Assembly (NCBI GenBank): GCA_008012115.1
Contig: SSEB01000008.1
Coordinates: forward strand, 186,001 to 250,000
Length of the DNA: 64,000 nt
Direction of reading: 5' to 3'
From: Nevskiaceae bacterium
GTDB lineage: Bacteria > Pseudomonadota > Gammaproteobacteria > Nevskiales > Nevskiaceae
This document shows positions 1 to 64,000 of the stretch, in pieces. Each line of letters begins with the position of its first letter. The first letter of the stretch is position 1. The notes under the pieces are model-generated. The model was not told the origin of the DNA, did no database searches, and worked only from the letters and a program-made list of their open reading frames with translations. The position numbers were made by a program, and so were the translations under genes.

Positions 1-2
1 GG

Positions 3-1142
3 CGCGCTTTCCGCTACAAACCCTTCCCCGGCACCTTCTGGCCCACCAACGGTTCGACCGACGACATCGCCATCCGCCTGCCGCGTTTCTTCTACAGCGA
101 TGCACAGGGACGACCCTCGCGCGAGATTTACAAGATCAATCTCGCGATCCTCGAGGCGGCGCTGGCCGTGCCCGACACCGTGCCGGACGCGCAGCTGCGG
201 CGCCGCATCGAGCCGGTGGACGAGAGCGTCGCCGGCATGGATCTCGACGGCGACGGCCGCATTGCCGGCACGGTCACCCTGATTCGCGGCCTGCCGCTGC
301 ACTATGCCGGCGGCGCGGCCGGCGTGGGCGTGACGCGCCACCTCTACCCCATCAATACCGAGTTTCTGCACACCGTGCGCTACCTCGACCCGGATGCGCC
401 GGATCTCGCCAGCCGGCGCATGAAGGAAGTGCGCTATGCCATCAAGACGCGCTTCCTCGCCGGCGACGATCTCGCCGAGGAGTACCGCGAGGAGGCGGCC
501 GAGGACCGCAGCGACCGTCCGCCGGTGTTCGCCGGCACGCCGGTCACCGGCGTGACCTCGCCCTTCGGCTGGCGCCTGCAGGGCTTCATCGAGGATGCGC
601 AGGGCCGCCTGCGGCTGCAGACGCAGGAGGAGCACCAGTTCTGCATGGGCTGCCACACCGGCCTGGGCATCACCGTCGATCAGAGCTTCGGCTTTCCGCG
701 CAAGCGGCCGGGCGTGGACGGCTGGGGCACGCAGTCCTTGGCCGGCATGCCCGATGCGCCGCAGGCGGGGCAGCGCGAGCCGGAGACGCTGGTGTATTTC
801 CGCCGCGCACGCGGTGGCGATGAGTTCCGCGCCAACGACGAAGTGCTGGGGCGCTATTTCCCCGCGGGCGCTCTGGACGAAGCGAAAGTACGCGCCGCCC
901 AGGATCTGCGCGAGCTGATCACGCCCTCGCGCGAACGCGCGCTGCTCCTGGACAAGGCATCCCTCGCGCTGGTGCGGCAGCAGGACTTTGCCCACGGCCG
1001 CGACGCGCTGCCGCAGCCGGCCGTCAACGTGCACCGGTTGATCCAGAACGGCGACACCGGCCTGAAGAAGAACCACGCGGTCTACGACGATGGCCGCCTG
1101 TGGCTGGACTGGCCGGAGGCCGCGGGCGCGACGCCTCCCTGA
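3..1142 (+). CDS. Partial c-type haem protein of unknown function (5' end missing)
   Basis: The frame is open from the left edge of the window and ends with TGA at 1140-1142, so the N-terminus lies outside. One haem c attachment motif, CMGCH, is encoded near 643-657, which points to a periplasmic or exported cytochrome-like protein. A short acidic stretch DLDGDGR near 241-261 looks like a calcium-binding loop. No second CXXCH is present in the visible part. I do not recognise the family, and the electron partner and reaction are unknown. The next gene converges on it from the minus strand. Confidence 0.6.
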   Translation, partial: RAFRYKPFPGTFWPTNGSTDDIAIRLPRFFYSDAQGRPSREIYKINLAILEAALAVPDTVPDAQLRRRIEPVDESVAGMDLDGDGRIAGTVTLIRGLPLHYAGGAAGVGVTRHLYPINTEFLHTVRYLDPDAPDLASRRMKEVRYAIKTRFLAGDDLAEEYREEAAEDRSDRPPVFAGTPVTGVTSPFGWRLQGFIEDAQGRLRLQTQEEHQFCMGCHTGLGITVDQSFGFPRKRPGVDGWGTQSLAGMPDAPQAGQREPETLVYFRRARGGDEFRANDEVLGRYFPAGALDEAKVRAAQDLRELITPSRERALLLDKASLALVRQQDFAHGRDALPQPAVNVHRLIQNGDTGLKKNHAVYDDGRLWLDWPEAAGATPP

Positions 1143-1214
1143 GCGCGGCTGGCGTCGCCCATCCCCAGCGTCGGCACCGCCCGTCTCGTGACGGCGCGGC
1201 GCCGGGCTTCCCGC

Positions 1215-2921
1215 TCAAGGCGCCTTGAGAAAAATCGGATTGCCCAGCGTGGTGCGCGTCTGCAGGCCGCGCGTCTCGACGCGCCAGTAGCTGCCGAGCG
1301 GTCCTTCCGTCGCCGTGTTGCGCGTCACCGCGACCTCATCGACGAAGGGATCGCTGGTGATCGGCACCGTGCGCACCGCCAGCGGCACGCCGTCCGGCAG
1401 GATGATGCCGCCGGGCAGCGTCGCGCTGACCAGGGACAGCTCGCCGTTGCGGTAGTAGCTCAGGTATTGGCCCATGCCGCCGGTGACGGTGGTGCGCAGC
1501 GTCACCGTCTCGGCGCTGCCGACGCTGAGCGTGTCGCCGAAGATGGCGTGGCGGCCATCGGCGGTGATCGCCTCGAACTGCAGCGACGGGCTGCCGGCGA
1601 CGCCGCGCGTCTTGACGTAGGCGTGGCCGGCCTTGATCGCCTGCGTCAGCGCCGCGCGCGACAGCTCGCTGGCGTAAACCGACGTCGCCGACGAGCCGTA
1701 GCCCTTGCGCGAGCGGTCGGCGACCGCATCGACGCCCTTGCTGTCGGTGCCGGACACGCCGGTGATCTTGTGACCGGCGCGCAACTGGTGATCCCACAGC
1801 GCCAGCGCGGTGGTCATGAACGGATTCTCGACCTCGACCTGGGTGATCGGCACGCCGAGATCGTCGCCGTTGGCGCGCACCGGGCCGTTGAGGATCTCCA
1901 TGGTGTCCACCTGGTTCCAGTCGATCTGGTCGCCCAGCTGGAATTCGCAGCCGCGGCAGAAGTTGGCAAACACCGGACCGGGGAAGCTGGTCGGATGATT
2001 GACCTGGAACAGTGCGCCATCGGCCTTGATCGCCTTCTGGATGTCGCCGATCTTCACGTCCTCGAAGCCGTGGCGGAACTCGGCGACATGCGGCGTCTCG
2101 CCGTGTCCCATCACGTGGCCGAAATAGGTGATGACCTCGCGCCCCGGCCAGATCAGCAGGTCCGGATTGGCGCGCTGCACCGCGCCCAGCGTGCGCCAGT
2201 GCTGCGTGGTGACGTACTCGGTCACCATCAGGAAATCGAGCTTGGCGGCGCGCGCCTGCGCGATGAAATCGTCCCAGTCCGGCGCCTTCGGGTTGGAGTG
2301 GTAGGCGTGCATGTGGAAGTCGCCGTTGAACCAAGCCGGACCGCTGCGCGCGACATGGGTGCGATCCACCGGATCGTCCGCCGGCGTCACGCCGCCCGCC
2401 GCCTTGCACGCGACCTTCACCGTCCAGTCCGCACCCTGCGGCGACGATGCGCCGACGCCGAGGTCCGCGTACCAGACGCCCGGCTCGATGGCGCCCGGCA
2501 GATAGCCGCGCTCGGCGCTGTCGGCCTGCACGAAGACCGGCGCCTGCTGCTGGTCGATGCGACCCTGGCGCGAGCCCGACCAGCCGCGGAAGCCGGCGGC
2601 GCTGCGATAACCGTGCTGATCCCACAGGCCGAGATCGAGCGTGGTCGAGGTCAGCGGCGTCGAGGGCGGTCCGGCCTTGTCGGTCCAGCCATAGCTCAGT
2701 TCGATGCGACCGGTGCCTGGCGCCACGTTGAACGGCAGCATGCGATAGGTCTTGGCGTCGGCGGTGCCGACGCTGCCGCTGAACTGCACGGCGTCGGCGC
2801 CCGGCGCGCAGGTCTTGTCGGCCACCGGCGGCGGCTGGACCGCAGCGCGGGACGTGGCGGAACTGCCGCAGGCGGACAGCAGGGCGATGCACAACGCGGC
2901 GAGCAGCGGATGCGGTTTCAT
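1215..2921 (-). CDS. PHP-domain (CehA/McbA-like) metallohydrolase lipoprotein
   Basis: This 568-residue protein begins with a hydrophobic signal and a lipobox ending LLSAC at about residue 18, so it should be a lipoprotein. The region from about residue 200 carries GDFHMHAYHSN, followed by LDFLMVTEY and QVNHPTSFPG, the usual metal-binding layout of PHP-type phosphoesterases related to CehA/McbA. The first 190 residues form a beta-rich domain without a recognised motif. The substrate cannot be told from sequence. It is transcribed away from the esterase at 3137, and the shared intergenic region holds a 114-bp element whose edge is 56 bp from this start. Confidence 0.8.
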   Translation of the reverse strand: MKPHPLLAALCIALLSACGSSATSRAAVQPPPVADKTCAPGADAVQFSGSVGTADAKTYRMLPFNVAPGTGRIELSYGWTDKAGPPSTPLTSTTLDLGLWDQHGYRSAAGFRGWSGSRQGRIDQQQAPVFVQADSAERGYLPGAIEPGVWYADLGVGASSPQGADWTVKVACKAAGGVTPADDPVDRTHVARSGPAWFNGDFHMHAYHSNPKAPDWDDFIAQARAAKLDFLMVTEYVTTQHWRTLGAVQRANPDLLIWPGREVITYFGHVMGHGETPHVAEFRHGFEDVKIGDIQKAIKADGALFQVNHPTSFPGPVFANFCRGCEFQLGDQIDWNQVDTMEILNGPVRANGDDLGVPITQVEVENPFMTTALALWDHQLRAGHKITGVSGTDSKGVDAVADRSRKGYGSSATSVYASELSRAALTQAIKAGHAYVKTRGVAGSPSLQFEAITADGRHAIFGDTLSVGSAETVTLRTTVTGGMGQYLSYYRNGELSLVSATLPGGIILPDGVPLAVRTVPITSDPFVDEVAVTRNTATEGPLGSYWRVETRGLQTRTTLGNPIFLKAP

Positions 2922-2976
2922 GCGGCCAGTCTAGCGCCGGCAGGCGCCATTCCGATGACGCGGCGGCCGCAACGGC

Positions 2977-3090
2977 GCCACCCGCTCTCACGCGTTCCCC
3001 CGGGGAAATCGTTTATTTTTATTTATTGTTTTTATATTTGATAGATATTTAATAACAAAGTGTGGCCACCCGATGCTTACAGCGGGTGGC
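2977..3090. repeat. 114-bp symmetric AT-core element, copy 1
   Basis: The left end is GCCACCCGCT (2977-2986) and the right end AGCGGGTGGC (3081-3090). The inner GTT is at 3011-3013 and the inner AAC at 3054-3056. The 46 bp between and including them contain only five G/C. The left arm has a TTCCCCCGGGGAAA palindrome (2995-3008). The right arm carries an extra GGCCACCCG (3064-3072) that can pair with the right terminus. The copy lies between divergent genes, so it is upstream of both. Confidence 0.95.
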
Positions 3091-3136
3091 CGTTTGCGGG
3101 CTCTTCCGGCGCGCGCAAACCCGCTAAGCTTCGGCC

Positions 3137-4078
3137 ATGAAAACCACCCGCCCGACTCCCGCGCGCCTGTCGCTGCGCGCCCAAGTGCTGCGCCGCGTGA
3201 CCCGGCTGCTGCTCCGTCCCGTCCTCAGCGGCGACATGCCGATTCCCCGCCAGCGCGCACGCCTGGCACAGATCAGCCGCCTGATGGGCCTGATCCCGCT
3301 GCCGCGCGGCACGCTGGTCTCGCAGCAGCCGCTGGGCGGCGTGCCGACGGAGTGGCTGGAAAATCTCCACGCCGGCGTGCAGGGCTATCTGCTCTACCTG
3401 CACGGCGGCGCCTACGCCATCGGCTCGCCCGCCAGTCATCGCAACCTTACCGCACACCTGGCCAAGCGCTGCGGCGTGCGCGTGGCGGTGCCGGACTATC
3501 GCCTGGCGCCGGACCATCCGTTTCCGGCGGCGGTGGACGATGCCCTGGCCGCTTACCGCGCGCTGATCGACATGGGCGTGGCGGCGCAGGACATCGTCAT
3601 CGCCGGCGACTCCGCTGGCGGCGGTCTCACGCTGGCCTGCGCGCTGGCGATCCGCGACGCCGGCCTGCCGCTGCCGGCCGGCCTGATCTGCCTGTCACCG
3701 TGGACCGACCTCACCGGCTCCGGCCAGAGCATGACCGGCAATGCCGCCACCGAGGCGATGCTCAGCCACCGCGCCACCGGCGTTTATGCCGGCGCCTACC
3801 TCAATGGCGCCGATCCGCGCACGCCGCTGGCTTCGCCGATGTACGCCGATCTCGCCGGACTGCCGCCGCTGCTGATCCAGGTCGCCGACGCCGAAATTCT
3901 TTACAACGACGCCACGCGGCTGGCCGACGCCGCCCAGCGCGCCGGCGTCCGCACCGACCTGCAGGTCTACGCCAACCTGTGGCATGTCTGGCAGCTCTAT
4001 GCCGGGCAGATGCCGGAGGCCGACGACGCCGTCGCCAGCATGGCGCAGTTCGTCACCGCCAGGCTGGGCGGCGCATGA
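3137..4078 (+). CDS. Alpha/beta hydrolase of the hormone-sensitive lipase family
   Basis: The 313-residue product has the oxyanion-hole HGGAYAIGS near residue 92 and the nucleophile elbow GDSAGGG near residue 156. Together these define the HSL-type (family IV) carboxylesterases. The late DAEILY and LWHVWQLY segments fit the acid and histidine of the triad. It probably hydrolyses short acyl or aryl esters in the cytoplasm. Its stop overlaps the start of the next hydrolase (ATGA at 4075-4078), so the two are co-translated. The ATG at 3137 is 47 bp downstream of a 114-bp element; no strong ribosome-binding site is seen. Confidence 0.88.
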   Translation: MKTTRPTPARLSLRAQVLRRVTRLLLRPVLSGDMPIPRQRARLAQISRLMGLIPLPRGTLVSQQPLGGVPTEWLENLHAGVQGYLLYLHGGAYAIGSPASHRNLTAHLAKRCGVRVAVPDYRLAPDHPFPAAVDDALAAYRALIDMGVAAQDIVIAGDSAGGGLTLACALAIRDAGLPLPAGLICLSPWTDLTGSGQSMTGNAATEAMLSHRATGVYAGAYLNGADPRTPLASPMYADLAGLPPLLIQVADAEILYNDATRLADAAQRAGVRTDLQVYANLWHVWQLYAGQMPEADDAVASMAQFVTARLGGA

Positions 4079-4965
4079 CGCCGGCGCAGTGGCGCGCCGC
4101 CGGCCGCCGCTTCGACTTCAGGCAGCACGCGATCTTCTATCGCGACGAGGGCGGCGGCAGCCGCGCGCTGCTGCTGATCCACGGCTTTCCGACCGCGTCC
4201 TGGGATTACGCGCGCCTCTGGCCCGAGCTGAGCCGGCGCTTCACGCGGCTGGTGGCGCCGGACATGCTCGGCTTCGGCTTTTCCGACAAGCCGGCGCAGC
4301 ATGCGTACTCGCTGATGGAGCAAGCCGACCTGCACGAGGCGCTGCTGGCGCAGCTCGGCGTGCACCGTGTCGACATCCTCGCCCACGACTACGGCGTGAG
4401 CGTGGCGCAGGAGCTGCTGGCGCGACAGCTGGAGCGCGACGGCGCCGGCCTGCGCATCGACTCGGTGGCCCTGCTCAACGGCGGACTGTTTCCGGAAACC
4501 CACCGCATGACCTTCACCCAGCGCCTGCTGCGCTCGCCGCTGGGACCGCTGCTGGCCGGGCGGATGAACCAGGAACGCTTCGGCCGCAGTCTGTCGGTGG
4601 TGTTCGGCCCGCTCACCAAGCCCAAGCCGGACGAGATACGGCAGTTCTGGGAGCTGGTGACTTACAACGACGGCCCGCGCGCCATGCCGCGCCTGATCGG
4701 CTACGTCGATGAGCGCCGCCGCCAGCGCGAGCGCTGGGTCGGCGCCCTGCAGAACACGCGGGTGCCGCTGCGCCTGATCAATGGCCCGGAAGACCCGGTG
4801 TCGGGCGCGCATATGGTGGCGCGCTACCGCGCCCTGGTGCCCAATCCCGACGTGGTAACGCTGGACGGCGTCGGCCACTACCCGCAGACCGAAGCGCCGA
4901 AGGCCGTGCTCGGCGCCTATTTCGCGTTCCTCGACCGCCTGCCCGGCTCAGCTGCCCGGCTTTAG
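4075..4965 (+). CDS. Alpha/beta hydrolase, haloalkane dehalogenase / MEST-like
   Basis: This 296-residue protein has the HGFPTASWDY oxyanion region near residue 38. The nucleophile elbow AHDYGVSVAQ near residue 104 has Asp in place of Ser, as in haloalkane dehalogenases, epoxide hydrolases and the MEST group. GPEDPVSG and GVGHYPQTE near the C-terminus fit the acid and the catalytic histidine. The HDYG form points towards the MEST/epoxide-hydrolase side rather than a proven dehalogenase. The start ATG overlaps the previous stop, making a two-gene operon. The last 18 bp overlap the 3' end of the convergent gene on the minus strand. Confidence 0.82.
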   Translation: MTPAQWRAAGRRFDFRQHAIFYRDEGGGSRALLLIHGFPTASWDYARLWPELSRRFTRLVAPDMLGFGFSDKPAQHAYSLMEQADLHEALLAQLGVHRVDILAHDYGVSVAQELLARQLERDGAGLRIDSVALLNGGLFPETHRMTFTQRLLRSPLGPLLAGRMNQERFGRSLSVVFGPLTKPKPDEIRQFWELVTYNDGPRAMPRLIGYVDERRRQRERWVGALQNTRVPLRLINGPEDPVSGAHMVARYRALVPNPDVVTLDGVGHYPQTEAPKAVLGAYFAFLDRLPGSAARL

Positions 4966-5577
4966 CTGCTTGTAGCGCTCGATATCCTTGGCGAACTTGT
5001 CCTGCGTCGCCGCGCGATCCTTCTGCAGCTGATCGAGCGACGTCTGGCTGTCCTTGAGTGAAGCCTCGAACTTGGCGATCTGCTTGGCCAGCTTGTCGTC
5101 CACCGGCTTGCCCGCCTTGTTCAAACCGTCGGCGCGGCCGTGCAGGTCCTGCAGCGTCTTCTGGTTGTCGGCGATGGCCTTCTGCACCAGCCCGATGCGG
5201 CCGTCGGTGATCTGCACTCGGCGGTCGCGCTCGGCCTCCAGCTCCTTGGGGCTGGCATAGGTATCGAGCAGAAAACGGTCGTAATGGGCCTGGTCCTCGG
5301 CGGCCCTCTGCGCGGCGGCGGCCTCGGCGGCCTTGCGCTCCTCTTCGGCAATCTCTTCCGGCGTCTTCTGGCGCGCCTGCGTGCCGATCACCACGCCCTG
5401 GCTGTTGTAGATGTCGCGCTGGTCCTTGGCGAACTGCGGCGGCACATGGTCGCCGCAGGTGCGCACGCCCTTGTCGTCGGTCCAGCACTGGATCTTCTTG
5501 GGCGTGCCGCCGTTCGGCGCCGCGGACACGGCCAGCGGCAGCAGCAGGACGGCGGATATCAGGATCGTTCTCATCAC
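4948..5577 (-). CDS. Exported DUF4124-like protein with coiled coil
   Basis: The 209-residue product has a signal peptide (cleavage after about AVSAA). A short DUF4124-type segment follows, with two cysteines in KIQCWTDDKGVRTCGDH. The rest is long, charged and Ala/Glu/Lys-rich and should be a helical coiled coil. It is probably periplasmic, and its role is unknown. A GGAG lies about nine bases before the first of two adjacent ATG codons, supporting the start at 5577. It converges on and slightly overlaps the alpha/beta hydrolase gene. Confidence 0.72.
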   Translation of the reverse strand: MMRTILISAVLLLPLAVSAAPNGGTPKKIQCWTDDKGVRTCGDHVPPQFAKDQRDIYNSQGVVIGTQARQKTPEEIAEEERKAAEAAAAQRAAEDQAHYDRFLLDTYASPKELEAERDRRVQITDGRIGLVQKAIADNQKTLQDLHGRADGLNKAGKPVDDKLAKQIAKFEASLKDSQTSLDQLQKDRAATQDKFAKDIERYKQLKPGS

Positions 5578-5603
5578 GGCATTCTCCTCGTTCGCGACCG
5601 ATT

Positions 5604-6248
5604 CTACGGCCGGACGCCGTAGCGTGCCTGGTAGGCACGCATCGCGGCGATGGTGTCGGGATCGGCCTGCTGCGCCTGCAGGTACTGCAGCACCTCGCTG
5701 GCGGTGACCAGCGGCACCACGCGGATGCCGGTGTCGCGCTCCATCTCGGCGACCGCCGACTGGCCGCTGGGGCCGACTTCCTGGCGATCGAGCGCGATCA
5801 CCGCGGCCACCGGCTCGGCACCGGCGGCACGCAGGAGGCCGACCGCCTCGCGCAGCGCGGTGCCGGCGGTGAGCACGTCATCGACGATCACCACACGCCC
5901 CTTGGGTGCGGCGCCGACCAGCACGCCACCCTCGCCGTGGTCCTTGGCCTCCTTGCGGTTGTAGGCGTAGGGCACGTCGCGGCCCTGTTCGGCCAGCGCG
6001 ATGCCGGCCGCGGCCACCAGCGGGATGCCCTTGTAGGCGGGGCCGAACAGCATGTCGTAGGCCAGGCCCGAGGCGCTCAGGGCCTGCGCGTAGGCGCGGC
6101 CCAGCTCGCGCATCGCGGCGCCGCTGCTGATCTTGCCGAGGTTGAAGAAATACGGGCTGACGCGGCCGGACTTGAGCGTGAACTGTCCGAACTTGAGCAC
6201 TTCGTGCTGCAGGGCGAGCTGTAGAAAGGCGGTCTGGTAGGGCTGCAT
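5604..6248 (-). CDS. pyrE: Orotate phosphoribosyltransferase
   Basis: PyrE joins orotate to PRPP to make orotidine monophosphate in pyrimidine synthesis. The 214-residue length is normal for the family. The PRPP-binding signature VVIVDDVLTAGTAL is present in the middle third, preceded by the lysine-rich NRKEAKDHGEGG loop. It is divergent from the exonuclease III-type gene at 6302 with about 50 bp between starts. The pyrE/exonuclease-like pair is the arrangement seen around crc in pseudomonads. Confidence 0.96.
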   Translation of the reverse strand: MQPYQTAFLQLALQHEVLKFGQFTLKSGRVSPYFFNLGKISSGAAMRELGRAYAQALSASGLAYDMLFGPAYKGIPLVAAAGIALAEQGRDVPYAYNRKEAKDHGEGGVLVGAAPKGRVVIVDDVLTAGTALREAVGLLRAAGAEPVAAVIALDRQEVGPSGQSAVAEMERDTGIRVVPLVTASEVLQYLQAQQADPDTIAAMRAYQARYGVRP

Positions 6249-6301
6249 GGCGTGAGGCCGGAAAAGTCAGCCATTATGATACCGACTGTTCAGGAGCTTC
6301 C

Positions 6302-7078
6302 GTGCGCATCATCAGCATCAATACCAACGGCATCCGCTCGGCCGCCCGCAAGGGCTTTTACGACTGGCTGGCGCAGCAGCAGGCCGATGCCGTCTGCATC
6401 CAGGAGACCAAGGCGCAGCGCGCCGATCTCGACGGCGACGCCCAGTTCTTTCCCGCCGGCTGGCACGTGCATTACCGCGACGCGCAGAAGAAGGGCTATG
6501 CCGGCGTGGCGCTGTATACGCGCAAGAAGCCCGACGCGGTGCTGACCGAACTGGGTCATGCCGAATACGACGGCGAGGGCCGTTACCTGGAAGTGCGCCT
6601 GGGCAAGCTGTCGGTGGTCTCGCTGTACCTGCCCTCCGGCTCCGCCGGGCCGGAGCGCCAGGCATCGAAGGATCGCTTCCTGGACTTTTTCCTGCCCAAG
6701 CTGCGCGAGTGGAAGGCCAGCGGCCGCGAGTACGTGATTTGCGGCGACTGGAACATCGCGCACCAGAACATCGACCTGAAAAACTGGAAGTCCAACCAGA
6801 AGAACTCCGGCTTCCTGCCGCACGAGCGCGCCTGGCTGACCACCGTGTTCGACGAGGTCGGCTGGGTCGATGGCTACCGCGCCCTGCATCCCGACACCGA
6901 GGGCGAGGCCTATACCTGGTGGAGCAACCGCGGCAACGCCTACGCCAACAACGTCGGGTGGCGCATCGACTACCACGTCGTCACGCCCGGCCTGAAGAAC
7001 AAGATCAAGGCCGCGCAGGTCTACAAGGGCGAGAAGTTCTCCGACCATGCGCCGCTGATTCTCGACTATGCCCTCTGA
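6302..7078 (+). CDS. xthA: Exodeoxyribonuclease III family protein at the crc locus
   Basis: The 258-residue protein belongs to the exonuclease III/AP endonuclease family. Catalytic signatures look intact: IQETKAQ with the metal-binding Glu, ICGDWNIAHQ with the Asp-Trp-Asn group, and SDHAPLILDY with the final Asp-His pair. This matters because the Pseudomonas regulator Crc sits in the same position beside pyrE but has lost these residues. The present protein is therefore predicted to be an active DNA-repair nuclease, not a Crc. It starts with GTG at 6302, six bases after AGGAG, and ampG overlaps its end by 11 bp. Confidence 0.92.
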   Translation: MRIISINTNGIRSAARKGFYDWLAQQQADAVCIQETKAQRADLDGDAQFFPAGWHVHYRDAQKKGYAGVALYTRKKPDAVLTELGHAEYDGEGRYLEVRLGKLSVVSLYLPSGSAGPERQASKDRFLDFFLPKLREWKASGREYVICGDWNIAHQNIDLKNWKSNQKNSGFLPHERAWLTTVFDEVGWVDGYRALHPDTEGEAYTWWSNRGNAYANNVGWRIDYHVVTPGLKNKIKAAQVYKGEKFSDHAPLILDYAL

Positions 7079-8438
7079 GCGCGCGGCGCAGGGCTGGCGC
7101 GCCAGCCTGCGCGTCTATGCTCATCCGCGCGTGCTGGGCATGCTGTTCCTGGGCTTTTCCGCCGGGCTGCCGTTCCTGCTGGTGTTCTCGACGCTGTCAG
7201 CCTGGCTGGCGCAGTGCGGCATCAGCCGCACCACCATCGGCTACTTCAGTTGGGTGGGGCTGACCTACTCGCTCAAGTTCTTCTGGTCGCCGGTGGTGGA
7301 CCGCCTGCCGCTGCCGCTGCTGACGCGCGCGCTCGGCCGACGCCGCAGCTGGATGCTGCTGGCGCAGTGCGGCATCGCCGCCGGCCTGGCCGGCATGTCG
7401 TTCAACGACCCGGCGCAGCACCTGCTGCCGACCGTGGCCTTCGCGCTGCTGGTCGCCTTCTCCTCGGCGACGCAGGACATCGCGCTCGACGCCTATCGCA
7501 TCGAGGCGGCGGCCCTGGAGCTGCAGGGTGGCATGGCCGCGGCCTACCAGATGGGCTACCGCATCGCCCTGATCGTGGCCGGTGCCGGCGCGCTGTTCCT
7601 GGCCAGCAGCGCCGGCTGGCACATCAGCTATCTGACGATGGCGGCACTGACCGGCATCGGCATCGCCACCGTGCTGGTCATCGCCGAGCCGCAAGCCGCC
7701 GTCAGCCGCGAAACGCTGATGAGCGAACGCCGCGTGGTCGCGTTTCTCGAACGCTCCGCGCACTGGCCAGCGGCGCTGCAGCGCGCCATGGCCTGGTTGA
7801 TCGGCGCCGTGGTCTGCCCCTTCGTCGACTTCTTCACCCGCAACGGCCTGCGCCGCGCGCTGTTCATCCTGTTGTTCATCGGCCTCTACCGCATGCACGA
7901 GTACGCTATGGGCGTGATGGCCAACCCGTTCTATCTCGACATGGGCTACAGCCTGGCGCAGATCGCCAGCATGTCGAAGATCTTCGGTGTGATCATGACC
8001 ATGGTTGGCGTGGCCATTGCCGGCGCGATGGTCGCGGCGCTCGGCATTCCGCGCACGCTGTTCGCCGGAGTCGTGGTGATCTGCGCCGGCAACCTGTTCT
8101 TCTCCTGGCTGGCCAACCAGCCGCCGACGCTGGCGGCCCTGGCCACCGCCATCGGCGTCGACAACGTCGGCATCGGCATCGCCGGCACGGCCTTCGTCGC
8201 CTACCTCTCGGGCCTGACCAACTCCGCTTACACCGCAACGCAGTACGCGCTGTTCGGCTCGCTGTTCCCGCTGCCCGGCAAGATCGTCGCCGGCTTTTCC
8301 GGCGCTGTGGTCGACGCGCTCGGCTACCCGCTGTTCTTCCTCTACACCGCCGCCCTGACGCTGCCGGCCCTGCTGCTGTGCCTGCTGCTGATCCGGCAGA
8401 ATGTCGCCACCCGCGTCACCACCCGGAGCCCCGTATGA
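7068..8438 (+). CDS. ampG: AmpG-type muropeptide permease
   Basis: AmpG imports anhydromuropeptides released during peptidoglycan turnover. The 456-residue product is a major-facilitator protein with about 12 hydrophobic segments. It has the family-typical opening FLGFSAGLPFLLVFSTLSAW and, after it, LKFFWSPVVDRLPLP. It overlaps the xth gene by 11 bp and ends in an ATGA overlap with a small membrane protein. The three genes read as one transcription unit. Confidence 0.9.
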   Translation: MPSERAAQGWRASLRVYAHPRVLGMLFLGFSAGLPFLLVFSTLSAWLAQCGISRTTIGYFSWVGLTYSLKFFWSPVVDRLPLPLLTRALGRRRSWMLLAQCGIAAGLAGMSFNDPAQHLLPTVAFALLVAFSSATQDIALDAYRIEAAALELQGGMAAAYQMGYRIALIVAGAGALFLASSAGWHISYLTMAALTGIGIATVLVIAEPQAAVSRETLMSERRVVAFLERSAHWPAALQRAMAWLIGAVVCPFVDFFTRNGLRRALFILLFIGLYRMHEYAMGVMANPFYLDMGYSLAQIASMSKIFGVIMTMVGVAIAGAMVAALGIPRTLFAGVVVICAGNLFFSWLANQPPTLAALATAIGVDNVGIGIAGTAFVAYLSGLTNSAYTATQYALFGSLFPLPGKIVAGFSGAVVDALGYPLFFLYTAALTLPALLLCLLLIRQNVATRVTTRSPV

Positions 8439-8788
8439 CTGACCCCATCGTCAACGATGCCGACCAGGCCAGCGAATCGGAACGCACCACGCTGACCATT
8501 GCCTACGTGCTGCACGTGGTCGGTCCGTTCACCGCGTTCCTGCTCAACCTCGCCGGCGTCATCCTCAACCACATCAAGGCGGCAGAGACGCGCAACCACT
8601 ACATCCGCAGCCATCATGTCTGGATGCTGCGCACGTTCTGGTGGACGCTGCTGTGGTCGGTGCTGTGCTGGCCGCTGTGCCTGGTGGTGGTTGGCTTCTT
8701 CGGCCTGGCCATCGTCGGCCTGTGGTGGATCTACCGCGTGGTGCGCGGCCTGATCAATTTCGCCGAACGCCGGCCGATGCCGATCTGA
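8435..8788 (+). CDS. Small DUF4870-like membrane protein
   Basis: The 117-residue protein has a short acidic N-terminus, a first hydrophobic segment (about residues 25-48), a charged loop with NHYIRSHHVW, and a long hydrophobic stretch (about 65-100) that can form two helices. This layout resembles the DUF4870 family of small inner-membrane proteins, whose function is unknown. Its ATG overlaps the ampG stop (8435-8438), so it is translationally coupled to ampG. Confidence 0.72.
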   Translation: MTDPIVNDADQASESERTTLTIAYVLHVVGPFTAFLLNLAGVILNHIKAAETRNHYIRSHHVWMLRTFWWTLLWSVLCWPLCLVVVGFFGLAIVGLWWIYRVVRGLINFAERRPMPI

Positions 8789-8798
8789 CCACACGCGG

Positions 8799-9443
8799 TC
8801 ACGCCGCCGCCGGCAACGCCTCGACATCCTGCAGACGGCGGAACACTTCGGCGAAACGCCTGGCGATGTCGTTGCCGCGCGGCACGTCCCAGGCGCGGTG
8901 GTACACCGGCAGCATCAGCCGGTCGATGTTGTCGGCGCGACCGGCATGCGTCGCGCCCAGCAGTTTGAGATGCTTGATGATGCGGTCGTTGTCCGACAGC
9001 ACATCGTAGTAGAACGTGCGGATGCCGACGTTCCAGGCGCTCAGGTGCAGGCAGGCCTGCAGCACGAAGCCGGCGCCGCGTCCCTGGTAGTCGTCAGCGA
9101 TGACGATGGCGACGTCCGCCGCGCGCGGCTCGCCGTTGAGGCGCGCGTAGCGCGCGATGCCGATGCCCGGCTCGTCCGGTCTTTCCAGATTGGCGGCGCC
9201 CCAGGCGACGGTGCCAACCTCGTCGCCGGCGACGAGCAGGCGCAACTGGTCGTCGCTCAGTTCGGTCTGCGTTTCCGGCATGAAGCGGCGACGGCGCGCC
9301 AGTTGCGACAGCTTGCGAAAGCCCTCGCGCAAACGCGGCGCATCCTCGGGACGCAGCGGCCGCACCAGGATCGGCGTGCCATCGTCGAGCACATAACGAA
9401 ACGCCGCGGGCAGCCGCGGCGTGATCAGCGATTTCATGAACAT
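8799..9443 (-). CDS. GNAT-family N-acetyltransferase
   Basis: The 214-residue product has the GNAT core: a VRPLRPEDAPRLREGFRKLS opening, strand-rich centre and the acetyl-CoA-binding segment IADDYQGRGAGFVLQ near residue 117. This resembles the acetyltransferase domain linked to the C-terminus of Pat-type protein acetyltransferases, but stands alone here. The substrate is unknown. GGGAG lies six bases before the ATG at 9443, supporting this start over the second ATG two codons later. Confidence 0.8.
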   Translation of the reverse strand: MFMKSLITPRLPAAFRYVLDDGTPILVRPLRPEDAPRLREGFRKLSQLARRRRFMPETQTELSDDQLRLLVAGDEVGTVAWGAANLERPDEPGIGIARYARLNGEPRAADVAIVIADDYQGRGAGFVLQACLHLSAWNVGIRTFYYDVLSDNDRIIKHLKLLGATHAGRADNIDRLMLPVYHRAWDVPRGNDIARRFAEVFRRLQDVEALPAAA

Positions 9444-9460
9444 GTCGCGCTCCCTGCGGC

Positions 9461-9757
9461 TCAGCGCGTATCGAGCAGATCGAGCGGGTTGTCCCAGCGG
9501 CCGCTGCGCACGCGGCTGTCGGATTCCTCGGCGTAATCCTCGCGGCCGATGTCGATGGCGCCGGAGTAATCCTCCGGCGGGGCTGCGGGCCGCGCCGCCA
9601 GTTCCACCCAGCTATCGAAGTCGAATTCCTCGAGCGTGCCGTCGAAGTATTGCACCAGAACGACCTCGGCCTTGGTGTCGACGCCGACGATCTCGAAGGG
9701 ATCGCCGCCGGCTTCGTACCACTCGCCGACGGACATTTCGCGCAGCCATTCCGCCAT
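9461..9757 (-). CDS. Small acidic conserved protein (DUF6763-like)
   Basis: The 98-residue protein is acidic. It has an N-terminal half with VGEWYEAGGDPFEIVGVD and DGTLEEFDFDSWVEL that looks like a compact beta barrel, followed by a disordered charged tail. It resembles small conserved gammaproteobacterial proteins placed in DUF6763; the function is unknown. The start at 9757 is chosen because GGAGG lies six bases before this ATG. An upstream extension to 9829 would be basic and low in homology-like character. Confidence 0.65.
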   Translation of the reverse strand: MAEWLREMSVGEWYEAGGDPFEIVGVDTKAEVVLVQYFDGTLEEFDFDSWVELAARPAAPPEDYSGAIDIGREDYAEESDSRVRSGRWDNPLDLLDTR

Positions 9758-9816
9758 CTCGCACCTCCGCCACCGCCATTGCTGCGACGGTGTGCGTTCT
9801 GTTTTACGCCTCTTGC

Positions 9817-9838
9817 GCAGGGGCTTCAACCCCTGGCG
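9817..9838 (-). terminator. Hairpin downstream of the aldo-keto reductase gene
   Basis: CAGGGG (9818-9823) and CCCCTG (9830-9835) form a stem around a six-base loop, extended by GCG/CGC with one bulge. It sits about 55 bp past the stop of the aldo-keto reductase on the minus strand. There is no clear T-run, so a terminator role is only plausible. Confidence 0.35.
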
Positions 9839-9891
9839 CGAAGGCCGGCCGGCAACTGGCTGAAATGGCGCGAACTGTTACGGCACGCAGC

Positions 9892-10926
9892 TCAGGGACA
9901 GGGAATGGTGTAGCGGCGGTGGATCGCCTCGATGCCCTTGAGCAATTCGTTGCCGAGCGTCACTCGGTCGCTGGCGATGTCGCTGGCCAGCTGCTCCAGG
10001 CTGGTGGCGCCGATGATGTTGGCGGTGACGAAGGGCTGCGCCGTGACGTAGGCCAGCGCCATCTGCGCCGGGTCGAGCCCGTGTTGCTGCGCCAGCGCTA
10101 CGTACTCGCGCGTCGCCAGTTCCGCCTGCTCGTTGTTGTAGCGCTGGAAGCGGGTGAACCGCGTCAGCCGCGCCTTGGCCGGGCGCACGCCGTGCAGGTA
10201 CTTGCCACTGAGCAGGCCCATCGCCAGCGGCGAGTAGGCGAGCAGGCCGATCTGTTCGCGGTGCGCGAACTCGGCCAGTCCCACCTCGAAGCTGCGGTTG
10301 AGCAGGCTGTAGGGATTCTGGATCGAGACGATGCGCGGCAGCGATTTCTCGCGGTGCAGGCGCAGGTACTCGGCCACGCCCCAGGGCGTTTCGTTGGAGA
10401 TGCCGACGTGGCGCGCCTTGCCCTGCCGCACCAGCTCGGCCAGCGCGTCCAGCGTTTCCTCGACCGGCGTGGCGTGCGCATCGTCGCGTGGCGCGTAGCC
10501 GAGCTTGCCGAAGTAGTTGGTGTTCCGCTCCGGCCAGTGGATCTGGTAGAGGTCGATGTAATCGGTGCGCAGGCGCTGCAGGCTGGTGTCGCAGGCGGCC
10601 AGCACGCTCTTGCGGTCCAGCCGCGCGCCGCCGCGCAGGTAGGCAAAATCGCCGGGGCCGGTGATCTTGGTCGCCAGCACGATGTCGTGGCGCTTGCCGG
10701 TCTTGGCGAACCACGAGCCGATGTAGGACTCGGTGCGCCCCTGCGTCTCCGCGCGCGGCGGCACCGGGTACATCTCGGCGGTGTCGAAGAAATTGATGCC
10801 CTGCGCCACCGCATAGTCCATCTGCGCGTGCGCCTCGGCCTCGCTGTTCTGCTCGCCCCAGGTCATGGTGCCCAGGCAGATGCGGCTGACCATCAGGCCG
10901 CTGCGTCCCAGCTCGTGCCGCTTCAT
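9892..10926 (-). CDS. Aldo-keto reductase, Tas-like
   Basis: The 344-residue product is an NADP(H)-dependent aldo-keto reductase similar to E. coli Tas. It has the N-terminal LGTMTWGEQN, the catalytic Asp/Tyr region NFFDTAEMYPVPP, the Lys in ATKITGPGDF and the His in DLYQIHWPER. NIIGATSLEQL near the C-terminus binds the cofactor. The natural substrate is unknown. The start ATG overlaps the stop of the phosphoribulokinase gene (ATGA), so the two are in one operon. Confidence 0.9.
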   Translation of the reverse strand: MKRHELGRSGLMVSRICLGTMTWGEQNSEAEAHAQMDYAVAQGINFFDTAEMYPVPPRAETQGRTESYIGSWFAKTGKRHDIVLATKITGPGDFAYLRGGARLDRKSVLAACDTSLQRLRTDYIDLYQIHWPERNTNYFGKLGYAPRDDAHATPVEETLDALAELVRQGKARHVGISNETPWGVAEYLRLHREKSLPRIVSIQNPYSLLNRSFEVGLAEFAHREQIGLLAYSPLAMGLLSGKYLHGVRPAKARLTRFTRFQRYNNEQAELATREYVALAQQHGLDPAQMALAYVTAQPFVTANIIGATSLEQLASDIASDRVTLGNELLKGIEAIHRRYTIPCP

Positions 10927-11816
10927 GCGCGCTCCTTGTTGAGTGCGGCCTGGCGGCCGCGCATCAGGCTTTCGATGGCCGGCCGCAGGATCAGCGCCAT
11001 CGCCTCGTCCATCATCGTGCCCGGCACCACCAGCGTCTGCGCGTGCGACTGGAAGGCGCCCGGCAGCCTGCCGATCAGCGTCTCGAAATCGACCCGCACG
11101 CGCGAGTGATCGTTGAAGTGCACCACCACCAGGCTCTCGTGCGGCGCCGGAATATCGCGCACCACGAAGGGATTGCTGGTATCCACCAGCGGCACGCGCT
11201 GGAAGTTGACGTCGGTTTTGGAGAACTGCGGCACGATGTGATTCACGTAGTCCGGCATGCGGCGCAGGATGGTGCGCGCCACGTCCTCGGGATTGTGGCC
11301 GCGCTCCTCGGTGTCGCGGCGAATCTTCTGGATCCACTCCAGGTTGATCACCGGCACCACGCCGAACAGCAGGTCCATGTGACGCGCGATGTTGATCTCG
11401 TCGCCGACGTAGCCACCGTGCAGGCCTTCGTAGAACAGCATGTCGGTGTCCGGCGGCAGGCGCTCCCAGGGCGTGAAGGTGCCGACGTTCTGCCCGGCCT
11501 CCGCAGCCTCGGCCTCGGTGTGCAGATAGCGCCGCACCACGCCGGTGCCGGCATCGCCGTAATCGCGCAGGAAACTGTCGAGGCGTTCCAGCAGGTTGCC
11601 GCCGGGTCCGAACAGCGAGAAGTTCTCGCCGCGGATGCGCGCGCGCTCCATCGCCGCGCGCAACTGCGCGCGGTCGTAGGCGTGGAAAGCGTCGCCCTCG
11701 ACGATGGCGGGGCGCACGCCGAGTTCCGCGAACAGGCGCGCGGCCATGCGCAGCACCGTGCTGGTGCCCGCGCCGCTGGAGCCGGTGACGCCGATGATGG
11801 GATGTTTCGCTGACAT
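10923..11816 (-). CDS. Phosphoribulokinase (proteobacterial class)
   Basis: The 297-residue protein has the P-loop GVTGSSGAGTST at residues 9-20, the EGDAFHAYDR Walker-B/substrate region, and YEGLHGGYVG in the middle. This matches the octameric proteobacterial phosphoribulokinases, which phosphorylate ribulose 5-phosphate. No RuBisCO or other Calvin-cycle gene is visible nearby. It may be the non-autotrophic type found in many heterotrophs (for example E. coli PrkB), whose role is unclear. The start lies 30 bp from a 114-bp element that occupies most of its upstream region. Confidence 0.88.
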   Translation of the reverse strand: MSAKHPIIGVTGSSGAGTSTVLRMAARLFAELGVRPAIVEGDAFHAYDRAQLRAAMERARIRGENFSLFGPGGNLLERLDSFLRDYGDAGTGVVRRYLHTEAEAAEAGQNVGTFTPWERLPPDTDMLFYEGLHGGYVGDEINIARHMDLLFGVVPVINLEWIQKIRRDTEERGHNPEDVARTILRRMPDYVNHIVPQFSKTDVNFQRVPLVDTSNPFVVRDIPAPHESLVVVHFNDHSRVRVDFETLIGRLPGAFQSHAQTLVVPGTMMDEAMALILRPAIESLMRGRQAALNKERA

Positions 11817-11845
11817 CGCTGGTGCCCGAAATGACTCTGGATGAC

Positions 11846-11959
11846 GTCACCCGCTGTCGCCTCAGGCGCTGCGGGATTTGTTATAAAATATTATTCGTAT
11901 TTAAATTCGATCAATATTTTATAACGCTCTGATCTTGCTCTTTGCCGAGAGCGGGTGCC
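11846..11959. repeat. 114-bp symmetric AT-core element, copy 2
   Basis: The left end is GTCACCCGCT (11846-11855) and the right end AGCGGGTGCC (11950-11959). The inner GTT is at 11880-11882 and the inner AAC at 11923-11925. In this copy the core ends form a perfect 13-bp inverted repeat, GTTATAAAATATT at 11880-11892 and its complement at 11913-11925. Seven G/C occur in the 46-bp core. The left arm holds CGCCTCAGGCG. The copy fills the gap between two co-directional minus-strand genes, directly upstream of phosphoribulokinase. Confidence 0.95.
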
Positions 11960-11981
11960 GCCTGCAGCGCCGCCACACGGC

Positions 11982-12332
11982 TCAGAGGGCGACACCGGCG
12001 CGCCGCAGCAGCGCCATCGTCAGCACATAGCAGCCCAGCATCACCGCGATGCCCGCCGCCAGCGACGGCCAGAAGCCAAAGCCGCGCCGCAGCAGCGCCG
12101 GCAGCACCAGGAACAGCGGCAGGGTCGGCAGCACGAACCAGAACGTGCTGGTCGACAGCTGCGCGATCACCTGCGTATCGCGCGTCTCGGCCCAGACCCA
12201 GACCAGTGCGATCAGCGAGACCAGCGGCAGCGACTTGATCAGCCCGCCCAGCGTGGCATTGACCTTGGCCGCCTCGGTCACCGCGACGATGATCGCCGCC
12301 GATGCCAGCAGCTTGACGAGGTAATAGCCCAT
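11982..12332 (-). CDS. DUF3147-like small integral membrane protein
   Basis: The 116-residue protein has four hydrophobic segments and begins MGYYLVKLLASAAIIVAVTE, with the conserved-looking GGLIKSLPLVSLIALVWVW and FWFVLPTLPLFLVLPALLRRG. This fits the DUF3147 membrane proteins of unknown function. It lies just downstream of trmB on the same strand with a 9-bp gap, so the two are probably co-transcribed. Its 3' end is 23 bp from a 114-bp element. Confidence 0.8.
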   Translation of the reverse strand: MGYYLVKLLASAAIIVAVTEAAKVNATLGGLIKSLPLVSLIALVWVWAETRDTQVIAQLSTSTFWFVLPTLPLFLVLPALLRRGFGFWPSLAAGIAVMLGCYVLTMALLRRAGVAL

Positions 12333-12341
12333 GCCTCCTTT

Positions 12342-13049
12342 TTACAGGCGGCGGAACTCCAGATCAAACACTTCGTGCCCGAGACGTTCGCCGCGCGCCT
12401 CGAAGCGCGTCTTGGGCCGCGTCGGATGGCGCGGCACGTAGCGGCCGTCGCTCGCCACGTTGACGAAGCCCGGCGCTGCATTGAGCACCTCGAGCATGTG
12501 CGCCGCGTACGGCGCCCAGTCGGTGGCCAGCAGCAGGCGGCCGCCGCTGTGAATCTTGCGCGCCAGCAGGTCGACGAAGGCCGGCTGCACCAGTCGCCGC
12601 TTGTTGTGGCGCTTCTTGTGCCAAGGGTCGGGAAAATAGATGACGGCTTCGTGAAGCGCGCCATCGACTATCCAGTGCTCCAGCACCTCGACCGCGTCGT
12701 GGCAGGCGGCGCGCAGGTTGTTGAGGCCGGCCTTCTCGGCGTTGTGCAGCAGCCGGCCGACGCCGGGGCGGTGCACCTCGACGCCGATGAAATCGTGCTG
12801 CGGTTCGCTTTGCGCGCGGGCCAACAGGTGGTCACCGTTGCCGAAGCCGATCTCGAACACCACCGGCGCACTGCGGCCGAACACCTGCGCCAGATCGCAG
12901 GGCGCAGCCGGCGCATCGAGCCCATAGCGCGGCCACAGCCGCTCCAGCGCGGTCTTCTGACCGTCGGTCATGCGTCCTTCACGCCGCACGAACGAGCGGA
13001 TGCGACGCAGATGCGCCAGGCCGTGGTCAGGGACGCGGGACTCACTCAT
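12342..13049 (-). CDS. trmB: tRNA (guanine-46-N7) methyltransferase
   Basis: TrmB uses S-adenosylmethionine to methylate G46 of tRNA. The 235-residue product has the SAM-binding FEIGFGNGDHL, the tRNA/catalytic region FPDPWHKKRHNKRRL, and TDWAPYAAHMLE, all typical of the family. The start at 13049 is chosen because it gives the usual length and begins MSESRVPDHG. It overlaps the 3' end of the upstream FMN-binding gene by eight bases. Confidence 0.95.
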   Translation of the reverse strand: MSESRVPDHGLAHLRRIRSFVRREGRMTDGQKTALERLWPRYGLDAPAAPCDLAQVFGRSAPVVFEIGFGNGDHLLARAQSEPQHDFIGVEVHRPGVGRLLHNAEKAGLNNLRAACHDAVEVLEHWIVDGALHEAVIYFPDPWHKKRHNKRRLVQPAFVDLLARKIHSGGRLLLATDWAPYAAHMLEVLNAAPGFVNVASDGRYVPRHPTRPKTRFEARGERLGHEVFDLEFRRL

Positions 13050-13659
13050 GCGCCTGCATCCAGTCGGCCATCGCCGCGAGGTCCGGGTGCTCAGTGGCGC
13101 GCAGCTCGGCGACGACCTTGGCGCGGTCGGCCGGCGTGCGGTTCTGGTTGAACTTGAACTTGGCCTCGAGGCGCTCGATCGGCAGGCGGAAGGCGACGAT
13201 GGCGTCGAGCATCTTCTCCAGCTGCTCGCCACCGACGCTGCGCGTCCACGGCGGCGTGTTGCCGCGCTCGAACTGCGCGGTGGCGCGGTCGATCAGCGCC
13301 AGCTTGTCCTGCGGCGCCTCGATCAGCTGCGGCCGGCCGTGGGCGTGCACGGCGGCGTAGTTCCAGGTCGGCACGTGCTGCTCCGGCTGCGCGTACCAGG
13401 ATGGCGAGATGTAGGCGTGTGGCCCGTGGAACAGGGCCACCGTGCGCCCCTGCGCAAATGCCTGCCACTGCGGATTGGCGCGCGCCATGTGGCCGAGCAG
13501 CACGCCGTGCGCGCCGCCCTCTTGCCACAGCAGCGGCAGGTAGGTGAACTGCGGTTCGCCGCCATCGCTGGTCACCAGCGTGGCGAAGGGATAGTCGCGG
13601 ACCAGCGCCAGCGCGTCGGCGTCACCGCCGCGGAAATGTGCGGGCGTGTACAGGCTCAT
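13042..13659 (-). CDS. FMN-binding split-barrel protein, PaiB-like
   Basis: The 205-residue protein begins [12 protein letters not shown] and has FATLVTSDG, LLGHMARANPQW, and SWYAQPEQHVPTWNYAAVHAHG. These are hallmarks of the PaiB family of FMN-binding proteins, some of which act as negative regulators in Bacillus. The regulatory role is not proven here. It is coupled at both ends: the start overlaps the stop of the helix-hairpin-helix gene and its end overlaps trmB. Confidence 0.85.
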   Translation of the reverse strand: MSLYTPAHFRGGDADALALVRDYPFATLVTSDGGEPQFTYLPLLWQEGGAHGVLLGHMARANPQWQAFAQGRTVALFHGPHAYISPSWYAQPEQHVPTWNYAAVHAHGRPQLIEAPQDKLALIDRATAQFERGNTPPWTRSVGGEQLEKMLDAIVAFRLPIERLEAKFKFNQNRTPADRAKVVAELRATEHPDLAAMADWMQAHE

Positions 13660-14000
13660 CGCACGGCGCGCCGTGACGGCGCGTCCTTCCAGTGCCACCA
13701 CTTCAGTTTCTGGGCGTCCGGCTTTCTCGCTTGCGCGAAATACACCGCGCAGCGGTAGACGTAGAGCAGGCAGCGGTCCTGCACCGTGCCGGCGATGCGG
13801 TTGGAGCGGTCGTAAAGCGCCTGCGGATCGCGCCCGCGCAAATCCTCGACGCGGCGGATGCCCAGCGCATAGAGATCGCGCGCGATCGACGGCCCGACAC
13901 CGGGGATCACCTGCAGCGCCTTGAGCACGGGCAGATCCGCGGCCGCCACCGGATGGCGCCGCAGCTTTTCGTTCTTCCGCGGGCGCGTGGCGCCGCTCAC
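13656..14000 (-). CDS. Helix-hairpin-helix protein of the Cdd1 type
   Basis: The 114-residue protein contains a helix-hairpin-helix segment, [20 protein letters not shown], followed by [17 protein letters not shown]. It ends with a C-terminal part including [15 protein letters not shown]. This matches small Cdd1-type (pathogenicity locus) proteins, for which DNA binding is presumed but function is unknown. It starts with GTG at 14000 overlapping the thiG stop (GTGA), and its stop overlaps the next start. Confidence 0.78.
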
Positions 14001-14803
14001 GCGATGGTGCCGTCCAGCGGCGACGAGGCGCTGGCAAAGCGGCGGCGCGGCATGCGGCCGGCGAGAAAAGCCTCGCGGCCGGCCTCGATGGCTTTCTTCA
14101 TCGCGCTGGCCATCAGCACCGGGTTCTTGGCCTCGGCGATGGCGGTGTTCATCAGCACGCCATGGCAGCCCAGCTCCATCGCAATCGCCGCGTCGCTGGC
14201 AGTGCCAACGCCGGCATCGACCAGGATCGGCACTTGGGCGTTCTCGACGATGGTCAGGATGTTGTAGCGGTTCTGGATACCCAGGCCCGAGCCGATCGGC
14301 GCCGCCAGCGGCATCACCGCGACGCAGCCGAGTTCTTCGAGGCGCTTGCAGACGATGGGGTCGTCGCTGGTGTAGACCATCACCTCGAAGCCGTCCTTCA
14401 CCAGCGTCTCAGCCGCTTTCAGCGTGGCCGGCACGTCCGGATACAGCGTCTTGGCGTCGCCGAGCACCTCCAGCTTCACCAGCTTGTGGCCGTCGAGCAG
14501 CTCGCGCGCCAGGCGGCAGGTGCGCACCGCGTCCTCGGCGGTGTAGCAGCCGGCGGTGTTGGGCAGGATGGTAAAACGATCCGGCGGAATCACGTCGAGC
14601 AGGTTGGGCTCGCCCGGGTTCTGGCCGCCCGCTGTTTGAAAGAAGGGGGTGCGGCGGATCGCGACGGTGACGATCTCCGCGCCGCTGGCCTCGATCGCGG
14701 CGCGCGTCTGCGCCAGATCCTTGTACTTGCCTGTGCCCACCAGCAGGCGGGAACGGTAGCTCTTGCCGGCAATCAGCAGCGGGTCTTGGATGGGAACGGA
14801 CAT
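13997..14803 (-). CDS. thiG: Thiazole synthase
   Basis: ThiG builds the thiazole phosphate of thiamine from deoxyxylulose phosphate, dehydroglycine and the ThiS thiocarboxylate. The 268-residue length is normal. Typical segments are [10 protein letters not shown] at the N-terminus, [21 protein letters not shown] with the Schiff-base lysine region, and [12 protein letters not shown]. Its partner thiS is not in the same operon; it lies on the other strand across a tRNA-Gly gene. Confidence 0.95.
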
Positions 14804-14860
14804 GGCTTCGCTTTTCTGAATAGCCCGGGCCACGGAGGGCCCGGTCTCGTAGCTTTTCTG

Positions 14861-14884
14861 AAAAACCCGGGCATGGATGCCCGG
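14861..14884 (-). terminator. Rho-independent terminator after tRNA-Gly
   Basis: On the minus strand an 8-bp stem (CCGGGCAT at 14884-14877 pairing with ATGCCCGG at 14874-14867) is followed by a T-run from 14865 to 14861. It lies 24 bp past the 3' end of tRNA-Gly. A second GC-rich hairpin without a T-run lies at about 14824-14843. Confidence 0.75.
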
Positions 14885-14907
14885 ATCTTTGACAGGGAGG
14901 TCGATCC

Positions 14908-14981
14908 TGGAGCGGGCGATGGGAATCGAACCCACGCTAGAAGCTTGGGAAGCTTCAGTTCTACCATTAAACTACGCCCGC
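14908..14981 (-). tRNA. tRNA-Gly (anticodon TCC)
   Basis: On the minus strand the gene begins GCGGGCG and ends with the matching CGCCCGC followed by TCCA. The CCA end is encoded. The anticodon stem GAAGC/GCTTC encloses the loop TTCCCAA, giving anticodon TCC. The T arm contains TTCGATTC. It lies between the divergent thiG and thiS genes. Confidence 0.97.
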
Positions 14982-15029
14982 GATGGCTGCGATTCTAACG
15001 CCACGCGCCGCGCCAGACGAGAGCCCTTC

Positions 15030-15227
15030 GTGAAAGTCACCGTCAACGGCGAGAGTCGCGAACTCCCCGCCGGCACCACCGTCGCCCAACTGATCGAGCA
15101 CCTGCAGCTCGGCGGCCGGCTTGCGGCCGAGCGCAACGGCGAGATCGTGCCGCGCTCGGCGCACGCCGCGACCGCGCTGGCCGAGGGCGACCGCATCGAG
15201 ATCGTCCGCGCCATCGGCGGCGGCTAA
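15030..15227 (+). CDS. thiS: Sulfur carrier protein ThiS
   Basis: ThiS carries the C-terminal thiocarboxylate that donates sulfur to ThiG. The 65-residue protein has the ubiquitin-like VTVNGESRELPAGTTVAQLI opening and ends in Gly-Gly, the residue pair that is adenylated. The GTG at 15030 is the only start giving the usual length. It is separated from thiG by tRNA-Gly and reads the opposite way, so coordinated expression would need two promoters. Confidence 0.92.
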   Translation: MKVTVNGESRELPAGTTVAQLIEHLQLGGRLAAERNGEIVPRSAHAATALAEGDRIEIVRAIGGG

Positions 15228-15279
15228 GCCCCAAGCCGCGGCACCCGCAGTCCCGGACTCACGCTCCCGCCATCGGCCT

Positions 15280-15294
15280 GGGGGTATTTCCCCC
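15280..15294. promoter_or_regulatory. GGGGG-N5-CCCCC dyad upstream of the metalloprotease
   Basis: A 15-bp dyad, GGGGG then TATTT then CCCCC, lies about 145 bp upstream of the protease start and 14 bp upstream of a possible sigma-54 promoter. The shape fits an operator for a dimeric regulator. The regulator is not identified. Confidence 0.35.
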
Positions 15295-15307
15295 ATTCCG
15301 GCCGACT

Positions 15308-15323
15308 TGGCATGGCGCTAGCA
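15308..15323 (+). promoter_or_regulatory. Possible sigma-54 promoter for the M4 metalloprotease
   Basis: TGGCAT-GGCGC-TAGCA keeps the -24 GG and -12 GC at the canonical spacing, with one change in the -12 box. It lies about 115 bp before the protease start, preceded by a GGGGG/CCCCC dyad. No TGTC-N10-GACA site is seen nearby, so if real it would use a different activator from the island promoters. Confidence 0.4.
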
Positions 15324-15436
15324 TGTAAAGAAACAATAAAAGTCTTTCCAGAGACCGTGGCGATACGCACGCGGTCCGCATTGCGGGAAAACCATCCGGC
15401 CTCGCCGGGTTTACGCGGTATCAAGGGAGTGTCGTC

Positions 15437-18400
15437 ATGCAGAAACTGCTGAACCTGCGGCGTGCGGCCGCGCTGTTCGCCGGAAGTATTCTGAGCCTGT
15501 CCGTCATCGCCGCGCCGGATCGCGCCGGCACCGACCTTCAACAACTATTGACGCAACTGCGAAGCAATGCCGGCGGCCCGCTGGCGCTAACCTGGTCGCC
15601 GGGCACCCAGGCCTACAACTTCATCCGCGGCAACGGCGCCGCGCTTCTGATGCAGGACAGCCCGGCACAGCCGGCCGAAGACCGCGCCCGCTTCTTCCTG
15701 TCGATTTACGGCGCGCTGGCCGGCATCCAGGATCAGGCCAGCGAGCTGCGCTACCTGCGTACCGATCAGGACCAGACCGGCACGCTGCATGTGCGCTTCG
15801 CGCAGCGCTACAACGGCCTGCCGGTACTCGGCGGCGACACCGTCGTGCACATGAACAGCCAGGGCATCCTCGCGCTCAGCGGCGCGCTGGTGCCGGGCCT
15901 CTCCGGTCTGAACACCGTACCGGCACTGCCCCAGGCGCAGGCGCGCAGCATTGCCCTGTCGCGCGTTGCCGAACGTCACCCCAAGGCGGCCCTCGATGCC
16001 ACCGACAGCGCGCTGGCGATCTATCGCAGCGGCCTTCTGGGGGAAACGCAGACTCCGCGCAGTGAACTGGCCTGGGCCATCACGGTGCGCGGCCCGGGCG
16101 TTCACGAGCAGCTGTGGATCAGCGCCCGCGACGGCGCCATCCTCAACCGCATCGACCGCGTCGAGCATGCGCGGTACCGCAAGATCTATTCGCCGTCCTA
16201 CGATCCGGCCAGCGAAGACAGCAATCTGGTCCGCCGGGAGGGCGACGGCCCCATCGTGCCGGTGCCGGTGCCCGTCGTCGGCGACCCGATCGACAACCTC
16301 TACGATTTCGCCGGCGAGGTTTACGGCTTCTACTTCAACACCTTTGGCCGGGATTCCTACGACAGCGCCGGTGCAAAAATGCACAGCGTCTACCTGGTCA
16401 ACGACCAATGCCCCAACGCCTACTGGGATGGCACGGCGACCAACTACTGCCCGGGTTTCGATGCCGACGATGTCGTCGCGCACGAATGGAGCCATGCGGT
16501 CACGCAATACATCGACGACCTGATCTACCAGTACCAGCCCGGCGCGCTGAACGAGTCCAACTCGGATGTGTTCGGCGAAACCATCGACCTGACCAACAAT
16601 CGCGACGGCATCGGCGGTTCCACCAACGACAAGCCCTATCCGGACGGCGAGCGCTGGCTGATCGCTGAAGACATCGGCACCGGCACGGTCGATCCCGTGC
16701 CCATCGTCGGCAAATTTGTCGAGTCCATCCTGTTGCGCGACATGTGGGACCCGGATCGCCTGGGCTCGCCGGGCAAGGTCAGTTCCAACAACTACATCTG
16801 CGACCCCAGCCGCGACAACGGTGGCGTGCACACCAATTCCGGCGTGCCCAACCACGCCTACGCCATTCTTGTCGACGGCAAAACCTACAACGGCGTCACC
16901 ACCACCGGCATTGGCCTGGTGAAGGCCGCGAACATCTACTACAAGTCGAAATTCTTCCAGGGGCCGTCGAGCAATTTCGTCGCCCACGCCGACGCGCTGG
17001 AAGCGGCCTGCCAGGATCTGATCGGGCAGCCGCTGAAGAACTTCGACGGCACGCCCTACGCCTCCACCATCACCGCGGCGGACTGTCAGCAGGTGGTCAA
17101 CGCCAACACCGCGGTGGAGATGCGCAAGTCGCCGGCGCAGTGCAACTTCCAGCCGATCCTGCAACCGGAAAGCGCAACTCCGGCGCTGTGCGGCAGCGGC
17201 TATGTCACGCCGGTCCTCAAGGAAACCTGGGACTACAGTTCGGGCACCCTGCCCGCCGGCTGGACGCTGACCAGCACCGGTACCGGCGATGCCTGGCCCA
17301 AACTCAACTGGGCCATCACCCGCCAGTTGCCGCCGGGCCGCGGCAATGCTGCGATCTACGCCAAGAACGACCGCGGCGGCACCTGCAAATCGGGCGGCGA
17401 CATCTCGGGCTCGTTCAGCCTGACCAGCCCCGAAGTGACGCTGACCAATAACGCCAGCAAGATCGCATTCACGCATTACGTGGCGACCGAGTCCGGTTTC
17501 GATGGTGGCAACCTCAGCGTCAGCGTCAACGGCGGCGCCTTTGCGCTGGTGCCGGACAGCAGCTACAGCTTCAACCCGCCGAATGCGACGCTCAACGACG
17601 CGCCGCCGCCGACGCCGGTGCCGGTCCCGGACCCGGTCGGCCTGTTCGGCAACAACAGCAACCCGATGGCCGGCCAGCGGGCATGGTCCGGCACGGACGG
17701 CGGCGAACTGCACGGCAGCTGGGGCACCACGCTGGTCGATCTCTCGGCGCTGGCCAAGAAGGGCGACAAGATCAAGCTGCGTTGGACTTTCGGCAACGAC
17801 TGCGCCAACGGCGTCGACGGCTGGTATGTCGATACGACCCAGGTCTACAGCTGCGAAGCCACCGCGCCGGTCAATCACGCGCCGCTGGCGAGCCTGGTGG
17901 CCACTACGCCAACCAGCGGCGCGCCGCCGCTGACCGTGGGCCTGGACGCATCGAGCTCCAGCGATCCCGACAGCGATGCGATCACCGCCTATGCCTTCGA
18001 CTTCGGCGATGGCGCGAAGCAGTCGGGCGCCTCGCCCACGGCCTCGCACACCTACACCACCGATGGCGATTACACGGCGACGGTGACCGTGACCGATGAA
18101 CGCGGCCTGTCCAGCACGCAACAGGGCACGGTGCATGTCAGCGTCCACACGACGCCTGCGAACCAGCCGCCGACCCTGAGCGCATTCAGCGCCACGCCGT
18201 CGACCGCGGATACCGGCGTCAGCATTGCCTTCAGCGCGAGCGCCAGCGATCCGGACGGCGATGTCATCACCTACACCTTCAACTTCGGCGACGGCAGCGC
18301 CCCGGTGCAGCAGACCACGGGCAGCGTGAGCCATGCCTACACCAGCGCCGGCACGCATACCGCCAGCGTCACGGTCAAGGATGCGACGCACCCGGAGAGC

Positions 18401-19117
18401 GCGCCGCTGACGACCACGGTGACCATCACCACGCCGGGCGGCGGAGCTCCGACCAACCACGCGCCGGATGTCAGCAGCCTGACGGCAGACCCCGTCAGCG
18501 GACCGGGCTCGGCGGCCACGCCGCTCAATGTCCACTTCACCGCGGTGGCCAGCGATCCCGATGGCGATGCCTTCAAGTACATCTTCGACTTCGGCGATGG
18601 CCTCGGCACCCAGAGCGCCAGCGGCACGGTCAGCCATGCCTACAGCGCAGCCGGCACTTACACGGCCAGCGTGCAGGCGATCGATGCGAAGAATCTCGCC
18701 GGCAGCATCAAGAGCGTGACCATCACGGTCACGGCGATCGCCAATCGCGCACCGACGGCGGCGCTGACCGTGAGCCCCGCCAGCGGCGAAACGCCCCTGA
18801 CCATCGACGTCGACGCCGCCGCTTCCAGCGATCCGGATGGCGATGCGCTGACCTACAGCTTCGATTTCGGCGATGGCCAGAAGCTGCTGAACTCCAACGC
18901 CGCGCGCGTGCAGCACATCTACACCGTCCCTGGCAGCTACACCGTCACGCTGACGGTGACCGACACGCAGGGCCTGACCAGCAGCAAATCCGCAGCCGTA
19001 TCCGCCACCGCGGCGGCGGCCGGCCTGGCGCGCCCTCACGCCGGCGGCGCTCTCGGCCTGGCCCTGCTGCTGCCGCTGTTCGGACTGGCCGCACTGCGGC
19101 GGCGCCTGCCGGTCTAG
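15437..19117 (+). CDS. Secreted M4 (thermolysin-like) metalloprotease with four PKD domains and a sorting tail
   Basis: The 1226-residue protein starts with a signal peptide and a propeptide of about 200 residues. The catalytic zinc motif HEWSH is at about residue 349 and NESNSD at about 372, the layout of peptidase family M4. A jelly-roll-like region follows. From about residue 815 come four PKD repeats, each with a DFGDG or NFGDG strand. The C-terminus is Gly-rich, then hydrophobic, then RRR, which looks like a GlyGly-CTERM tail removed by a rhombosortase. GGGAG lies eight bases before the ATG. It is probably a surface or secreted protease. Confidence 0.9.
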   Translation: MQKLLNLRRAAALFAGSILSLSVIAAPDRAGTDLQQLLTQLRSNAGGPLALTWSPGTQAYNFIRGNGAALLMQDSPAQPAEDRARFFLSIYGALAGIQDQASELRYLRTDQDQTGTLHVRFAQRYNGLPVLGGDTVVHMNSQGILALSGALVPGLSGLNTVPALPQAQARSIALSRVAERHPKAALDATDSALAIYRSGLLGETQTPRSELAWAITVRGPGVHEQLWISARDGAILNRIDRVEHARYRKIYSPSYDPASEDSNLVRREGDGPIVPVPVPVVGDPIDNLYDFAGEVYGFYFNTFGRDSYDSAGAKMHSVYLVNDQCPNAYWDGTATNYCPGFDADDVVAHEWSHAVTQYIDDLIYQYQPGALNESNSDVFGETIDLTNNRDGIGGSTNDKPYPDGERWLIAEDIGTGTVDPVPIVGKFVESILLRDMWDPDRLGSPGKVSSNNYICDPSRDNGGVHTNSGVPNHAYAILVDGKTYNGVTTTGIGLVKAANIYYKSKFFQGPSSNFVAHADALEAACQDLIGQPLKNFDGTPYASTITAADCQQVVNANTAVEMRKSPAQCNFQPILQPESATPALCGSGYVTPVLKETWDYSSGTLPAGWTLTSTGTGDAWPKLNWAITRQLPPGRGNAAIYAKNDRGGTCKSGGDISGSFSLTSPEVTLTNNASKIAFTHYVATESGFDGGNLSVSVNGGAFALVPDSSYSFNPPNATLNDAPPPTPVPVPDPVGLFGNNSNPMAGQRAWSGTDGGELHGSWGTTLVDLSALAKKGDKIKLRWTFGNDCANGVDGWYVDTTQVYSCEATAPVNHAPLASLVATTPTSGAPPLTVGLDASSSSDPDSDAITAYAFDFGDGAKQSGASPTASHTYTTDGDYTATVTVTDERGLSSTQQGTVHVSVHTTPANQPPTLSAFSATPSTADTGVSIAFSASASDPDGDVITYTFNFGDGSAPVQQTTGSVSHAYTSAGTHTASVTVKDATHPESAPLTTTVTITTPGGGAPTNHAPDVSSLTADPVSGPGSAATPLNVHFTAVASDPDGDAFKYIFDFGDGLGTQSASGTVSHAYSAAGTYTASVQAIDAKNLAGSIKSVTITVTAIANRAPTAALTVSPASGETPLTIDVDAAASSDPDGDALTYSFDFGDGQKLLNSNAARVQHIYTVPGSYTVTLTVTDTQGLTSSKSAAVSATAAAAGLARPHAGGALGLALLLPLFGLAALRRRLPV

Positions 19118-19138
19118 CAGACGCGATGGCAGTTTCTC

Positions 19139-19165
19139 GGGCGGCCTCCGGGCCGCCCTTTTTTT
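19139..19165 (+). terminator. Rho-independent terminator of the metalloprotease gene
   Basis: GGGCGGCC (19139-19146) pairs with GGCCGCCC (19151-19158) around a four-base loop and is followed by seven T. It lies 22 bp after the protease stop and directly before a 114-bp element. Confidence 0.92.
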
Positions 19166-19195
19166 CGCGTGTCGGCCGTCGTAGCGCGGCAGGGC

Positions 19196-19309
19196 GCCAC
19201 CCGCTGGTCCGGATCAACGCAGGCAAAATGTTTTTATTTATTATTCAATTTAATTTTTATTAATTATAATATAACAAACTCCCGGTACGTTGACGGTGGA
19301 GCGGGTGAC
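19196..19309. repeat. 114-bp symmetric AT-core element, copy 3
   Basis: The left end is GCCACCCGCT (19196-19205) and the right end AGCGGGTGAC (19300-19309). The inner GTT is at 19230-19232 and the inner AAC at 19273-19275. Only three G/C occur in the 46-bp core. The terminal match extends outward as GGC on the left and GCC on the right. The copy begins 31 bp past a terminator T-run and ends 86 bp before the AsmA start. Confidence 0.95.
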
Positions 19310-19394
19310 GCCGTCCGGGGAATTCCCGGCGCCGACATGGGTCCAATCTCCGTCGCTTACACTAGTTCGTCTTCTACGCGCTTCGATCGGAACC

Positions 19395-21620
19395 ATGAGC
19401 AAGCCCCTCAAAATCGTCCTCGCCATCCTCGGCGGTTTCGTCGCACTGCTGATCGTCGCGGCCATCGCGCTGCCGCTGCTGTTCGACCCCAACCATTTCC
19501 GCGCGCAGATTTCGGCAACGGTGAACGACGAGTACCACCGCAAGCTGGAGCTGGGCGACATCAAGCTCAGCGTGTTTCCGTGGCTGCGGGTGCGCGTCAG
19601 CCAGGTGACGCTGGGCAACGCCGAGGGCTTCGGCAGCGAGCCCTTCGCGCAGGTCGGCGAACTCGACGTCGGCGTCAAGCTGATGCCGCTGCTGTTCGAT
19701 CGCCAGCTGCAGGCCAGCACCCTGAGCCTCTCCGGTCTGCGACTGCACCTGCAGAAGAACGCCAAGGGCGTCACCAACTGGGCGGACCTGACGACATCGA
19801 AGGATGAAGACAAGACGCCCAAGCCGCAGAAAAGCGAAGGCGAAGGCTTTGCCCTGAAGGGCGTCAACGTCAGCGGTATCGAGATCAGCGATGCCGCGCT
19901 CGACTACAGCGACGCGCAGGCCGGAAAGCACTACAGCGTTGACCACCTGAGCCTCAAGACCGGCACGCTGAAGCCGGGCCAGCCCGTGGACGTGACGCTG
20001 GCGCTGGCGCTCGACTCCAAGGCGCCGCAGGCCCATGTCGAACTCAAGCTCGGCGGCACGCTGGTCACGGACGTGGCGGCCAAGACCTACGCCGTCAAGG
20101 ATCTCAAGCTGGATGCCGACCTCAGTGGCGCCGCGGTGCCGGGCGGCAAGCAGAAAGTCGCCCTGCGCGGCGATGCGCGCTACGACCAGGGCCAGGGCAG
20201 TGCCCAACTGAGCAAGGCCTCCCTGCAGGCGGCGGGCGTGACGCTGGAGACCGAGATCAGCGGCAGCGGGCTCAACGGCGATGCGCCGAAGCTCAGCGGG
20301 CCGATCATCATCAAGCCGTTCAAGCCGCGCGAGGCGCTGACGCAACTCGGCATCAAGCTGCCGGAGACCGCGGACAAGGCGGCGCTGTCCGACGCCAGCC
20401 TCAAGGCGCAGTACAACGGCGATTTCAAGAGCGCCGCACTCAGCGGCCTGACGCTGGACCTCGACCAGACCAAGCTCAGCGGCAGCCTCAATATCCGCGA
20501 CTTCGCCACGCAGGCGATTGAATTCGCGCTGCAGGCCGATCAACTCGACGTGGACCGCTACCTGCCCCCGAAGAAGGCCGCCGAGTCCGGCAGCGCTGGC
20601 GGCGATCCCGCCACCGCGCGCACCGCGCTCAACGCCACCAAGCTGCCCGGCGATGCGCTCAACGCGCTCAACGTCAATGGCAGTGTCGAGATCGGCACGC
20701 TCAAGGCCAGCGGCCTGCAGTTGAGCAATGTGCGGCTCAAGCTCAGCGGCGCCAAGGGCGCGCCCAAGCAGCAGGAACTGAGCGCCAAGCTCTATGGCGG
20801 CCAGATCGCGGCCACCACCAAGGTCTCCGGCAAAAGCTACGGCGTCAACGCGCAGCTGCAGTCGCTCAACGTCGAGCCCTTCCTCAAGGACCTGACTGGC
20901 AAGGACAAGCTCAGCGGCGTCGGCAGCCTCAAGCTTTCGGTGACCGGTAACGGCGCCACCGTCGGCGAGTTGCGCCGCACCCTCAACGGCGATGTCAGCC
21001 TCAATCTGCAGAACGGCGCAGTGAAGGGCTTCAACCTCGGCCAGATGCTGCGCGACGCGCAGGCGACGTTCGCGGGTCAGGCCTCGTCGGCGCAGAGCAA
21101 GAGCACCAAGGAAACCGACTTTGCGGCCGTCTCCGCCAGCGGCAAGATCGTCAACGGCATCCTCAAGTCGGACTCGCTCGACGCGCGCAGCCCGCTGCTG
21201 CGCATGAGCGGCAGCGGCGAGATCGATCTGGTCAACGAAACCATCAATTACACCGCCAAGCCTACCGTCGTCGAGAACAGCGAGGGCCAGGGCGGCAAGG
21301 ATCTCTCGGCGCTGCGCGGCCTGACCATTCCCGTGCAGCTCAGCGGCAGCCTCTACGACCCGCAGGTGCGGCTGGCCGTCGGCGATGCTCTCAAGCAGAA
21401 GGCGACGGCCGCCATCCAGCAGCAGCTCGGCAGTCATGCCGATGAAATCCAGCAGAAGCTGAAGGACAAGCTTGGCGACAACCTGGGTGGCGTACTCGGC
21501 AACCTGCTCGGCGGCAAGAAGGCCGAAACGCAGACACCGCCCGCACAACCGGCGCCCGCCCAGCCCCCACCCGCGCAGCCGACGCCTGAGCAGACGCAGC
21601 CCCAGAAGCCCGGCACCTGA
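19395..21620 (+). CDS. AsmA-family envelope protein
   Basis: The 741-residue protein has a single N-terminal membrane helix (about residues 6-28, VLAILGGFVALLIVAAIALP). A large periplasmic part follows, starting FDPNHFRAQISATVNDEYHRKLELGDI, typical of AsmA proteins. The C-terminal third contains the second AsmA region with GDVSLNLQNGAVKGFNLGQML. AsmA-like proteins are thought to act as bridges for lipid movement or in outer-membrane assembly. The tail is Gln/Pro/Ala-rich and probably disordered. Its TGA shares an A with the mutY ATG. Confidence 0.88.
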   Translation: MSKPLKIVLAILGGFVALLIVAAIALPLLFDPNHFRAQISATVNDEYHRKLELGDIKLSVFPWLRVRVSQVTLGNAEGFGSEPFAQVGELDVGVKLMPLLFDRQLQASTLSLSGLRLHLQKNAKGVTNWADLTTSKDEDKTPKPQKSEGEGFALKGVNVSGIEISDAALDYSDAQAGKHYSVDHLSLKTGTLKPGQPVDVTLALALDSKAPQAHVELKLGGTLVTDVAAKTYAVKDLKLDADLSGAAVPGGKQKVALRGDARYDQGQGSAQLSKASLQAAGVTLETEISGSGLNGDAPKLSGPIIIKPFKPREALTQLGIKLPETADKAALSDASLKAQYNGDFKSAALSGLTLDLDQTKLSGSLNIRDFATQAIEFALQADQLDVDRYLPPKKAAESGSAGGDPATARTALNATKLPGDALNALNVNGSVEIGTLKASGLQLSNVRLKLSGAKGAPKQQELSAKLYGGQIAATTKVSGKSYGVNAQLQSLNVEPFLKDLTGKDKLSGVGSLKLSVTGNGATVGELRRTLNGDVSLNLQNGAVKGFNLGQMLRDAQATFAGQASSAQSKSTKETDFAAVSASGKIVNGILKSDSLDARSPLLRMSGSGEIDLVNETINYTAKPTVVENSEGQGGKDLSALRGLTIPVQLSGSLYDPQVRLAVGDALKQKATAAIQQQLGSHADEIQQKLKDKLGDNLGGVLGNLLGGKKAETQTPPAQPAPAQPPPAQPTPEQTQPQKPGT

Positions 21621-22723
21621 TGCGCGACGGATCGGCGAAGATCGCGGACTTCGCGACACGGCTGCTGCACTGGTTCGACCGCCACGGCCGGCACGACCTG
21701 CCCTGGCAGCATCCGCGCGAGCCATATCGCGTGTGGCTGTCGGAAATCATGCTGCAGCAGACGCAGGTCAGCACCGTGATTCCGTTCTTCCGGCGTTTTC
21801 TTGCGCGCTTTCCCGACGTGCGCTCGCTGGCGCAGGCCCCGCTCGACGACGTGCTGGCGCATTGGGCCGGGCTGGGCTACTACGCCCGCGCGCGCAATCT
21901 CCACCGCTGCGCGCAAATGATCGTGGAACGCCACGGCGGCGAGTTTCCGCGCGATCTGGAAGCGCTGACCGACCTGCCAGGCATCGGCCGCTCCACCGCA
22001 GGCGCGATCCTGGCGCAGGCGTTCGGTCAGCGTCACGCCATCCTCGACGGCAACGTCCGCCGCGTGCTCGCGCGCCACGCCGCCATCGCCGGCTGGCCGG
22101 GACAGCCCGCCGTGCAGAACAAGCTCTGGACATTGTCCGAGCGCCTGCTGCCGCGTGAGCGGCTCGCCGACTATACGCAAGCGATCATGGACCTGGGCGC
22201 CACCGTCTGCAGCAGCCGCAAACCTGCTTGCGGCATCTGCCCCCTGCGCGACGACTGCGCCGCGCGGCTCGAAGGCCGCGTGCTCGACTATCCCGGTGCC
22301 AAGCCCAGACGCGCACATCCGCAGCGGCGCACGTGGATGCTGGTGATCGAAAACGCGGGAGGCGAAATCTTGTGCGAACGCCGTCCGCCAGCCGGCATCT
22401 GGGGTGGCCTCTGGTGCCTGCCGATGACCGAGGCATCGCAGGACTGGCCCGCCTACTGCCGCACGCGTTTTGGCCTGCATTGCAGCCCGGCCTCGCCGCT
22501 GCCAGCGATGCGCCATGGCTTCACCCACTTCGATCTCGAAATCCTGCCGCTGCGCCTGCGCATGCTGGCCGCTGATGACACGATCCGCGAAGGCAGTGAC
22601 CTGGCGTGGATTAAAATGTCGGCCTCGCCCGCCGTCGGCTTGCCGGCGCCGGTGCGCAAACTGCTGGAATCACCCAACCTGAACCTGGATCGACTGCAAT
22701 GCCCCGGACCGTCCACTGCGTAA
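21620..22723 (+). CDS. mutY: A/G-specific adenine DNA glycosylase
   Basis: MutY removes adenine mispaired with 8-oxoguanine. The 367-residue protein has the [13 protein letters not shown] segment, the helix-hairpin-helix [18 protein letters not shown] with the catalytic Asp in LDGNVRRV, and the four-cysteine iron-sulfur motif C-x6-C-x2-C-x5-C in the [17 protein letters not shown] region. The C-terminal part is the NUDIX-like recognition domain. It overlaps yggX by 25 bp, the same partner order as in E. coli. Confidence 0.96.
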
Positions 22724-22983
22724 AACTAGGTATCGACGCCGATGGACTGGAGCGCCCGCCCTACCCCGGCCCGCTGGGACAGCGCATCTACGAGCAGGTG
22801 TCGAAAAAAGCCTGGCAGGACTGGCTGGCCCACCAGACGCGGCTGATCAACGAGTACCGGCTGACCCTCTCCGATGGCGAGGCACGCAAGTTCCTGGCCA
22901 GCGAAATGGAAAAATTCTTCTTCGGCGGCGAACTCACCGGCACCCACTACGTGCCGCTGGAAAATCCGCTGAAAAATCCTTGA
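22699..22983 (+). CDS. yggX: Fe(II) trafficking protein YggX
   Basis: The 94-residue protein matches YggX, a small protein linked to iron handling and protection of iron-sulfur clusters from oxidation. It keeps the N-terminal conserved cysteine in RTVHCVKLG, the [12 protein letters not shown] segment, and [19 protein letters not shown]. The gene begins inside the end of mutY, an iron-sulfur enzyme, so the pair fits functional coupling. Confidence 0.95.
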
Positions 22984-23056
22984 CTCAGGCCGGCCGGCCC
23001 GCTCTAATACGCGGCCTCGCGGTGCAAGGCTGCGAATTTGCGGTTGGTTTCACGTT

Positions 23057-23132
23057 GGCCGAGTAGCTCAGTCGGTAGAGCAGGGGATTGAAAATCCCCG
23101 TGTCGGCGGTTCGATTCCGTCCTCGGCCACCA
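23057..23132 (+). tRNA. tRNA-Phe (anticodon GAA)
   Basis: The gene begins GGCCGAG and ends CTCGGCC-A-CCA, with CCA encoded. The anticodon stem GGGGA/TCCCC encloses TTGAAAA, giving anticodon GAA. The D arm has AGCTCAGTCGGTAGAGC and the T arm TTCGATTC. A broken integrase lies 26 bp downstream, which marks this tRNA as the attachment site of an old integrative element. Confidence 0.97.
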
Positions 23133-23158
23133 GTTAAAAATCCTTCGGCGGCAACGAG

Positions 23159-23600
23159 TTAAATCTTCGCGGACGCGACGCGTAGATGATGGACTTTTTG
23201 CGACTGTGTCGTAAACGTACCTAAAATCCGGCCCGCTGCGAACTGGAGATGATCCGCCGCGAGATGTGCATACCTCATGACCCTCTCCAACGACGCCCAG
23301 CCTCCAAGCTCCATCAATTCTTGAAGACTGGTCCCGCTCCGCACGTGCCAGGACGCCCAAGTGCGCCGCAGGTCGTACCAGCGAAAGTTCTTATCCCCGC
23401 CTTGTCACAGGCCTTGTGCCAAGCTTCTGTTGAACTCCGCGCCACGGGCTTGTCCTGCAACGTAAACGCATATTCCGGGTGACGTCCGGGATAGCCCCGC
23501 AACACCTCGACCGCGTCCTCGTTCAGTGGAACCGCGAAACGCCGCCCGTCGTTCGCCAATGTGGTCGCTCGCCTCCCGGATCAAATGACTGAGCACCAAG
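23159..23600 (-). pseudogene. Tyrosine-type integrase remnant, frameshifted and 5'-truncated
   Basis: On the minus strand, one frame encodes an integrase segment with AVPLNEDAVEVLRGYP and WHKACDKAGI. A frameshift near 23385 then moves to another frame encoding FRWYDLRRTWASWH, QELMELGGW and RYAHLAADHL. These are the Arg, His/Trp and Tyr regions of the catalytic domain. The N-terminal DNA-binding half is missing and the upstream sequence has stops. Its 3' end points at tRNA-Phe 26 bp away. It is the remains of the integrase that brought in a tRNA-Phe island. Confidence 0.85.
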
Positions 23601-23642
23601 TGCTCCAGGCAGGGATAGTCACTACAGCTTGTCCTCTGGCCG

Positions 23643-25472
23643 CTATTCGACTGTCACCGATTTCGCTAGATTGCGTGGGCGATCGACGTCAGTGCCTCGA
23701 ATGAGCGCGGTGTAGTAGGCCAATAGCTGAAGTGCCACGGCGTAGGTGATGGGTGCGATCAGCTCATCTGCTGCGGGCATTGCAATCACGGTTACGCCCG
23801 GCCCGGCCTGCACGGCATGCTCATCGTCCGTGAACACGAACAACTCGCCACCCCGCGCCGAGACCTCGCGCAGGTTGGATTTCACCTTTTCAATCCAGCC
23901 ATTGCGTGGGGCCACCGCGATTACCGGCATCTCGGCGTCGACCAGCGCCAAGGGTCCGTGCTTGAGTTCGCCGGCGGCGTAGGCCTCTGCGTGGATATAA
24001 GAGATTTCCTTTAGCTTGAGCGCGCCTTCTTCCGCAATCGGGAAGAAAGGTCCGCGTCCCAGGAACAGTGCGTGTCGGCGCGCGGCGATGCGGCCCGCGA
24101 CGGTAGCTATGGCGTCGTCCATTTTCAATACCGCCTCGACTGCGCCAGCGGCATTGCGGAGTTGCCGCACGATCTCGCGTTCGCTTTGCCTTCCGCCATG
24201 ACGTCGCGCGAGAACACCGGTCAGCATCAGTAGCGATAGCAATTGCGTGGTGAACGCCTTGGTCGAGGCCACACCAAGCTCAGGACCGGCGTGCGTCAAT
24301 AAGCTGAGATCAGACTCGCGCACCAGCGAACTCTCCGGCACGTTGCAGATGCTCAGCGTTGCCAGATAGTCGGCCTTTTGGGCGTAGCGCAGCGCTGCAA
24401 GCGTGTCGGCGGTCTCACCGGACTGCGAAATACCGATGAAAAGGCTGTCCTCCACAACCACCGGCGAACGATAACGATATTCACTGGCCAGCTCGACGCC
24501 ACAGGGGATACCGGCGATTGCCTCGATCCAGTAGCGTGCGACGCGGCCTGCGTGGTGGCTGGTGCCGCAGGCTGCGATCTGTACGTTTTGGATACGTTCG
24601 AGCAGGTTGCGTGCGCGAAAGCCGAGGCTATCTCCAAGGAGAGCCTCACCGGCGATGCGCCCTTCTAGCGTGGCAGCCAACGCACGCGGCTGCTCGTGGA
24701 TTTCCTTGAGCATGAAATGGCGGTATCCGCTCTTGTCGGTGGCGCCAACCGGAATTTGCAACTCTTTTACCGGTCGTAACGCGACATGTCCGTTTGCGTC
24801 GACGATATTGATATCGCCGCGCTTGATTTCGGCGACATCCCCTTCTTCGAGAAACATGAATCGATGCGTTACCTGCAACAGTGCGGTAACGTCGGAGGCG
24901 ACGAACTGCTCGGACTCACCGATGCCGAGCACGAGCGTACTACCGCTGCGCGCCACCACCAAAGTGTCAGGCGCCTGCACAGAAAGCACCGCAATGGCGT
25001 AAGCCCCACACAACTCGCGGACGGCTTTCTGAACCGCGACGAACAGGCTATTGCCGGCGGCGAGGTGATAATGGATCAGATGCGCGATGACTTCAGAGTC
25101 AGTTTCAGAAAGAAACTCATAGCCGCGACTCTCGAGTTTTCCTTTGAGAATATCGTAGTTCTCGATGATGCCATTGTGTACCACCGCGACATCGTCTCCG
25201 GAGACATGGGGATGCGCGTTGCGCTCGGCCGGCTCGCCGTGCGTGGCCCAGCGCGTATGTCCGATACCTAGACGGCTGCTCACCATACCGCGACCGAGGC
25301 TGCGGCGTAGCTGGCTAACCTTGCCGACACGGCGCCGCACGGTCATGCCCCGCTCGTTGTCGAGAACCGCCACGCCAGCGGAGTCGTACCCGCGGTACTC
25401 GAGCCGTCGCAACGCGTCCACCAGGAAAGGAGTGACGTTTTTTTGGGCAACCACGCCCACTAGTCCACACAT
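23643..25472 (-). CDS. glmS: Glutamine-fructose-6-phosphate aminotransferase
   Basis: GlmS makes glucosamine 6-phosphate, the entry to UDP-GlcNAc. The 609-residue protein starts MCGLVGVVAQ, with Cys2 as the glutaminase nucleophile after Met removal. It has the HTRWATHGEP segment, two SIS domains (ISQSGETADTLAAL, LFLGRGPFFPIAEEGALKLKE split across them) and ends KSVTVE, as the family does. It is the last gene of the exopolysaccharide operon, so it is probably a dedicated second copy that raises amino-sugar supply. The ATG at 25472 is fixed by Cys2. Confidence 0.95.
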   Translation of the reverse strand: MCGLVGVVAQKNVTPFLVDALRRLEYRGYDSAGVAVLDNERGMTVRRRVGKVSQLRRSLGRGMVSSRLGIGHTRWATHGEPAERNAHPHVSGDDVAVVHNGIIENYDILKGKLESRGYEFLSETDSEVIAHLIHYHLAAGNSLFVAVQKAVRELCGAYAIAVLSVQAPDTLVVARSGSTLVLGIGESEQFVASDVTALLQVTHRFMFLEEGDVAEIKRGDINIVDANGHVALRPVKELQIPVGATDKSGYRHFMLKEIHEQPRALAATLEGRIAGEALLGDSLGFRARNLLERIQNVQIAACGTSHHAGRVARYWIEAIAGIPCGVELASEYRYRSPVVVEDSLFIGISQSGETADTLAALRYAQKADYLATLSICNVPESSLVRESDLSLLTHAGPELGVASTKAFTTQLLSLLMLTGVLARRHGGRQSEREIVRQLRNAAGAVEAVLKMDDAIATVAGRIAARRHALFLGRGPFFPIAEEGALKLKEISYIHAEAYAAGELKHGPLALVDAEMPVIAVAPRNGWIEKVKSNLREVSARGGELFVFTDDEHAVQAGPGVTVIAMPAADELIAPITYAVALQLLAYYTALIRGTDVDRPRNLAKSVTVE

Positions 25473-25497
25473 GATCGTTCTCCGTTGGGATTTCTCT

Positions 25498-26514
25498 TCA
25501 AGCGCCACGTGCTTGCGCGCTACTGCCTGCGGTCACCGCGCGTTGCTGCCGGTAGTTTTCTACGAGTTCTGTGAGTCCCTGGTCGAGCGCAACCCCGGCC
25601 GAATATCGTAGTTGCTCGTGCATGCGTTCGGCGCTGCCACAGGAGTGGCGGATATCACCGATTCGATTGGGGCCGAACTCCAATGCGACGGACGTGCCTA
25701 GCGCGCCTCCGAGAATACGCGCCATTCGCAGCAGATCGACGCGCTGACCAGTAGCGACGTTGCAGATGCCACGATAGTCGGAGTGCAACGCCGTCAGACA
25801 GGCCTGCGCGACATCTCGCACGTGCACGAAGTCTCGGGTCTGGCGACCATCTCCAAACACCTGCGGCGAACGTCCTGCCGCCATACGCTGCAGGAACTTG
25901 CTGATCACTCCCGAGTATGGCGACTTGGGGTCCTGTCTCGGACCGTAGACGTTGAAGAAGCGCAACCCCAGACTATTCAGATCGTACTGACGCGCGTAGA
26001 GATCGGCGTAGAGTTCGTCGACGTATTTTTCCAAGCCATAGGGATTCACCGGGCGCGCGCCCTCGGTCTCGACCAGCGGTAGATTTGGGCAATCACCGTA
26101 GACCGCTGCCGACGAGGCGTACACCAGACGATCAAGCCGCAGTGCGCGTGCCGATTCCAGAACGTTGATGAAGCCGAGGATGTTGCTGGTGGCCGACTCG
26201 CAGGGTTTCTCGACCGAGAGAGCCGCCGAGACCTGCGCAGCAAGCATCACGCATCGACGCATACCGAGCATGGCGCTCTGTACCGTCTCGTAATCGAGGA
26301 TGCTCCCGATTTTGAGCTCAAGGTCTGGATGGTTCAGCGGCAGATTTTGCAATTTGCCGCTCGAAAGATTGTCCAGAACGCGTACTGCGCGACCCTGCGC
26401 GAGCAGCGCTTCAACAATGTGGGAACCGATGAATCCGGCGCCGCCGATCACCAAGGTCCGCGGCAGGCGGCGGACCCGCCCCCTGTCGACGATGCGGGTT
26501 TCGGAAATAGTCAT
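25498..26514 (-). CDS. NAD-dependent sugar-nucleotide epimerase/dehydratase
   Basis: The 338-residue protein is an extended short-chain dehydrogenase. It has the NAD-binding GGAGFIGSHIVEALL near residue 24, YASSAAVYGD, and the active-site YxxxK in NPYGLEKYVDE. RFFNVYGPRQDP follows. It resembles UDP-glucose or UDP-GlcNAc 4-epimerases. Given glmS next to it, epimerisation of UDP-GlcNAc is the best guess, but the substrate is inferred. Its ATG begins one base after the HlyD-protein stop. Confidence 0.82.
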   Translation of the reverse strand: MTISETRIVDRGRVRRLPRTLVIGGAGFIGSHIVEALLAQGRAVRVLDNLSSGKLQNLPLNHPDLELKIGSILDYETVQSAMLGMRRCVMLAAQVSAALSVEKPCESATSNILGFINVLESARALRLDRLVYASSAAVYGDCPNLPLVETEGARPVNPYGLEKYVDELYADLYARQYDLNSLGLRFFNVYGPRQDPKSPYSGVISKFLQRMAAGRSPQVFGDGRQTRDFVHVRDVAQACLTALHSDYRGICNVATGQRVDLLRMARILGGALGTSVALEFGPNRIGDIRHSCGSAERMHEQLRYSAGVALDQGLTELVENYRQQRAVTAGSSAQARGA

Positions 26515-26515
26515 G

Positions 26516-27667
26516 TCAGGACCTCCAGTAGTCCAGCACCGACTGCAGCGAGGCCCAGCCGCTTCGCAGAGCCGCCAAAACGTCATTCCGCAATCGGGTA
26601 TTCCAACGGTTCTCGAAACGTACCGTCACCGGCAGACCGTCAATCAGCGCCGCCTGACCAGTGCCGTCGTCGAGGAACTTCATCCGAACCAAAACGCCGA
26701 CCTCGCGCGCGCCGAATATCTCCGGGTGCGCGATTGGAATTTCCTGTGTGATCTCTGGCACGTCGGTGATCTGGGCCAAGCGCTGGCGCCCGTCTGGAAA
26801 AACCACGGTGGCACGTAGGCCATCCCGGGCATACTGCGAATATTTCGGCGGAACGTAAGCGTCGAGATGTAGATCGCTACCTTCCGGTGCAATCATCGCA
26901 ATCTTGCCGCCGACCGCAAGCTGGTCACCCTTGACCAGGACCAGATCGACTACACGTCCCGCTGAAGGCGCCGTCACCAGCAGGCTCTCGTTCTGTTTTT
27001 CCAAGCCGGCGATCTCGGAGCGCAGCGAGGCGATGCGTGCCCTCACCTCCTGGCCGGCAGTGCCGTCAGGCGGCTTGTTCAGAGTGATCATTTCCTGGTT
27101 GATCTGCGCTATCCTGGCGTTGCTTTGCTGTAAATCGCTGCGCGCAGCGGCGCGCTCGGCATCGGTGGCAGCGCCCTGGTCGTAGAGCTGTTCGACCATA
27201 TCGAGACGCTGGCGCTGCTGTTCACGCAGTTGATTGGCAATCTGCAGTTGGTCTTCTAAGTTGACCGTTGGCGTGCGATTGGCGCCGTCCGCGACCTTCA
27301 CGCCCTCCAGCGTACGCAGCTCCGCTTGTAGTTGGCCGATACGCGTGCTGAGGGCAGGGTTGCGCAGGCGTACCAGCGGCGTGCCGCTAACGACCTCCGT
27401 CATCGGCTTAACAAAAACCTCGTCGACATAACCCTGGCTAGAGGTACGTACCGTGATCTGCTCTTGGCTGATCACCGCCGGCGCCTCGATCACCACCGAT
27501 GACCACGCCACCTTGCCGGCGAAATAAAGCAGAGGGCTGCTCACTACCAGCAGGATCAGGTACCAGCGCCAGTGCGCCTGGTAACGTTTGGCCGGCGCGT
27601 AAGGCACGGCGATGCCACGATCACGGTTTGGATCGATCCGCTCCGGCTCAACGAATCTCACTTTCAT
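26516..27667 (-). CDS. HlyD-like periplasmic adaptor of an exopolysaccharide system
   Basis: The 383-residue protein has a short cytoplasmic N-terminus, one membrane helix (about residues 34-53), and then the biotinyl-lipoyl-like half EAPAVISQEQITVRTSSQGY. A coiled-coil hairpin with Gln/Glu/Arg-rich heptads spans about residues 105-220. The second lipoyl half (VTAPSAGRVVDLVLVKGDQL) and a beta-barrel follow. It resembles the adaptor part of Alg44 without a PilZ domain. With the TolC-like gene directly upstream (20-bp overlap), it should bridge the synthase to the outer membrane. Confidence 0.82.
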   Translation of the reverse strand: MKVRFVEPERIDPNRDRGIAVPYAPAKRYQAHWRWYLILLVVSSPLLYFAGKVAWSSVVIEAPAVISQEQITVRTSSQGYVDEVFVKPMTEVVSGTPLVRLRNPALSTRIGQLQAELRTLEGVKVADGANRTPTVNLEDQLQIANQLREQQRQRLDMVEQLYDQGAATDAERAAARSDLQQSNARIAQINQEMITLNKPPDGTAGQEVRARIASLRSEIAGLEKQNESLLVTAPSAGRVVDLVLVKGDQLAVGGKIAMIAPEGSDLHLDAYVPPKYSQYARDGLRATVVFPDGRQRLAQITDVPEITQEIPIAHPEIFGAREVGVLVRMKFLDDGTGQAALIDGLPVTVRFENRWNTRLRNDVLAALRSGWASLQSVLDYWRS

Positions 27668-30068
27668 GATTCATCCTCATGAGGTCGCCCCAGGCCTGCA
27701 CCACTACGCCGTTGGCGTTGGCCAGAGTCGACATTTGTTGCTGCAGTTCGCGCATTGCCGTCTGAAAATCTTCCAGACTACGTCGTGCATGGCTCAGCGT
27801 CGGATCAATCTGCGGTTCGACACTTTGTGCGATGCGGAAGCGCATCTCCGGCGCGTCGGCCAGGATCGGCCTTGCGATGGCAGCAACCTTTTGGGGATCG
27901 GAGGAGAAAATCATCAGCGCAACTTCTCTCACGCCGCCGTCATGCAGCAGCTGTGCCAGCCTCCACTCACGATATGGCGTATCCCTGAAATAGCGCGGAT
28001 GTACGCTAACTGCAGTTGGCCACGGTGAGGCCTTGGCTGCTGCGCACAGCGTCAGCACCCAGTCGTTGAATTGGGCGCGCGTCAGAGGCTGCGCATAGAT
28101 TTGGTCAGGCTCGATATCCAGGTGCAGTCCGGAGAATTCGAAACCACGCAGGCTCAGAATCACATGGATCAGATCCTGACGCTGCGTCGCTTCAATCCAG
28201 CTTGGCTCTCCTAGGAGGAGTTCGACCGCAACATCGCGATCACGCGCCTTACTCAGGAAATCGTGCAACGCCAACGGCCGAGCCTGCGCCTCGTGAATCT
28301 GATCGCCGTCCAGCGAGATCAACAGGCGACGGATCGAAAGTCGGTCAAGCAGGTTCCAAAATTCGGGCTGAAACTGTTTTTTCGCGATGAGGTCATGACT
28401 GTTCCAGACGTACACTGCCATGCCAGGATCGGGCGACTTAGCATCTGCCGCCAAAAGACCGTCGGACAGAGCCAAGCTGAGTCGATTGCCCGACGGTGTT
28501 GCCGACACCGGCAGTATCGCGGATGCGGTACGGGCGGTCTGCGGTCTCCAGTCGATATTCCGCATTCCGGCAACCAACTGGCGGGGCAATTCATCGTTGC
28601 GCCGGATCGTCGATACAGCGCTCGTCGAATCGGAGGGCGCCTGCGGCACAACTATCACTGAACTCACCTGCGTTTCCGCTGGCGGAACGTCGCCCCTACC
28701 ACTTTCGTCGGCCGGCATCGTCTGGCCGGACTTTCCATGCAACACGCCAGCGATGGCCACCAGCGGTCCGGCGAGCTGAGCGCCCAGACTAGAGTCTGTG
28801 CTCTTGGGCGTGACCGTGCTATCGCTGACGGCTTCGAGGTAGCTACGAGCCTCAATATTGGCTTGCCATACGCGTACTCGTGCGTCGATTTCGCTCAGAG
28901 CCTGTGTAGTGTAGTCGCGCAGTTGCTGTGATAGTGCCTCAATGCTTTCTTCGGAGAATACGTTACTGCGCAACTGTCGCTCGCGCAGTGCTGCGGCAGA
29001 TGCCTGCGTTTTCTGTGCCGCAAGGTCCATGGCCTCGCCGTCCTGCGCCAGCCGGTCGAGCGCGGCGCGAGTCTCGGCATTTAACTCGTCGCCGCGCCGA
29101 TGTTGTTGCAGGCGCACAGATTCAAGTTCCGATTGCAGGCGTTGACGTTCTTCACGTCGCACGCGGACCAGCGACAGCGGCGCACTGAAATTGAAGCCGA
29201 CAAAGGCGGTTCCACCTGTCTGGTGGTCACGCTGGTCGCTATTCGCGGCGGCCATGACGCTGAATGCAGCGTCCATGCCATACCACCCGCTATTGTCGAT
29301 CTGATCCTGCAGCGCATCAGACTGTGCGCGCAAGGCGACGAGATCCGGATGCCGAAGCACGGCGTCAGTGGCGACACTATCTGGAAGAGCCGGCAGCACC
29401 ACCGGACGCGCCTCGAAATCCGCTAGAGGCTGCCCCGTGAGAACGGCCATCCGATTGCGGGTCTCCTCGCGTGCGCGCAGCAGTTGCTTACGCTCGGCGC
29501 GGGCGCTGGCATAGCCCGACATCAGTTCGATCATGCGGGACTCCAGCATCAGCTTTTTCTGTTGACGCAGCCGCAGTCGTGGACCCAACTCCGACTCACT
29601 GGAGAGGTAGGTATCGATTACCATCATGGCCTCTTGCGCACCCCAGTAGCGCGCGTAATAGGATTCCAGCTCTAGTGGCGCGCGGCGGCGAGCCTCTTCC
29701 AGCCGCACCTCCTTCTCCCTCACGTTGCCGTGGGCAGTATCTATGGCGCGCTGGCGCTGTTCAGAGGAACCGAGCAGTGGATAGGAGAAGCCGACCTGGC
29801 CTTGCGCTGCCGGGTAGGACAGCGCCCTGTTCTGGTCGACGATATTGCGGATCATTCCATAGCCGAGGGCGCCACTAAGCTGCCAGCCACTCTGTCCGCG
29901 ATCACGCTGCAGCTCGTGGCGCGCACCATCGAGCGCGGCCTCCGCCTGCAGAATGCCAACCGCATGCTGGGTATCACCGAGCAGCATCTCCAAGGAGATC
30001 GGCTCGGCACGCGCCACCGTGGAAACAAGAGCCACTATGGCCATCACGGCCGCTATTTGATACTTCAT
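27648..30068 (-). CDS. TolC-like outer-membrane channel fused to a glycoside-hydrolase-like domain
   Basis: The 806-residue protein begins with a signal peptide (about residues 1-20). Residues 25-420 are helix-rich, with repeated Leu/Arg/Glu heptads and beta segments such as SGALGYGM and TAFVGFNFSAPL, as in TolC-type channels. A Ser/Pro/Thr linker follows. Residues about 540-800 look like a TIM-barrel glycoside hydrolase, with AVYVWNSHDL, LHLDIEPDQ near residue 650 (a D-x-E catalytic pattern) and AVSVHPRYF. I know of no standard family with this fusion. It overlaps its neighbours on both sides by a few bases. An ATG further upstream would run into the glycosyltransferase gene. Confidence 0.75.
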   Translation of the reverse strand: MKYQIAAVMAIVALVSTVARAEPISLEMLLGDTQHAVGILQAEAALDGARHELQRDRGQSGWQLSGALGYGMIRNIVDQNRALSYPAAQGQVGFSYPLLGSSEQRQRAIDTAHGNVREKEVRLEEARRRAPLELESYYARYWGAQEAMMVIDTYLSSESELGPRLRLRQQKKLMLESRMIELMSGYASARAERKQLLRAREETRNRMAVLTGQPLADFEARPVVLPALPDSVATDAVLRHPDLVALRAQSDALQDQIDNSGWYGMDAAFSVMAAANSDQRDHQTGGTAFVGFNFSAPLSLVRVRREERQRLQSELESVRLQQHRRGDELNAETRAALDRLAQDGEAMDLAAQKTQASAAALRERQLRSNVFSEESIEALSQQLRDYTTQALSEIDARVRVWQANIEARSYLEAVSDSTVTPKSTDSSLGAQLAGPLVAIAGVLHGKSGQTMPADESGRGDVPPAETQVSSVIVVPQAPSDSTSAVSTIRRNDELPRQLVAGMRNIDWRPQTARTASAILPVSATPSGNRLSLALSDGLLAADAKSPDPGMAVYVWNSHDLIAKKQFQPEFWNLLDRLSIRRLLISLDGDQIHEAQARPLALHDFLSKARDRDVAVELLLGEPSWIEATQRQDLIHVILSLRGFEFSGLHLDIEPDQIYAQPLTRAQFNDWVLTLCAAAKASPWPTAVSVHPRYFRDTPYREWRLAQLLHDGGVREVALMIFSSDPQKVAAIARPILADAPEMRFRIAQSVEPQIDPTLSHARRSLEDFQTAMRELQQQMSTLANANGVVVQAWGDLMRMNHESEIR

Positions 30069-31399
30069 CGTGGGCCTCCTCTGCGGATCACCCACCATGG
30101 CCCCATTGGCGAATCTTGGTGAGCCTTGTTGAACCACTCGTGCAGCGTCGCGACGACGCTCCAGACACGCGCGCTGACCATGAACAGGGGCATCAGTGGC
30201 AGTACAACGATGTAGGCGGCGTCGGTACGGGGCCGCTCCGACAGTAGCGCTATGAATAGCGCAAACTGCAGCGCAGTGAGCATGAAATAGAAGCAATAGA
30301 CCATCAGCATCACGCCGATTAAAAATGGCGCTGGCGTGAATAGCAGCAGGTAGGAAAAGAATCCCACTTGAAGCATCGGCAGAAAAATCTGAAACAACAG
30401 CCCGTACCAGACAACCGACAAAAAATTTTTCCAGCCGATCAGCGGCGAGAAGCTGTGCCAGTGCTTGCGAAAGTAGATGTAGGAAAGATCGCCGTCCCAG
30501 CGCAGGCGCTGCTTGAAAAACGCAGAGAAACTGTCCGGGACATCCGTATGGGCAACCGCGCCAGGGGCGAACGCGAGTCGCAATTTCGGGTGCCGGCTGA
30601 TGTACTGTTTGACTCGTAACGTGAGATCGAGATCCTCGCCGGTACCAGTGTTCCAGCCACCGACGTGATCGAGGATCGACTTGCGATAGATCATGAAGGC
30701 GCCCGGGAGGTTGTTGATCAGGTTCCACTCCGCTAGACCGACCTTTCCCAGGTAAATCGCGATCATGTATTCGACCGCCTGCAACCGTGTCACCAGCGAC
30801 GTGCTGGCATTGCGAACCCGCAACGGTCCGGTAGCGCCGACTACGTTGGGATCCACGAACGGCCTCACGGCATTGGCGACCATCTCGTTGTCGAACGAGG
30901 TGTCGGCGTCCAACGCCATCACGATTTCGCCGGTGGCGTATAGCAGGCCGGTGTTGGTTGCTGAGACGCGGCCGCCGCGCTGCGGCTTGGGGATAAAGCG
31001 CACCGAGCGCGCGCGCGAGCTGGTGAAGCGCGGAACCAGTTCTCGGATAGCGTTATAGGTATCTCGATTGACGACCGCGCCATCCAACACCAGCAGAAGT
31101 TCGATGTGTCCTGGATAAATCTGCTCCAACAGCGAGCTTACTGAGTACTGCACGTCGCGGCCTTCTGCATACGCATTGCAGATGCAGGTGACTCGCGGGT
31201 AGTAGGGGATGTCTATCGGCACTTCGTGACGCTTGCGCCTGAGGTAGTGCATCACCCCGATCCAGGTCAACAGATAGAGCGGCAATTCCAGCAGTAGTAC
31301 GAACGGCGCGAACTTCAGTATTAGATGCGTCGTATCGGCGCTGATCAGCATGATGAATACGGCGTAACCCTGGACGAGAGTATTCAATAGCGCATCCAT
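30065..31399 (-). CDS. Processive family 2 glycosyltransferase (exopolysaccharide synthase)
   Basis: The 444-residue inner-membrane protein has N-terminal membrane helices (about residues 10-55), a cytoplasmic GT-A domain and three or four C-terminal helices. Catalytic signatures are VLDGA, DADTS, GEDLDLTLR and QRLRWDGD, the D, DxD, TED-like and QxxRW motifs of processive synthases such as PgaC, NodC and hyaluronan synthase. With glmS and an epimerase in the same operon, an amino-sugar polymer is likely but not shown. The ATG follows the preceding stop by three bases. Confidence 0.88.
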   Translation of the reverse strand: MDALLNTLVQGYAVFIMLISADTTHLILKFAPFVLLLELPLYLLTWIGVMHYLRRKRHEVPIDIPYYPRVTCICNAYAEGRDVQYSVSSLLEQIYPGHIELLLVLDGAVVNRDTYNAIRELVPRFTSSRARSVRFIPKPQRGGRVSATNTGLLYATGEIVMALDADTSFDNEMVANAVRPFVDPNVVGATGPLRVRNASTSLVTRLQAVEYMIAIYLGKVGLAEWNLINNLPGAFMIYRKSILDHVGGWNTGTGEDLDLTLRVKQYISRHPKLRLAFAPGAVAHTDVPDSFSAFFKQRLRWDGDLSYIYFRKHWHSFSPLIGWKNFLSVVWYGLLFQIFLPMLQVGFFSYLLLFTPAPFLIGVMLMVYCFYFMLTALQFALFIALLSERPRTDAAYIVVLPLMPLFMVSARVWSVVATLHEWFNKAHQDSPMGPWWVIRRGGPR

Positions 31400-31402
31400 G
31401 GC

Positions 31403-32806
31403 TTAGGCCGCCCGCGCGGTATGGTTCATGTCACTGGCAGTGCTACCGAGCTGTGTCAGTAGCGTTTCGGCGCTTTCGTGACGGGCTGTACGGGTATTCA
31501 CCAGAACTTCCGCCACGTCCCATGTAGGGCCTATACCGCCCTCCTGGCACGCTCGCTCGGCCAACGTTTTCATTCCCGCACGCAGTTCAGTGACATGCTT
31601 GCGGTCGTAATGCGTCAGGAGCATCAGTACAGTCTCGTCATCCGTGTGCGCCATTAAATCAGCGTCACCGAGCTGTTCTCGTAGCCTTTCGACGTATGCC
31701 TGCACTAGCCGTGCTGCGTTTTCTCTACCAAGGGCATTCTTGAGTTCAGTACCGTTGACCAGACGCAGGCTTAGTAAAACGACTTTTAGATCACGCTGGT
31801 TCTGTGCGAGTTTTAGAACCCAGTCCAAGTTTGCGACGAAGCGTTCACGACTGCTGCCATTGGTTTCGATGTCTCGACTTAGCATGCGTTCGTGGCCGCC
31901 CTGCGCTGCGAGTCGGCCGGTAGCGCCCAAGCGCCAGGAATAGAATTTGTGCAGTCGCAGTGCTGTTGGCAGCATGCTATGCGCGCAGATTGCGCAGCGT
32001 GCTATTACGTCACCCTCGACAAAGACGTGGTCGCAGCTGGCGCAGACGCAGGTTTCAAGCGGCCGGTCGTAGTCGGTGCCGATATGTCGCAGCTGTGTGC
32101 CGCATTTCGGGCAGATTCGTTTGCCACTTTGGGCGAAGCGTTCCTCGGGGGCGATCAGGCCGCAGGTGAAGCAGTGCAACGCGGTATGCTGATCGATATC
32201 GATGCTCCGGCAGTTCGGGCAGACGTCGATGAAGTTGAGGTGAGCGCTGCCGCAGAAATCGCATTCGCGCTGACGGTCTTTCAGCGCAACTTTTTCGAGC
32301 AGCCCTCCTCGATCCATCTTCTGCAGCCAGACGTCCGGATCTGAATTGGTCCGGTCGAGAGCTTCCAGAATCGGATAGTGATAGCGCTGCGGACTTCTCC
32401 AATCGGCCAGGGGCTCGAGCACACAGCCCGGCCGCAGCCACAGGTATTCCAGTAGTAGCGCTTCCGGCGTCAGATCATCACCGCGTGCACGCATCGCTCT
32501 TGCGCGCTGTTGAAACTCGCCGATGCGATCGAGCAGGGCCTGGTGCGTCGGCGGCATCGGTCCATCGCTTAAAGGCTGGTTGCCGGCGGCGATATTGCCG
32601 TCGGTGAAGACCAGCGCGGTGGCGTGGTCTGGGTCGTGCCGGATCTGCTGCAGCAGGGCGCCAACGTAAGCTTCGTCGTCGCTCCTGATTATGATGGCCG
32701 CGGGGGTCAGCATGGCTAAGCGGAAGTCGGCATAGGCGGCAAAGCAATGCGCGACACAACCGGCAGGGAGCAGCGGCGACCGTGTTACTGCTTGGCTGTA
32801 AAACAT
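31403..32806 (-). CDS. TackOD1-like zinc-ribbon protein with a degenerate GGDEF domain
   Basis: The 467-residue protein has an N-terminal alpha/beta part (IIIRSDDEAYVGALLQQI, ALVFTDGNIAAG). Several cysteine pairs follow (CDFCGS, VCPNC, CFTCG, CPKCG, CASC, CAIC), the zinc-ribbon layout of TackOD1-type output domains. The C-terminal 150 residues look like a GGDEF fold in which the signature is replaced by HTDDETVLMLL, so it should not make c-di-GMP. It is first in the exopolysaccharide operon and could sense or gate synthesis. The 32806 start is chosen because a sigma-54 promoter at 32901-32916 would make longer starts impossible; 32713 is an alternative. Confidence 0.7.
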   Translation of the reverse strand: MFYSQAVTRSPLLPAGCVAHCFAAYADFRLAMLTPAAIIIRSDDEAYVGALLQQIRHDPDHATALVFTDGNIAAGNQPLSDGPMPPTHQALLDRIGEFQQRARAMRARGDDLTPEALLLEYLWLRPGCVLEPLADWRSPQRYHYPILEALDRTNSDPDVWLQKMDRGGLLEKVALKDRQRECDFCGSAHLNFIDVCPNCRSIDIDQHTALHCFTCGLIAPEERFAQSGKRICPKCGTQLRHIGTDYDRPLETCVCASCDHVFVEGDVIARCAICAHSMLPTALRLHKFYSWRLGATGRLAAQGGHERMLSRDIETNGSSRERFVANLDWVLKLAQNQRDLKVVLLSLRLVNGTELKNALGRENAARLVQAYVERLREQLGDADLMAHTDDETVLMLLTHYDRKHVTELRAGMKTLAERACQEGGIGPTWDVAEVLVNTRTARHESAETLLTQLGSTASDMNHTARAA

Positions 32807-32900
32807 CGCGATGTCGTACGTAGGACTCAAGACGGTTCTCCTGGCGTGGAAGCTGGGATGACGGCCAAGACCTGCTTTTTGCAGGCGCTTGCGGCAAGGG

Positions 32901-32916
32901 GGCAAGGGCCATGCCA
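32901..32916 (-). promoter_or_regulatory. Sigma-54 promoter of the exopolysaccharide operon
   Basis: Read on the minus strand the site is TGGCAT-GGCCC-TTGCC, with -24 GG and -12 GC at canonical spacing. Transcription would start near 32890 and give a leader of about 85 bases before the start at 32806. The array of GlrR-like sites begins 154 bp upstream. Confidence 0.75.
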
Positions 32917-33069
32917 TATCGGCGCATCTCGATAAAAAACAGAAACTTGTGTGCGCGAACCAGCTCGCCGCAAGCGAATTGGGGACTGCTCGCAACAGAA
33001 ATTGTTGCTAATGGCCGACAGCCAAGTGCGCAGGCGCCGGCAAGCCCCTGTTTGGCAAAGGGTTGATCG

Positions 33070-33380
33070 CGTCGGCGAACAGCGACAGGGAAATTGATTC
33101 GACGAGCCGCACGCCGCCATTGCGTCGGCAAGTAGCACCGTCGGCAGTCAGCGACAGTGACTGAGAATGCCGTTACCGCTACTCAGGGGCCGTTGTCGCC
33201 AATCGCAGACTGACACTCGTTGAGCGCTGCAGATACTTTTGCCGAAGGGCGGTAGTTTGCTGATGGGATCATGCCGGCGAGCATCGCGTCTGTGCCTGTC
33301 GCCAATCAGCGACAGCAGAATTCCCTTCGCTGCAGTCATTCGCCTGTTGTGATTGCAGGGACTGTTGCCATGTGCAGACA
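33070..33380. promoter_or_regulatory. Array of five GlrR-like enhancer sites (TGTC-N10-GACA)
   Basis: Five sites fit TGTC-N10-GACA. They are CGTC/GACA at 33070-33087, CGTC/GACA at 33139-33156, TGTC/GACT at 33194-33211, a perfect TGTC/GACA at 33297-33314 (within a 20-bp near-palindrome at 33296-33315), and TGTT/GACA at 33363-33380. TGTC-N10-GACA is the published recognition sequence of E. coli GlrR at glmY. The array lies between two outward sigma-54 promoters and close to a GlrR-like gene. Confidence 0.78.
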
Positions 33381-33467
33381 GTTTCAAGCCTGCCGCGCTT
33401 GGATGTTTCCGGCTCAACCCACTCCACTAGCCGGCAACTGTTTGAGACTGCTGCGGTTTATCCGACG

Positions 33468-33483
33468 TGGCATCGGGCTTGCT
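33468..33483 (+). promoter_or_regulatory. Sigma-54 promoter of the EF-hand gene
   Basis: TGGCAT-CGGGC-TTGCT matches the sigma-54 consensus at canonical spacing, with one change in the -24 box. Transcription would start near 33494, 60 bp before the EF-hand start. The nearest GlrR-like site ends 87 bp upstream. Confidence 0.8.
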
Positions 33484-33553
33484 CTATCGGCTCCGGGCGG
33501 AAACGAATTGACGGTTTCCGAATCCCTCATTCATTTCGTTCTGGAGGTTCAAC

Positions 33554-33892
33554 GTGAATATCAAATCGCAACTTGGTCTCATCGCCTTGGCTGCCGTCGC
33601 CTCAAGTCTGGCTCTGGCAGCCAACGCCCAGGTGGGCGGCGGCTATCCAAGCACCACTCCACTGAACTCGGGTAGCAGTTCCGCAACGAGCGAGGATTTC
33701 AACAGGCTGGATGCGAACAGGGATGGCTACATCAGCAAGTCGGAAGCAAAAAAAGACAAGGAACTCAGCAAGATTTTTGACTCGCTTGACACCAACCATG
33801 ACGGCAAACTCGATCCCAATGAGTTCGCTTCTTATGGCGGCGCATCTTCATCCGGCGGTGGCTCGATGGACAGTCCTACACGCAACCCTTGA
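33554..33892 (+). CDS. Small exported EF-hand calcium-binding protein
   Basis: The 112-residue protein has a signal peptide (cleavage after about LAANA). Two EF-hand loops follow, DANRDGYISKSE and DTNHDGKLDPNE, with the expected acidic positions 1, 3, 5 and 12. The tail is Ser/Gly-rich. It should bind calcium in the periplasm or outside. Its sigma-54 promoter shares the enhancer array with the exopolysaccharide operon, so it may be a matrix or calcium-sensing partner. TGGAGG lies before the start, which here is GTG at 33554. Confidence 0.85.
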   Translation: MNIKSQLGLIALAAVASSLALAANAQVGGGYPSTTPLNSGSSSATSEDFNRLDANRDGYISKSEAKKDKELSKIFDSLDTNHDGKLDPNEFASYGGASSSGGGSMDSPTRNP

Positions 33893-33945
33893 GAAGCCTC
33901 AAACTCAGGCAGAGCCGCTTGTCGCTCGGCGAAAGATTCCCTGCC

Positions 33946-33980
33946 CGTCTTGCAGGCGCACCGGGCTCCTGCAAGACGGT
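33946..33980 (+). terminator. Strong hairpin after the EF-hand gene
   Basis: CCGTCTTGCAGG (33946-33957) and its exact complement (33969-33980) form a 12-bp stem around an 11-base loop. No T-run follows. It lies 53 bp after the EF-hand stop and 66 bp before the sensor-kinase start, and could attenuate read-through into it. Confidence 0.55.
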
Positions 33981-34046
33981 GAAAAGTAGCTGAACGCCCG
34001 CCCCTCACAGCGGTCCAATCTGCGACTCCATTGTTGCAGGGACGCA

Positions 34047-35546
34047 ATGAGCGCACGCGGATTGATCACGGCGTTGCGGCCGCGCTGGACGGTGAGCCCG
34101 ATTGTTGCGGCGGGTGTCATGGATGTCGAGCACTGGCTGCCACGGACTATGGCGGGCTGGGTTGGTATCGGCTGCATAGTGGTCGCCGCACCGCTGCTCG
34201 TTGCGCTGTTGCTGGCGGACCTGGCACTGGCTCGACTGGCGCAGCAAGCGCAGACTTTGACTGACGAAAGCCTGCGCGTTGCCCATATCGGCACCGATCT
34301 GCGCGACACCCTGAGCAATCTCGAGCGCAATTCCCGCCAGTATTTGGCGCTGCGCGAGCCGGCCCTGGGCGAGGTGGTAAGCGCGAGAATCTCCAGTGCC
34401 GGCGATCTGCTTGAACAACTAGAGAGGCGGCCGCCATCCGAGGCTCTGCGCCAGCAAGCTCTGCTGGTGAAGACTGGCCTTGGTGAGATCAAGCAGATCT
34501 GGCAGACGCAGAACGGCGCTCTCGAGGGCATCGGCGACAGATTGCATACGTTACTACTGCAGAGCGACCCCATCGCCGACATGGCGCGCGCGAGCGTTGA
34601 CCAGCAGATGCGGCGTTTCAGCGACGAGATGGCGAGCACGCGGCGAGTGATCGTATTTTCCGCGTTGACCCTGGTTCCGTTCGCGGGACTGCTGGCAATG
34701 GGTTTTTCGGTAGCGGTGACCCATCCGTTGCGGCGCATGGGCCGAAGCATCGCCGAGCTTGGGCATGGCCGCTATGACCAAGCTGTGAGCATTGGCTTCC
34801 CCTACGAGATGCAGCGCCTGGGCGAGCGGCTCGACTGGCTGCGGCGCCGGCTGGCCATGCTTGATGCCGACAAGGACCGCTTCTTGCGGCACGTCTCGCA
34901 TGAATTGAAGACACCGCTGGCAAGCCTCAGGGAAGGTGCCGCATTGTTGCACGAGGGTTCGTTGGGCCGACTGACGCCGCAGCAGACCGAGGTCGCTCAA
35001 ATCCTGATCGAATCATCGCGGGAGCTCGAAACGCTGATCGGCAATCTACTGACCTACTCCGAGTGGCGGCGCGGCGACCGGCAAATGGACATGGCCTGGT
35101 TCGACGCCGGCGATTTGATTGAAGAGGTGCTTGTGATGCACCGTCTGCCGATGGCCGCGCGCCGGCTTTCCGTGGAACTCCACGTGCAGTCCCGTCGTCT
35201 ATTCGGACAGCGCGTGCAACTGCGTATCGCCCTGGACAACCTATTCACCAATGCCATCAAGCACGCACCCGAAGGCAGCGTGGTCCAAATCTGCACCGAG
35301 ATCCGGGATGGGTCGTGCCAGTTGTGGGTGAGGGATCAGGGAAGAGGTGTACCCAATGACGACAAAAAAAGGATTTTTGAACCCTTCGTCCGCGGCGCCG
35401 AGGCAGAAGAATCCAGCCAACGTGGCGCCGGCGTTGGCCTTTCCATCGTGCATGAAGTCGCAGAGGCCCACGGCGGTTGCGCCCTGGTGGAAGATGCTGG
35501 CCCTGGCGCGCGCTTCTGCGTCCGATGGCCTTGCCCGCAGCCTTAG
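34047..35546 (+). CDS. glrK: GlrK/QseE-like sensor histidine kinase
   Basis: The 499-residue protein has one membrane helix near residues 36-58, a helical periplasmic sensor part, a second helix near 203-222 and a HAMP-like linker. The phosphoacceptor motif HVSHELKTPLASLREGAALLHEG follows as a short run beginning near residue 290. The ATPase has N (LFTNAIKHAPEG), DQGRGVP and GAGVGLSIV. The H-box and gene order (kinase, small lipoprotein-like gene, NtrC-type regulator) match GlrK-QseG-GlrR. The next gene begins inside its 3' end. Confidence 0.82.
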   Translation: MSARGLITALRPRWTVSPIVAAGVMDVEHWLPRTMAGWVGIGCIVVAAPLLVALLLADLALARLAQQAQTLTDESLRVAHIGTDLRDTLSNLERNSRQYLALREPALGEVVSARISSAGDLLEQLERRPPSEALRQQALLVKTGLGEIKQIWQTQNGALEGIGDRLHTLLLQSDPIADMARASVDQQMRRFSDEMASTRRVIVFSALTLVPFAGLLAMGFSVAVTHPLRRMGRSIAELGHGRYDQAVSIGFPYEMQRLGERLDWLRRRLAMLDADKDRFLRHVSHELKTPLASLREGAALLHEGSLGRLTPQQTEVAQILIESSRELETLIGNLLTYSEWRRGDRQMDMAWFDAGDLIEEVLVMHRLPMAARRLSVELHVQSRRLFGQRVQLRIALDNLFTNAIKHAPEGSVVQICTEIRDGSCQLWVRDQGRGVPNDDKKRIFEPFVRGAEAEESSQRGAGVGLSIVHEVAEAHGGCALVEDAGPGARFCVRWPCPQP

Positions 35547-35961
35547 CGCTGCATTACTGGTCGCACTGTCGCAAGTAGGCTGCGCCTACCTACCTTCGAC
35601 AGCCGGCAGTGCGCGCCAGCAGCTCGACTTCATGGCGCAGGCGATGGCGGCCAGCCCTGCGGCGCGTGAGGCGCAATGGCAAGCCATGCGCAACAGCAAC
35701 GGCGGGACGGAAAGTTGGGAACTGCGCACAGCACTGATGCAAAGTATCCCCGATCATTCCGGCTACGATCCTGCGGCTGCGCGCAGACGCCTGAAGAATT
35801 TTCTCGCGCACGATCCATCGCCCGACCTGGCTGCGGTGGCGCGCGTCCGCATTGCCGATCTCGACGCCGTCAACGCCTGCCACGAAGAGGTTGCTGATCT
35901 AAGAAGACGCGTAACCCAGGTGGTCGAGATCGAACGGCGCCAGGGCCAGGAGCGACGTTGA
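35494..35961 (+). CDS. QseG/YfhG-like small envelope protein
   Basis: The 155-residue product has a hydrophobic N-terminus followed by LSQVGCAYLP, where the cysteine could be lipidated although the -3 position is Gln rather than Leu. The rest is helical and charged (AARVRIADLDAVNACHEEVADLRRR-like, given here only by its ends at about residues 110-135). Its place between kinase and regulator is that of QseG, an outer-membrane lipoprotein that tunes the kinase in E. coli. Sequence evidence alone is weak. The start is uncertain; 35452 is an alternative. Confidence 0.6.
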   Translation: MLALARASASDGLARSLSAALLVALSQVGCAYLPSTAGSARQQLDFMAQAMAASPAAREAQWQAMRNSNGGTESWELRTALMQSIPDHSGYDPAAARRRLKNFLAHDPSPDLAAVARVRIADLDAVNACHEEVADLRRRVTQVVEIERRQGQERR

Positions 35962-37292
35962 AGATGGAGGCCGCCCAAATTCTGCTGGTCGACGATGACA
36001 CGAAGCTGCTGCGTGTACTGTCGCTGCGCTTGGAGTCGGCCGGTTATCAGGTCGCTGCGGCGACTTGCGGCCAAGATGCGATTAATCAGCTCGGAGAGTT
36101 GCGCGTCCAGTTCGTGCTCGCGGACCTGCGCATGCCGGACATGGACGGCATCGAACTGTTAACACGCATCCAGGAGCGCAGTCCCGGCCTGCCGGTCGCG
36201 ATTCTCACTGCGCACGGTGACATCCCCGAAGCGGTAAGGGCAACCCATGCCGGGGCGGTTGATTTCTTAACCAAGCCGATAGACCGCGATAAATTGCTGG
36301 ATTGCCTGCAGCGCCATATCGCTGGCGGTACGCAAATTTCGGATTGGAGCGCGGGCATCGTCACGCGCAGCGCACAGATGAAGTCAGTGATCGAAGATGC
36401 CACTCGCGTTGCGCGCATGGATTCTGCGGTACTGATCACCGGCGCCAGCGGGTCCGGCAAGGAGCTACTGGCACGTGCGATTCACCGTCACAGTCGACGC
36501 GATGCACGGCCGTTCGTGGCAATCAATTGCGCTGCGGTGCCAACGGAGCTACTGGAGTCGGAGCTTTTCGGCCATCGCCGCGGCGCCTTCACCGGCGCAC
36601 ACACCGATCATGCTGGCCTTTTCCGCGCTGCCGAAGGCGGCACCGTGTTTCTTGACGAAATCGGCGATATGCCGGTAACGCTGCAGGTAAAACTCTTGCG
36701 CGTTCTGCAAGAGCGCGAGGTACGGCCGCTAGGTGAGACACGCACGATTCCGGTTGATGTTCGCGTGCTCTCGGCTACGCATTGCGATCTCGAAGCACGC
36801 GTCGCGTCTGGAGAATTCCGCGAGGATCTGTTCTACCGTCTGAACGTGGTCCGTCTGAAATTACCGGCTCTGGACGAGCGACGCGAAGATATCCCGCTGT
36901 TGGTCGCGCACCAGCTTTCACAACTCGCCGCCGCTGGCGCGCCGCGTCGTGTCTGTTCACGCGAGGCAATGGAAGTTTTCGCCAGCACCAACTGGCCCGG
37001 CAACGTGCGCCAGCTATTTAACGTGGTCGAACAGGCCGTGGCATTGTCGCCCGGTCGCGTCATCGGCTCGGCACTGGTGCGTAGCTGTCTCGGCGGTCAG
37101 AGCGGCGCGATGGTGTCCTACGACCAGGCGCGCACCGAGTTCACCCGAAACTATCTGAGCCAATTGTTGGACCTCTCGGGCGGGAATATCAGTCGAGCAG
37201 CTCGACTGGCGGGTCGCAATCGTACCGATTTATATAAATTGCTCAGTAGGCACAATATCGACGCAAGCGCACACAAGACTCGCCGGCCTTGA
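35958..37292 (+). CDS. glrR: GlrR-like sigma-54-dependent response regulator
   Basis: The 444-residue protein has a receiver domain (ILLVDDD, phospho-Asp in [12 protein letters not shown], conserved Lys in DFLTKPID). It has an AAA+ domain with Walker A GASGSGKE, the sigma-54 contact motif GAFTGA, Walker [12 protein letters not shown], and a C-terminal Fis-type helix-turn-helix ([21 protein letters not shown]). It is the natural reader of the TGTC-N10-GACA array 2.6 kb away. The TTG at 35958 has AGGAG five bases before it and overlaps the previous stop; ATG at 35964 is possible. Confidence 0.88.
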
Positions 37293-37885
37293 AATGGCCC
37301 ATCCGCGAAACGAGCCAAGGTCGCCGGCAGGCTTTCTCTGGACCATCCGCCGGATTGTCGAGACAGGCTCGTTCCCCGCGACCGGGACAGTGAACCATGC
37401 AAGCCAAAGGGGGACGGGCGTATGTCCAGTGATCCCTCCACCCTCCGTGCTCGCACGGCTCTACGGCAGCGCCAAGACAAGTGATGGCGGCGTAACCCCC
37501 ATCGCTGGCAACTAGATTTTTGGGCGCGACTCGTCGGGAGCCTTTCTGGCACCTCGTCGAGTTAAATAATATTTATTTCTTAATAATCATTGCGTTGAGT
37601 CGCCAGTTCGATTGCGTTCTCGCAGTGGTGGCTCCCGCCCCGCCGGGATCGATCTGCCTTGCGCGCACCTGCCCGCTTTCCAAAAAATGTGGTCAAAGTA
37701 CTGAAAATGGCGGGGTGCCGGGCCATGATCTCCTACATAACGTAGGAAAAATCTTATATCCTTGGCTTCAGGTGTATCGCCACCGCATCGGGGCCGAAAA
37801 ACCCAGTCGGCCCGGCTGATCAGAGTGTCATCCGCACGTCGCAGGCCGTTGCCAGCATAAGCTGGCCTCAGAGGGAGAGAGCTTC
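37293..37885. other. 593-bp gap at the right side of the island
   Basis: No convincing gene is visible. The gap holds an AT-rich tract at 37561-37590 and a palindrome at 37731-37747, and ends with a GGAGGGAGAG ribosome-binding region just before 37886. GC content changes from lower on the left to high on the right, so the island border is probably here. No second copy of the tRNA-Phe 3' end was found. Confidence 0.5.
37731..37747. promoter_or_regulatory. TCCTAC-N5-GTAGGA palindrome
   Basis: The 17-bp dyad TCCTAC, ATAAC, GTAGGA lies 139 bp upstream of the receiver-like gene at 37886. Dyads containing CTAC/GTAG are typical for FixJ/NarL-type regulators. The binding protein is unknown. Confidence 0.4.
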
Positions 37886-38374
37886 ATGTTCGAGACTGAG
37901 ACAGTTGCGACTGGCGTCGAACGCTCCGCCGATCTGCACCTCGCCTGCAGCACCGATCCTCGTCCCTTCAATCCGCACACTGACACCACCGCGCCGGGCT
38001 TCATCCGCAAGCTGCCGGCGCTGCAGTCGGCAGGCGAAGCGCACGACCTGCTCGGCAAGCTGCAGAACCGGCCGCCGCAATGCCTGGTCTGCGAGTTCAA
38101 TCTCGACCAGCAGAAATTTTCTGAGATGCGCGCCAGCGTGCTGACGGCGGGCGTGGTGGCACTGGCGGTACAGGCCGGTCACCGTGCCGTGATCTCGGCA
38201 CGGAGCGTCGACCTGCCGATTGCGCACTGGCGCGCCGAGTTCATTTTCCGCGCGGTCAGCGGCATCCGCCTGCTGAAACCGGAGCTCGACTCCGGCAAGG
38301 TGCTGCACATCGTCACGCGGGCGATCCACTTCTGCTCGTCGCCCGGCGACGAACCCGAGGCGGCGCAGCACTAA
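37886..38374 (+). CDS. Receiver-like protein lacking the phospho-acceptor Asp
   Basis: The 162-residue protein aligns by pattern to a FixJ-type receiver: QCLVCEFNLDQQ stands where CLVLDxRMP is expected, and LLKPELDSGKVLHIVTRAI where LxKPF...LLxAV is expected. The acceptor Asp is replaced by Glu, so it may be locked in an active-like state. No DNA-binding domain follows. It was recognised by pattern only and could be a different fold. A good GGAGGGAGAG ribosome-binding site precedes the ATG. Confidence 0.5.
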   Translation: MFETETVATGVERSADLHLACSTDPRPFNPHTDTTAPGFIRKLPALQSAGEAHDLLGKLQNRPPQCLVCEFNLDQQKFSEMRASVLTAGVVALAVQAGHRAVISARSVDLPIAHWRAEFIFRAVSGIRLLKPELDSGKVLHIVTRAIHFCSSPGDEPEAAQH

Positions 38375-38398
38375 TCCGCCCGGCGCCGGGTGCTCGAT

Positions 38399-38965
38399 TC
38401 AGCCCAGCCAGCCCAGCACGCCCAGGCCGATTCCGATCAGGGCCGAGGTGCCCGCGCCCCACACCAGCCAGCGCCGACGCGTCAACGCGGCGATGGACGC
38501 CAGCGCGATGCCGACCTGCAGCAAGGTCATGGCCTGCGCCATGTGGTGATGCGGCCGCATCACCGCCGCGCTCTCGTCGTTGAGCCGCGCGCTTTCCTCG
38601 TCCAGTGCCTTGGCTTTCTTGGCGATCTCGGCTTTTTCCTCTTCGTAGCGCGCCGCCTTGGCCTTGTAGGCATCGGCCTGCGCCGCCGGCACCACGAGGG
38701 CGCCAAGCTCGGCCAGCGCCTGCTTCTGGCTCTTGGACTGGAACTGCGCCCACTGGTCAGCGGCTGTGGTTTTTTTCAGTAGCGCTTCGTTCTTGAGCAG
38801 CATGGCCTCGTTCTGCGTAGCCGCGCCCTCGTAAGCGAACACCGCGCCAAGCGTCGACAGGATCGCCGTCATGATGGCGATGCGCTGCGACAGCGACTCT
38901 CCCGCGTGCGCCTTGTGCTCCAGCTCGTGCTGGTCGGCGCCATGCACATGAAAACCGTGTTCCAT
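38399..38965 (-). CDS. DUF4337-like membrane protein
   Basis: The 188-residue protein begins with a His-rich segment (MEHGFHVHGADQHELEHKAH). It then has a hydrophobic helix (ILSTLGAVFAYEGA), a long charged coiled coil with KAKAARYEEEKAEIAKKAK, and two C-terminal helices. This matches DUF4337 proteins of unknown function. The start at 38965 is chosen because AGGAAG precedes this ATG; an upstream ATG exists at 38986. Confidence 0.78.
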   Translation of the reverse strand: MEHGFHVHGADQHELEHKAHAGESLSQRIAIMTAILSTLGAVFAYEGAATQNEAMLLKNEALLKKTTAADQWAQFQSKSQKQALAELGALVVPAAQADAYKAKAARYEEEKAEIAKKAKALDEESARLNDESAAVMRPHHHMAQAMTLLQVGIALASIAALTRRRWLVWGAGTSALIGIGLGVLGWLG

Positions 38966-39027
38966 CGCTTCCTTTCTCCAAATCATCCGCCGGCACGTCC
39001 ACCGCGCGGCGCCGGATTATATGCAAG

Positions 39028-39312
39028 TCAGCCGTACTGCTTTTCGACCTTTGCCACTTCGGCGACGTATTCGCGCATGGCCGCCTCGCAGCTCATGCCC
39101 TTGAGCGACTCCCAGGCCTGGTACTTGAAGCGGCCGATGACATCGAACATGCCCGGCTTCTTGCCCGAGACATCGCCATCGGTGGCCTGGCGATAGAGCG
39201 CGTACATGCGCAGCTTGTAGTCGTTGCCCGGCTTGAAGGCGCCGTCTTCCGGCGCGTTGCGCACCTTGTCGACGGCGGCGGCGAACTGCTTGGCAAGATC
39301 GGATGCAGACAT
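39028..39312 (-). CDS. Acyl-CoA-binding protein
   Basis: The 94-residue protein is a full-length ACBP. It keeps LRMYALYRQATDGDV, the KPGMFDVIGRFKYQAW region with the conserved Lys and Tyr that hold the CoA, and the four-helix length. ACBPs bind long-chain acyl-CoA in the cytoplasm. They are universal in eukaryotes but patchy in bacteria, where they occur in some lipid-degrading gammaproteobacteria. The serine hydrolase gene on the same strand is 25 bp away, so the two may form an operon. Confidence 0.92.
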   Translation of the reverse strand: MSASDLAKQFAAAVDKVRNAPEDGAFKPGNDYKLRMYALYRQATDGDVSGKKPGMFDVIGRFKYQAWESLKGMSCEAAMREYVAEVAKVEKQYG

Positions 39313-39337
39313 GGCAGTCTCCTGGAATACCGGATAC

Positions 39338-40600
39338 TCAATCGCAATAGCGCGAGATGGTGGTGAGCAGCTTGGCCAGCGGCAGCAGATGCCCGCCGAG
39401 CACCGCCTTGCCGGTGACGAGCAGGCCGACGGCGATGTCGCGGCGGGGATCGGCCCAGCCCAGGATGTTCATGAATCCCAGGTGGCCATAGGCGCCGTTG
39501 GTGTTGGGGCCGTAGATGCCCACCGGCGTGGCGCCCAGCATCATGCCCTCGCTGTAGCGCATCGGGATGTTGAGCGTGTGGTCGAAAGCCATGCGTCCGG
39601 CCGGGCGCACCGCGCGCTGCACCGTCTCGTGCTTCATGACCTGCCGGCCGTTGTAGATGCCGCCGTCGAGCAGCATCTGGTAGAAGCGCGACAGCTCCTC
39701 GGCAGTGGCGTAGATGTTGCCGGCGGGAATCACGGCATCCATGAACACTTCCGAGTTGGACACTTCGATCACGCGGTTCATCGGCGCCATCAGCGCGCGC
39801 TCGAGAATCACCGAAATCGGAAACCGCACCGGCGTGCCGGCGGCATAGTTCAGCGCCACGCGCTCGCGGTACTGCGGCGCCAGGCCATAGGTGAAGTACT
39901 TCATGCCCAGCGGCTTGCGCAGGCGCTCGTCCAGGTACTGCTGCACCGGCGCGCCGGTCACGCGCTGGATGATCTCGGCAAGGATGAAGCCGCCGGTGAT
40001 GGCGTGATACGACATCTTGTTGGCGCGTCCCGGCGTCGGTGGCGCGTCGCAGATCATCTTGATGACGCGCTCCCAGTCCAGCAGCAGTTCCGGCTGCAGA
40101 TCGCCGACAGGCAGATCGAGCGTCGGGAAGCCACCGCGATGCGCCAGCACCTCGGCCACCGTGGTGTCGGCCTTGCCGCTGGCGCCGAAGGCCGGCAGGT
40201 AGCGCGCCACCGGCATGTCGAGGTCGATGGCGCCGTCCTCGGCCAGCAGATGCGTCAGCACCGCCGTCACCGCCTTGGAAGCGGAGAACAGGCAGATCGG
40301 ATCGTCCGCCTTCAGCAGGCGCTTCTCGGCGCGCGGCGACTCCAGCGGCCCGTTGCCCTGCGCGTGTCCCAGCGCGCGGTTGATCAGCACCTGGCCACGA
40401 CGGCGCAGGCAGAAACTCAGCCCCGGATAGGCGCCGCTGCGGTAGAGATTCTCGACATCGTTCCAGATCGCCTCCACCGCCTGGTGATCGAGGCTGGCGG
40501 CGGACGCCGGCGCCTCACCCGCCTCGTCGCGGTGCAGCACCTGCGAGAGATTGTCTGGCGTGCGGACCTTGAGGTACTGGAACCACTTGAGATTAAGCAT
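39338..40600 (-). CDS. Serine hydrolase of the beta-lactamase/EstB class
   Basis: The 420-residue protein has the S-x-x-K motif in FSASKAVTAVL near residue 106 and a Tyr motif, MSYHAITGG, near residue 197. GAYGHLGF near the C-terminus is close to the H/K-T-G site. These define class C beta-lactamase-like esterases (EstB type). There is no clear signal peptide, so it is probably a cytoplasmic esterase. GAGGA lies upstream of the ATG at 40600. Neighbouring ACBP hints at an acyl-ester substrate, which is inference. Confidence 0.85.
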   Translation of the reverse strand: MLNLKWFQYLKVRTPDNLSQVLHRDEAGEAPASAASLDHQAVEAIWNDVENLYRSGAYPGLSFCLRRRGQVLINRALGHAQGNGPLESPRAEKRLLKADDPICLFSASKAVTAVLTHLLAEDGAIDLDMPVARYLPAFGASGKADTTVAEVLAHRGGFPTLDLPVGDLQPELLLDWERVIKMICDAPPTPGRANKMSYHAITGGFILAEIIQRVTGAPVQQYLDERLRKPLGMKYFTYGLAPQYRERVALNYAAGTPVRFPISVILERALMAPMNRVIEVSNSEVFMDAVIPAGNIYATAEELSRFYQMLLDGGIYNGRQVMKHETVQRAVRPAGRMAFDHTLNIPMRYSEGMMLGATPVGIYGPNTNGAYGHLGFMNILGWADPRRDIAVGLLVTGKAVLGGHLLPLAKLLTTISRYCD

Positions 40601-40645
40601 GGAATGAAGTCCTCGAAAATTGGCGGCAGTCTGTTCGGCGAGGCC

Positions 40646-43102
40646 TCAGGGGTCAACCGCCGATGCGCCGTTGGATGGCGGCAGCGCGGCCATGTCCGTG
40701 GCCCAGCCGCTGGTGTCGGCGCTGGCACCAACCGCATAGCGCAGCGTGCCGCCGTGCGCGATGTCGGAAAAATGCAGCCAGGCACGATCCAGCGCGACGC
40801 CGTCGCGGGTCAGGCCCTGCACAGTCGCGCCTTGACCATCGCGGACGATGCGCAGATCGCCAGCGGGCAGATGCAGCGTGGCGGCGGGAAACAGCGGCGC
40901 ATTAAGCAGCAGCGTATCGGTGCCGGGCACGGCCGGCATCAGGCCCAGCGCCGAGAGCACCCACCAGGCCGACATGGTGCCGAGATCGTCATTGCCGGGC
41001 ATGCCGGTGGGCGCGTCGTCGTAGAGCGTCGTCAGCGCGCGCTGCACCAGTGGCCCGGTCTGCGCGGGGCGGCGCAGCCAGGCGTAGAGCCAGGGCGTGA
41101 ACAGCGTCGGCTCGTTGCCGAGGTAGGCGTAGGCCGACTTCGGGCCGGCATTGATCTGCGTGAAGAAGGTATCCAGCCGCCGCGCCGCCGCGTCCTCGCC
41201 GCCCAGCGCGGCGATCAGGCCGGCGACATCGTGCGGCACGAACCAGGTGTACTGTGCGCCATCGCCCTCGACGAAGCCGTCGCCGCTGGTGGCGTCGTAA
41301 CCGCTCTGGAAAGTGCCGAGCGCCGAGCGCGGCTCGATGGCGCGCGTCGCCGGGTTCAGCAGGTTCTTCCAGTTGCCGGCGCGGGCGCGCAAGGCATCGG
41401 CGCGCGCCCCCTGCCCCGTCGCATCGGCGAAACGACCGACGGCGAAATCGGCCAGCGCGTACTCCAGCGTGGTGGCGGCGCTACCCCACACGAAATCGGA
41501 ACTGAGCACGTAGCCGATACCGCCGAGCGGGCTGTCGAGCTCGTGTGGCACGTAACCCAGCGACTGATAGGCGTCCAGCGCCTGGCGTTCGACGTAGGCG
41601 TTGTTGAGGCTGACCGGATTGTTCGCGTGCCCGCTCTGGGTCGCGCCCTTGAGCATCGCCTCGAAAGCGGCGGCGGTGTCGAAATTGCGCACGCCGAAGG
41701 CATAGGCGCCAGCGATCGTCGGCGCCGCCGGATCGCCGACCATGGTGTCGGTCTGCTGGTTGGCGTAGGACCATTTCGGCAGCCAGCCGCTTTGCTGCGC
41801 GTCCACCACCAGGGACTGCATCATGTCGCCCGCGCGCTGCGGATCGAGCATCGCCAGCAGCGGCAGCTGCGTGCGGTACACGTCCCATCCGGAAAACGTC
41901 TGGTACTGCATGCGCGCCGTCTCGCGGTGCACCTGTCCGTCCATGCCCAGGTAGTCGCCGTTGACGTCGCTGAACACGCTGGGCGACAGCAGCGCGTGAT
42001 ACAGCGCGGTATAGAACACGCGCGACCAGCGCGGATCGGCGCCGGCGCCGAGTTCGATGCGCGCCAGCTCGTGTTGCCAGCGGGCCTGCGCTGCGGCGCG
42101 CAGTGCATCGAAATCACGGCCGGCGAGTTCCGCCGCGAGATTGGCGCGCGCGTTGTCGACGCTCACGTATGAGATCGCCACGCGCAGCAGCACCGTCGCG
42201 CCCGGCTCGAAGCCCAGCACCGCGCCGGCCTGCGCCGTGCCGCTGGGATTGCCGGGGATCGATGCCGGTCCGCCGGGCACCGGCTCGTAGTTGACCGGCA
42301 ACACGCCGGTGTCGCTGGCGCGGGTGCCGCCGGCGCTGAACGCCTGCTTCTGCCAGGTGCCGGTGCTGCGCAGCGGCTGGTCGAACACGGCGGCGAAATA
42401 CACGGTGTAGCGGTTGTCCTGGAAACAGAAGCGGCCGCTGCTGGCGCTGCCGCTGATCTCGCGCCGCGCGGGATCGACCGTGATGCTGGCCGCGGAATCG
42501 GCCATGGCGCTGCCACCGGCGTTGACCAGGAGCGTCGCCGGATGATCGGCGGGATAGCGGATGCGCAGGGCACCGCCGTGCAGCGTCGCGGTCAACTCCA
42601 CATCTACCGGCGCGGCGCCGGCGGGATCGAGCCGCACCGCGTAGTAGCCGGGCTGCGCCTGCTCGTGCGCATGATCGAAAAGCATCGGCAGATCGGCGTT
42701 GAGGCCGGCGCCCAGCGGCGGCACCGGTGAAGAGGTGATCTCGCGCGCCAGCGGCAGCATCGGGACGTCTTGCAGGATCGCGCAACCCGCGCCGGAGATG
42801 TGCGTGAGGCTGAAACCCTTGATGCGCGTGTCGCTGTAGGTGTAGCCGCCGGCGAAGTTGTCGGTGGACGGCGTCGTGTCCGGCGACAACTGCGCCATGC
42901 CGAACGGCAGCGTCGCGCCGGGAAAAGTGTTGCCCGCACCGCCGCCGGTGCCGTAGTCCGCTGCGCCCGACTGCGTGCCGACCAGGGGATTGACCTGCGC
43001 CAGCACGTCGCGCGCCGTCGTCGACGGCGCCGACGAGCGTGCGCAGCCCCCGAGCAGCGCGGCCAACACCACCGCAAAAAGGTACGTTTCCCGCTGGTTC
43101 AT
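40646..43102 (-). CDS. GH92-family alpha-mannosidase lipoprotein
   Basis: The 818-residue protein has a lipobox (LAALLGGC) and then NPLVGTQSG, the GGAGNTFPGA segment and PFGMAQLSPD. Further on come SGWDVYRTQLPLLAMLDP, GNDDLGTMSAWWVLSALGLMP and PGTDTLLLNAPLF, the characteristic blocks of glycoside hydrolase family 92. GH92 enzymes are calcium-dependent exo-alpha-mannosidases acting on mannans or N-glycans. The end of a 114-bp element is only 13 bp from its ATG; GGGAGG in between serves as ribosome-binding site. Confidence 0.92.
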   Translation of the reverse strand: MNQRETYLFAVVLAALLGGCARSSAPSTTARDVLAQVNPLVGTQSGAADYGTGGGAGNTFPGATLPFGMAQLSPDTTPSTDNFAGGYTYSDTRIKGFSLTHISGAGCAILQDVPMLPLAREITSSPVPPLGAGLNADLPMLFDHAHEQAQPGYYAVRLDPAGAAPVDVELTATLHGGALRIRYPADHPATLLVNAGGSAMADSAASITVDPARREISGSASSGRFCFQDNRYTVYFAAVFDQPLRSTGTWQKQAFSAGGTRASDTGVLPVNYEPVPGGPASIPGNPSGTAQAGAVLGFEPGATVLLRVAISYVSVDNARANLAAELAGRDFDALRAAAQARWQHELARIELGAGADPRWSRVFYTALYHALLSPSVFSDVNGDYLGMDGQVHRETARMQYQTFSGWDVYRTQLPLLAMLDPQRAGDMMQSLVVDAQQSGWLPKWSYANQQTDTMVGDPAAPTIAGAYAFGVRNFDTAAAFEAMLKGATQSGHANNPVSLNNAYVERQALDAYQSLGYVPHELDSPLGGIGYVLSSDFVWGSAATTLEYALADFAVGRFADATGQGARADALRARAGNWKNLLNPATRAIEPRSALGTFQSGYDATSGDGFVEGDGAQYTWFVPHDVAGLIAALGGEDAAARRLDTFFTQINAGPKSAYAYLGNEPTLFTPWLYAWLRRPAQTGPLVQRALTTLYDDAPTGMPGNDDLGTMSAWWVLSALGLMPAVPGTDTLLLNAPLFPAATLHLPAGDLRIVRDGQGATVQGLTRDGVALDRAWLHFSDIAHGGTLRYAVGASADTSGWATDMAALPPSNGASAVDP

Positions 43103-43114
43103 GCCACCTCCCGC

Positions 43115-43228
43115 CCCACCCGCTGCCGCCGTTTTCCCTGGGGAAATTGTTTTATTTTATATTTATATTTTTAATTCTTATTATATTTTTAAACATCTAC
43201 GTCACCGCCGTTGCCGTTAGCGGGTGGC
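43115..43228. repeat. 114-bp symmetric AT-core element, copy 4
   Basis: The left end is CCCACCCGCT (43115-43124) and the right end AGCGGGTGGC (43219-43228). The inner GTT is at 43149-43151 and the inner AAC at 43192-43194. Only three G/C occur in the 46-bp core. The left arm carries TTCCCTGGGGAAA (43134-43146), matching the arm of copy 1 at nearly the same position. The copy lies between the divergent GH92 and MscS genes. Confidence 0.95.
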
Positions 43229-43403
43229 GCATTGTCCGCCCGCATCGGGCGCCACGATAGCAGCAAGATCAGCCCATACACACGGCGGCGCGCATCGCGC
43301 CGGCCCGCTCACGCCGAGCCGCAAACCGTGGCCATGGCTTGCGCTATCCTGAAATCGTCGCGGCATCGCGGTCGCCCGCCGTGAACGTCCCGCCACACCG
43401 GAA

Positions 43404-43949
43404 ATGAAGATGAACCCGTCGATTGATGCCGCCGGCAGCATGCTGAACCCGGACTCGCTGCTGAGAAGCGTCTGCCTCGGCGTGCTGGTGTTTGCGCTCA
43501 CCTCCATCGTGGCCCTGCTGATCCGGCGCGGAGCACGCCGCATCGAACATCACCTGACCGACGTCACCGCCCTGGGTTTCGTCAGTGCGTTCGCGCAGTT
43601 GCTGACTTATCTGTTCGGCTTCGTGCTGTATGCGCACCTGATCCCGGAACTGCGGGCCCTCGGGTCCGCCCTGCTGACCGGCGTGAGCGTCATTTCCGTG
43701 GTCGTCGGCGTCGCCGCCCAGAACACGCTCGGCAACCTGGTCGCGGGCTTCTCGCTGGTGCTGTCCAAGACCGTGCGTGTCGGCGATACGATCCGCCTCG
43801 CCTCGCCGGTCGGCCCGCTCTCCGCCACGGTGCGCCTCATCTCCCTGGGCTACACCGTCCTTGTCGACAACGACAACCACGAGGTGGTGGTGCCCAACAG
43901 CGTGATCATGGGCAGCGCGATCACGCGCATCGAGCGGGCGCCGGCCTGA
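43404..43949 (+). CDS. Small MscS-type mechanosensitive channel protein
   Basis: The 181-residue protein has three membrane helices and the MscS pore-to-beta-domain transition, GVAAQNTLGNLVAGFSLVLSK, followed by VRVGDTIRL and VPNSVIMGS. This is a minimal MscS protein, ending soon after the beta domain and lacking the larger C-terminal vestibule. It may be a tension-gated channel or a truncated relative. It is divergent from GH92 across a 114-bp element. Confidence 0.85.
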   Translation: MKMNPSIDAAGSMLNPDSLLRSVCLGVLVFALTSIVALLIRRGARRIEHHLTDVTALGFVSAFAQLLTYLFGFVLYAHLIPELRALGSALLTGVSVISVVVGVAAQNTLGNLVAGFSLVLSKTVRVGDTIRLASPVGPLSATVRLISLGYTVLVDNDNHEVVVPNSVIMGSAITRIERAPA

Positions 43950-44023
43950 AGCCCCGCGCGCGGAAAACGGTGCGCTGAAGACAGGTCGCGCTTTTTCCGC
44001 GCTCTCGGCAGCAGCCGCTTGAA

Positions 44024-45019
44024 TCAACCGTCCAGAAACGCCCGCACGCCCGTCTCCTCCAGCAGCGGCGACAGCGTCGCACGCGCCGGCGCCGGCAGCG
44101 CCTGCCAGCGGCGCAGGATGTCGGCGTAGCACTTGCCCTGGTAGGCAAAAGCGTCCTGCGTGTACTCGCCACCCTCTAGCGTCACCCGCACGGTTTTCTC
44201 GCCGGCCTGCAGCGCGGCGGCATTGGCGCGCAGGAACGGCAGGTATTCGGCGGCGATGCGGCGCAGCAGCGCCTTGCGCGTGTCCGCCGCCCACGGCGCC
44301 TGCGGCTGCCACTCGCCCTCCACGCCGGAGGCGTCGTCGAGCAGGAGGGTCCAGCCTTCCAGCGTCGGCGCACGCTGGCGCAGCACCGACAGCGGCCAGG
44401 GATCGATCGACAGCTGCGCGAGCTGGCCGTAGAGCGCGAAGTCCGCCAGCGACGGCCGCGTGCCGAACAGGTAGCGCTCGCCACCAAGCTGCGCGCCGAG
44501 GATGTCGAGCGCGCGCTCGTAGCTGGCCTCGATCAGCGGCGCGGTGTCCGGCGTGCTGCCGACCAGGGCCATGCGCCCGCGCTGCCGGTCGTGGAAATAT
44601 TTCGCAAAGCTTTGCGCCTGCGGCCCCAGCGGCGCCGGCAGCGTGTCCTGCGCGATCCAGCGCGCCGCCCAGGCCGCGGTGGCATCGTCCTTCCAGCGGT
44701 AGTGGAACATCCACTTGGTGCCCCACTCGTCGGCGTAGTCCTCGATCAGGTGGCAGACGAAAGCGTCCGCCGGATCGGGCGGAATGATCGAGCGCTCGGC
44801 GTGGCGCCGCTCCAGCTCATACGCCAGCGGCGTGGAGTCGACGCGATAGTCGCCCTCGGGAAACCGCAGGATCGGGATCAGCTTGGGCTTGATCGCCTCG
44901 ATCTCCGGCGACATCGCCGGCCGCCGCAGCCGCCAGACGTGCGGCAGGCGGCGGTAGCGCAGGATGGCGCGCAGCTTGCGCGAGTACGGCGAGGGGTTGG
45001 CGCCGATCAGCTCGTACAC
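44024..45019 (-). CDS. Glutathione S-transferase-like protein
   Basis: The 331-residue protein starts with a thioredoxin-like GST domain (MYELIGANPSPYSRKLRAILRY-type opening, with SPYSRK where the catalytic residue and helix start lie). IPILRFPEGDYRVDST is the cis-Pro and Ser/Asp site. A helical C-terminal domain contains RPSLADFALYGQL. It is longer than a usual GST (about 210 residues), with an extra 90-residue C-terminal helical part. The start is GTG at 45019, nine bases after the MBL-gene stop. Confidence 0.8.
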   Translation of the reverse strand: MYELIGANPSPYSRKLRAILRYRRLPHVWRLRRPAMSPEIEAIKPKLIPILRFPEGDYRVDSTPLAYELERRHAERSIIPPDPADAFVCHLIEDYADEWGTKWMFHYRWKDDATAAWAARWIAQDTLPAPLGPQAQSFAKYFHDRQRGRMALVGSTPDTAPLIEASYERALDILGAQLGGERYLFGTRPSLADFALYGQLAQLSIDPWPLSVLRQRAPTLEGWTLLLDDASGVEGEWQPQAPWAADTRKALLRRIAAEYLPFLRANAAALQAGEKTVRVTLEGGEYTQDAFAYQGKCYADILRRWQALPAPARATLSPLLEETGVRAFLDG

Positions 45020-45028
45020 GGTCGCGCT

Positions 45029-46105
45029 TCAGGCCGCGCGCCGCAGCGCCGGCGCGCGGTACAGCGTGCCGTAGTGCAGGTCGCCGACGCTGACGCTGGG
45101 CTGCGTGCGCGGGAACAGCCAGTAGCCCTGCGACTCCGAGCTGGGCGCGATGTTGGGATAACCCTCGAGGCGCTTCGACGGCCCGGCGATTTCCTTCTCC
45201 TGCACCATCGAGATGTACTGGTCGACGGCGTATTCCTGCGTGTTGCCGTTGAGGATCACCTCGGCGCCGGTGACGCGCGCGTACTCGGCGACACCGGGAA
45301 CGGGCGAGCGCAGCGGCGCATAGGCATCGAGCGACACGCCGTTCTCGCTGGTGACGAAGATGCCGTCGTCGGTGGACGCCACGATGGAATGGTTGCCCTC
45401 GGTGTGCCCCTTGGTGCGCACCAGCGCCACGCCCTCGCCGAGAAAGACATCGCCGTCGAAGAATTCCACGCGCGACTCGTCGACCCCGTCGATGCCGCCG
45501 GGGCAGTACCACTGGCGGTCCCAGGGCAGCAGGCCCTTGGCCGACTCCCACTCCTCGCGCGTCACCAGCAGCTTGGCATTGGGGAAGATCGCCGGCTGGC
45601 CGCTGGCGCCGAGCCAGCGGGTGACGTTCTGCGTGTGCAGGTGATCGTAGGTCAGATAGTCCACCTGCGCCGGGTCGAGGCCGATCTCGGCCAGGCAGTC
45701 CAGCACCGTGCGGGTCTTCTTGAACACCAGGCGCTCGCCGACGCCGGCCAGCGGCCCCATGGCGTCCGACAGGCGCTGGAAGAACGGCGTCGCCAGCTGG
45801 TGCTCCCAGTCCGAGGGCGAGGCCAGCAGCGTCTTGATGCCCTGCGGGCTGTCGAACTGGATCACGAACAGGCGGTTGCACAGGTGCAGGTAGGGCGACA
45901 CCGAGTTCCAGGCGTTGAGATAGCCGAACTTGGTCGGGTACGGCACCCGCACCAGCTCGAAGGAGCGGTAGTAGACGACTTTCGACTGCGCCAGCAGGGC
46001 GCGGCGGAAATCCTTGGCGGCCTCGCGCACGTTGTCGACGCGCTGCATCGGGCGGCGGGCATCGCGGGTGCCCTGGAAATGGCTGCTGGGACGGATCACG
46101 GACAT
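45029..46105 (-). CDS. MBL-fold protein with altered metal site
   Basis: The 358-residue protein has the order of a metallo-beta-lactamase fold, but the usual HxHxDH motif reads DHLHTQN, with Gln and Asn replacing the Asp and last His. Later candidate ligands are in TKGHTEGNHSIV. The N-terminal 100 residues are helical. The changed motif suggests altered metal binding or activity. The co-directional GST-like gene follows nine bases downstream, so the two probably act together. The ATG at 46105 gives the expected start before the helical region. Confidence 0.72.
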   Translation of the reverse strand: MSVIRPSSHFQGTRDARRPMQRVDNVREAAKDFRRALLAQSKVVYYRSFELVRVPYPTKFGYLNAWNSVSPYLHLCNRLFVIQFDSPQGIKTLLASPSDWEHQLATPFFQRLSDAMGPLAGVGERLVFKKTRTVLDCLAEIGLDPAQVDYLTYDHLHTQNVTRWLGASGQPAIFPNAKLLVTREEWESAKGLLPWDRQWYCPGGIDGVDESRVEFFDGDVFLGEGVALVRTKGHTEGNHSIVASTDDGIFVTSENGVSLDAYAPLRSPVPGVAEYARVTGAEVILNGNTQEYAVDQYISMVQEKEIAGPSKRLEGYPNIAPSSESQGYWLFPRTQPSVSVGDLHYGTLYRAPALRRAA

Positions 46106-46261
46106 GCGGACACTCGGCGTTGGGAACCGGGCGGCACTATAACGGGTTGATGGCGGCGCCGGGCCGCCCCCCGGCCGACCAGCGGCCCGACGAACGGCAG
46201 GGCCGGGCATCAAGTCGCCGTTGCGGGCGCCGTTATTCCCTGCAGACCGCCCGACCTGCCG

Positions 46262-47527
46262 ATGCCCTTTTCCTACTACAACATCTTGCTCAAGCGCCTG
46301 CAGGCCTGGCGCTTCCACCCCTGCGCCGCGCTGGTGTACCTCGACGTGCGCCACATGCGCGCGCTCAACCGCTACGCCAGCCCGCAACATGGCGACCGCG
46401 CGCTGGCGGCGGTGAGCGAAGCCCTGGAGGATTGGACCGCCGGCAATGGCGTGTCCGGCCGCCTCTGGAGCAACGAATTCATCGCCGTGCGGGCCATCGA
46501 TCACGCCCAGACCGCCATCGACGAGGCCTCGCGGCTGCGCGACCGTCTGGCGCAGATCCGCTATCCCTCCCTGCTCGGCGAGAACCACCTGGGCGTGGCC
46601 ATCGGCCTGACCGTGGTGCGTCCGGACGAGGACTGGCATCGTGCGATCCACAACGCCGGCGACGCCTGCCATCAGGCCAAGCGCCGCGGCATCAACCAGG
46701 TGGTGAGCCACGTGGTGCAGCGCGACGACGCCGGCCGCGACGCCGCCAGCGCCAACCTGGTGATCAATTTCCGCAAGCTGATGGCCGAAGGCCGCCTGGT
46801 GCTGCACGCGCAGCCGATCATGGACATCAGCCGCGGCGGCGCGCGCCTGGCCAAGGCCGAATTCCTGATCCGCCAGCACCACGAGGGCAGCTACGTCACC
46901 CTGCCGCCGGACACCATCGAGACGCTGGAGCAACTGAGCCTGGCCAGCGAGCTGGACCACTACTCCTCGCAATGGGCGCTGGAGTGGATCACGCAGAACG
47001 CACCGGCGCTGCGCCGGCTCGACGGCGTCTCGCTCAACCTGTCGGCGCAATCCATCGGCGACGGCCACTTCATCGACAACCTGCTGCGCGACGTCAAGAG
47101 CGCGCAACTGCCGCCGGGCCAGCTGTGCTTCGAAATCACCGAGACTGCCGCCATCGAGCATCTCGAGGTGGCGGCGGAGGTCATCGCCGAGTTCCGCGCC
47201 GTCGGCTGCAAGTTCAGTCTCGACGACTTCGGCTCCGGCCTGTGCTCCTTCGGCTACCTGCAGTCGCTGGCGGTGGATGAGGTGAAGATCGACGGCCGCT
47301 TCACGCGCGACCTCGTCGAGAACCCGGTGTCGCAGGAGATCCTGCGCGCCATCCGCCAGGTGGCACGCGCCACCGGCAAGAAAACCGTCGCCGAGTTCGT
47401 CGACCACGAGCGCAAGCTGGCGGTGCTGCGCGAGATCGGCGTCGATTACGCCCAGGGCTGGCTGTTCGCACCGGCGATTCCGCCGGAGCGGCTGCTCGCC
47501 ATGCTGCAGACCAGCGCCGCCGCCTGA
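46262..47527 (+). CDS. EAL-domain c-di-GMP phosphodiesterase with degenerate GGDEF
   Basis: Residues 1-165 follow a GGDEF-like order (AALVYLDVRHMRALN, GDRALAAVSEAL), but the signature is replaced by RLWSNEF, so it should not make c-di-GMP. Residues 170-415 are an EAL domain: KAEFLIR in place of EAL but with the metal-binding Glu kept, then SLNLSAQS, FEITET, LDDFGSG, VDEVKIDG, VAEFVD and QGWLF. The main catalytic residues appear present, so hydrolysis is plausible. It lies beside the flagellar operon and converges on fliK, fitting control of motility. Confidence 0.85.
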   Translation: MPFSYYNILLKRLQAWRFHPCAALVYLDVRHMRALNRYASPQHGDRALAAVSEALEDWTAGNGVSGRLWSNEFIAVRAIDHAQTAIDEASRLRDRLAQIRYPSLLGENHLGVAIGLTVVRPDEDWHRAIHNAGDACHQAKRRGINQVVSHVVQRDDAGRDAASANLVINFRKLMAEGRLVLHAQPIMDISRGGARLAKAEFLIRQHHEGSYVTLPPDTIETLEQLSLASELDHYSSQWALEWITQNAPALRRLDGVSLNLSAQSIGDGHFIDNLLRDVKSAQLPPGQLCFEITETAAIEHLEVAAEVIAEFRAVGCKFSLDDFGSGLCSFGYLQSLAVDEVKIDGRFTRDLVENPVSQEILRAIRQVARATGKKTVAEFVDHERKLAVLREIGVDYAQGWLFAPAIPPERLLAMLQTSAAA

Positions 47528-47552
47528 GCGTTACGCCGACGGCGGCCCAGCC

Positions 47553-48818
47553 TCACACGTAGTCGTCCACCAGCCCGCGCCGTCTGCGCACGAGGACCGG
47601 CGCGGCCGTCTCGTCGCCAGTTGTGGCGCCCGCGCCCGTGGAAAATCCCGACGCGTCGTCGCGCCCCTGGTGCGGCGTGTCCTGCCGCTGCGGCAGCTGC
47701 GAGTGCACGCTGGCCTGGCCGAGGCTGATGCCTTCGCGCCCCAGCATCTCGCGCAGTTGCGGCAGCGCCTGTTGCAGCGCCTCGCGCGTCTGCGCATGCG
47801 CGGCGCCGAAACTCACCTGCGCCTGATCCTGATCCAGTCGCAGGCTGATGCTGAGCGGGCCGAGCTCCGCCGGATGCAGGTGGATCTGCACCTGCTGCAG
47901 GTCCTGCCCCAGGCTCCACACCACCTGCTGCCCCAGCGCCTCGCTCCAGCCGGCGTGATGCACCGGCAGCGGGAGGGTCAGGGTCGCCGTCGCCGCGCCA
48001 GCGGCCGGCGCAGGCACAGACGGCAGCGTCACCGGCACGGCGGAAGGTGGCGGGACCGGCGGCGCAGACGCGGCGTCCGCGCGCTGCAGCCAGGCGCTGA
48101 ACTGCTGGAAATCGGGTTCCGCCGCCGTCGGTGCATCGGAGCGGGCAGCGACAGGCGCGGCGGCCGGGGATGGCGCCGCTGTCGTGCCGGCGACCGAGGC
48201 GTCCGGTGCGGGTGCGGCGGCAGACGTTGCTCGTGGCGAGACCCCGGTGACGTCCGCCGGCGGGGTCCTGCTGGCCGGCGCTTCGCTGACCGCACGCTCG
48301 GGGCCGGTCGCGGTAGCCGCCGGCACCGGGCACGACGCGACCGCAGGCGGCGGCGCTGTCACCGGCAGCATCGCGGCCAGCCAGGGGTTGACCGGCGCCG
48401 CGCTTTCGCCGGCCGGGGTCGCCTCGGCGGCGGCCGTGTCGTGCGGCGGCGCAGCCGCCTCCGGTAATGCCGGCACGGCGCCCGGCGTCTCGCCGAGATT
48501 CAATCCCGCCGAGGCATCGGGCGCGAGGCCCGGTGTGGGCGTCGGCACCCGCGCAGGTGCCAGGCTGGCGGCGGGCGGCGACGCGTGGGTTGCACCGGCC
48601 GGCGTGCCGGCGTCCGCAGGCGCCAGGCGCGGCGTCGATGCGGGGTTCAAGGTCGGCAGCGCGGCAGTGCCCTCGCTCGGGTTCGCCGCTGCGATCGGCG
48701 CGGCGGCTGGCGTCACGGCGGTCGGCAGAAAGAAGTCCGCCGGCGTGCCGGCAGGCACGGGAAGCGGCCACCCGCTATTGGGTTTGGCACTGGTGATGTT
48801 GTTATTAATTATATTCAT
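47553..48818 (-). CDS. fliK: Flagellar hook-length control protein
   Basis: The 421-residue protein is Ala/Pro-rich and low in order over the first 280 residues. It has a conserved C-terminal FliK domain: QQVVWSLGQDLQQVQIHLHP, ELGPLSISLRLDQDQ, then QLREMLGREGISLGQASV. FliK measures hook length and switches export specificity. The ATG at 48818 lies in the AT core of a 114-bp element, and the first 18 or so codons (MNIINNNITSAKPNSGWP) are read from that element. No other start gives a better upstream region. Confidence 0.88.
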   Translation of the reverse strand: MNIINNNITSAKPNSGWPLPVPAGTPADFFLPTAVTPAAAPIAAANPSEGTAALPTLNPASTPRLAPADAGTPAGATHASPPAASLAPARVPTPTPGLAPDASAGLNLGETPGAVPALPEAAAPPHDTAAAEATPAGESAAPVNPWLAAMLPVTAPPPAVASCPVPAATATGPERAVSEAPASRTPPADVTGVSPRATSAAAPAPDASVAGTTAAPSPAAAPVAARSDAPTAAEPDFQQFSAWLQRADAASAPPVPPPSAVPVTLPSVPAPAAGAATATLTLPLPVHHAGWSEALGQQVVWSLGQDLQQVQIHLHPAELGPLSISLRLDQDQAQVSFGAAHAQTREALQQALPQLREMLGREGISLGQASVHSQLPQRQDTPHQGRDDASGFSTGAGATTGDETAAPVLVRRRRGLVDDYV

Positions 48819-48880
48819 TTTTTAAATTTGATAGATATTAAATAACAACATAGGCGGCCGCGATGGCCAGAGCGGGTGGC
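48767..48880. repeat. 114-bp symmetric AT-core element, copy 5 (supplies the fliK start)
   Basis: The left end is GCCACCCGCT (48767-48776) and the right end AGCGGGTGGC (48871-48880). The inner GTT is at 48801-48803 and the inner AAC at 48844-48846. Five G/C occur in the core. ATGTTGTTATT (48796-48806) pairs with its exact complement in 48841-48851. The right half of the core is nearly identical to copy 1. The copy lies between fliJ and fliK inside the operon and overlaps the 5' end of fliK. Confidence 0.95.
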
Positions 48881-48893
48881 GCCGTTACCACCG

Positions 48894-49325
48894 CTACAGC
48901 GGCGTCGGCGCGCGCCGCAGCGCGATCTCGTCCAGTTCCTTCTGGCTGCGGCGCTCCGCCTGCGCGCGCTCCTGCGCGCGATAGCTGGCGGCGAGCTGCT
49001 CCAGCGTGCCGCTGTCGCGGCGCTTGAGCAGGTAGCGCGCGCGCTCCACCTCGCTGCTGGCCTGTGCCTGTTCCACCGCGCGCCGCTGGTAGGCCTCGGC
49101 CTCGCGCAGCCGCGCCAGAAAAGCGTGGCGATTGCCGAGCAGGGCCGGCGTGGCCTGCGCCGGCATCGCGTTGCTGTAGTCCTCGATGTAGCGCTGCAGT
49201 TCCCGCAGCCGCGCCGCCTGCTCCGCCGCCTGGCGCTCGCTGCCCGCGAGACTGCGCAGGGCTTCGTCCTCGCGCAGGCTGGCCAGTTGCTGCAGCGGTT
49301 GCAGACGCGTCGAGCGGGCGTTCAT
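48894..49325 (-). CDS. fliJ: Flagellar export chaperone FliJ
   Basis: The 143-residue protein is almost entirely charged helix and begins with RLQPLQQLASLREDEALRSL. FliJ is a coiled-coil stalk that links the FliI ATPase ring to the export gate and escorts chaperones. Length and position directly after fliI fit. The gap to fliI is ten bases. Confidence 0.85.
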   Translation of the reverse strand: MNARSTRLQPLQQLASLREDEALRSLAGSERQAAEQAARLRELQRYIEDYSNAMPAQATPALLGNRHAFLARLREAEAYQRRAVEQAQASSEVERARYLLKRRDSGTLEQLAASYRAQERAQAERRSQKELDEIALRRAPTPL

Positions 49326-49335
49326 CGAGGGCTCC

Positions 49336-50688
49336 TCATGTCGTGGTCAGCAGGGTGTTGAGCGCCTGCAGGCTGCCGAGGAAATCGGCGGACTGCTGCA
49401 CGTCCTGGCGCAGGAACTCTTCCATGCGCGGCCACAGCGCGATGGCGGCATCGACGCGGGCATCGCTGCCCTTCTGGTAGGCGCCGATGCTGATCAGATC
49501 CTTGTTGCGCTGATGCGCGGAAAACAGCTGGCGGAAGCGGCGCACCAGCTGCTGGTGCGGCGCGGAGGTGATTTCGTGGGCGACGCGGCTCACCGAGGAT
49601 TCGATGTCCACGGCGGGATAGATGCCGGAGTCGGCGATGGCGCGCGACATCAGGATGTGGCCGTCGAGGATGCCGCGCGCGGTGTCGGCGATGGGATCGT
49701 TGGGATCGTCGCCCTCGGTCAGCACCGTGTAGAACGCGGTGATCGAGCCGACACCGTTGACGCCATTGCCGGCGCGCTCGACCAGGTGCGGCAGCTTGGC
49801 GAACACCGACGGCGGATAGCCGCGCGTGGTCGGCGGCTCGCCGACGGCCAGGCCGATCTCGCGCTGCGCCTGCGCGAAGCGCGTCAGCGAATCCATCAGC
49901 AGCAGCACATGCTTGCCCTGGTCGCGGAAATGCTCGGCGATGGACGTGGCCAGCGCCGCGCCGCGCAGGCGCATCAGCGGCGAGCGGTCGGCCGGCGTCG
50001 CCACCACCACCGCGCGGCGCAGGCCTTCGGGGCCGAGCGCATGGTCGATGAAATCGCGCACCTCGCGGCCGCGCTCGCCGATCAGGCCGACCACGATCAC
50101 GTCGGCGCTGGTGAAGCGCGTCATCATGCCCAGCAAAGTGCTCTTGCCGACGCCGGTGCCGGCGAACAGGCCGATGCGCTGGCCGCGCCCGACGGTGAGC
50201 AGCGAATTGATCACGCGCACGCCGACATCGAGCGGATCGGTGATCGGCGCGCGCGCCAGCGGATTGATCGGCACGCCGTTGAGGCGCACGCGGCGCTCGC
50301 AGCGCGGCTTGGGCAGACCGTCGAGCGGCTGGCCCTCGCCATCGAGCACGCGGCCGAGCAGCGCGTCGCCGACTGCGACCTCCGCCGCCTGGCGCAGCGG
50401 GATCACGCGCGCATTGGGCGTCAGGCCGTGCATCTCGCCGGAGGGCATCAGATAGACGCGCTCGCCGGAGAAGCCGACCACTTCCGCCTCCTGGCCGTGA
50501 CCGTCGGCGCCCAGCACACGACAACGGCCGCCGATCTGCACCTGGCAACCCACCGCCTCCAGGGTCAGGCCGACGACGCGCTTGAGCACGCCTTCGACCA
50601 CCGGGCCGCTGGTGGACGGCAGCCGCGCCGCGGCGGCACCGAGCCCCTGGATCAGTCGCTGGTCGCGCGCGGCGCGAAATTGGTTCAT
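49336..50688 (-). CDS. fliI: Flagellar export ATPase FliI
   Basis: The 450-residue protein has the Walker [16 protein letters not shown] near residue 175, [15 protein letters not shown], and Walker [21 protein letters not shown]. This is the F1-beta-like flagellar ATPase that energises export. Its start overlaps the fliH stop (ATGA). Confidence 0.96.
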
Positions 50689-51323
50689 GCGTCCTCACCC
50701 ATCAGGCCGCGCTGCAGGCCCGCCTGGCGTGTTTCGAGACGCGCATCGACGCGGCCGGCGTCGGTCATCAGCAGGCAGTCGCCGCGCGACAGCGTGTTGT
50801 CCGGCACCAGCTTCCACTCGGCTTCGGTATTGAGGGTGAGCGTGTCGCGCAGCAGCTGCACGTCTTCGGGATGCAGGTGCACGCGCAGCTCGCGCGGCGC
50901 GCTGGCCAGCGAGGCCACGGCCTCGTGCACGGCGCCGGCGACCTTGGCCGGGTCGAGCGCCAGCTCGGCGTTGACCAGCTTGCGCGCCGCGTCCATGGCG
51001 AGCGCCACCAGGCTGTGTTCGATGTCGGCGGACAGCGCCTCGAAAGGACGTGCAAAGCCGTCGAGCAGATCGCCGAGGCGCTGGATCTGCTCCTGCACCT
51101 TGGCCTGCCCGGCGCGCAGGCCGGCGGCATAGCCGTCGGCGTGGCCGCGCTGCAGGCCTTCCTGGTAGGCGGACTGCTCCAGCGCGTCGAGATGTTCGGC
51201 GGTGTGCAGCTGCGCGCCGATCACGGTGTGATCCGCCATCGCGCCGGCGGCGAACAGCGGCAGCTCCCAGCGCGTGGCGGCGCCGGCAGTCTCGGCCGGC
51301 AGGATCTCAGATAAGTTCTTCAC
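50685..51323 (-). CDS. fliH: Flagellar export regulator FliH
   Basis: The 212-residue protein has an N-terminal region with RWELP, a helical centre with a GxxxG-like repeat ([20 protein letters not shown] in residues about 50-70), and a C-terminal V/A-ATPase E-subunit-like domain. FliH holds FliI at the basal body. It begins with GTG at 51323 and overlaps fliG by 17 bp. Confidence 0.88.
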
Positions 51324-52314
51324 CCTTGCCTCCGAGCACGATGGCGCCGGACTCGGCGAGGCGGCGCGCCACAGCGAGGATTTCCTTCTGCGCGGCCTCG
51401 ACGTCGGAGACGCGCGCCGGGCCCTTGGCTTCCATGTCCTCGAGCAGCATCTCGGCCGCGCGCTTCGACATGTTCTTGGTGAACTTGTCCTTGACGCGCG
51501 CCTCGGCGCCCTTCAGCGCCATGCCCAGCGTCTCGGTGGAGACTTCGCGCAGCAGCGCCTGGATGCCCTTGTCGTCGACGTCGCCGAGATCGTCGAACAC
51601 GAACATCAGCTCCTGGATGCGTGTCGACAGGTCGGCATCGGCTTCGCCGATCTTGGCGATGATGCCCTGCTCCACGGTCGAATCCATCAGGTTGAGAATG
51701 TTGGCCGCGACCTTGATTCCGCCAACGCTCGATTGTTTGAGGTTGCCGCCGCCGGAGAACTGACGCTCCATGATCTCGTCGAGTTCGCGCAGCGCCGCCG
51801 GCTGGATGCCGTCGAGCCGCGCGATGCGCATCAGCACATCGCTGCGCATGCGCTCCGGCAGCAGCGCCAGCACTTCCGCCGCTTGGTCCGGGTCGAGATA
51901 GGCCAGCACGATGGCGACGATCTGCGGATGCTCGTTGCGCACCAGATCGGCCACCGCGCGGGTCTCCATCCACTTCAGCGCCTCCAGGCCCTTGCTGTTG
52001 CGGCCGAGCAGGATGCGATCGATGAGGCCGGAGGCCTTGTCCTCGCCCAGCGCACCGACCAGCACGCGGCGCACATAGTCGTCGGCACCGACGCCGAGCG
52101 AAGTCTGCGACTCCATCTCGGAGACGAAATGTTCCATCACCTGCGTCGCGCGCTCGCGCGAGACATTGGACAGCGCCGCCATCGCCTGGCCGACCTTCTG
52201 CACATCCTTGGCGCCCATGTGCTTGAGCACTTCGGCGGCCTCGGCCTCGCCCAGCGACATCAACAGGATGGCGGCGCGCTCGGGGCCGGGAATCTGGGCG
52301 TTGGCATCAAGCAT
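51307..52314 (-). CDS. fliG: Flagellar motor switch protein FliG
   Basis: The 335-residue protein has the N-terminal domain (AAILLMSLGEAEAAEVLKHM), the middle domain with the EHPQ motif (NEHPQIVAIVLAYLDPDQAAEVL), and the torque-generating C-terminal domain with LMFVFDDLGDVDDKGIQ and its charged residues. It forms the rotor ring beneath FliF. The start overlaps the fliF stop by eight bases. Confidence 0.96.
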   Translation of the reverse strand: MLDANAQIPGPERAAILLMSLGEAEAAEVLKHMGAKDVQKVGQAMAALSNVSRERATQVMEHFVSEMESQTSLGVGADDYVRRVLVGALGEDKASGLIDRILLGRNSKGLEALKWMETRAVADLVRNEHPQIVAIVLAYLDPDQAAEVLALLPERMRSDVLMRIARLDGIQPAALRELDEIMERQFSGGGNLKQSSVGGIKVAANILNLMDSTVEQGIIAKIGEADADLSTRIQELMFVFDDLGDVDDKGIQALLREVSTETLGMALKGAEARVKDKFTKNMSKRAAEMLLEDMEAKGPARVSDVEAAQKEILAVARRLAESGAIVLGGKGEELI

Positions 52315-54001
52315 CGGTGCCCACCCAGGTTTTGATCACCTGCGCCACCCGCTTCGGGTCCTGTGCAACGGCGCCGCGCGCCTGCGCCAGCTTCTGTTCA
52401 TACGGCGGCAGCACCCGCGGAGTTGGCTCCTCGTTGGCATCGGGCAGCGCGCGGGCGGAGCGCTCGATGCCCAGCGCGGCCGCACCGGGCCTGCTGTCGG
52501 CAACGGTGGCGCGCACCGGCACCGGCGCGGTCAGCGATTTGAACGCGGGCCGCAGCACCGCGAACACCACGATCAGCACCAGCAGCACGCCGAGCGCCTG
52601 GCGGCCGATGCTCAGCACCTGCGGCCGCTGCCAGACCGGCAGGTCGGCGACGGCGGCGGCGGGCTCGTTGATGAAGGACACGTTCTGCACGCTGACGGTG
52701 TCGCCGCGCTGGGCATCGAAGCCCACCGCCTGCTTGACCAGGGCCTCGACCTTGGCGATCTCGTCCTTGCTCAGCGGCGCCAGCTCGGATTCTCCCTTGG
52801 CATTGGCCTTGGGCAGGTTGTCGACCAGCACCGCCACCGACAGGCGACGGATGCTGCCGCCGGGACGGCGCGTGTGGCTCACGGTCTTGTCGAGTTCGTA
52901 GTTGCGCGTGCTCTGGCGGCTCTGCGAGGTCGGCGTGGCGCCCGCGGCATCGCTGGCCGTCGCCGGCGGCGTCGCGCCGTTGGGCGCGGCGGCAGCACCG
53001 GCCGCAGCCACTGCCGCCGGCGGATTGAGCGGCTTGGCTTGCGCCGCCGTCGCCGGCTGGTTGCTGGCGGCGCCGGGCACCCCCTGCGCGGCGTTGCCGC
53101 CCGGCGCGTGCGTGGTGTCTTCGGAGGTCTGCTCGCTGCGGATGGCCTGCGGGTCCGGCTTGTAGGTTTCGCTGGCCTCCTCGGTTTCGGAGAAGTCCAT
53201 GTCGGCCACCACCTGCGCGCTGATGCGGCCGGTGCCGGTCATCGGCGTCAGCAGTTCCTCGATGCGCCGCACGTAGTCGGCTTCGACGCGACGCGCCTGC
53301 TCGAACTGGCTGGCGGCGCGCTGCGCCGGATCGTTCTGGGTGCCGCTCTCGCTGAGCAGGTGGCCGTACTGGTCGATCACCGTGACGTTGCCCGGTGCCA
53401 GATCCGGCACGCTGGCGGCGACGAGATGGACGATGGAGGCGACCTGCCCGCCTTCCAGCGAGCGGCCGGGATAGAGATCGACCAGCACCGAAGCGCTGGC
53501 GGCGTTGTTGTCGCGCGCGAAGGCCGAGGGCTTGGGCATGGCCAGGTGCACGCGTGCCGCCTGCACCGACTGCAGGCTGCCGATGGTGCGCGCCAGCTCG
53601 GTCTCCAGCGCATGCTGGTAGCGCGCGGTCTCGATGAACTGGCTGGTGCCGAAACCCTGCTCCTGCTGGATCATCTCGAAGCCCATGCCCGAACTCTTGG
53701 GCAGGCCCTGGGAGGCGAGCTTGAGCCGCGCTTCGTAGAGCTTGTCGCCGGCGACGGTGACGGCGCCGGTGGTGGCATCGACCTGGTAGGGGATGCCCGC
53801 GCCGCGCAGGGCGTCGGCCACCTCGGCCGAATCCTTGGCCGAGAGGTTGGCGTAGAGCGGCGCGGCGGCCGGCTTCTGCGACCACATGTAGATGCTGATG
53901 CCGCCGGCCACCGCCGCGGCGATGCCGAGCAGCAGCGCCAGCTGGCGCAGGCCGGGGATATCGCGCAGTTGGCGCACGGCGGGGAGGGTCATTTCAGCCA
54001 T
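52307..54001 (-). CDS. fliF: Flagellar MS-ring protein FliF
   Basis: The 564-residue protein has a membrane helix near residues 20-42, the YscJ/FliF ring-building domain (PLYANLSAKDSAEVADAL, SGMGFEMIQQEQGFGTSQF), and VHLAMPKPSAFARD. An Ala/Pro-rich loop follows, then a second helix near 440-460 and a C-terminal FliG-binding tail. It is the base on which the flagellum assembles. Confidence 0.95.
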   Translation of the reverse strand: MAEMTLPAVRQLRDIPGLRQLALLLGIAAAVAGGISIYMWSQKPAAAPLYANLSAKDSAEVADALRGAGIPYQVDATTGAVTVAGDKLYEARLKLASQGLPKSSGMGFEMIQQEQGFGTSQFIETARYQHALETELARTIGSLQSVQAARVHLAMPKPSAFARDNNAASASVLVDLYPGRSLEGGQVASIVHLVAASVPDLAPGNVTVIDQYGHLLSESGTQNDPAQRAASQFEQARRVEADYVRRIEELLTPMTGTGRISAQVVADMDFSETEEASETYKPDPQAIRSEQTSEDTTHAPGGNAAQGVPGAASNQPATAAQAKPLNPPAAVAAAGAAAAPNGATPPATASDAAGATPTSQSRQSTRNYELDKTVSHTRRPGGSIRRLSVAVLVDNLPKANAKGESELAPLSKDEIAKVEALVKQAVGFDAQRGDTVSVQNVSFINEPAAAVADLPVWQRPQVLSIGRQALGVLLVLIVVFAVLRPAFKSLTAPVPVRATVADSRPGAAALGIERSARALPDANEEPTPRVLPPYEQKLAQARGAVAQDPKRVAQVIKTWVGTDA

Positions 54002-54012
54002 GGCTCATCCCG

Positions 54013-54339
54013 TCAGATCGGCATGTTCATGATGTCCTGGTAGGCACTCACCAGGCGGTTGCGGACCTCGGTCATCGCGCGGAACGAAACCTGCGCCTTG
54101 GCCTGCGCCAGCATCACGCTGGCGAGGTCGGCGGAAGGGTCGCCCAGCTCGAACGCCTTCTGCATGCGGGCGGCATCGTTCTGGGTTTCGTTGACCTTGC
54201 CGATGGCGCCACCGACCAGCTGTGAGAAACCGGTCGGATCGGCCGCCTTGGCGGACGCGGGCGACGACGGCGCGTTGGCAGCCTGCGCGCTGAGGGCGCG
54301 GATCTGCGAAAGCACGCGGTTGACGTCGATGTCGTTCAT
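54013..54339 (-). CDS. fliE: Flagellar hook-basal body protein FliE
   Basis: The 108-residue protein has the FliE C-terminal signature VMLAQAKAQVSFRAMTEVRNRLVSAYQDIMNMPI, read as two adjacent conserved blocks. FliE joins the MS ring to the rod. It is the first gene of fliEFGHIJK. The ATG at 54339 is chosen because it gives the normal length and lies just downstream of a sigma-54 promoter match. Confidence 0.93.
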   Translation of the reverse strand: MNDIDVNRVLSQIRALSAQAANAPSSPASAKAADPTGFSQLVGGAIGKVNETQNDAARMQKAFELGDPSADLASVMLAQAKAQVSFRAMTEVRNRLVSAYQDIMNMPI

Positions 54340-54376
54340 GGCGGCGCGGCGGGTGGTGGAGGCTCGACGGGGATCG

Positions 54377-54392
54377 AGCAAGTTCCATGCCC
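54377..54392 (-). promoter_or_regulatory. Sigma-54 promoter of the fliE operon
   Basis: On the minus strand the site reads GGGCAT-GGAAC-TTGCT, with -24 GG and -12 GC at canonical spacing and an ideal -12 box. Transcription would start near 54366, 27 bp before the fliE ATG. fliE operons of polar flagellates are commonly sigma-54 dependent. A 114-bp element begins 109 bp upstream. Confidence 0.68.
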
Positions 54393-54500
54393 CGGCTGGC
54401 CGCAATGAAAACAAGGGATTATCGAAGGCCGGCGGCGTCAAAACTCCGTCGCCGATCGCGGCCGGACGGCGACGGTTCGCCAGCGCGGAGGCGGAACGGC

Positions 54501-54614
54501 GCCACCCGCTGTTGCCCTTCAGCTCATCCGTTTAGTTTATATTTATTAAACGAATTTATATTCGACATATAAATAAAAACAATTCCGTCTCGCCCATCGG
54601 CAAGAGCGGGTGGC
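54501..54614. repeat. 114-bp symmetric AT-core element, copy 6
   Basis: The left end is GCCACCCGCT (54501-54510) and the right end AGCGGGTGGC (54605-54614). The inner GTT is at 54535-54537 and the inner AAC at 54578-54580. Seven G/C occur in the core. The left end extends outward as GGC. The copy lies 109 bp upstream of the fliE sigma-54 promoter; the 158 bp between it and mtnC hold nothing else I can see. Confidence 0.95.
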
Positions 54615-54772
54615 ACTGCGGGGACGACCGCTAGCGCGCCGGGACTTGAGCCCGACGCCGTGCCGTGGCGGCGCCGCTGCAGGAATCGGGCCGCGTGGTT
54701 CAACCGCGGCAAGCCGCCGCAGGACGGAGACCGCGTCGAATCGGCGTCGTCAGGACGGCGCGGTCGCGCCGC

Positions 54773-55453
54773 TCAGGCGTCGAGCGGGACCTGGCTGAAA
54801 TCGTGCGCCGCGCGGTGCGCCGGAAACGGCCGCGCCTGGGCATCGCGCAGCAGCTGGCAGGTGGCCAAACCCGCGGCGCGGGCGGCATCGAGTTCCTCGC
54901 CGATGTCGGAAAGGAACAGCAGCGCGCCCGGCGCGAACCCGGTCTGCGCGGCGATGGCGGCGTAGGACGCGGTCTCGCGCTTGCCGCCGATGCGGGTGTC
55001 GAAATAGCCGGAGAACAGCGGCGTCAGATCGCCGTAGGCGGTGTGGCCGAAGATCAGCTGCTGCGCCTCGACCGAACCCGAGGAGTAGACGTACAGCTTG
55101 AGGCCCTGCGCGTGCCAGCGGCGCAGGTAGTCGGGCGTGTCCGGGTAGACATGGCCCTTGAGTTCGCCGCGCTCGTAGCCGACGCGCCAGATCATGCCCT
55201 GCAGGGCCTTGAGCGGCGTCGCCTTGCGGTCCTCGGCGATCCACTGCTCCAGCACGTCCGCCGCGGCCTCGACATCCAGCGCGCGGCCCACCTCGCGCGA
55301 CAACGCGTCGAGCTGGCGCCGCACCTCGTCATCGCCGGCCTGCGTGCGCAGGAAGGTGCGCAGGTGCGCCTTGGCGTAGGGAAACAGCGTCTGGTGGACG
55401 AAGTCGATCGAGGAGGTGGTTCCTTCGATATCCGTCACGATAGCCTGGATCAC
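54773..55453 (-). CDS. mtnC: Acireductone synthase (enolase-phosphatase E1)
   Basis: MtnC enolises and dephosphorylates the diketone intermediate of methionine salvage. The 226-residue HAD protein begins with the Asp motif [16 protein letters not shown]. It has [17 protein letters not shown] with the second motif, GGKRE with the Lys, and [16 protein letters not shown]. It starts with GTG at 55453 overlapping the mtnD stop (GTGA). Confidence 0.95.
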
Positions 55454-56001
55454 GCCGCCGCCTCGAAACGCGGGAAATGATCGGCGATGTCGCTGCCGGT
55501 GAAATTGCCGACCCAGCCGTCCGGCGTGGTGAACAGGCGGATGGCCTTGAAGTTGGGCCGCGGCCCCATGTCGAACCAGTGCGTGACATTGGCCGGCAGG
55601 TTGATCAGGTCGCCTTTCGTGCACAGCGTCATGTACACCTTGCCGCCATGGTGGATGTAGAACATGCCCTCGCCGTCGACGAAGAAGCGGATTTCGAAAT
55701 CGGCGTGCGTATGCTCGGCCAGGAACTTGCCGCGCGCCACCTCGCGCTGCGGGTGCTCCGGGTGCATGCTCACCACGTCGATGGACTGGAAACCGTACTT
55801 GGCATTGAGCCGGTCGATGGATTCGCGGTAGGCCGCGATCACCTCGTCCTGGCCGGCGGTGGCGGTAAGCGGCTGGCTGGCTTCCCAGCGCTCGAACTCG
55901 ACGCCGATGGCGCCTAGCGCATCGCGGATGTCCTCGAAGCGGGTCAGCACTTTTTCCGGCTTCTGCGGCGCCTTGTCGGCGTAGATCGTCAGTGTCGTCA
56001 T
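55450..56001 (-). CDS. mtnD: Acireductone dioxygenase
   Basis: MtnD is the cupin metalloenzyme that oxidises acireductone to the methionine keto-acid precursor. The 183-residue protein has the metal motif [12 protein letters not shown] (two His and a Glu) and the fourth ligand in [16 protein letters not shown] lies eight bases before the ATG at 56001. It lies between mtnB and mtnC in one operon. Confidence 0.95.
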
Positions 56002-56003
56002 CG

Positions 56004-56606
56004 TCAGCTCCTCATTTCGCACTCGAACATGAATTCGAGCGCCTCGACCCGGTGCCGCGCCTGCGCCACGGTCTCGCCCCAGGCATAGAGGCCGTGACCG
56101 GCGATCAGGTAGGCCGGCACGCCGGGATTCTGTTTCATGTACGCGTCCACCCGCGCCGCCAGGCGCGGAATGTCCTGGTCGTTGGCAAATACCGGCACCG
56201 TCGCTTCGGCGTCGTGCGTGGTGATGCCCGGCAGCAGCTTGAGCAGTTCGTAGCCGGCCAGGCGCACCGCGTTCAGGCGGCGCGACAGCACGGTATTGGC
56301 GATGGAATGCGTGTGCAGCACGGCGCCGATGGCGGCATCGTGGCGATACAGCTGCGTGTGCAGCAGCGTCTCGTAGGACGCCTTGCGCGTGGCATCCAGC
56401 GGCCGGCCGTCGAGGTCCGCCACCAGGAAACTCTCCGGCGTCAGTTCGCCTTTGTGACCGCCGGAGGCGGTGATCAGCATGCGCTCGGCCGACAGGCGCG
56501 CGGAGAAATTGCCGCCGGTGGCCGGCACCCAGCCGCGCGTGTGGAACAGCCGGCCGGCCTCGATCATGTCGTGGGCGAATTCGGGAATGCGGGCGTCGGC
56601 GGTCAT
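56004..56606 (-). CDS. mtnB: Methylthioribulose-1-phosphate dehydratase
   Basis: MtnB is a zinc-dependent class II aldolase-fold dehydratase of methionine salvage. The 200-residue protein has [14 protein letters not shown], the metal-binding HTHS in [15 protein letters not shown], and [11 protein letters not shown] with the third His. Its stop lies two bases before the mtnD start. mtnA and mtnP are not in the window. Confidence 0.95.
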
Positions 56607-56653
56607 GGCGGCGGCACTGTAAGGCAAGGACCGGGTCGGAACAATGACTGTCG

Positions 56654-58117
56654 TTAGATCAAAAAGATCGCCGCTAGGCCCAGGAAGATGAAGAAGCCCA
56701 TGGTGTCGGTGGTGGCGGTCAGCAGCACGCTGGAGCCCATGATGGGGTCGCGGCCGATGCGCTTGAGCGTGACCGGGATCGCCACGCCGGCCAGGGCCGC
56801 CACCACCAGCTCCAGGATCATGGCGCCGTAGATCACCAGCGACAGCTGCCACTTGCCGTAGAGCAGGTAGGTGGTGAAGCCCAGCGCCGCACCCCACAGG
56901 CTGCCGTTGAGCAGGGCCACCAGGAATTCCTTGACGAAGGTGCGGCGCAACTGCGCCGAGCCGAGCTGGTCCAGCGCCATGGCGCGGATCACCAGCTCCA
57001 TGGTCTGCGTGCCGGTGTTGCCGCCCAGCGAGGCGATGATCGGGATCAGGGTGGCGATGGCGGTGAACTGCGCGATGACGTCGTCGAACACGCCGATCAC
57101 GCGCGACGAGCCGAACGAGGTGACGAGATTGAGCCCCAGCCAGGGCCAGCGGTTGCGGCCGCTCTGCAACACCGGGCCGTAGAGGTCTTCTTCCTTCGAC
57201 AGACCGACCTGGCGCAGACCCTCGCTCTCGGCGCGCTCCTTGACCGCGTCCAGCACCGCATCGACGGTGATGCGGCCCACCACCTGCTGGTGCAGGTTGA
57301 CCACCGGCGCCGACAGCAGGTCGTACTTCTCGAAGGCGTCCACCGCCTCCTTCACCGGATCGTCGGTGAAGAAGAAGGTGATCTCGCGGCTCATGGCCTC
57401 GGCGACGGTCTGCTCGGGCTCGTTGAGCACCAGCTGCTGCAGCGTGATCTTGCCGCGCAGCACGTTGCCGCGGTCGACCACGAAGATGTCGGTGTTCTCA
57501 TCCGGCAGATCGTTCTTGATCCGCCGCAGCAGGCGCTGCACCGCCTCCAGCGTGGCGTCCTCGCGCACGCTGACGTAGTGCAGGTCCATCATCGCGCCGA
57601 CGCTGCCCTCGGGGAACGACAGCGCGGAGCGCACCTCGAACTGCTCGGCGCGGTCGAGGCCGGCCAGCACCGTCGGCGCCACGTCCTCCGGCAGCTCGGC
57701 GACGACGTCGGCAATTTCGTCCGGCTCGAGGTCGCGCACCGCGGCCACGATTTCCTCCGGCCGCATGTCGTCGACCAGGGTCGGCAGCACCGCGTCGGAA
57801 ATCTCCAGCAGCACCGCACCGCGCTGCTCCGGCGCCACCAGGTGCCAGGCCATCGCGCGCGCCTCGGGCGCGAGGCTCTCCAGCACGAAGGCGATGTCGG
57901 CCGGGTGAAAACTGGCCAGCCGCTGCGCCAGGGCCGCCTGCTGCTGGCGGTCCACCAGTTGCGCCACCACGTCCTGTTTCTGCCCCTCGGCGCGGGCCAC
58001 CAGGTCGCGCTCGACCGCCTGCCGTGACAGCAGTTCGATGATCTGCGCGCGCGACTGCTCCAGATGCCGGTGATGCGGTCGGCTGTCGCTGCCCGGATTG
58101 GCGGTGGCTTCCGTCAT
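56654..58117 (-). CDS. mgtE: Magnesium transporter MgtE
   Basis: The protein (about 487 residues) has the MgtE N-domain (superhelical DIAFVLESL, EIVAAVRDLEPDEIADVVAEL repeats), a CBS pair, and a five-helix membrane domain. The membrane domain carries the PIIASLGGNTGTQTMELVIRA signature, which lines the magnesium pathway. The cytosolic domains close the channel when magnesium is high. Two starts are possible, 58117 or 58144; neither has a strong ribosome-binding site. Confidence 0.93.
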   Translation of the reverse strand: MTEATANPGSDSRPHHRHLEQSRAQIIELLSRQAVERDLVARAEGQKQDVVAQLVDRQQQAALAQRLASFHPADIAFVLESLAPEARAMAWHLVAPEQRGAVLLEISDAVLPTLVDDMRPEEIVAAVRDLEPDEIADVVAELPEDVAPTVLAGLDRAEQFEVRSALSFPEGSVGAMMDLHYVSVREDATLEAVQRLLRRIKNDLPDENTDIFVVDRGNVLRGKITLQQLVLNEPEQTVAEAMSREITFFFTDDPVKEAVDAFEKYDLLSAPVVNLHQQVVGRITVDAVLDAVKERAESEGLRQVGLSKEEDLYGPVLQSGRNRWPWLGLNLVTSFGSSRVIGVFDDVIAQFTAIATLIPIIASLGGNTGTQTMELVIRAMALDQLGSAQLRRTFVKEFLVALLNGSLWGAALGFTTYLLYGKWQLSLVIYGAMILELVVAALAGVAIPVTLKRIGRDPIMGSSVLLTATTDTMGFFIFLGLAAIFLI

Positions 58118-58223
58118 ACGTTTGGACTCTTGGACGGCGCCCATGGTAAGGCCGCCCCCATGACAAAGAAACCGCTGCTTCTGCGCATCCTTGCGCCGGC
58201 AGCATCCGGGCATCCTGCCCATC

Positions 58224-58252
58224 AAAAAAGCCCGCACGGAGCGGGCCTTTTT
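58224..58252 (-). terminator. Bidirectional terminator after rpmG
   Basis: GCCCGC (58230-58235) pairs with GCGGGC (58241-58246) around ACGGA, with A-run 58224-58229 on one side and T-run 58248-58252 on the other. It ends the rpmB-rpmG transcript on the minus strand and could also work on the plus strand. Confidence 0.88.
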
Positions 58253-58294
58253 GGATTCCCCGCCTGCGCGGGGATGACGTCCGCTAAGCGGACC

Positions 58295-58468
58295 TCACTT
58301 GATCTTGGCTTCCTTGAACACCACGTGCTTGCGCGCAACAGGGTCGAATTTCTTGAACTCGAACTTGTCCGGCGTGTTCTTGCGGTTCTTGGTGGTGGTG
58401 TAGAAATAGCCCGTGTCGGCGGTGGACACCAGCTTGATCTTTTCGCGGTCTTTCTTCTTGGAGGCCAC
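58295..58468 (-). CDS. rpmG: 50S ribosomal protein L33
   Basis: The 57-residue product begins [20 protein letters not shown] after the initiator and ends FKEAKIK, with [10 protein letters not shown] and [12 protein letters not shown], all L33 features. It lacks the CxxC zinc pairs, so it is the zinc-free form. The start codon is GTG at 58468. It lies three bases downstream of rpmB, the usual pair. Confidence 0.96.
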
Positions 58469-58471
58469 GGC

Positions 58472-58708
58472 TTACACCTTCTCGCCGCGGGCGCGGATTT
58501 CAGCCACAACGGCCTCGACGCCCTTCTTGTCGATGATGCGCATGCCGTTGGTCGACACGCGCAGCGAGACGAAGCGCTTCTCGGTCTCGAGCCAGAAGCG
58601 GTGCGTGTGCAGATTCGGCTCGAAACGGCGGCGGCGGCGGTTGTTGGCGTGCGACACCGTATTGCCCACGATCGGGCGCTTGCCGGTGACCTGACAGACT
58701 TTGGACAT
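58472..58708 (-). CDS. rpmB: 50S ribosomal protein L28
   Basis: The 78-residue protein has [24 protein letters not shown] and the normal L28 length. It is the first gene of rpmB-rpmG. Confidence 0.97.
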
Positions 58709-58842
58709 GATTGGAAACCTCGAAAACAGGCGGACCAGCCCATCGGCCGGCTCACAAGGGGGCGCTTTATACCAGCTTTGGCCTTGGCGAGGCAAGCCTC
58801 GCGGCACTGTCCGGCGCGCGCCGGAGCGGGCAGAATGCCGCC

Positions 58843-59451
58843 ATGACACGCGCACGCAAAACCGCCACGGCCGCAAAAGCGCCGTCGCGCAAGCCGGCGA
58901 AACGGCCCTCCGCCACGCCGCCGGAGCCGCGCGAAGCCCTGCTTGAAGCCGGCCTGCGCCTGCTGGCCGGCGGTCTGCCTTCGGCCCGCCTGACGCCGCG
59001 CGACGTCGCTGCCGAGGCCGGCCTGCGCACGCAGCAGTTCAACCGCCTCTTCCCGGATTTCGGCGACTACCTGGCGGGCGTTCAGCGCCGCCTCAGCGAG
59101 CAGGTGCGCGCCGACACGCTCAAGGTCATCGCCCGCAAGGTGCCGGGTCTCGACCTGGTGCGCCAGGGCATCACCGCCTACCTGGACGCCATCCTGCAGC
59201 GGCCGGCCCTGATCGAAATCTCGCTGTCCATGCGCCATCACCCGGCCTGCCAGCAGGTCACGCGCGAGCGTGCCAGCAGCATGGTGATGCTGGCGACCCT
59301 GCAACTGAAAATGGCCGGCGTCGCCAACGCCGAAGGGCTGGGCCGCCTGGGCATGGCGATGCTGTTCGAGATCGCGCAGGCGGAGTTCGAGGCACGGCGC
59401 ATGCTGCCGGATTTCCGCCACACCATCGACGCCTACTTCCTGCGCTCCTGA
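58843..59451 (+). CDS. TetR-like transcriptional regulator (first of a tandem pair)
   Basis: The 202-residue protein has a basic Lys/Ala-rich N-terminal tail and then a TetR-type helix-turn-helix ([36 protein letters not shown]). An all-helical C-terminal ligand domain follows. The inducer is unknown. A second TetR-like gene starts nine bases after its stop. The pair may regulate each other or form a heterodimer. Confidence 0.78.
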
Positions 59452-59459
59452 GCCCACCG

Positions 59460-60041
59460 ATGGCCGCCAAGAAATCTGCCCCGATCAACACGGCCCGACT
59501 GTTCCGCACGGTCATGCAGATGGCCGAAACGGTGCCCTACGACGAGGCCAGCCTGGCCAAGATCGCGAAAGCCGCCAAGCTGCCGCCGGCGCGGCTGCGC
59601 CGCCAGTATCTCGACTTCACCCACCTGCTGATCGCCGTGCAGCAGTTCTTCCTCGACGGCCTGCGCGACGAGGTGATCAACGCCACCGCGCACTATCCGC
59701 CGGGCCTGGAGCGCGTGCGCTGCGCCACCCTGGCCTTTCTCAACTATTCGCTGAAATGGGGCGGCCTGCGCCGATGGCTGATCCGCGCCCGCCACGATGA
59801 GCCCCTGCTGGCCGAGGGTTTCCGCCGGCAGACCCACTCGTTCGGCCTCGTCATCTCCACCGAGTTTCACGCCCTGGGCTGGCCGTATCCGCTGGCCGCA
59901 TCGCGCATGTACCTCGCTGCGATCCAGGAGGCGGCCCGCCTGGAGCAGGCCAAGGGCGAACCCCTGACCTACGTGCGCGAGGCGATCTGGGACATCGCGC
60001 GCTTCTACACCGGCCAGGTCAAGGCCGGCGTCGCCAGGTAG
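59460..60041 (+). CDS. TetR-like regulator (second of a tandem pair)
   Basis: The 193-residue protein follows the same plan: Lys-rich tail, helix-turn-helix (VPYDEASLAKIAKAAKLPPARLRRQYLDF) given as residues 25-53, and a helical C-terminal domain. The recognition helix is PPARLRRQY. It converges on radC with a four-base gap. Confidence 0.7.
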   Translation: MAAKKSAPINTARLFRTVMQMAETVPYDEASLAKIAKAAKLPPARLRRQYLDFTHLLIAVQQFFLDGLRDEVINATAHYPPGLERVRCATLAFLNYSLKWGGLRRWLIRARHDEPLLAEGFRRQTHSFGLVISTEFHALGWPYPLAASRMYLAAIQEAARLEQAKGEPLTYVREAIWDIARFYTGQVKAGVAR

Positions 60042-60045
60042 CGCG

Positions 60046-60720
60046 CTACAACCAGCCGCGCTCGGCGAACGACGCCGGCGCGCCCTCGCCGATCACCAGG
60101 TGATCCAGCGTGCGCACATCGATAACGGCCAGCGCCGCCTTCAGCTTTTCCGTGAGTGCGCGGTCGGCAGCACTGGGCTCGACGACGCCGGAGGGATGGT
60201 TGTGCGCCAGGATCACCGCCGCCGCGTTGTGGCGCAGCGCCGCCTTGACCACCTCACGCGGATAGACCGCGGCGCCGTCGAGACTGCCGCGCGCCAGTTC
60301 CTCGTAGGCAATCACGCGGTGACGCGTATCGAGAAACAGGATCGCGAACACCTCGTGCGGCAGATCGCGCAGCCGCGATTTCAGGTAATCGCGCGCCGCC
60401 TGCGGGTCGTTCAGCGCATCGCGCTCCGGCAACGCCTCCGCCAGATGGCGCCGCGCCATCTCCAGCACCGCCTGCAGCTGCGCATACTTGGCCTGGCCCA
60501 GGCCCTTCTCCGCGCAGAATGCCTCCTGCGAGGCTTTCAGCAATGCACGAAGGCTGCCGAAATGCGCCAGCAGTTCGCGCGCCAGATCGACCGCGCTCTT
60601 GCCGGCGACGCCGGTGCGCAGAAAGATCGCCAGCAGTTCGGCGTCGGACAATGCCGCCGCGCCGCGCGCCAGCAGTTTCTCGCGCGGACGCTCGTCCTCG
60701 GGCCAGTCGGTGATCGGCAT
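60046..60720 (-). CDS. radC: RadC-family JAB metalloprotease-like protein
   Basis: The 224-residue protein has an N-terminal helix-hairpin-helix ([18 protein letters not shown]). The C-terminal JAB/MPN+ motif is [18 protein letters not shown], with the zinc-binding His-x-His and Asp. Its true function is unresolved despite the name. GGGGAGGAG precedes the ATG. It is divergent from coaBC with 45 bp between starts, the usual gammaproteobacterial arrangement. Confidence 0.95.
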
Positions 60721-60765
60721 GGGCTCCTCCCCTGGCCGGCATCGTAAACCAGCTAAAATGGCCGC

Positions 60766-61983
60766 ATGCAAAACGCCCTCGCCACCCTCGCCGGCCGCCG
60801 CATCCTGCTGGGCGTCACCGGCGGCATCGCCGCCTACAAGGCGGCCGACCTGACGCGCCGCTTCAAGGAAGCCGGCGCCGACGTGCAGGTGGTGATGACC
60901 GCGGGCGCCACCGAATTCGTCGCGCCGCTGACCTTCCAGGCGCTGTCCGGCCGCGAGGTGCGCAGCGCGCTGTTCGACGCCGCGCACGAGGCGGCGATGG
61001 GCCACATCGAACTGGCACGCTGGGCCGACGTCATCGTGATCGCGCCCGCGAGCGCCAACTTCCTCGCGCAGCTCGCGCAGGGCAGCGCCGGCGACCTGCT
61101 GACCACGCTGTGCCTGGCCACCGACCGCCCGATCGCGCTGGCGCCGGCGATGAATCGCCTGATGTGGGGCAACGCGGCGACGCAGGCGAATGTCGCGACG
61201 CTGCGTCAGCGCGGCGTGCACCTCTTCGGCCCCGGCGCCGGCTCGCAGGCCTGCGGCGAAGTCGGCGACGGCCGCATGTGGGAGCCGGTGGAGATCCGCG
61301 CCGCGGTGGCGCAACTGTTCGCGCAGGGGCCGCTGGCCGGCGTGCGCGCAGTGGTCACCGCCGGGCCGACGCGCGAGCCGATCGACCCGGTGCGCGTCAT
61401 CACCAACCGCTCCTCCGGCAAGCAGGGCTACGCCGTGGCGCAGGCGCTGGGCGCGCTGGGCGCGCGCGTGACGCTGGTGTCCGGCCCGACGGCGCTGGCC
61501 GCGCCCGCCGGCGTGCAGCGCATCGACATCGAGACCGCGCAGGACATGCTCGACGCGGCGCTCGACGCGGCAGCGCAAGCCGAGATCTTCGTCGGCACCG
61601 CCGCGGTCGCCGACTACCGCCCGGCCCGCGCCGAGGCGCAGAAGATCAAGAAGAAGGACGCCGCCTTGTCGCTGCCGCTGGAGCGCACCGACGATGTGCT
61701 GAAAGCCGTGCGCGAAAGATTTCCCAGGCTGTTCATGGTCGGCTTCGCCGCCGAGACCGAGAAGCTCGCCGAGCACGCGCAAGGCAAGCTCAAGAACAAG
61801 AAGCTGGACCTGATCGCGGCGAATCTGGTCGGCAACGGCCGCGCCTTCGACCAGGAGGACAATGCCCTGCACCTGTTCTGGCCGGGCGGCGAACAAGAAC
61901 TGGCGCCGGGCTCCAAGACCGCGCTGGCGCGTGAGCTGGCGCAGGTGATCGTACAGCGCTACCGCGAAAAAGCCGGCACCTGA
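60766..61983 (+). CDS. coaBC: Bifunctional phosphopantothenoylcysteine decarboxylase/synthetase
   Basis: The 405-residue protein joins CoaC (flavin-binding [28 protein letters not shown] with the active Asn, CGEVGDGRM with the Cys) to CoaB ([26 protein letters not shown] and [20 protein letters not shown] in separate blocks). It makes phosphopantetheine for coenzyme A. A 114-bp element fills the gap to dut. Confidence 0.97.
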
Positions 61984-62006
61984 GCGTGCACACGGTGCGC
62001 AAAACC

Positions 62007-62120
62007 GCCACCCGCTGTCACCGTTTCGCTGCACCAGCCTGTTATTAAATATATACCTATTTAAATTTCTATTTATTTTTTATAACACCTTTCCCAGGGG
62101 AATCCGCCACAGCGGGTGAC
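62007..62120. repeat. 114-bp symmetric AT-core element, copy 7
   Basis: The left end is GCCACCCGCT (62007-62016) and the right end AGCGGGTGAC (62111-62120). The inner GTT is at 62041-62043 and the inner AAC at 62084-62086. Five G/C occur in the core. TTTCCCAGGGGAAT (62090-62103) lies in the right arm, the mirror of the arm palindrome in copies 1 and 4, so this copy is inverted relative to them. The right end is seven bases from the dut ATG. Confidence 0.95.
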
Positions 62121-62127
62121 ATCAGAA

Positions 62128-62571
62128 ATGCAGAAAATCCAGCTGAAAATCCTCGACCCGCGCGCCCAGGCGCCGGCCTACGCCACCGACGGCGCCGCCG
62201 GTCTCGATCTGCGCGTGGTCGCCGATGCGCCGCAGGTGCTCGAACCCGGCCAGACCGTGCTGCTCAAGACCGGCCTGTCGATCTTCATCGGCAACCCGCA
62301 CCTGGCCGCGGTGATCCTGCCGCGCTCGGGCCTCGGGCATAAGAACGGCATCGTGCTCGGCAACCTCGTCGGCCTGATCGACTCCGACTACCAGGGCGAG
62401 CTGATGGTGAGCTGCTGGAACCGCGGCCAGACCGCGTTCACCATCAACCCCGGCGAGCGCATCGCGCAGCTGGTGTTCGTGCCGGTGGTGCAGGCCGCGT
62501 TCGAAACCGTCACCGAGTTCCACGCCACCGCGCGCGGCACCGGCGGTTTCGGCAGCACCGGCAAGCACTGA
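62128..62571 (+). CDS. dut: dUTP pyrophosphatase
   Basis: Dut hydrolyses dUTP to dUMP. The 147-residue protein has DGAAGLDLR (motif 1), [10 protein letters not shown] (motif 2), [11 protein letters not shown] (motif 3), [11 protein letters not shown] (motif 4) and [10 protein letters not shown] (motif 5). The ATG at 62128 gives the usual start ([11 protein letters not shown]). A GTG at 62116 is in frame but lies inside the element end and adds residues the family lacks. There is no strong ribosome-binding site. Confidence 0.96.
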
Positions 62572-63447
<876 letters not shown>

Positions 63448-63483
63448 CGCCCGCGGTTCCCGGCCCGATCCAGATCCATCGCG

Positions 63484-64000
63484 ATGACCCCGCACTGGAG
63501 GCTCGTGCTGTGGTGCCTGCTGCTGACCTGGAGCCTGGGCGCGCGCGCTGAAGACGCAGTGCGCGTATTCGCCGCCGCCAGCCTGACCAATGCCCTCAAC
63601 GACATCGGCATGCGGTGGCAGCGGCTCGGCCATCCCCGGCCGAGCCTGGCCTATGCCGCCTCCTCGACACTGGCCAAGCAGATCGATGCCGGCGCCCCCG
63701 TCGATCTTTTCGCCTCGGCCGACCTGTCGTGGATGGAGTACCTCGAGGCGCGCGACCGCGTGCGGCCGGACACGCGCAGCAACCTGGTCGGCAATGCCCT
63801 CGTGCTGATCGCGCCCAAGGGTCACGCCTTCAAGGCCGAGATGCGCGCCGGCTACGACCTCGCCGCCGCTTTCGAGGGGCGGCTATGCACCGGGGAGCCG
63901 GGCATCGTGCCGGTCGGCATCTACGCCCGGCAGAGCCTGGACGCCCTGGGCTGGCTGGCGCCGCTGAGCGGCCGCATCGTCGGCACCGACGATGTGCGCA
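63484..64000 (+). CDS. modA: Molybdate ABC transporter substrate-binding protein (3' end missing)
   Basis: The frame runs from ATG at 63484 past the right edge. It has a signal peptide (cleavage after about LGARA), then VRVFAAASLTNAL, YAASSTLAKQIDAGAPVDLFASAD and CTGEPGIVPVGIYARQ, all typical of ModA. It binds molybdate in the periplasm for the ModBC transporter, which should follow outside the window. Confidence 0.92.
   Translation, partial: MTPHWRLVLWCLLLTWSLGARAEDAVRVFAAASLTNALNDIGMRWQRLGHPRPSLAYAASSTLAKQIDAGAPVDLFASADLSWMEYLEARDRVRPDTRSNLVGNALVLIAPKGHAFKAEMRAGYDLAAAFEGRLCTGEPGIVPVGIYARQSLDALGWLAPLSGRIVGTDDVR

What the first reader, a model, noticed from the sequence alone, without database searches (positions are those of the whole stretch)
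2977..62120. Seven-copy family of exactly 114-bp symmetric elements with an AT-only core
Seven dispersed intergenic elements (2977, 11846, 19196, 43115, 48767, 54501, 62007) all fit one gap-free template: CACCCGCT at positions 3-10, 24 bp, GTT at 35-37, 40 bp, AAC at 78-80, 24 bp, AGCGGGTG at 105-112. All seven are exactly 114 bp. The 46-bp core has only 3-7 G/C in a GC-rich genome. Many substitutions but no indel among seven copies means length or helical phase is under selection. I know of no repeat, MITE, REP/BIME or integron site with this plan. The most likely reading is a nucleoprotein target with two outer and two inner half-sites.
Basis: partly seen in the sequence, partly recalled or inferred. 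Interest (0 to 1): 0.97.

Follow-up and report, generated by a model that had tools for sequence, protein, structure and literature searches.

The report
Evenly spaced chromosome anchor-site lattice
This bacterium's chromosome carries about 360 copies of a rigidly built, symmetric 110-base DNA site, lying between genes roughly every 8,000 bases, and these are likely the points where a still unknown protein would wrap the DNA to fold the chromosome into loops.

Summary
All seven elements fit the template exactly; the 3.25-Mb genome has 259 exact copies and 363 with at most 3 mismatches. In 1.12 Mb read I found 125 elements; template positions depart from consensus 2% of the time, arms 54%. Copies are intergenic, orientation-indifferent, absent from low-GC3 runs (0 of 77), and spaced about 8 kb apart more evenly than random intergenic placement on three of five contigs (gap CV 0.34, 0.32, 0.47 against about 0.9); deserts spoil C3, C5 and the pooled CV. 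The halves hardly covary, so it is not an RNA hairpin. A roughly 10.5-bp A/T oscillation is locked to the dyad out to about 120 bp. A 45-46-bp A/T core with GT(T/G)...(A/C)AC edges recurs, sparser, in the sister Stenotrophobium rhamnosiphilum and in another genus of the family. Best reading: sites of a DNA-wrapping chromosome-organising complex forming a loop lattice. The protein was not found; H-NS and archaeal-type histone searches gave no hit. Seven paper searches listed no family with this plan.

The parts
2979..3088 (.). element 1 (110 bp): outer octamers 2979-2986 and 3081-3088, A/T core GTT...AAC 3011-3056
   Evidence: exact template; left arm carries a TTCCCCCGGGGAAATC-type optional palindrome (13 of 16)
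11848..11957 (.). element 2 (110 bp): core 11880-11925; S. rhamnosiphilum has a 46-bp A/T core at the same gene junction (locus L204)
19198..19307 (.). element 3 (110 bp): core 19230-19275; last element before the likely acquired island
43117..43226 (.). element 4 (110 bp): core 43149-43194; left arm holds the best optional palindrome TTTCCCTGGGGAAATT (16 of 16)
48769..48878 (.). element 5 (110 bp): core 48801-48846
54503..54612 (.). element 6 (110 bp): core 54535-54580
62009..62118 (.). element 7 (110 bp): core 62041-62086
19308..43116 (.). element-free desert containing a block of low-GC3 genes (0.65-0.74) from about 23643 to 37292, next to tRNA-Phe 23057-23132: likely an acquired island

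Best explanation
About 360 symmetric 110-bp sites lie roughly every 8 kb between the genes of this Stenotrophobium-group chromosome, and each is likely the anchor at which an unidentified, sequence-specific protein complex would bend and wrap the DNA, so that the lattice would divide the chromosome into ~8-kb loops. Shown by sequence: two outer half-sites (CGCCACCCGCT), two inner half-sites at the edges of a 46-bp A/T core (GTTATWWWWTATNTATCGAATTT per half), 24-bp arms free in sequence but fixed in length, an A/T oscillation of about 10.5 bp locked to the dyad, near-regular spacing outside deserts, and absence from low-GC3 runs. Inferred: that a dimeric or higher complex reads core and octamers together; that the periodicity reflects wrapping of about 230-240 bp; that the spacing reflects loop or supercoil-domain size; that low-GC3 runs are acquired DNA. 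Untested: the protein, the binding, and any effect on folding or supercoiling.
For: Copies and constraint: 259 exact, 363 with <=3 mismatches genome-wide. Profile scores are bimodal: in 720 kb 76 elements above 70 bits and 2 hits at 15-25 bits, one of them a 109-bp element copy; in C20 49 above 55 bits and 2 at 14 and 44. Departure from consensus 0.02 at template positions, 0.30 in the core, 0.54 in the arms. Not a hairpin: core pairing 0.612 (SE 0.012) within vs 0.588 between elements; arms 0.339 vs 0.344. Orientation-indifferent: 52 co-directional, 15 divergent, 9 convergent of 76. Spacing: CV 0.34 (C1) and 0.32 (C4) vs 0.90 and 0.86 for random intergenic placement (0 and 1 of 5000 as low); gaps <4 kb 8% vs 34%, >13 kb 8% vs 22%, both 0 of 5000. 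Repeated on C20, fetched later: CV 0.47 vs 0.91, 0 of 5000. 0 of 77 elements in 108 kb of low-GC3 runs out of 720 kb. Phase lock: amplitude 0.156 in the arms, 0.104 at 57-120 bp from the dyad, 0 of 2000 shifted controls each, seen in coding and non-coding flanks. Relatives: at the 20 of 50 S. rhamnosiphilum profile sites that I fetched, A/T cores of 45 (13), 46 (6) and 44 bp (1), with an arm phase close to own. Where both flanks map to the 720 kb, own elements sit at the same gene junction for 3 of 4 S. rhamnosiphilum sites (at the fourth an extra gene lies in the own junction) and 1 of 2 g8 sites, the other facing a degenerate own copy; about 0.21 per site by chance.
Against: No binding protein was identified. 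H-NS is not found in this genome or the sister, archaeal-type histones in none of 21 genomes; HU/IHF and GyrA/ParC counts are ordinary. Over the 720-kb sample the pooled gap CV is 0.88 vs 0.94 random (P 0.29), and C3 (P 0.47) and C5 (P 0.91) are not more regular than random by CV; the 27-kb desert on C3 is not clearly foreign (mean GC3 0.82). The flank phase is as strong in S. rhamnosiphilum at loci without a recognised core (0.105 vs 0.100), so it may be inherited or a site preference rather than wrapping kept by selection; in g8/G004 the outer phase is absent (P 0.67) and the arm phase differs (1.9 vs 4.6). Of 22 own elements with both flanks in 400 kb of the sister, only 2 (perhaps 3) have an A/T core there, so most of the lattice is lineage-specific. 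Core half-pairing is about 2 SE above chance.
Confidence: 0.45

Rival explanations
1. Ancient miniature transposable elements, now domesticated or decaying: CGCCACCCGCT is the terminal inverted repeat, inner sites bind a transposase, target immunity gave the regular spacing and a preference for phased (bendable) DNA gave the flanking periodicity.
For: Inverted ends; the sister's gap is shorter at 17 of 22 compared junctions, by 97-159 bp at 8 of them; flank phase also present at sister loci without a recognised core; some arms share a TTTCCCTGGGGAAATT-like block (43 of 230 arms at >=11 of 16, about 8 expected), a hint of common origin.
Against: Arms are mutually unalignable (mean identity 0.35) with almost no indels; no target-site duplication at offsets 0-4 and lengths 2-12; no copies in low-GC3 runs; some positions shared between genera. 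A transposase was not searched for.
Confidence: 0.22
2. Strong DNA-gyrase sites: the elements capture gyrase, whose GyrA arms wrap phased flanks, so that each ~8-kb interval gets its own supercoil pump, as the Mu central site does for the Mu prophage.
For: The E. coli gyrase motif is symmetric, 130 bp, with a 36-bp centre and 10.75-bp GC periodicity in both flanks (PMC6379681, passages read); period and symmetry resemble.
Against: GyrA/ParC are ordinary (2 family matches in each of 16 genomes) while most of those relatives have no profile hit; the oscillation reaches about 120 bp from the dyad, not 65; near-invariant octamers and an A/T-only core are not mentioned in the passages read.
Confidence: 0.15
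3. Self-DNA marks, such as oversized uptake or exchange-identification sequences.
For: Absent from low-GC3 runs; even spacing has been claimed for uptake sequences (PMC1939737, passages read).
Against: A 110-bp site scoring above 70 bits is far beyond known 9-12-bp uptake sequences (recalled); intergenic here, whereas 65% and 35% of uptake sequences lie in reading frames in the two species cited there.
Confidence: 0.08
4. Bidirectional terminators or structured RNA.
For: Intergenic, symmetric.
Against: Hardly any half-to-half covariation, no excess at convergent junctions, no Rfam match in the window besides two tRNAs.
Confidence: 0.03

Closest known systems
BIME/REP/REPIN intergenic palindromes
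   Same: hundreds of intergenic palindromic copies; BIMEs are proposed supercoil-domain barriers (~600 in E. coli; PMC6907758 passages)
   Different: REPs are short hairpin-forming repeats (recalled); here 110 bp, nearly fixed length, A/T core, hardly any hairpin covariation, near-regular spacing
DNA gyrase motif / Mu strong gyrase site
   Same: long symmetric motif with ~10.7-bp phased flanks (PMC6379681 passages)
   Different: near-invariant octamers at fixed distance, 46-bp A/T core, phase out to about 120 bp, ~360 copies of one plan in one genome
matS/MatP, parS/ParB, SlmA and Noc sites
   Same: dyad sites scattered over a chromosome and read by a chromosome-organising protein (recalled)
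   Different: those are short sites confined to particular chromosome regions (recalled); here much longer and found on all five large contigs read
H-NS nucleation sites (tCGATAAATT)
   Same: half-core consensus TCGATAAATA resembles it; 17 of 125 cores have the decamer with <=1 mismatch vs 2.0 in shuffled cores (motif in PMC9769918, one passage)
   Different: no H-NS (PF00816) match in this genome; defined-length core with edges and outer motif
Haemophilus/Neisseria uptake sequences
   Same: species-specific self sequences for which even spacing was claimed (PMC1939737 passages)
   Different: short, often in genes, not palindromic

Membership tests
MITE / miniature transposon | copies align along their length | tested here: not met
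   arms mean identity 0.35, core 0.66
MITE / miniature transposon | target-site duplication | tested here: not met
   no excess direct repeats at offsets 0-4, lengths 2-12
MITE / miniature transposon | terminal inverted repeats | tested here: met
   CGCCACCCGCT at both ends
MITE / miniature transposon | a transposase that acts on the ends | not tested
   not searched
REP/BIME | stem-loop with compensatory pairing | tested here: not met
   within 0.612 (SE 0.012) vs between 0.588, a marginal excess
REP/BIME | RAYT (REP-associated tyrosine) transposase in the genome | not tested
   not searched
Gyrase motif | symmetric ~10.7-bp periodic flanks | tested here: met
   against PMC6379681 passages
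Gyrase motif | cleavage by gyrase at the centre | not testable with these tools
   needs cleavage mapping
H-NS nucleation site | an H-NS family protein present | tested here: not met
   PF00816: 0 matches in G000 (94.8% complete)
MvaT site | MvaT DNA-binding domain present | tested here: inconclusive
   PF22055 rang nowhere, not even in controls
Nucleosome / histone site | histone-fold protein present | tested here: not met
   PF00808: 0 of 21 genomes; controls rang in 3 archaea; other histone families not searched
DNA uptake sequence | competence-linked uptake preference | not testable with these tools
   needs an uptake assay
parS/matS-type organiser site | dedicated dyad-binding protein | not tested
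   ParB/MatP families not searched; protein unidentified

The most novel reading that the evidence does not exclude
A bacterial chromosome with a hard-wired lattice: about 360 nucleosome-like wrapped anchor complexes at DNA-encoded positions every ~8 kb define fixed loops or supercoil domains, built by a new sequence-specific wrapping protein unlike H-NS or histones.
Probability: 0.35. Interest if true: 0.96.

Novelty: categorically new. Interest (0 to 1): 0.88.

Why it matters
Bacterial supercoil domains are described as having randomly placed barriers whose identities 'remain to be established' (PMC6907758, passages read). A genome that writes ~360 sites of one plan into its intergenic DNA at near-regular ~8-kb intervals would be a ready test system for what sets loop size, and points to an unknown wrapping protein. 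The A/T-core relatives in S. rhamnosiphilum, whose public record is named, give a named strain in which to look for it.

Tried and rejected
RNA hairpin or terminator: disfavoured. Recent mobile repeat: arms unalignable, no target duplication. H-NS, archaeal-type histone, extra HU/IHF, extra gyrase: not found. MvaT: inconclusive, the controls did not ring. Flanking genes of relatives' elements: 20 proteins scanned, assorted metabolic, transport and housekeeping families, no common neighbour. Exact template in viral contigs: 0. One 161-base stretch (element 4) against plasmids and one 131-base stretch (C3:54750) against phages by distant blastn: no match. Template with <=3 mismatches in 84 order relatives: 0; only the profile model reached relatives, and it scored a capped number of candidates per genome (43, later 150), so its counts are lower bounds. 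Paper searches listed no family with this plan; only the top rows were seen (8 of 400) and the library lacks most subscription journals. Whether flank phase is kept by selection in this lineage was inconclusive (193 W/S differences of 1119 compared positions, sum -1.6, null SD 10.2).
Full report
WHAT IS THERE. The seven elements are exact (7 matches, 0 in 100 shuffles). The genome that holds the window (G000, 3.25 Mb, 24 contigs, 94.8% complete) has 259 exact matches and 363 with at most three mismatches among the 22 fixed bases; the reversed-pattern control has 0. The window is contig C5, 186001-250000. By GyrA, the nearest named genome among the kept loci is Stenotrophobium rhamnosiphilum GT1R17 (84% identity; records very near the own genome may be left out there). 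Own window DNA is 66% GC, the sister contig 54%; flanks are 59-85% identical where aligned and colinear in two long blocks.

ANATOMY. I read 720 kb (C1 1-260 kb, C3, C4 1-100 kb, C5 1-250 kb) and later, as an independent sample, C20 1-400 kb. A profile scan gives 76 elements above 70 bits in the first sample and two hits at 15-25 bits; one of those two is a 109-bp near-duplicate element at C3:65967, which I added by hand for spacing (hence 77). C20 gives 49 elements (39 exact) plus two hits at 14 and 44 bits. Reversed-sequence controls stay below 0. Of the 125 elements, 99 match the template exactly, 110 have both octamers and 111 both inner trimers intact. The half-element reads CGCCACCCGCT(G/C)T, a free arm, TT, then GTTATWWWWTATNTATCGAATTT to the dyad. 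Departure from consensus is 2% at template positions, 30% in the core, 54% in the arms. A further detail, noticed after the fact: 43 of 230 arms (115 elements: 76 plus the 39 exact ones of C20) carry a TTTCCCTGGGGAAATT-like palindrome next to GTT (>=11 of 16 matches, about 8 expected after column shuffling), in both arms of only 2 elements.

NOT A HAIRPIN. Left and right core halves pair in 61.2% of positions within an element and 58.8% between elements (SE 1.2); arms 33.9 vs 34.4%. The two halves behave as nearly independent half-sites. The only Rfam matches in the window are two tRNAs.

LATTICE. Of 76 elements 65 do not touch my gene calls, 9 overlap by 2-27 bp and 2 by more; junctions are 52 co-directional, 15 divergent, 9 convergent. 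In C20 they are 30, 8 and 9 of 47 classified, and 0 of 49 have a coding centre. Median spacing is 7.8 kb. Against random placement in the same intergenic slots, C1 has CV 0.34 (random 0.90, 0 of 5000 as low), C4 0.32 (0.86, P 0.0002) and C20 0.47 (0.91, 0 of 5000). C3 and C5 are not more regular by CV (P 0.47 and 0.91), and the pooled CV of the first sample is not significant (0.88 vs 0.94, P 0.29), because of deserts of 67, 27 and 24 kb. The shortage of short and of long gaps is significant even so (<4 kb 8% vs 34%; >13 kb 8% vs 22%; both 0 of 5000). The 67- and 24-kb deserts and the 25-kb one of C20 have low GC3 (means 0.75 and 0.73, median 0.76); the 27-kb desert of C3 does not clearly (mean 0.82). 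0 of 77 elements fall in the 108 kb of runs of >=3 genes with GC3 < 0.8, and with such runs removed the gap CV is 0.51. The window's desert holds such a block beside tRNA-Phe.

HELICAL PHASE. A/T frequency oscillates, locked to the dyad: at a 10.7-bp period the amplitude is 0.156 in the arms, 0.156 at 57-87 bp and 0.060 at 88-120 bp, each 0 of 2000 shifted controls; the best-fitting period is 10.5 for 57-120 bp, and the arms are too short to fix one (11.3). Beyond 120 bp it is weak (P 0.08, 0.018 and 0.0195 in three further windows). Coding (29 halves, 0.122) and mostly non-coding (73 halves, 0.081) flanks both show it. This resembles the wrapping signature of the 130-bp E. coli gyrase motif (period 10.75; PMC6379681, passages read; see also PMC12393610, passages). 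Caution: at the aligned S. rhamnosiphilum flanks of own elements, the three loci with a recognised core left out, phase and amplitude are the same (29 halves, some mapped on one side only; 0.105 vs 0.100). The flank pattern may thus be inherited or a site preference; the arms are better evidence because they are unalignable between copies.

RELATIVES. The template, up to 3 mismatches, is in 0 of 84 other genomes of the order. A sequence-only profile (69 copies) has matches at E <= 0.01 in 10 of 85 genomes including the own one: S. rhamnosiphilum, all 4 genomes of one other genus of the family (g8), 1 of 3 of g4 (G004), and three genomes with one or two weak hits. Candidates per genome were capped, so these are lower bounds. 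With a higher cap (4 genomes) I count 50 distinct sites in S. rhamnosiphilum (90 two-strand matches), 8 in G027, 2 in G008 and 2 in G004. I fetched 20 of the 50 S. rhamnosiphilum sites: seeking the A/T-richest GTK...MAC stretch of 42-51 bp (ties towards 45-46), cores are 45 (13), 46 (6) or 44 bp (1), and 9 of the 20 show >=7 of 9 matches to CCACCCGCT at 23-25 bp from the core on at least one side (counted from its table; no control run). Of 20 g8/G004 sites, 14 have clear edges (45 bp in 9, 46 in 4, 51 in 1) and 6 do not; by the look of their flanks and neighbours, several are the same site in different g8 genomes. S. rhamnosiphilum sites share the own arm phase (5.3 vs 4.6; P 0.004) and about the outer phase (7.2 vs 7.0; P 0.046; both together P 0.084); g8/G004 sites do not (arm phase 1.9, P 0.02; outer P 0.67). 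Where both flanks map to the 720 kb, own elements lie at the same junction for 3 of 4 S. rhamnosiphilum sites (one is window 11848; at the fourth the own junction has an extra gene) and 1 of 2 g8 sites; the other g8 site faces a degenerate own copy at C1:119694. By chance about 0.21 per site would coincide (77 elements, 370 slots), so this suggests old, vertically kept positions without proving it. In the other direction, of 22 own elements with both flanks in 400 kb of S. rhamnosiphilum only 2 (perhaps 3) have a core there: most of the dense lattice is this lineage's own, gained here or lost there. No lattice is seen in 400 kb of G027 (6 A/T islands, of which I read 3 as cores) or in the 80 and 60 kb seen of G002 and G005 (0 islands at that threshold).

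HOW IT PROBABLY WORKS. Fixed length, paired half-sites, helical phasing, intergenic placement without regard to transcription and near-regular spacing point to a large DNA-wrapping complex whose job is chromosomal rather than regulatory. The half-core resembles the H-NS nucleation decamer (17 of 125 cores with <=1 mismatch vs 2.0 shuffled; decamer as given in PMC9769918, one passage), yet PF00816 has no match here, nor have archaeal-type histones, and HU/IHF and GyrA/ParC are ordinary; MvaT could not be judged. I therefore infer an unidentified protein. Supercoil-domain barriers in E. coli are described as unidentified and randomly placed (PMC6907758, passages). Even spacing was once read as a sign of replication, repair or compaction roles for uptake sequences, which were then judged not even enough (PMC1939737, passages); these elements do show such spacing on C1, C4 and C20.

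LIMITS. Gene calls are my own codon-bias calls. E-values of the profile are rough by the tool's own statement. No binding, footprint or contact data exist here; the protein is unknown; ParB, MatP and transposase families were not searched; the class-wide survey never ran.

Noticed in passing
window 23057-37292: Likely acquired island beside tRNA-Phe: low-GC3 genes including a SIS/glutamine-amidotransferase, an epimerase, HlyD- and OEP-family export genes, a glycosyltransferase, a TackOD1-GGDEF protein and a sigma-54 response regulator with its kinase.
   Followed up: partly
L072 2650-3000 (mtnA-gyrA gap of S. rhamnosiphilum, NZ_QANS01000004.1): At the junction where this genome has an element (C1:248375), S. 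rhamnosiphilum carries a different palindromic repeat (GTCATTCCGA...GGAATCTTGCTG and its inverse).
   Followed up: no
G000 C3:65967 and C3:67354 (L051): Two near-identical elements 1.4 kb apart, one 1 bp shorter: a local duplication and the clearest length variant.
   Followed up: partly
arms of elements, e.g. window 43125-43148: Optional palindromic block TTTCCCTGGGGAAATT beside the core in about a third of elements, usually in one arm only: a possible third binding site or trace of common origin.
   Followed up: partly
window 37551-37602: A/T-rich island without the template, beside the low-GC3 block.
   Followed up: no
PMC6907758 Table 2: As held, the H-NS and IHF binding motifs appear to stand on each other's rows.
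   Followed up: no
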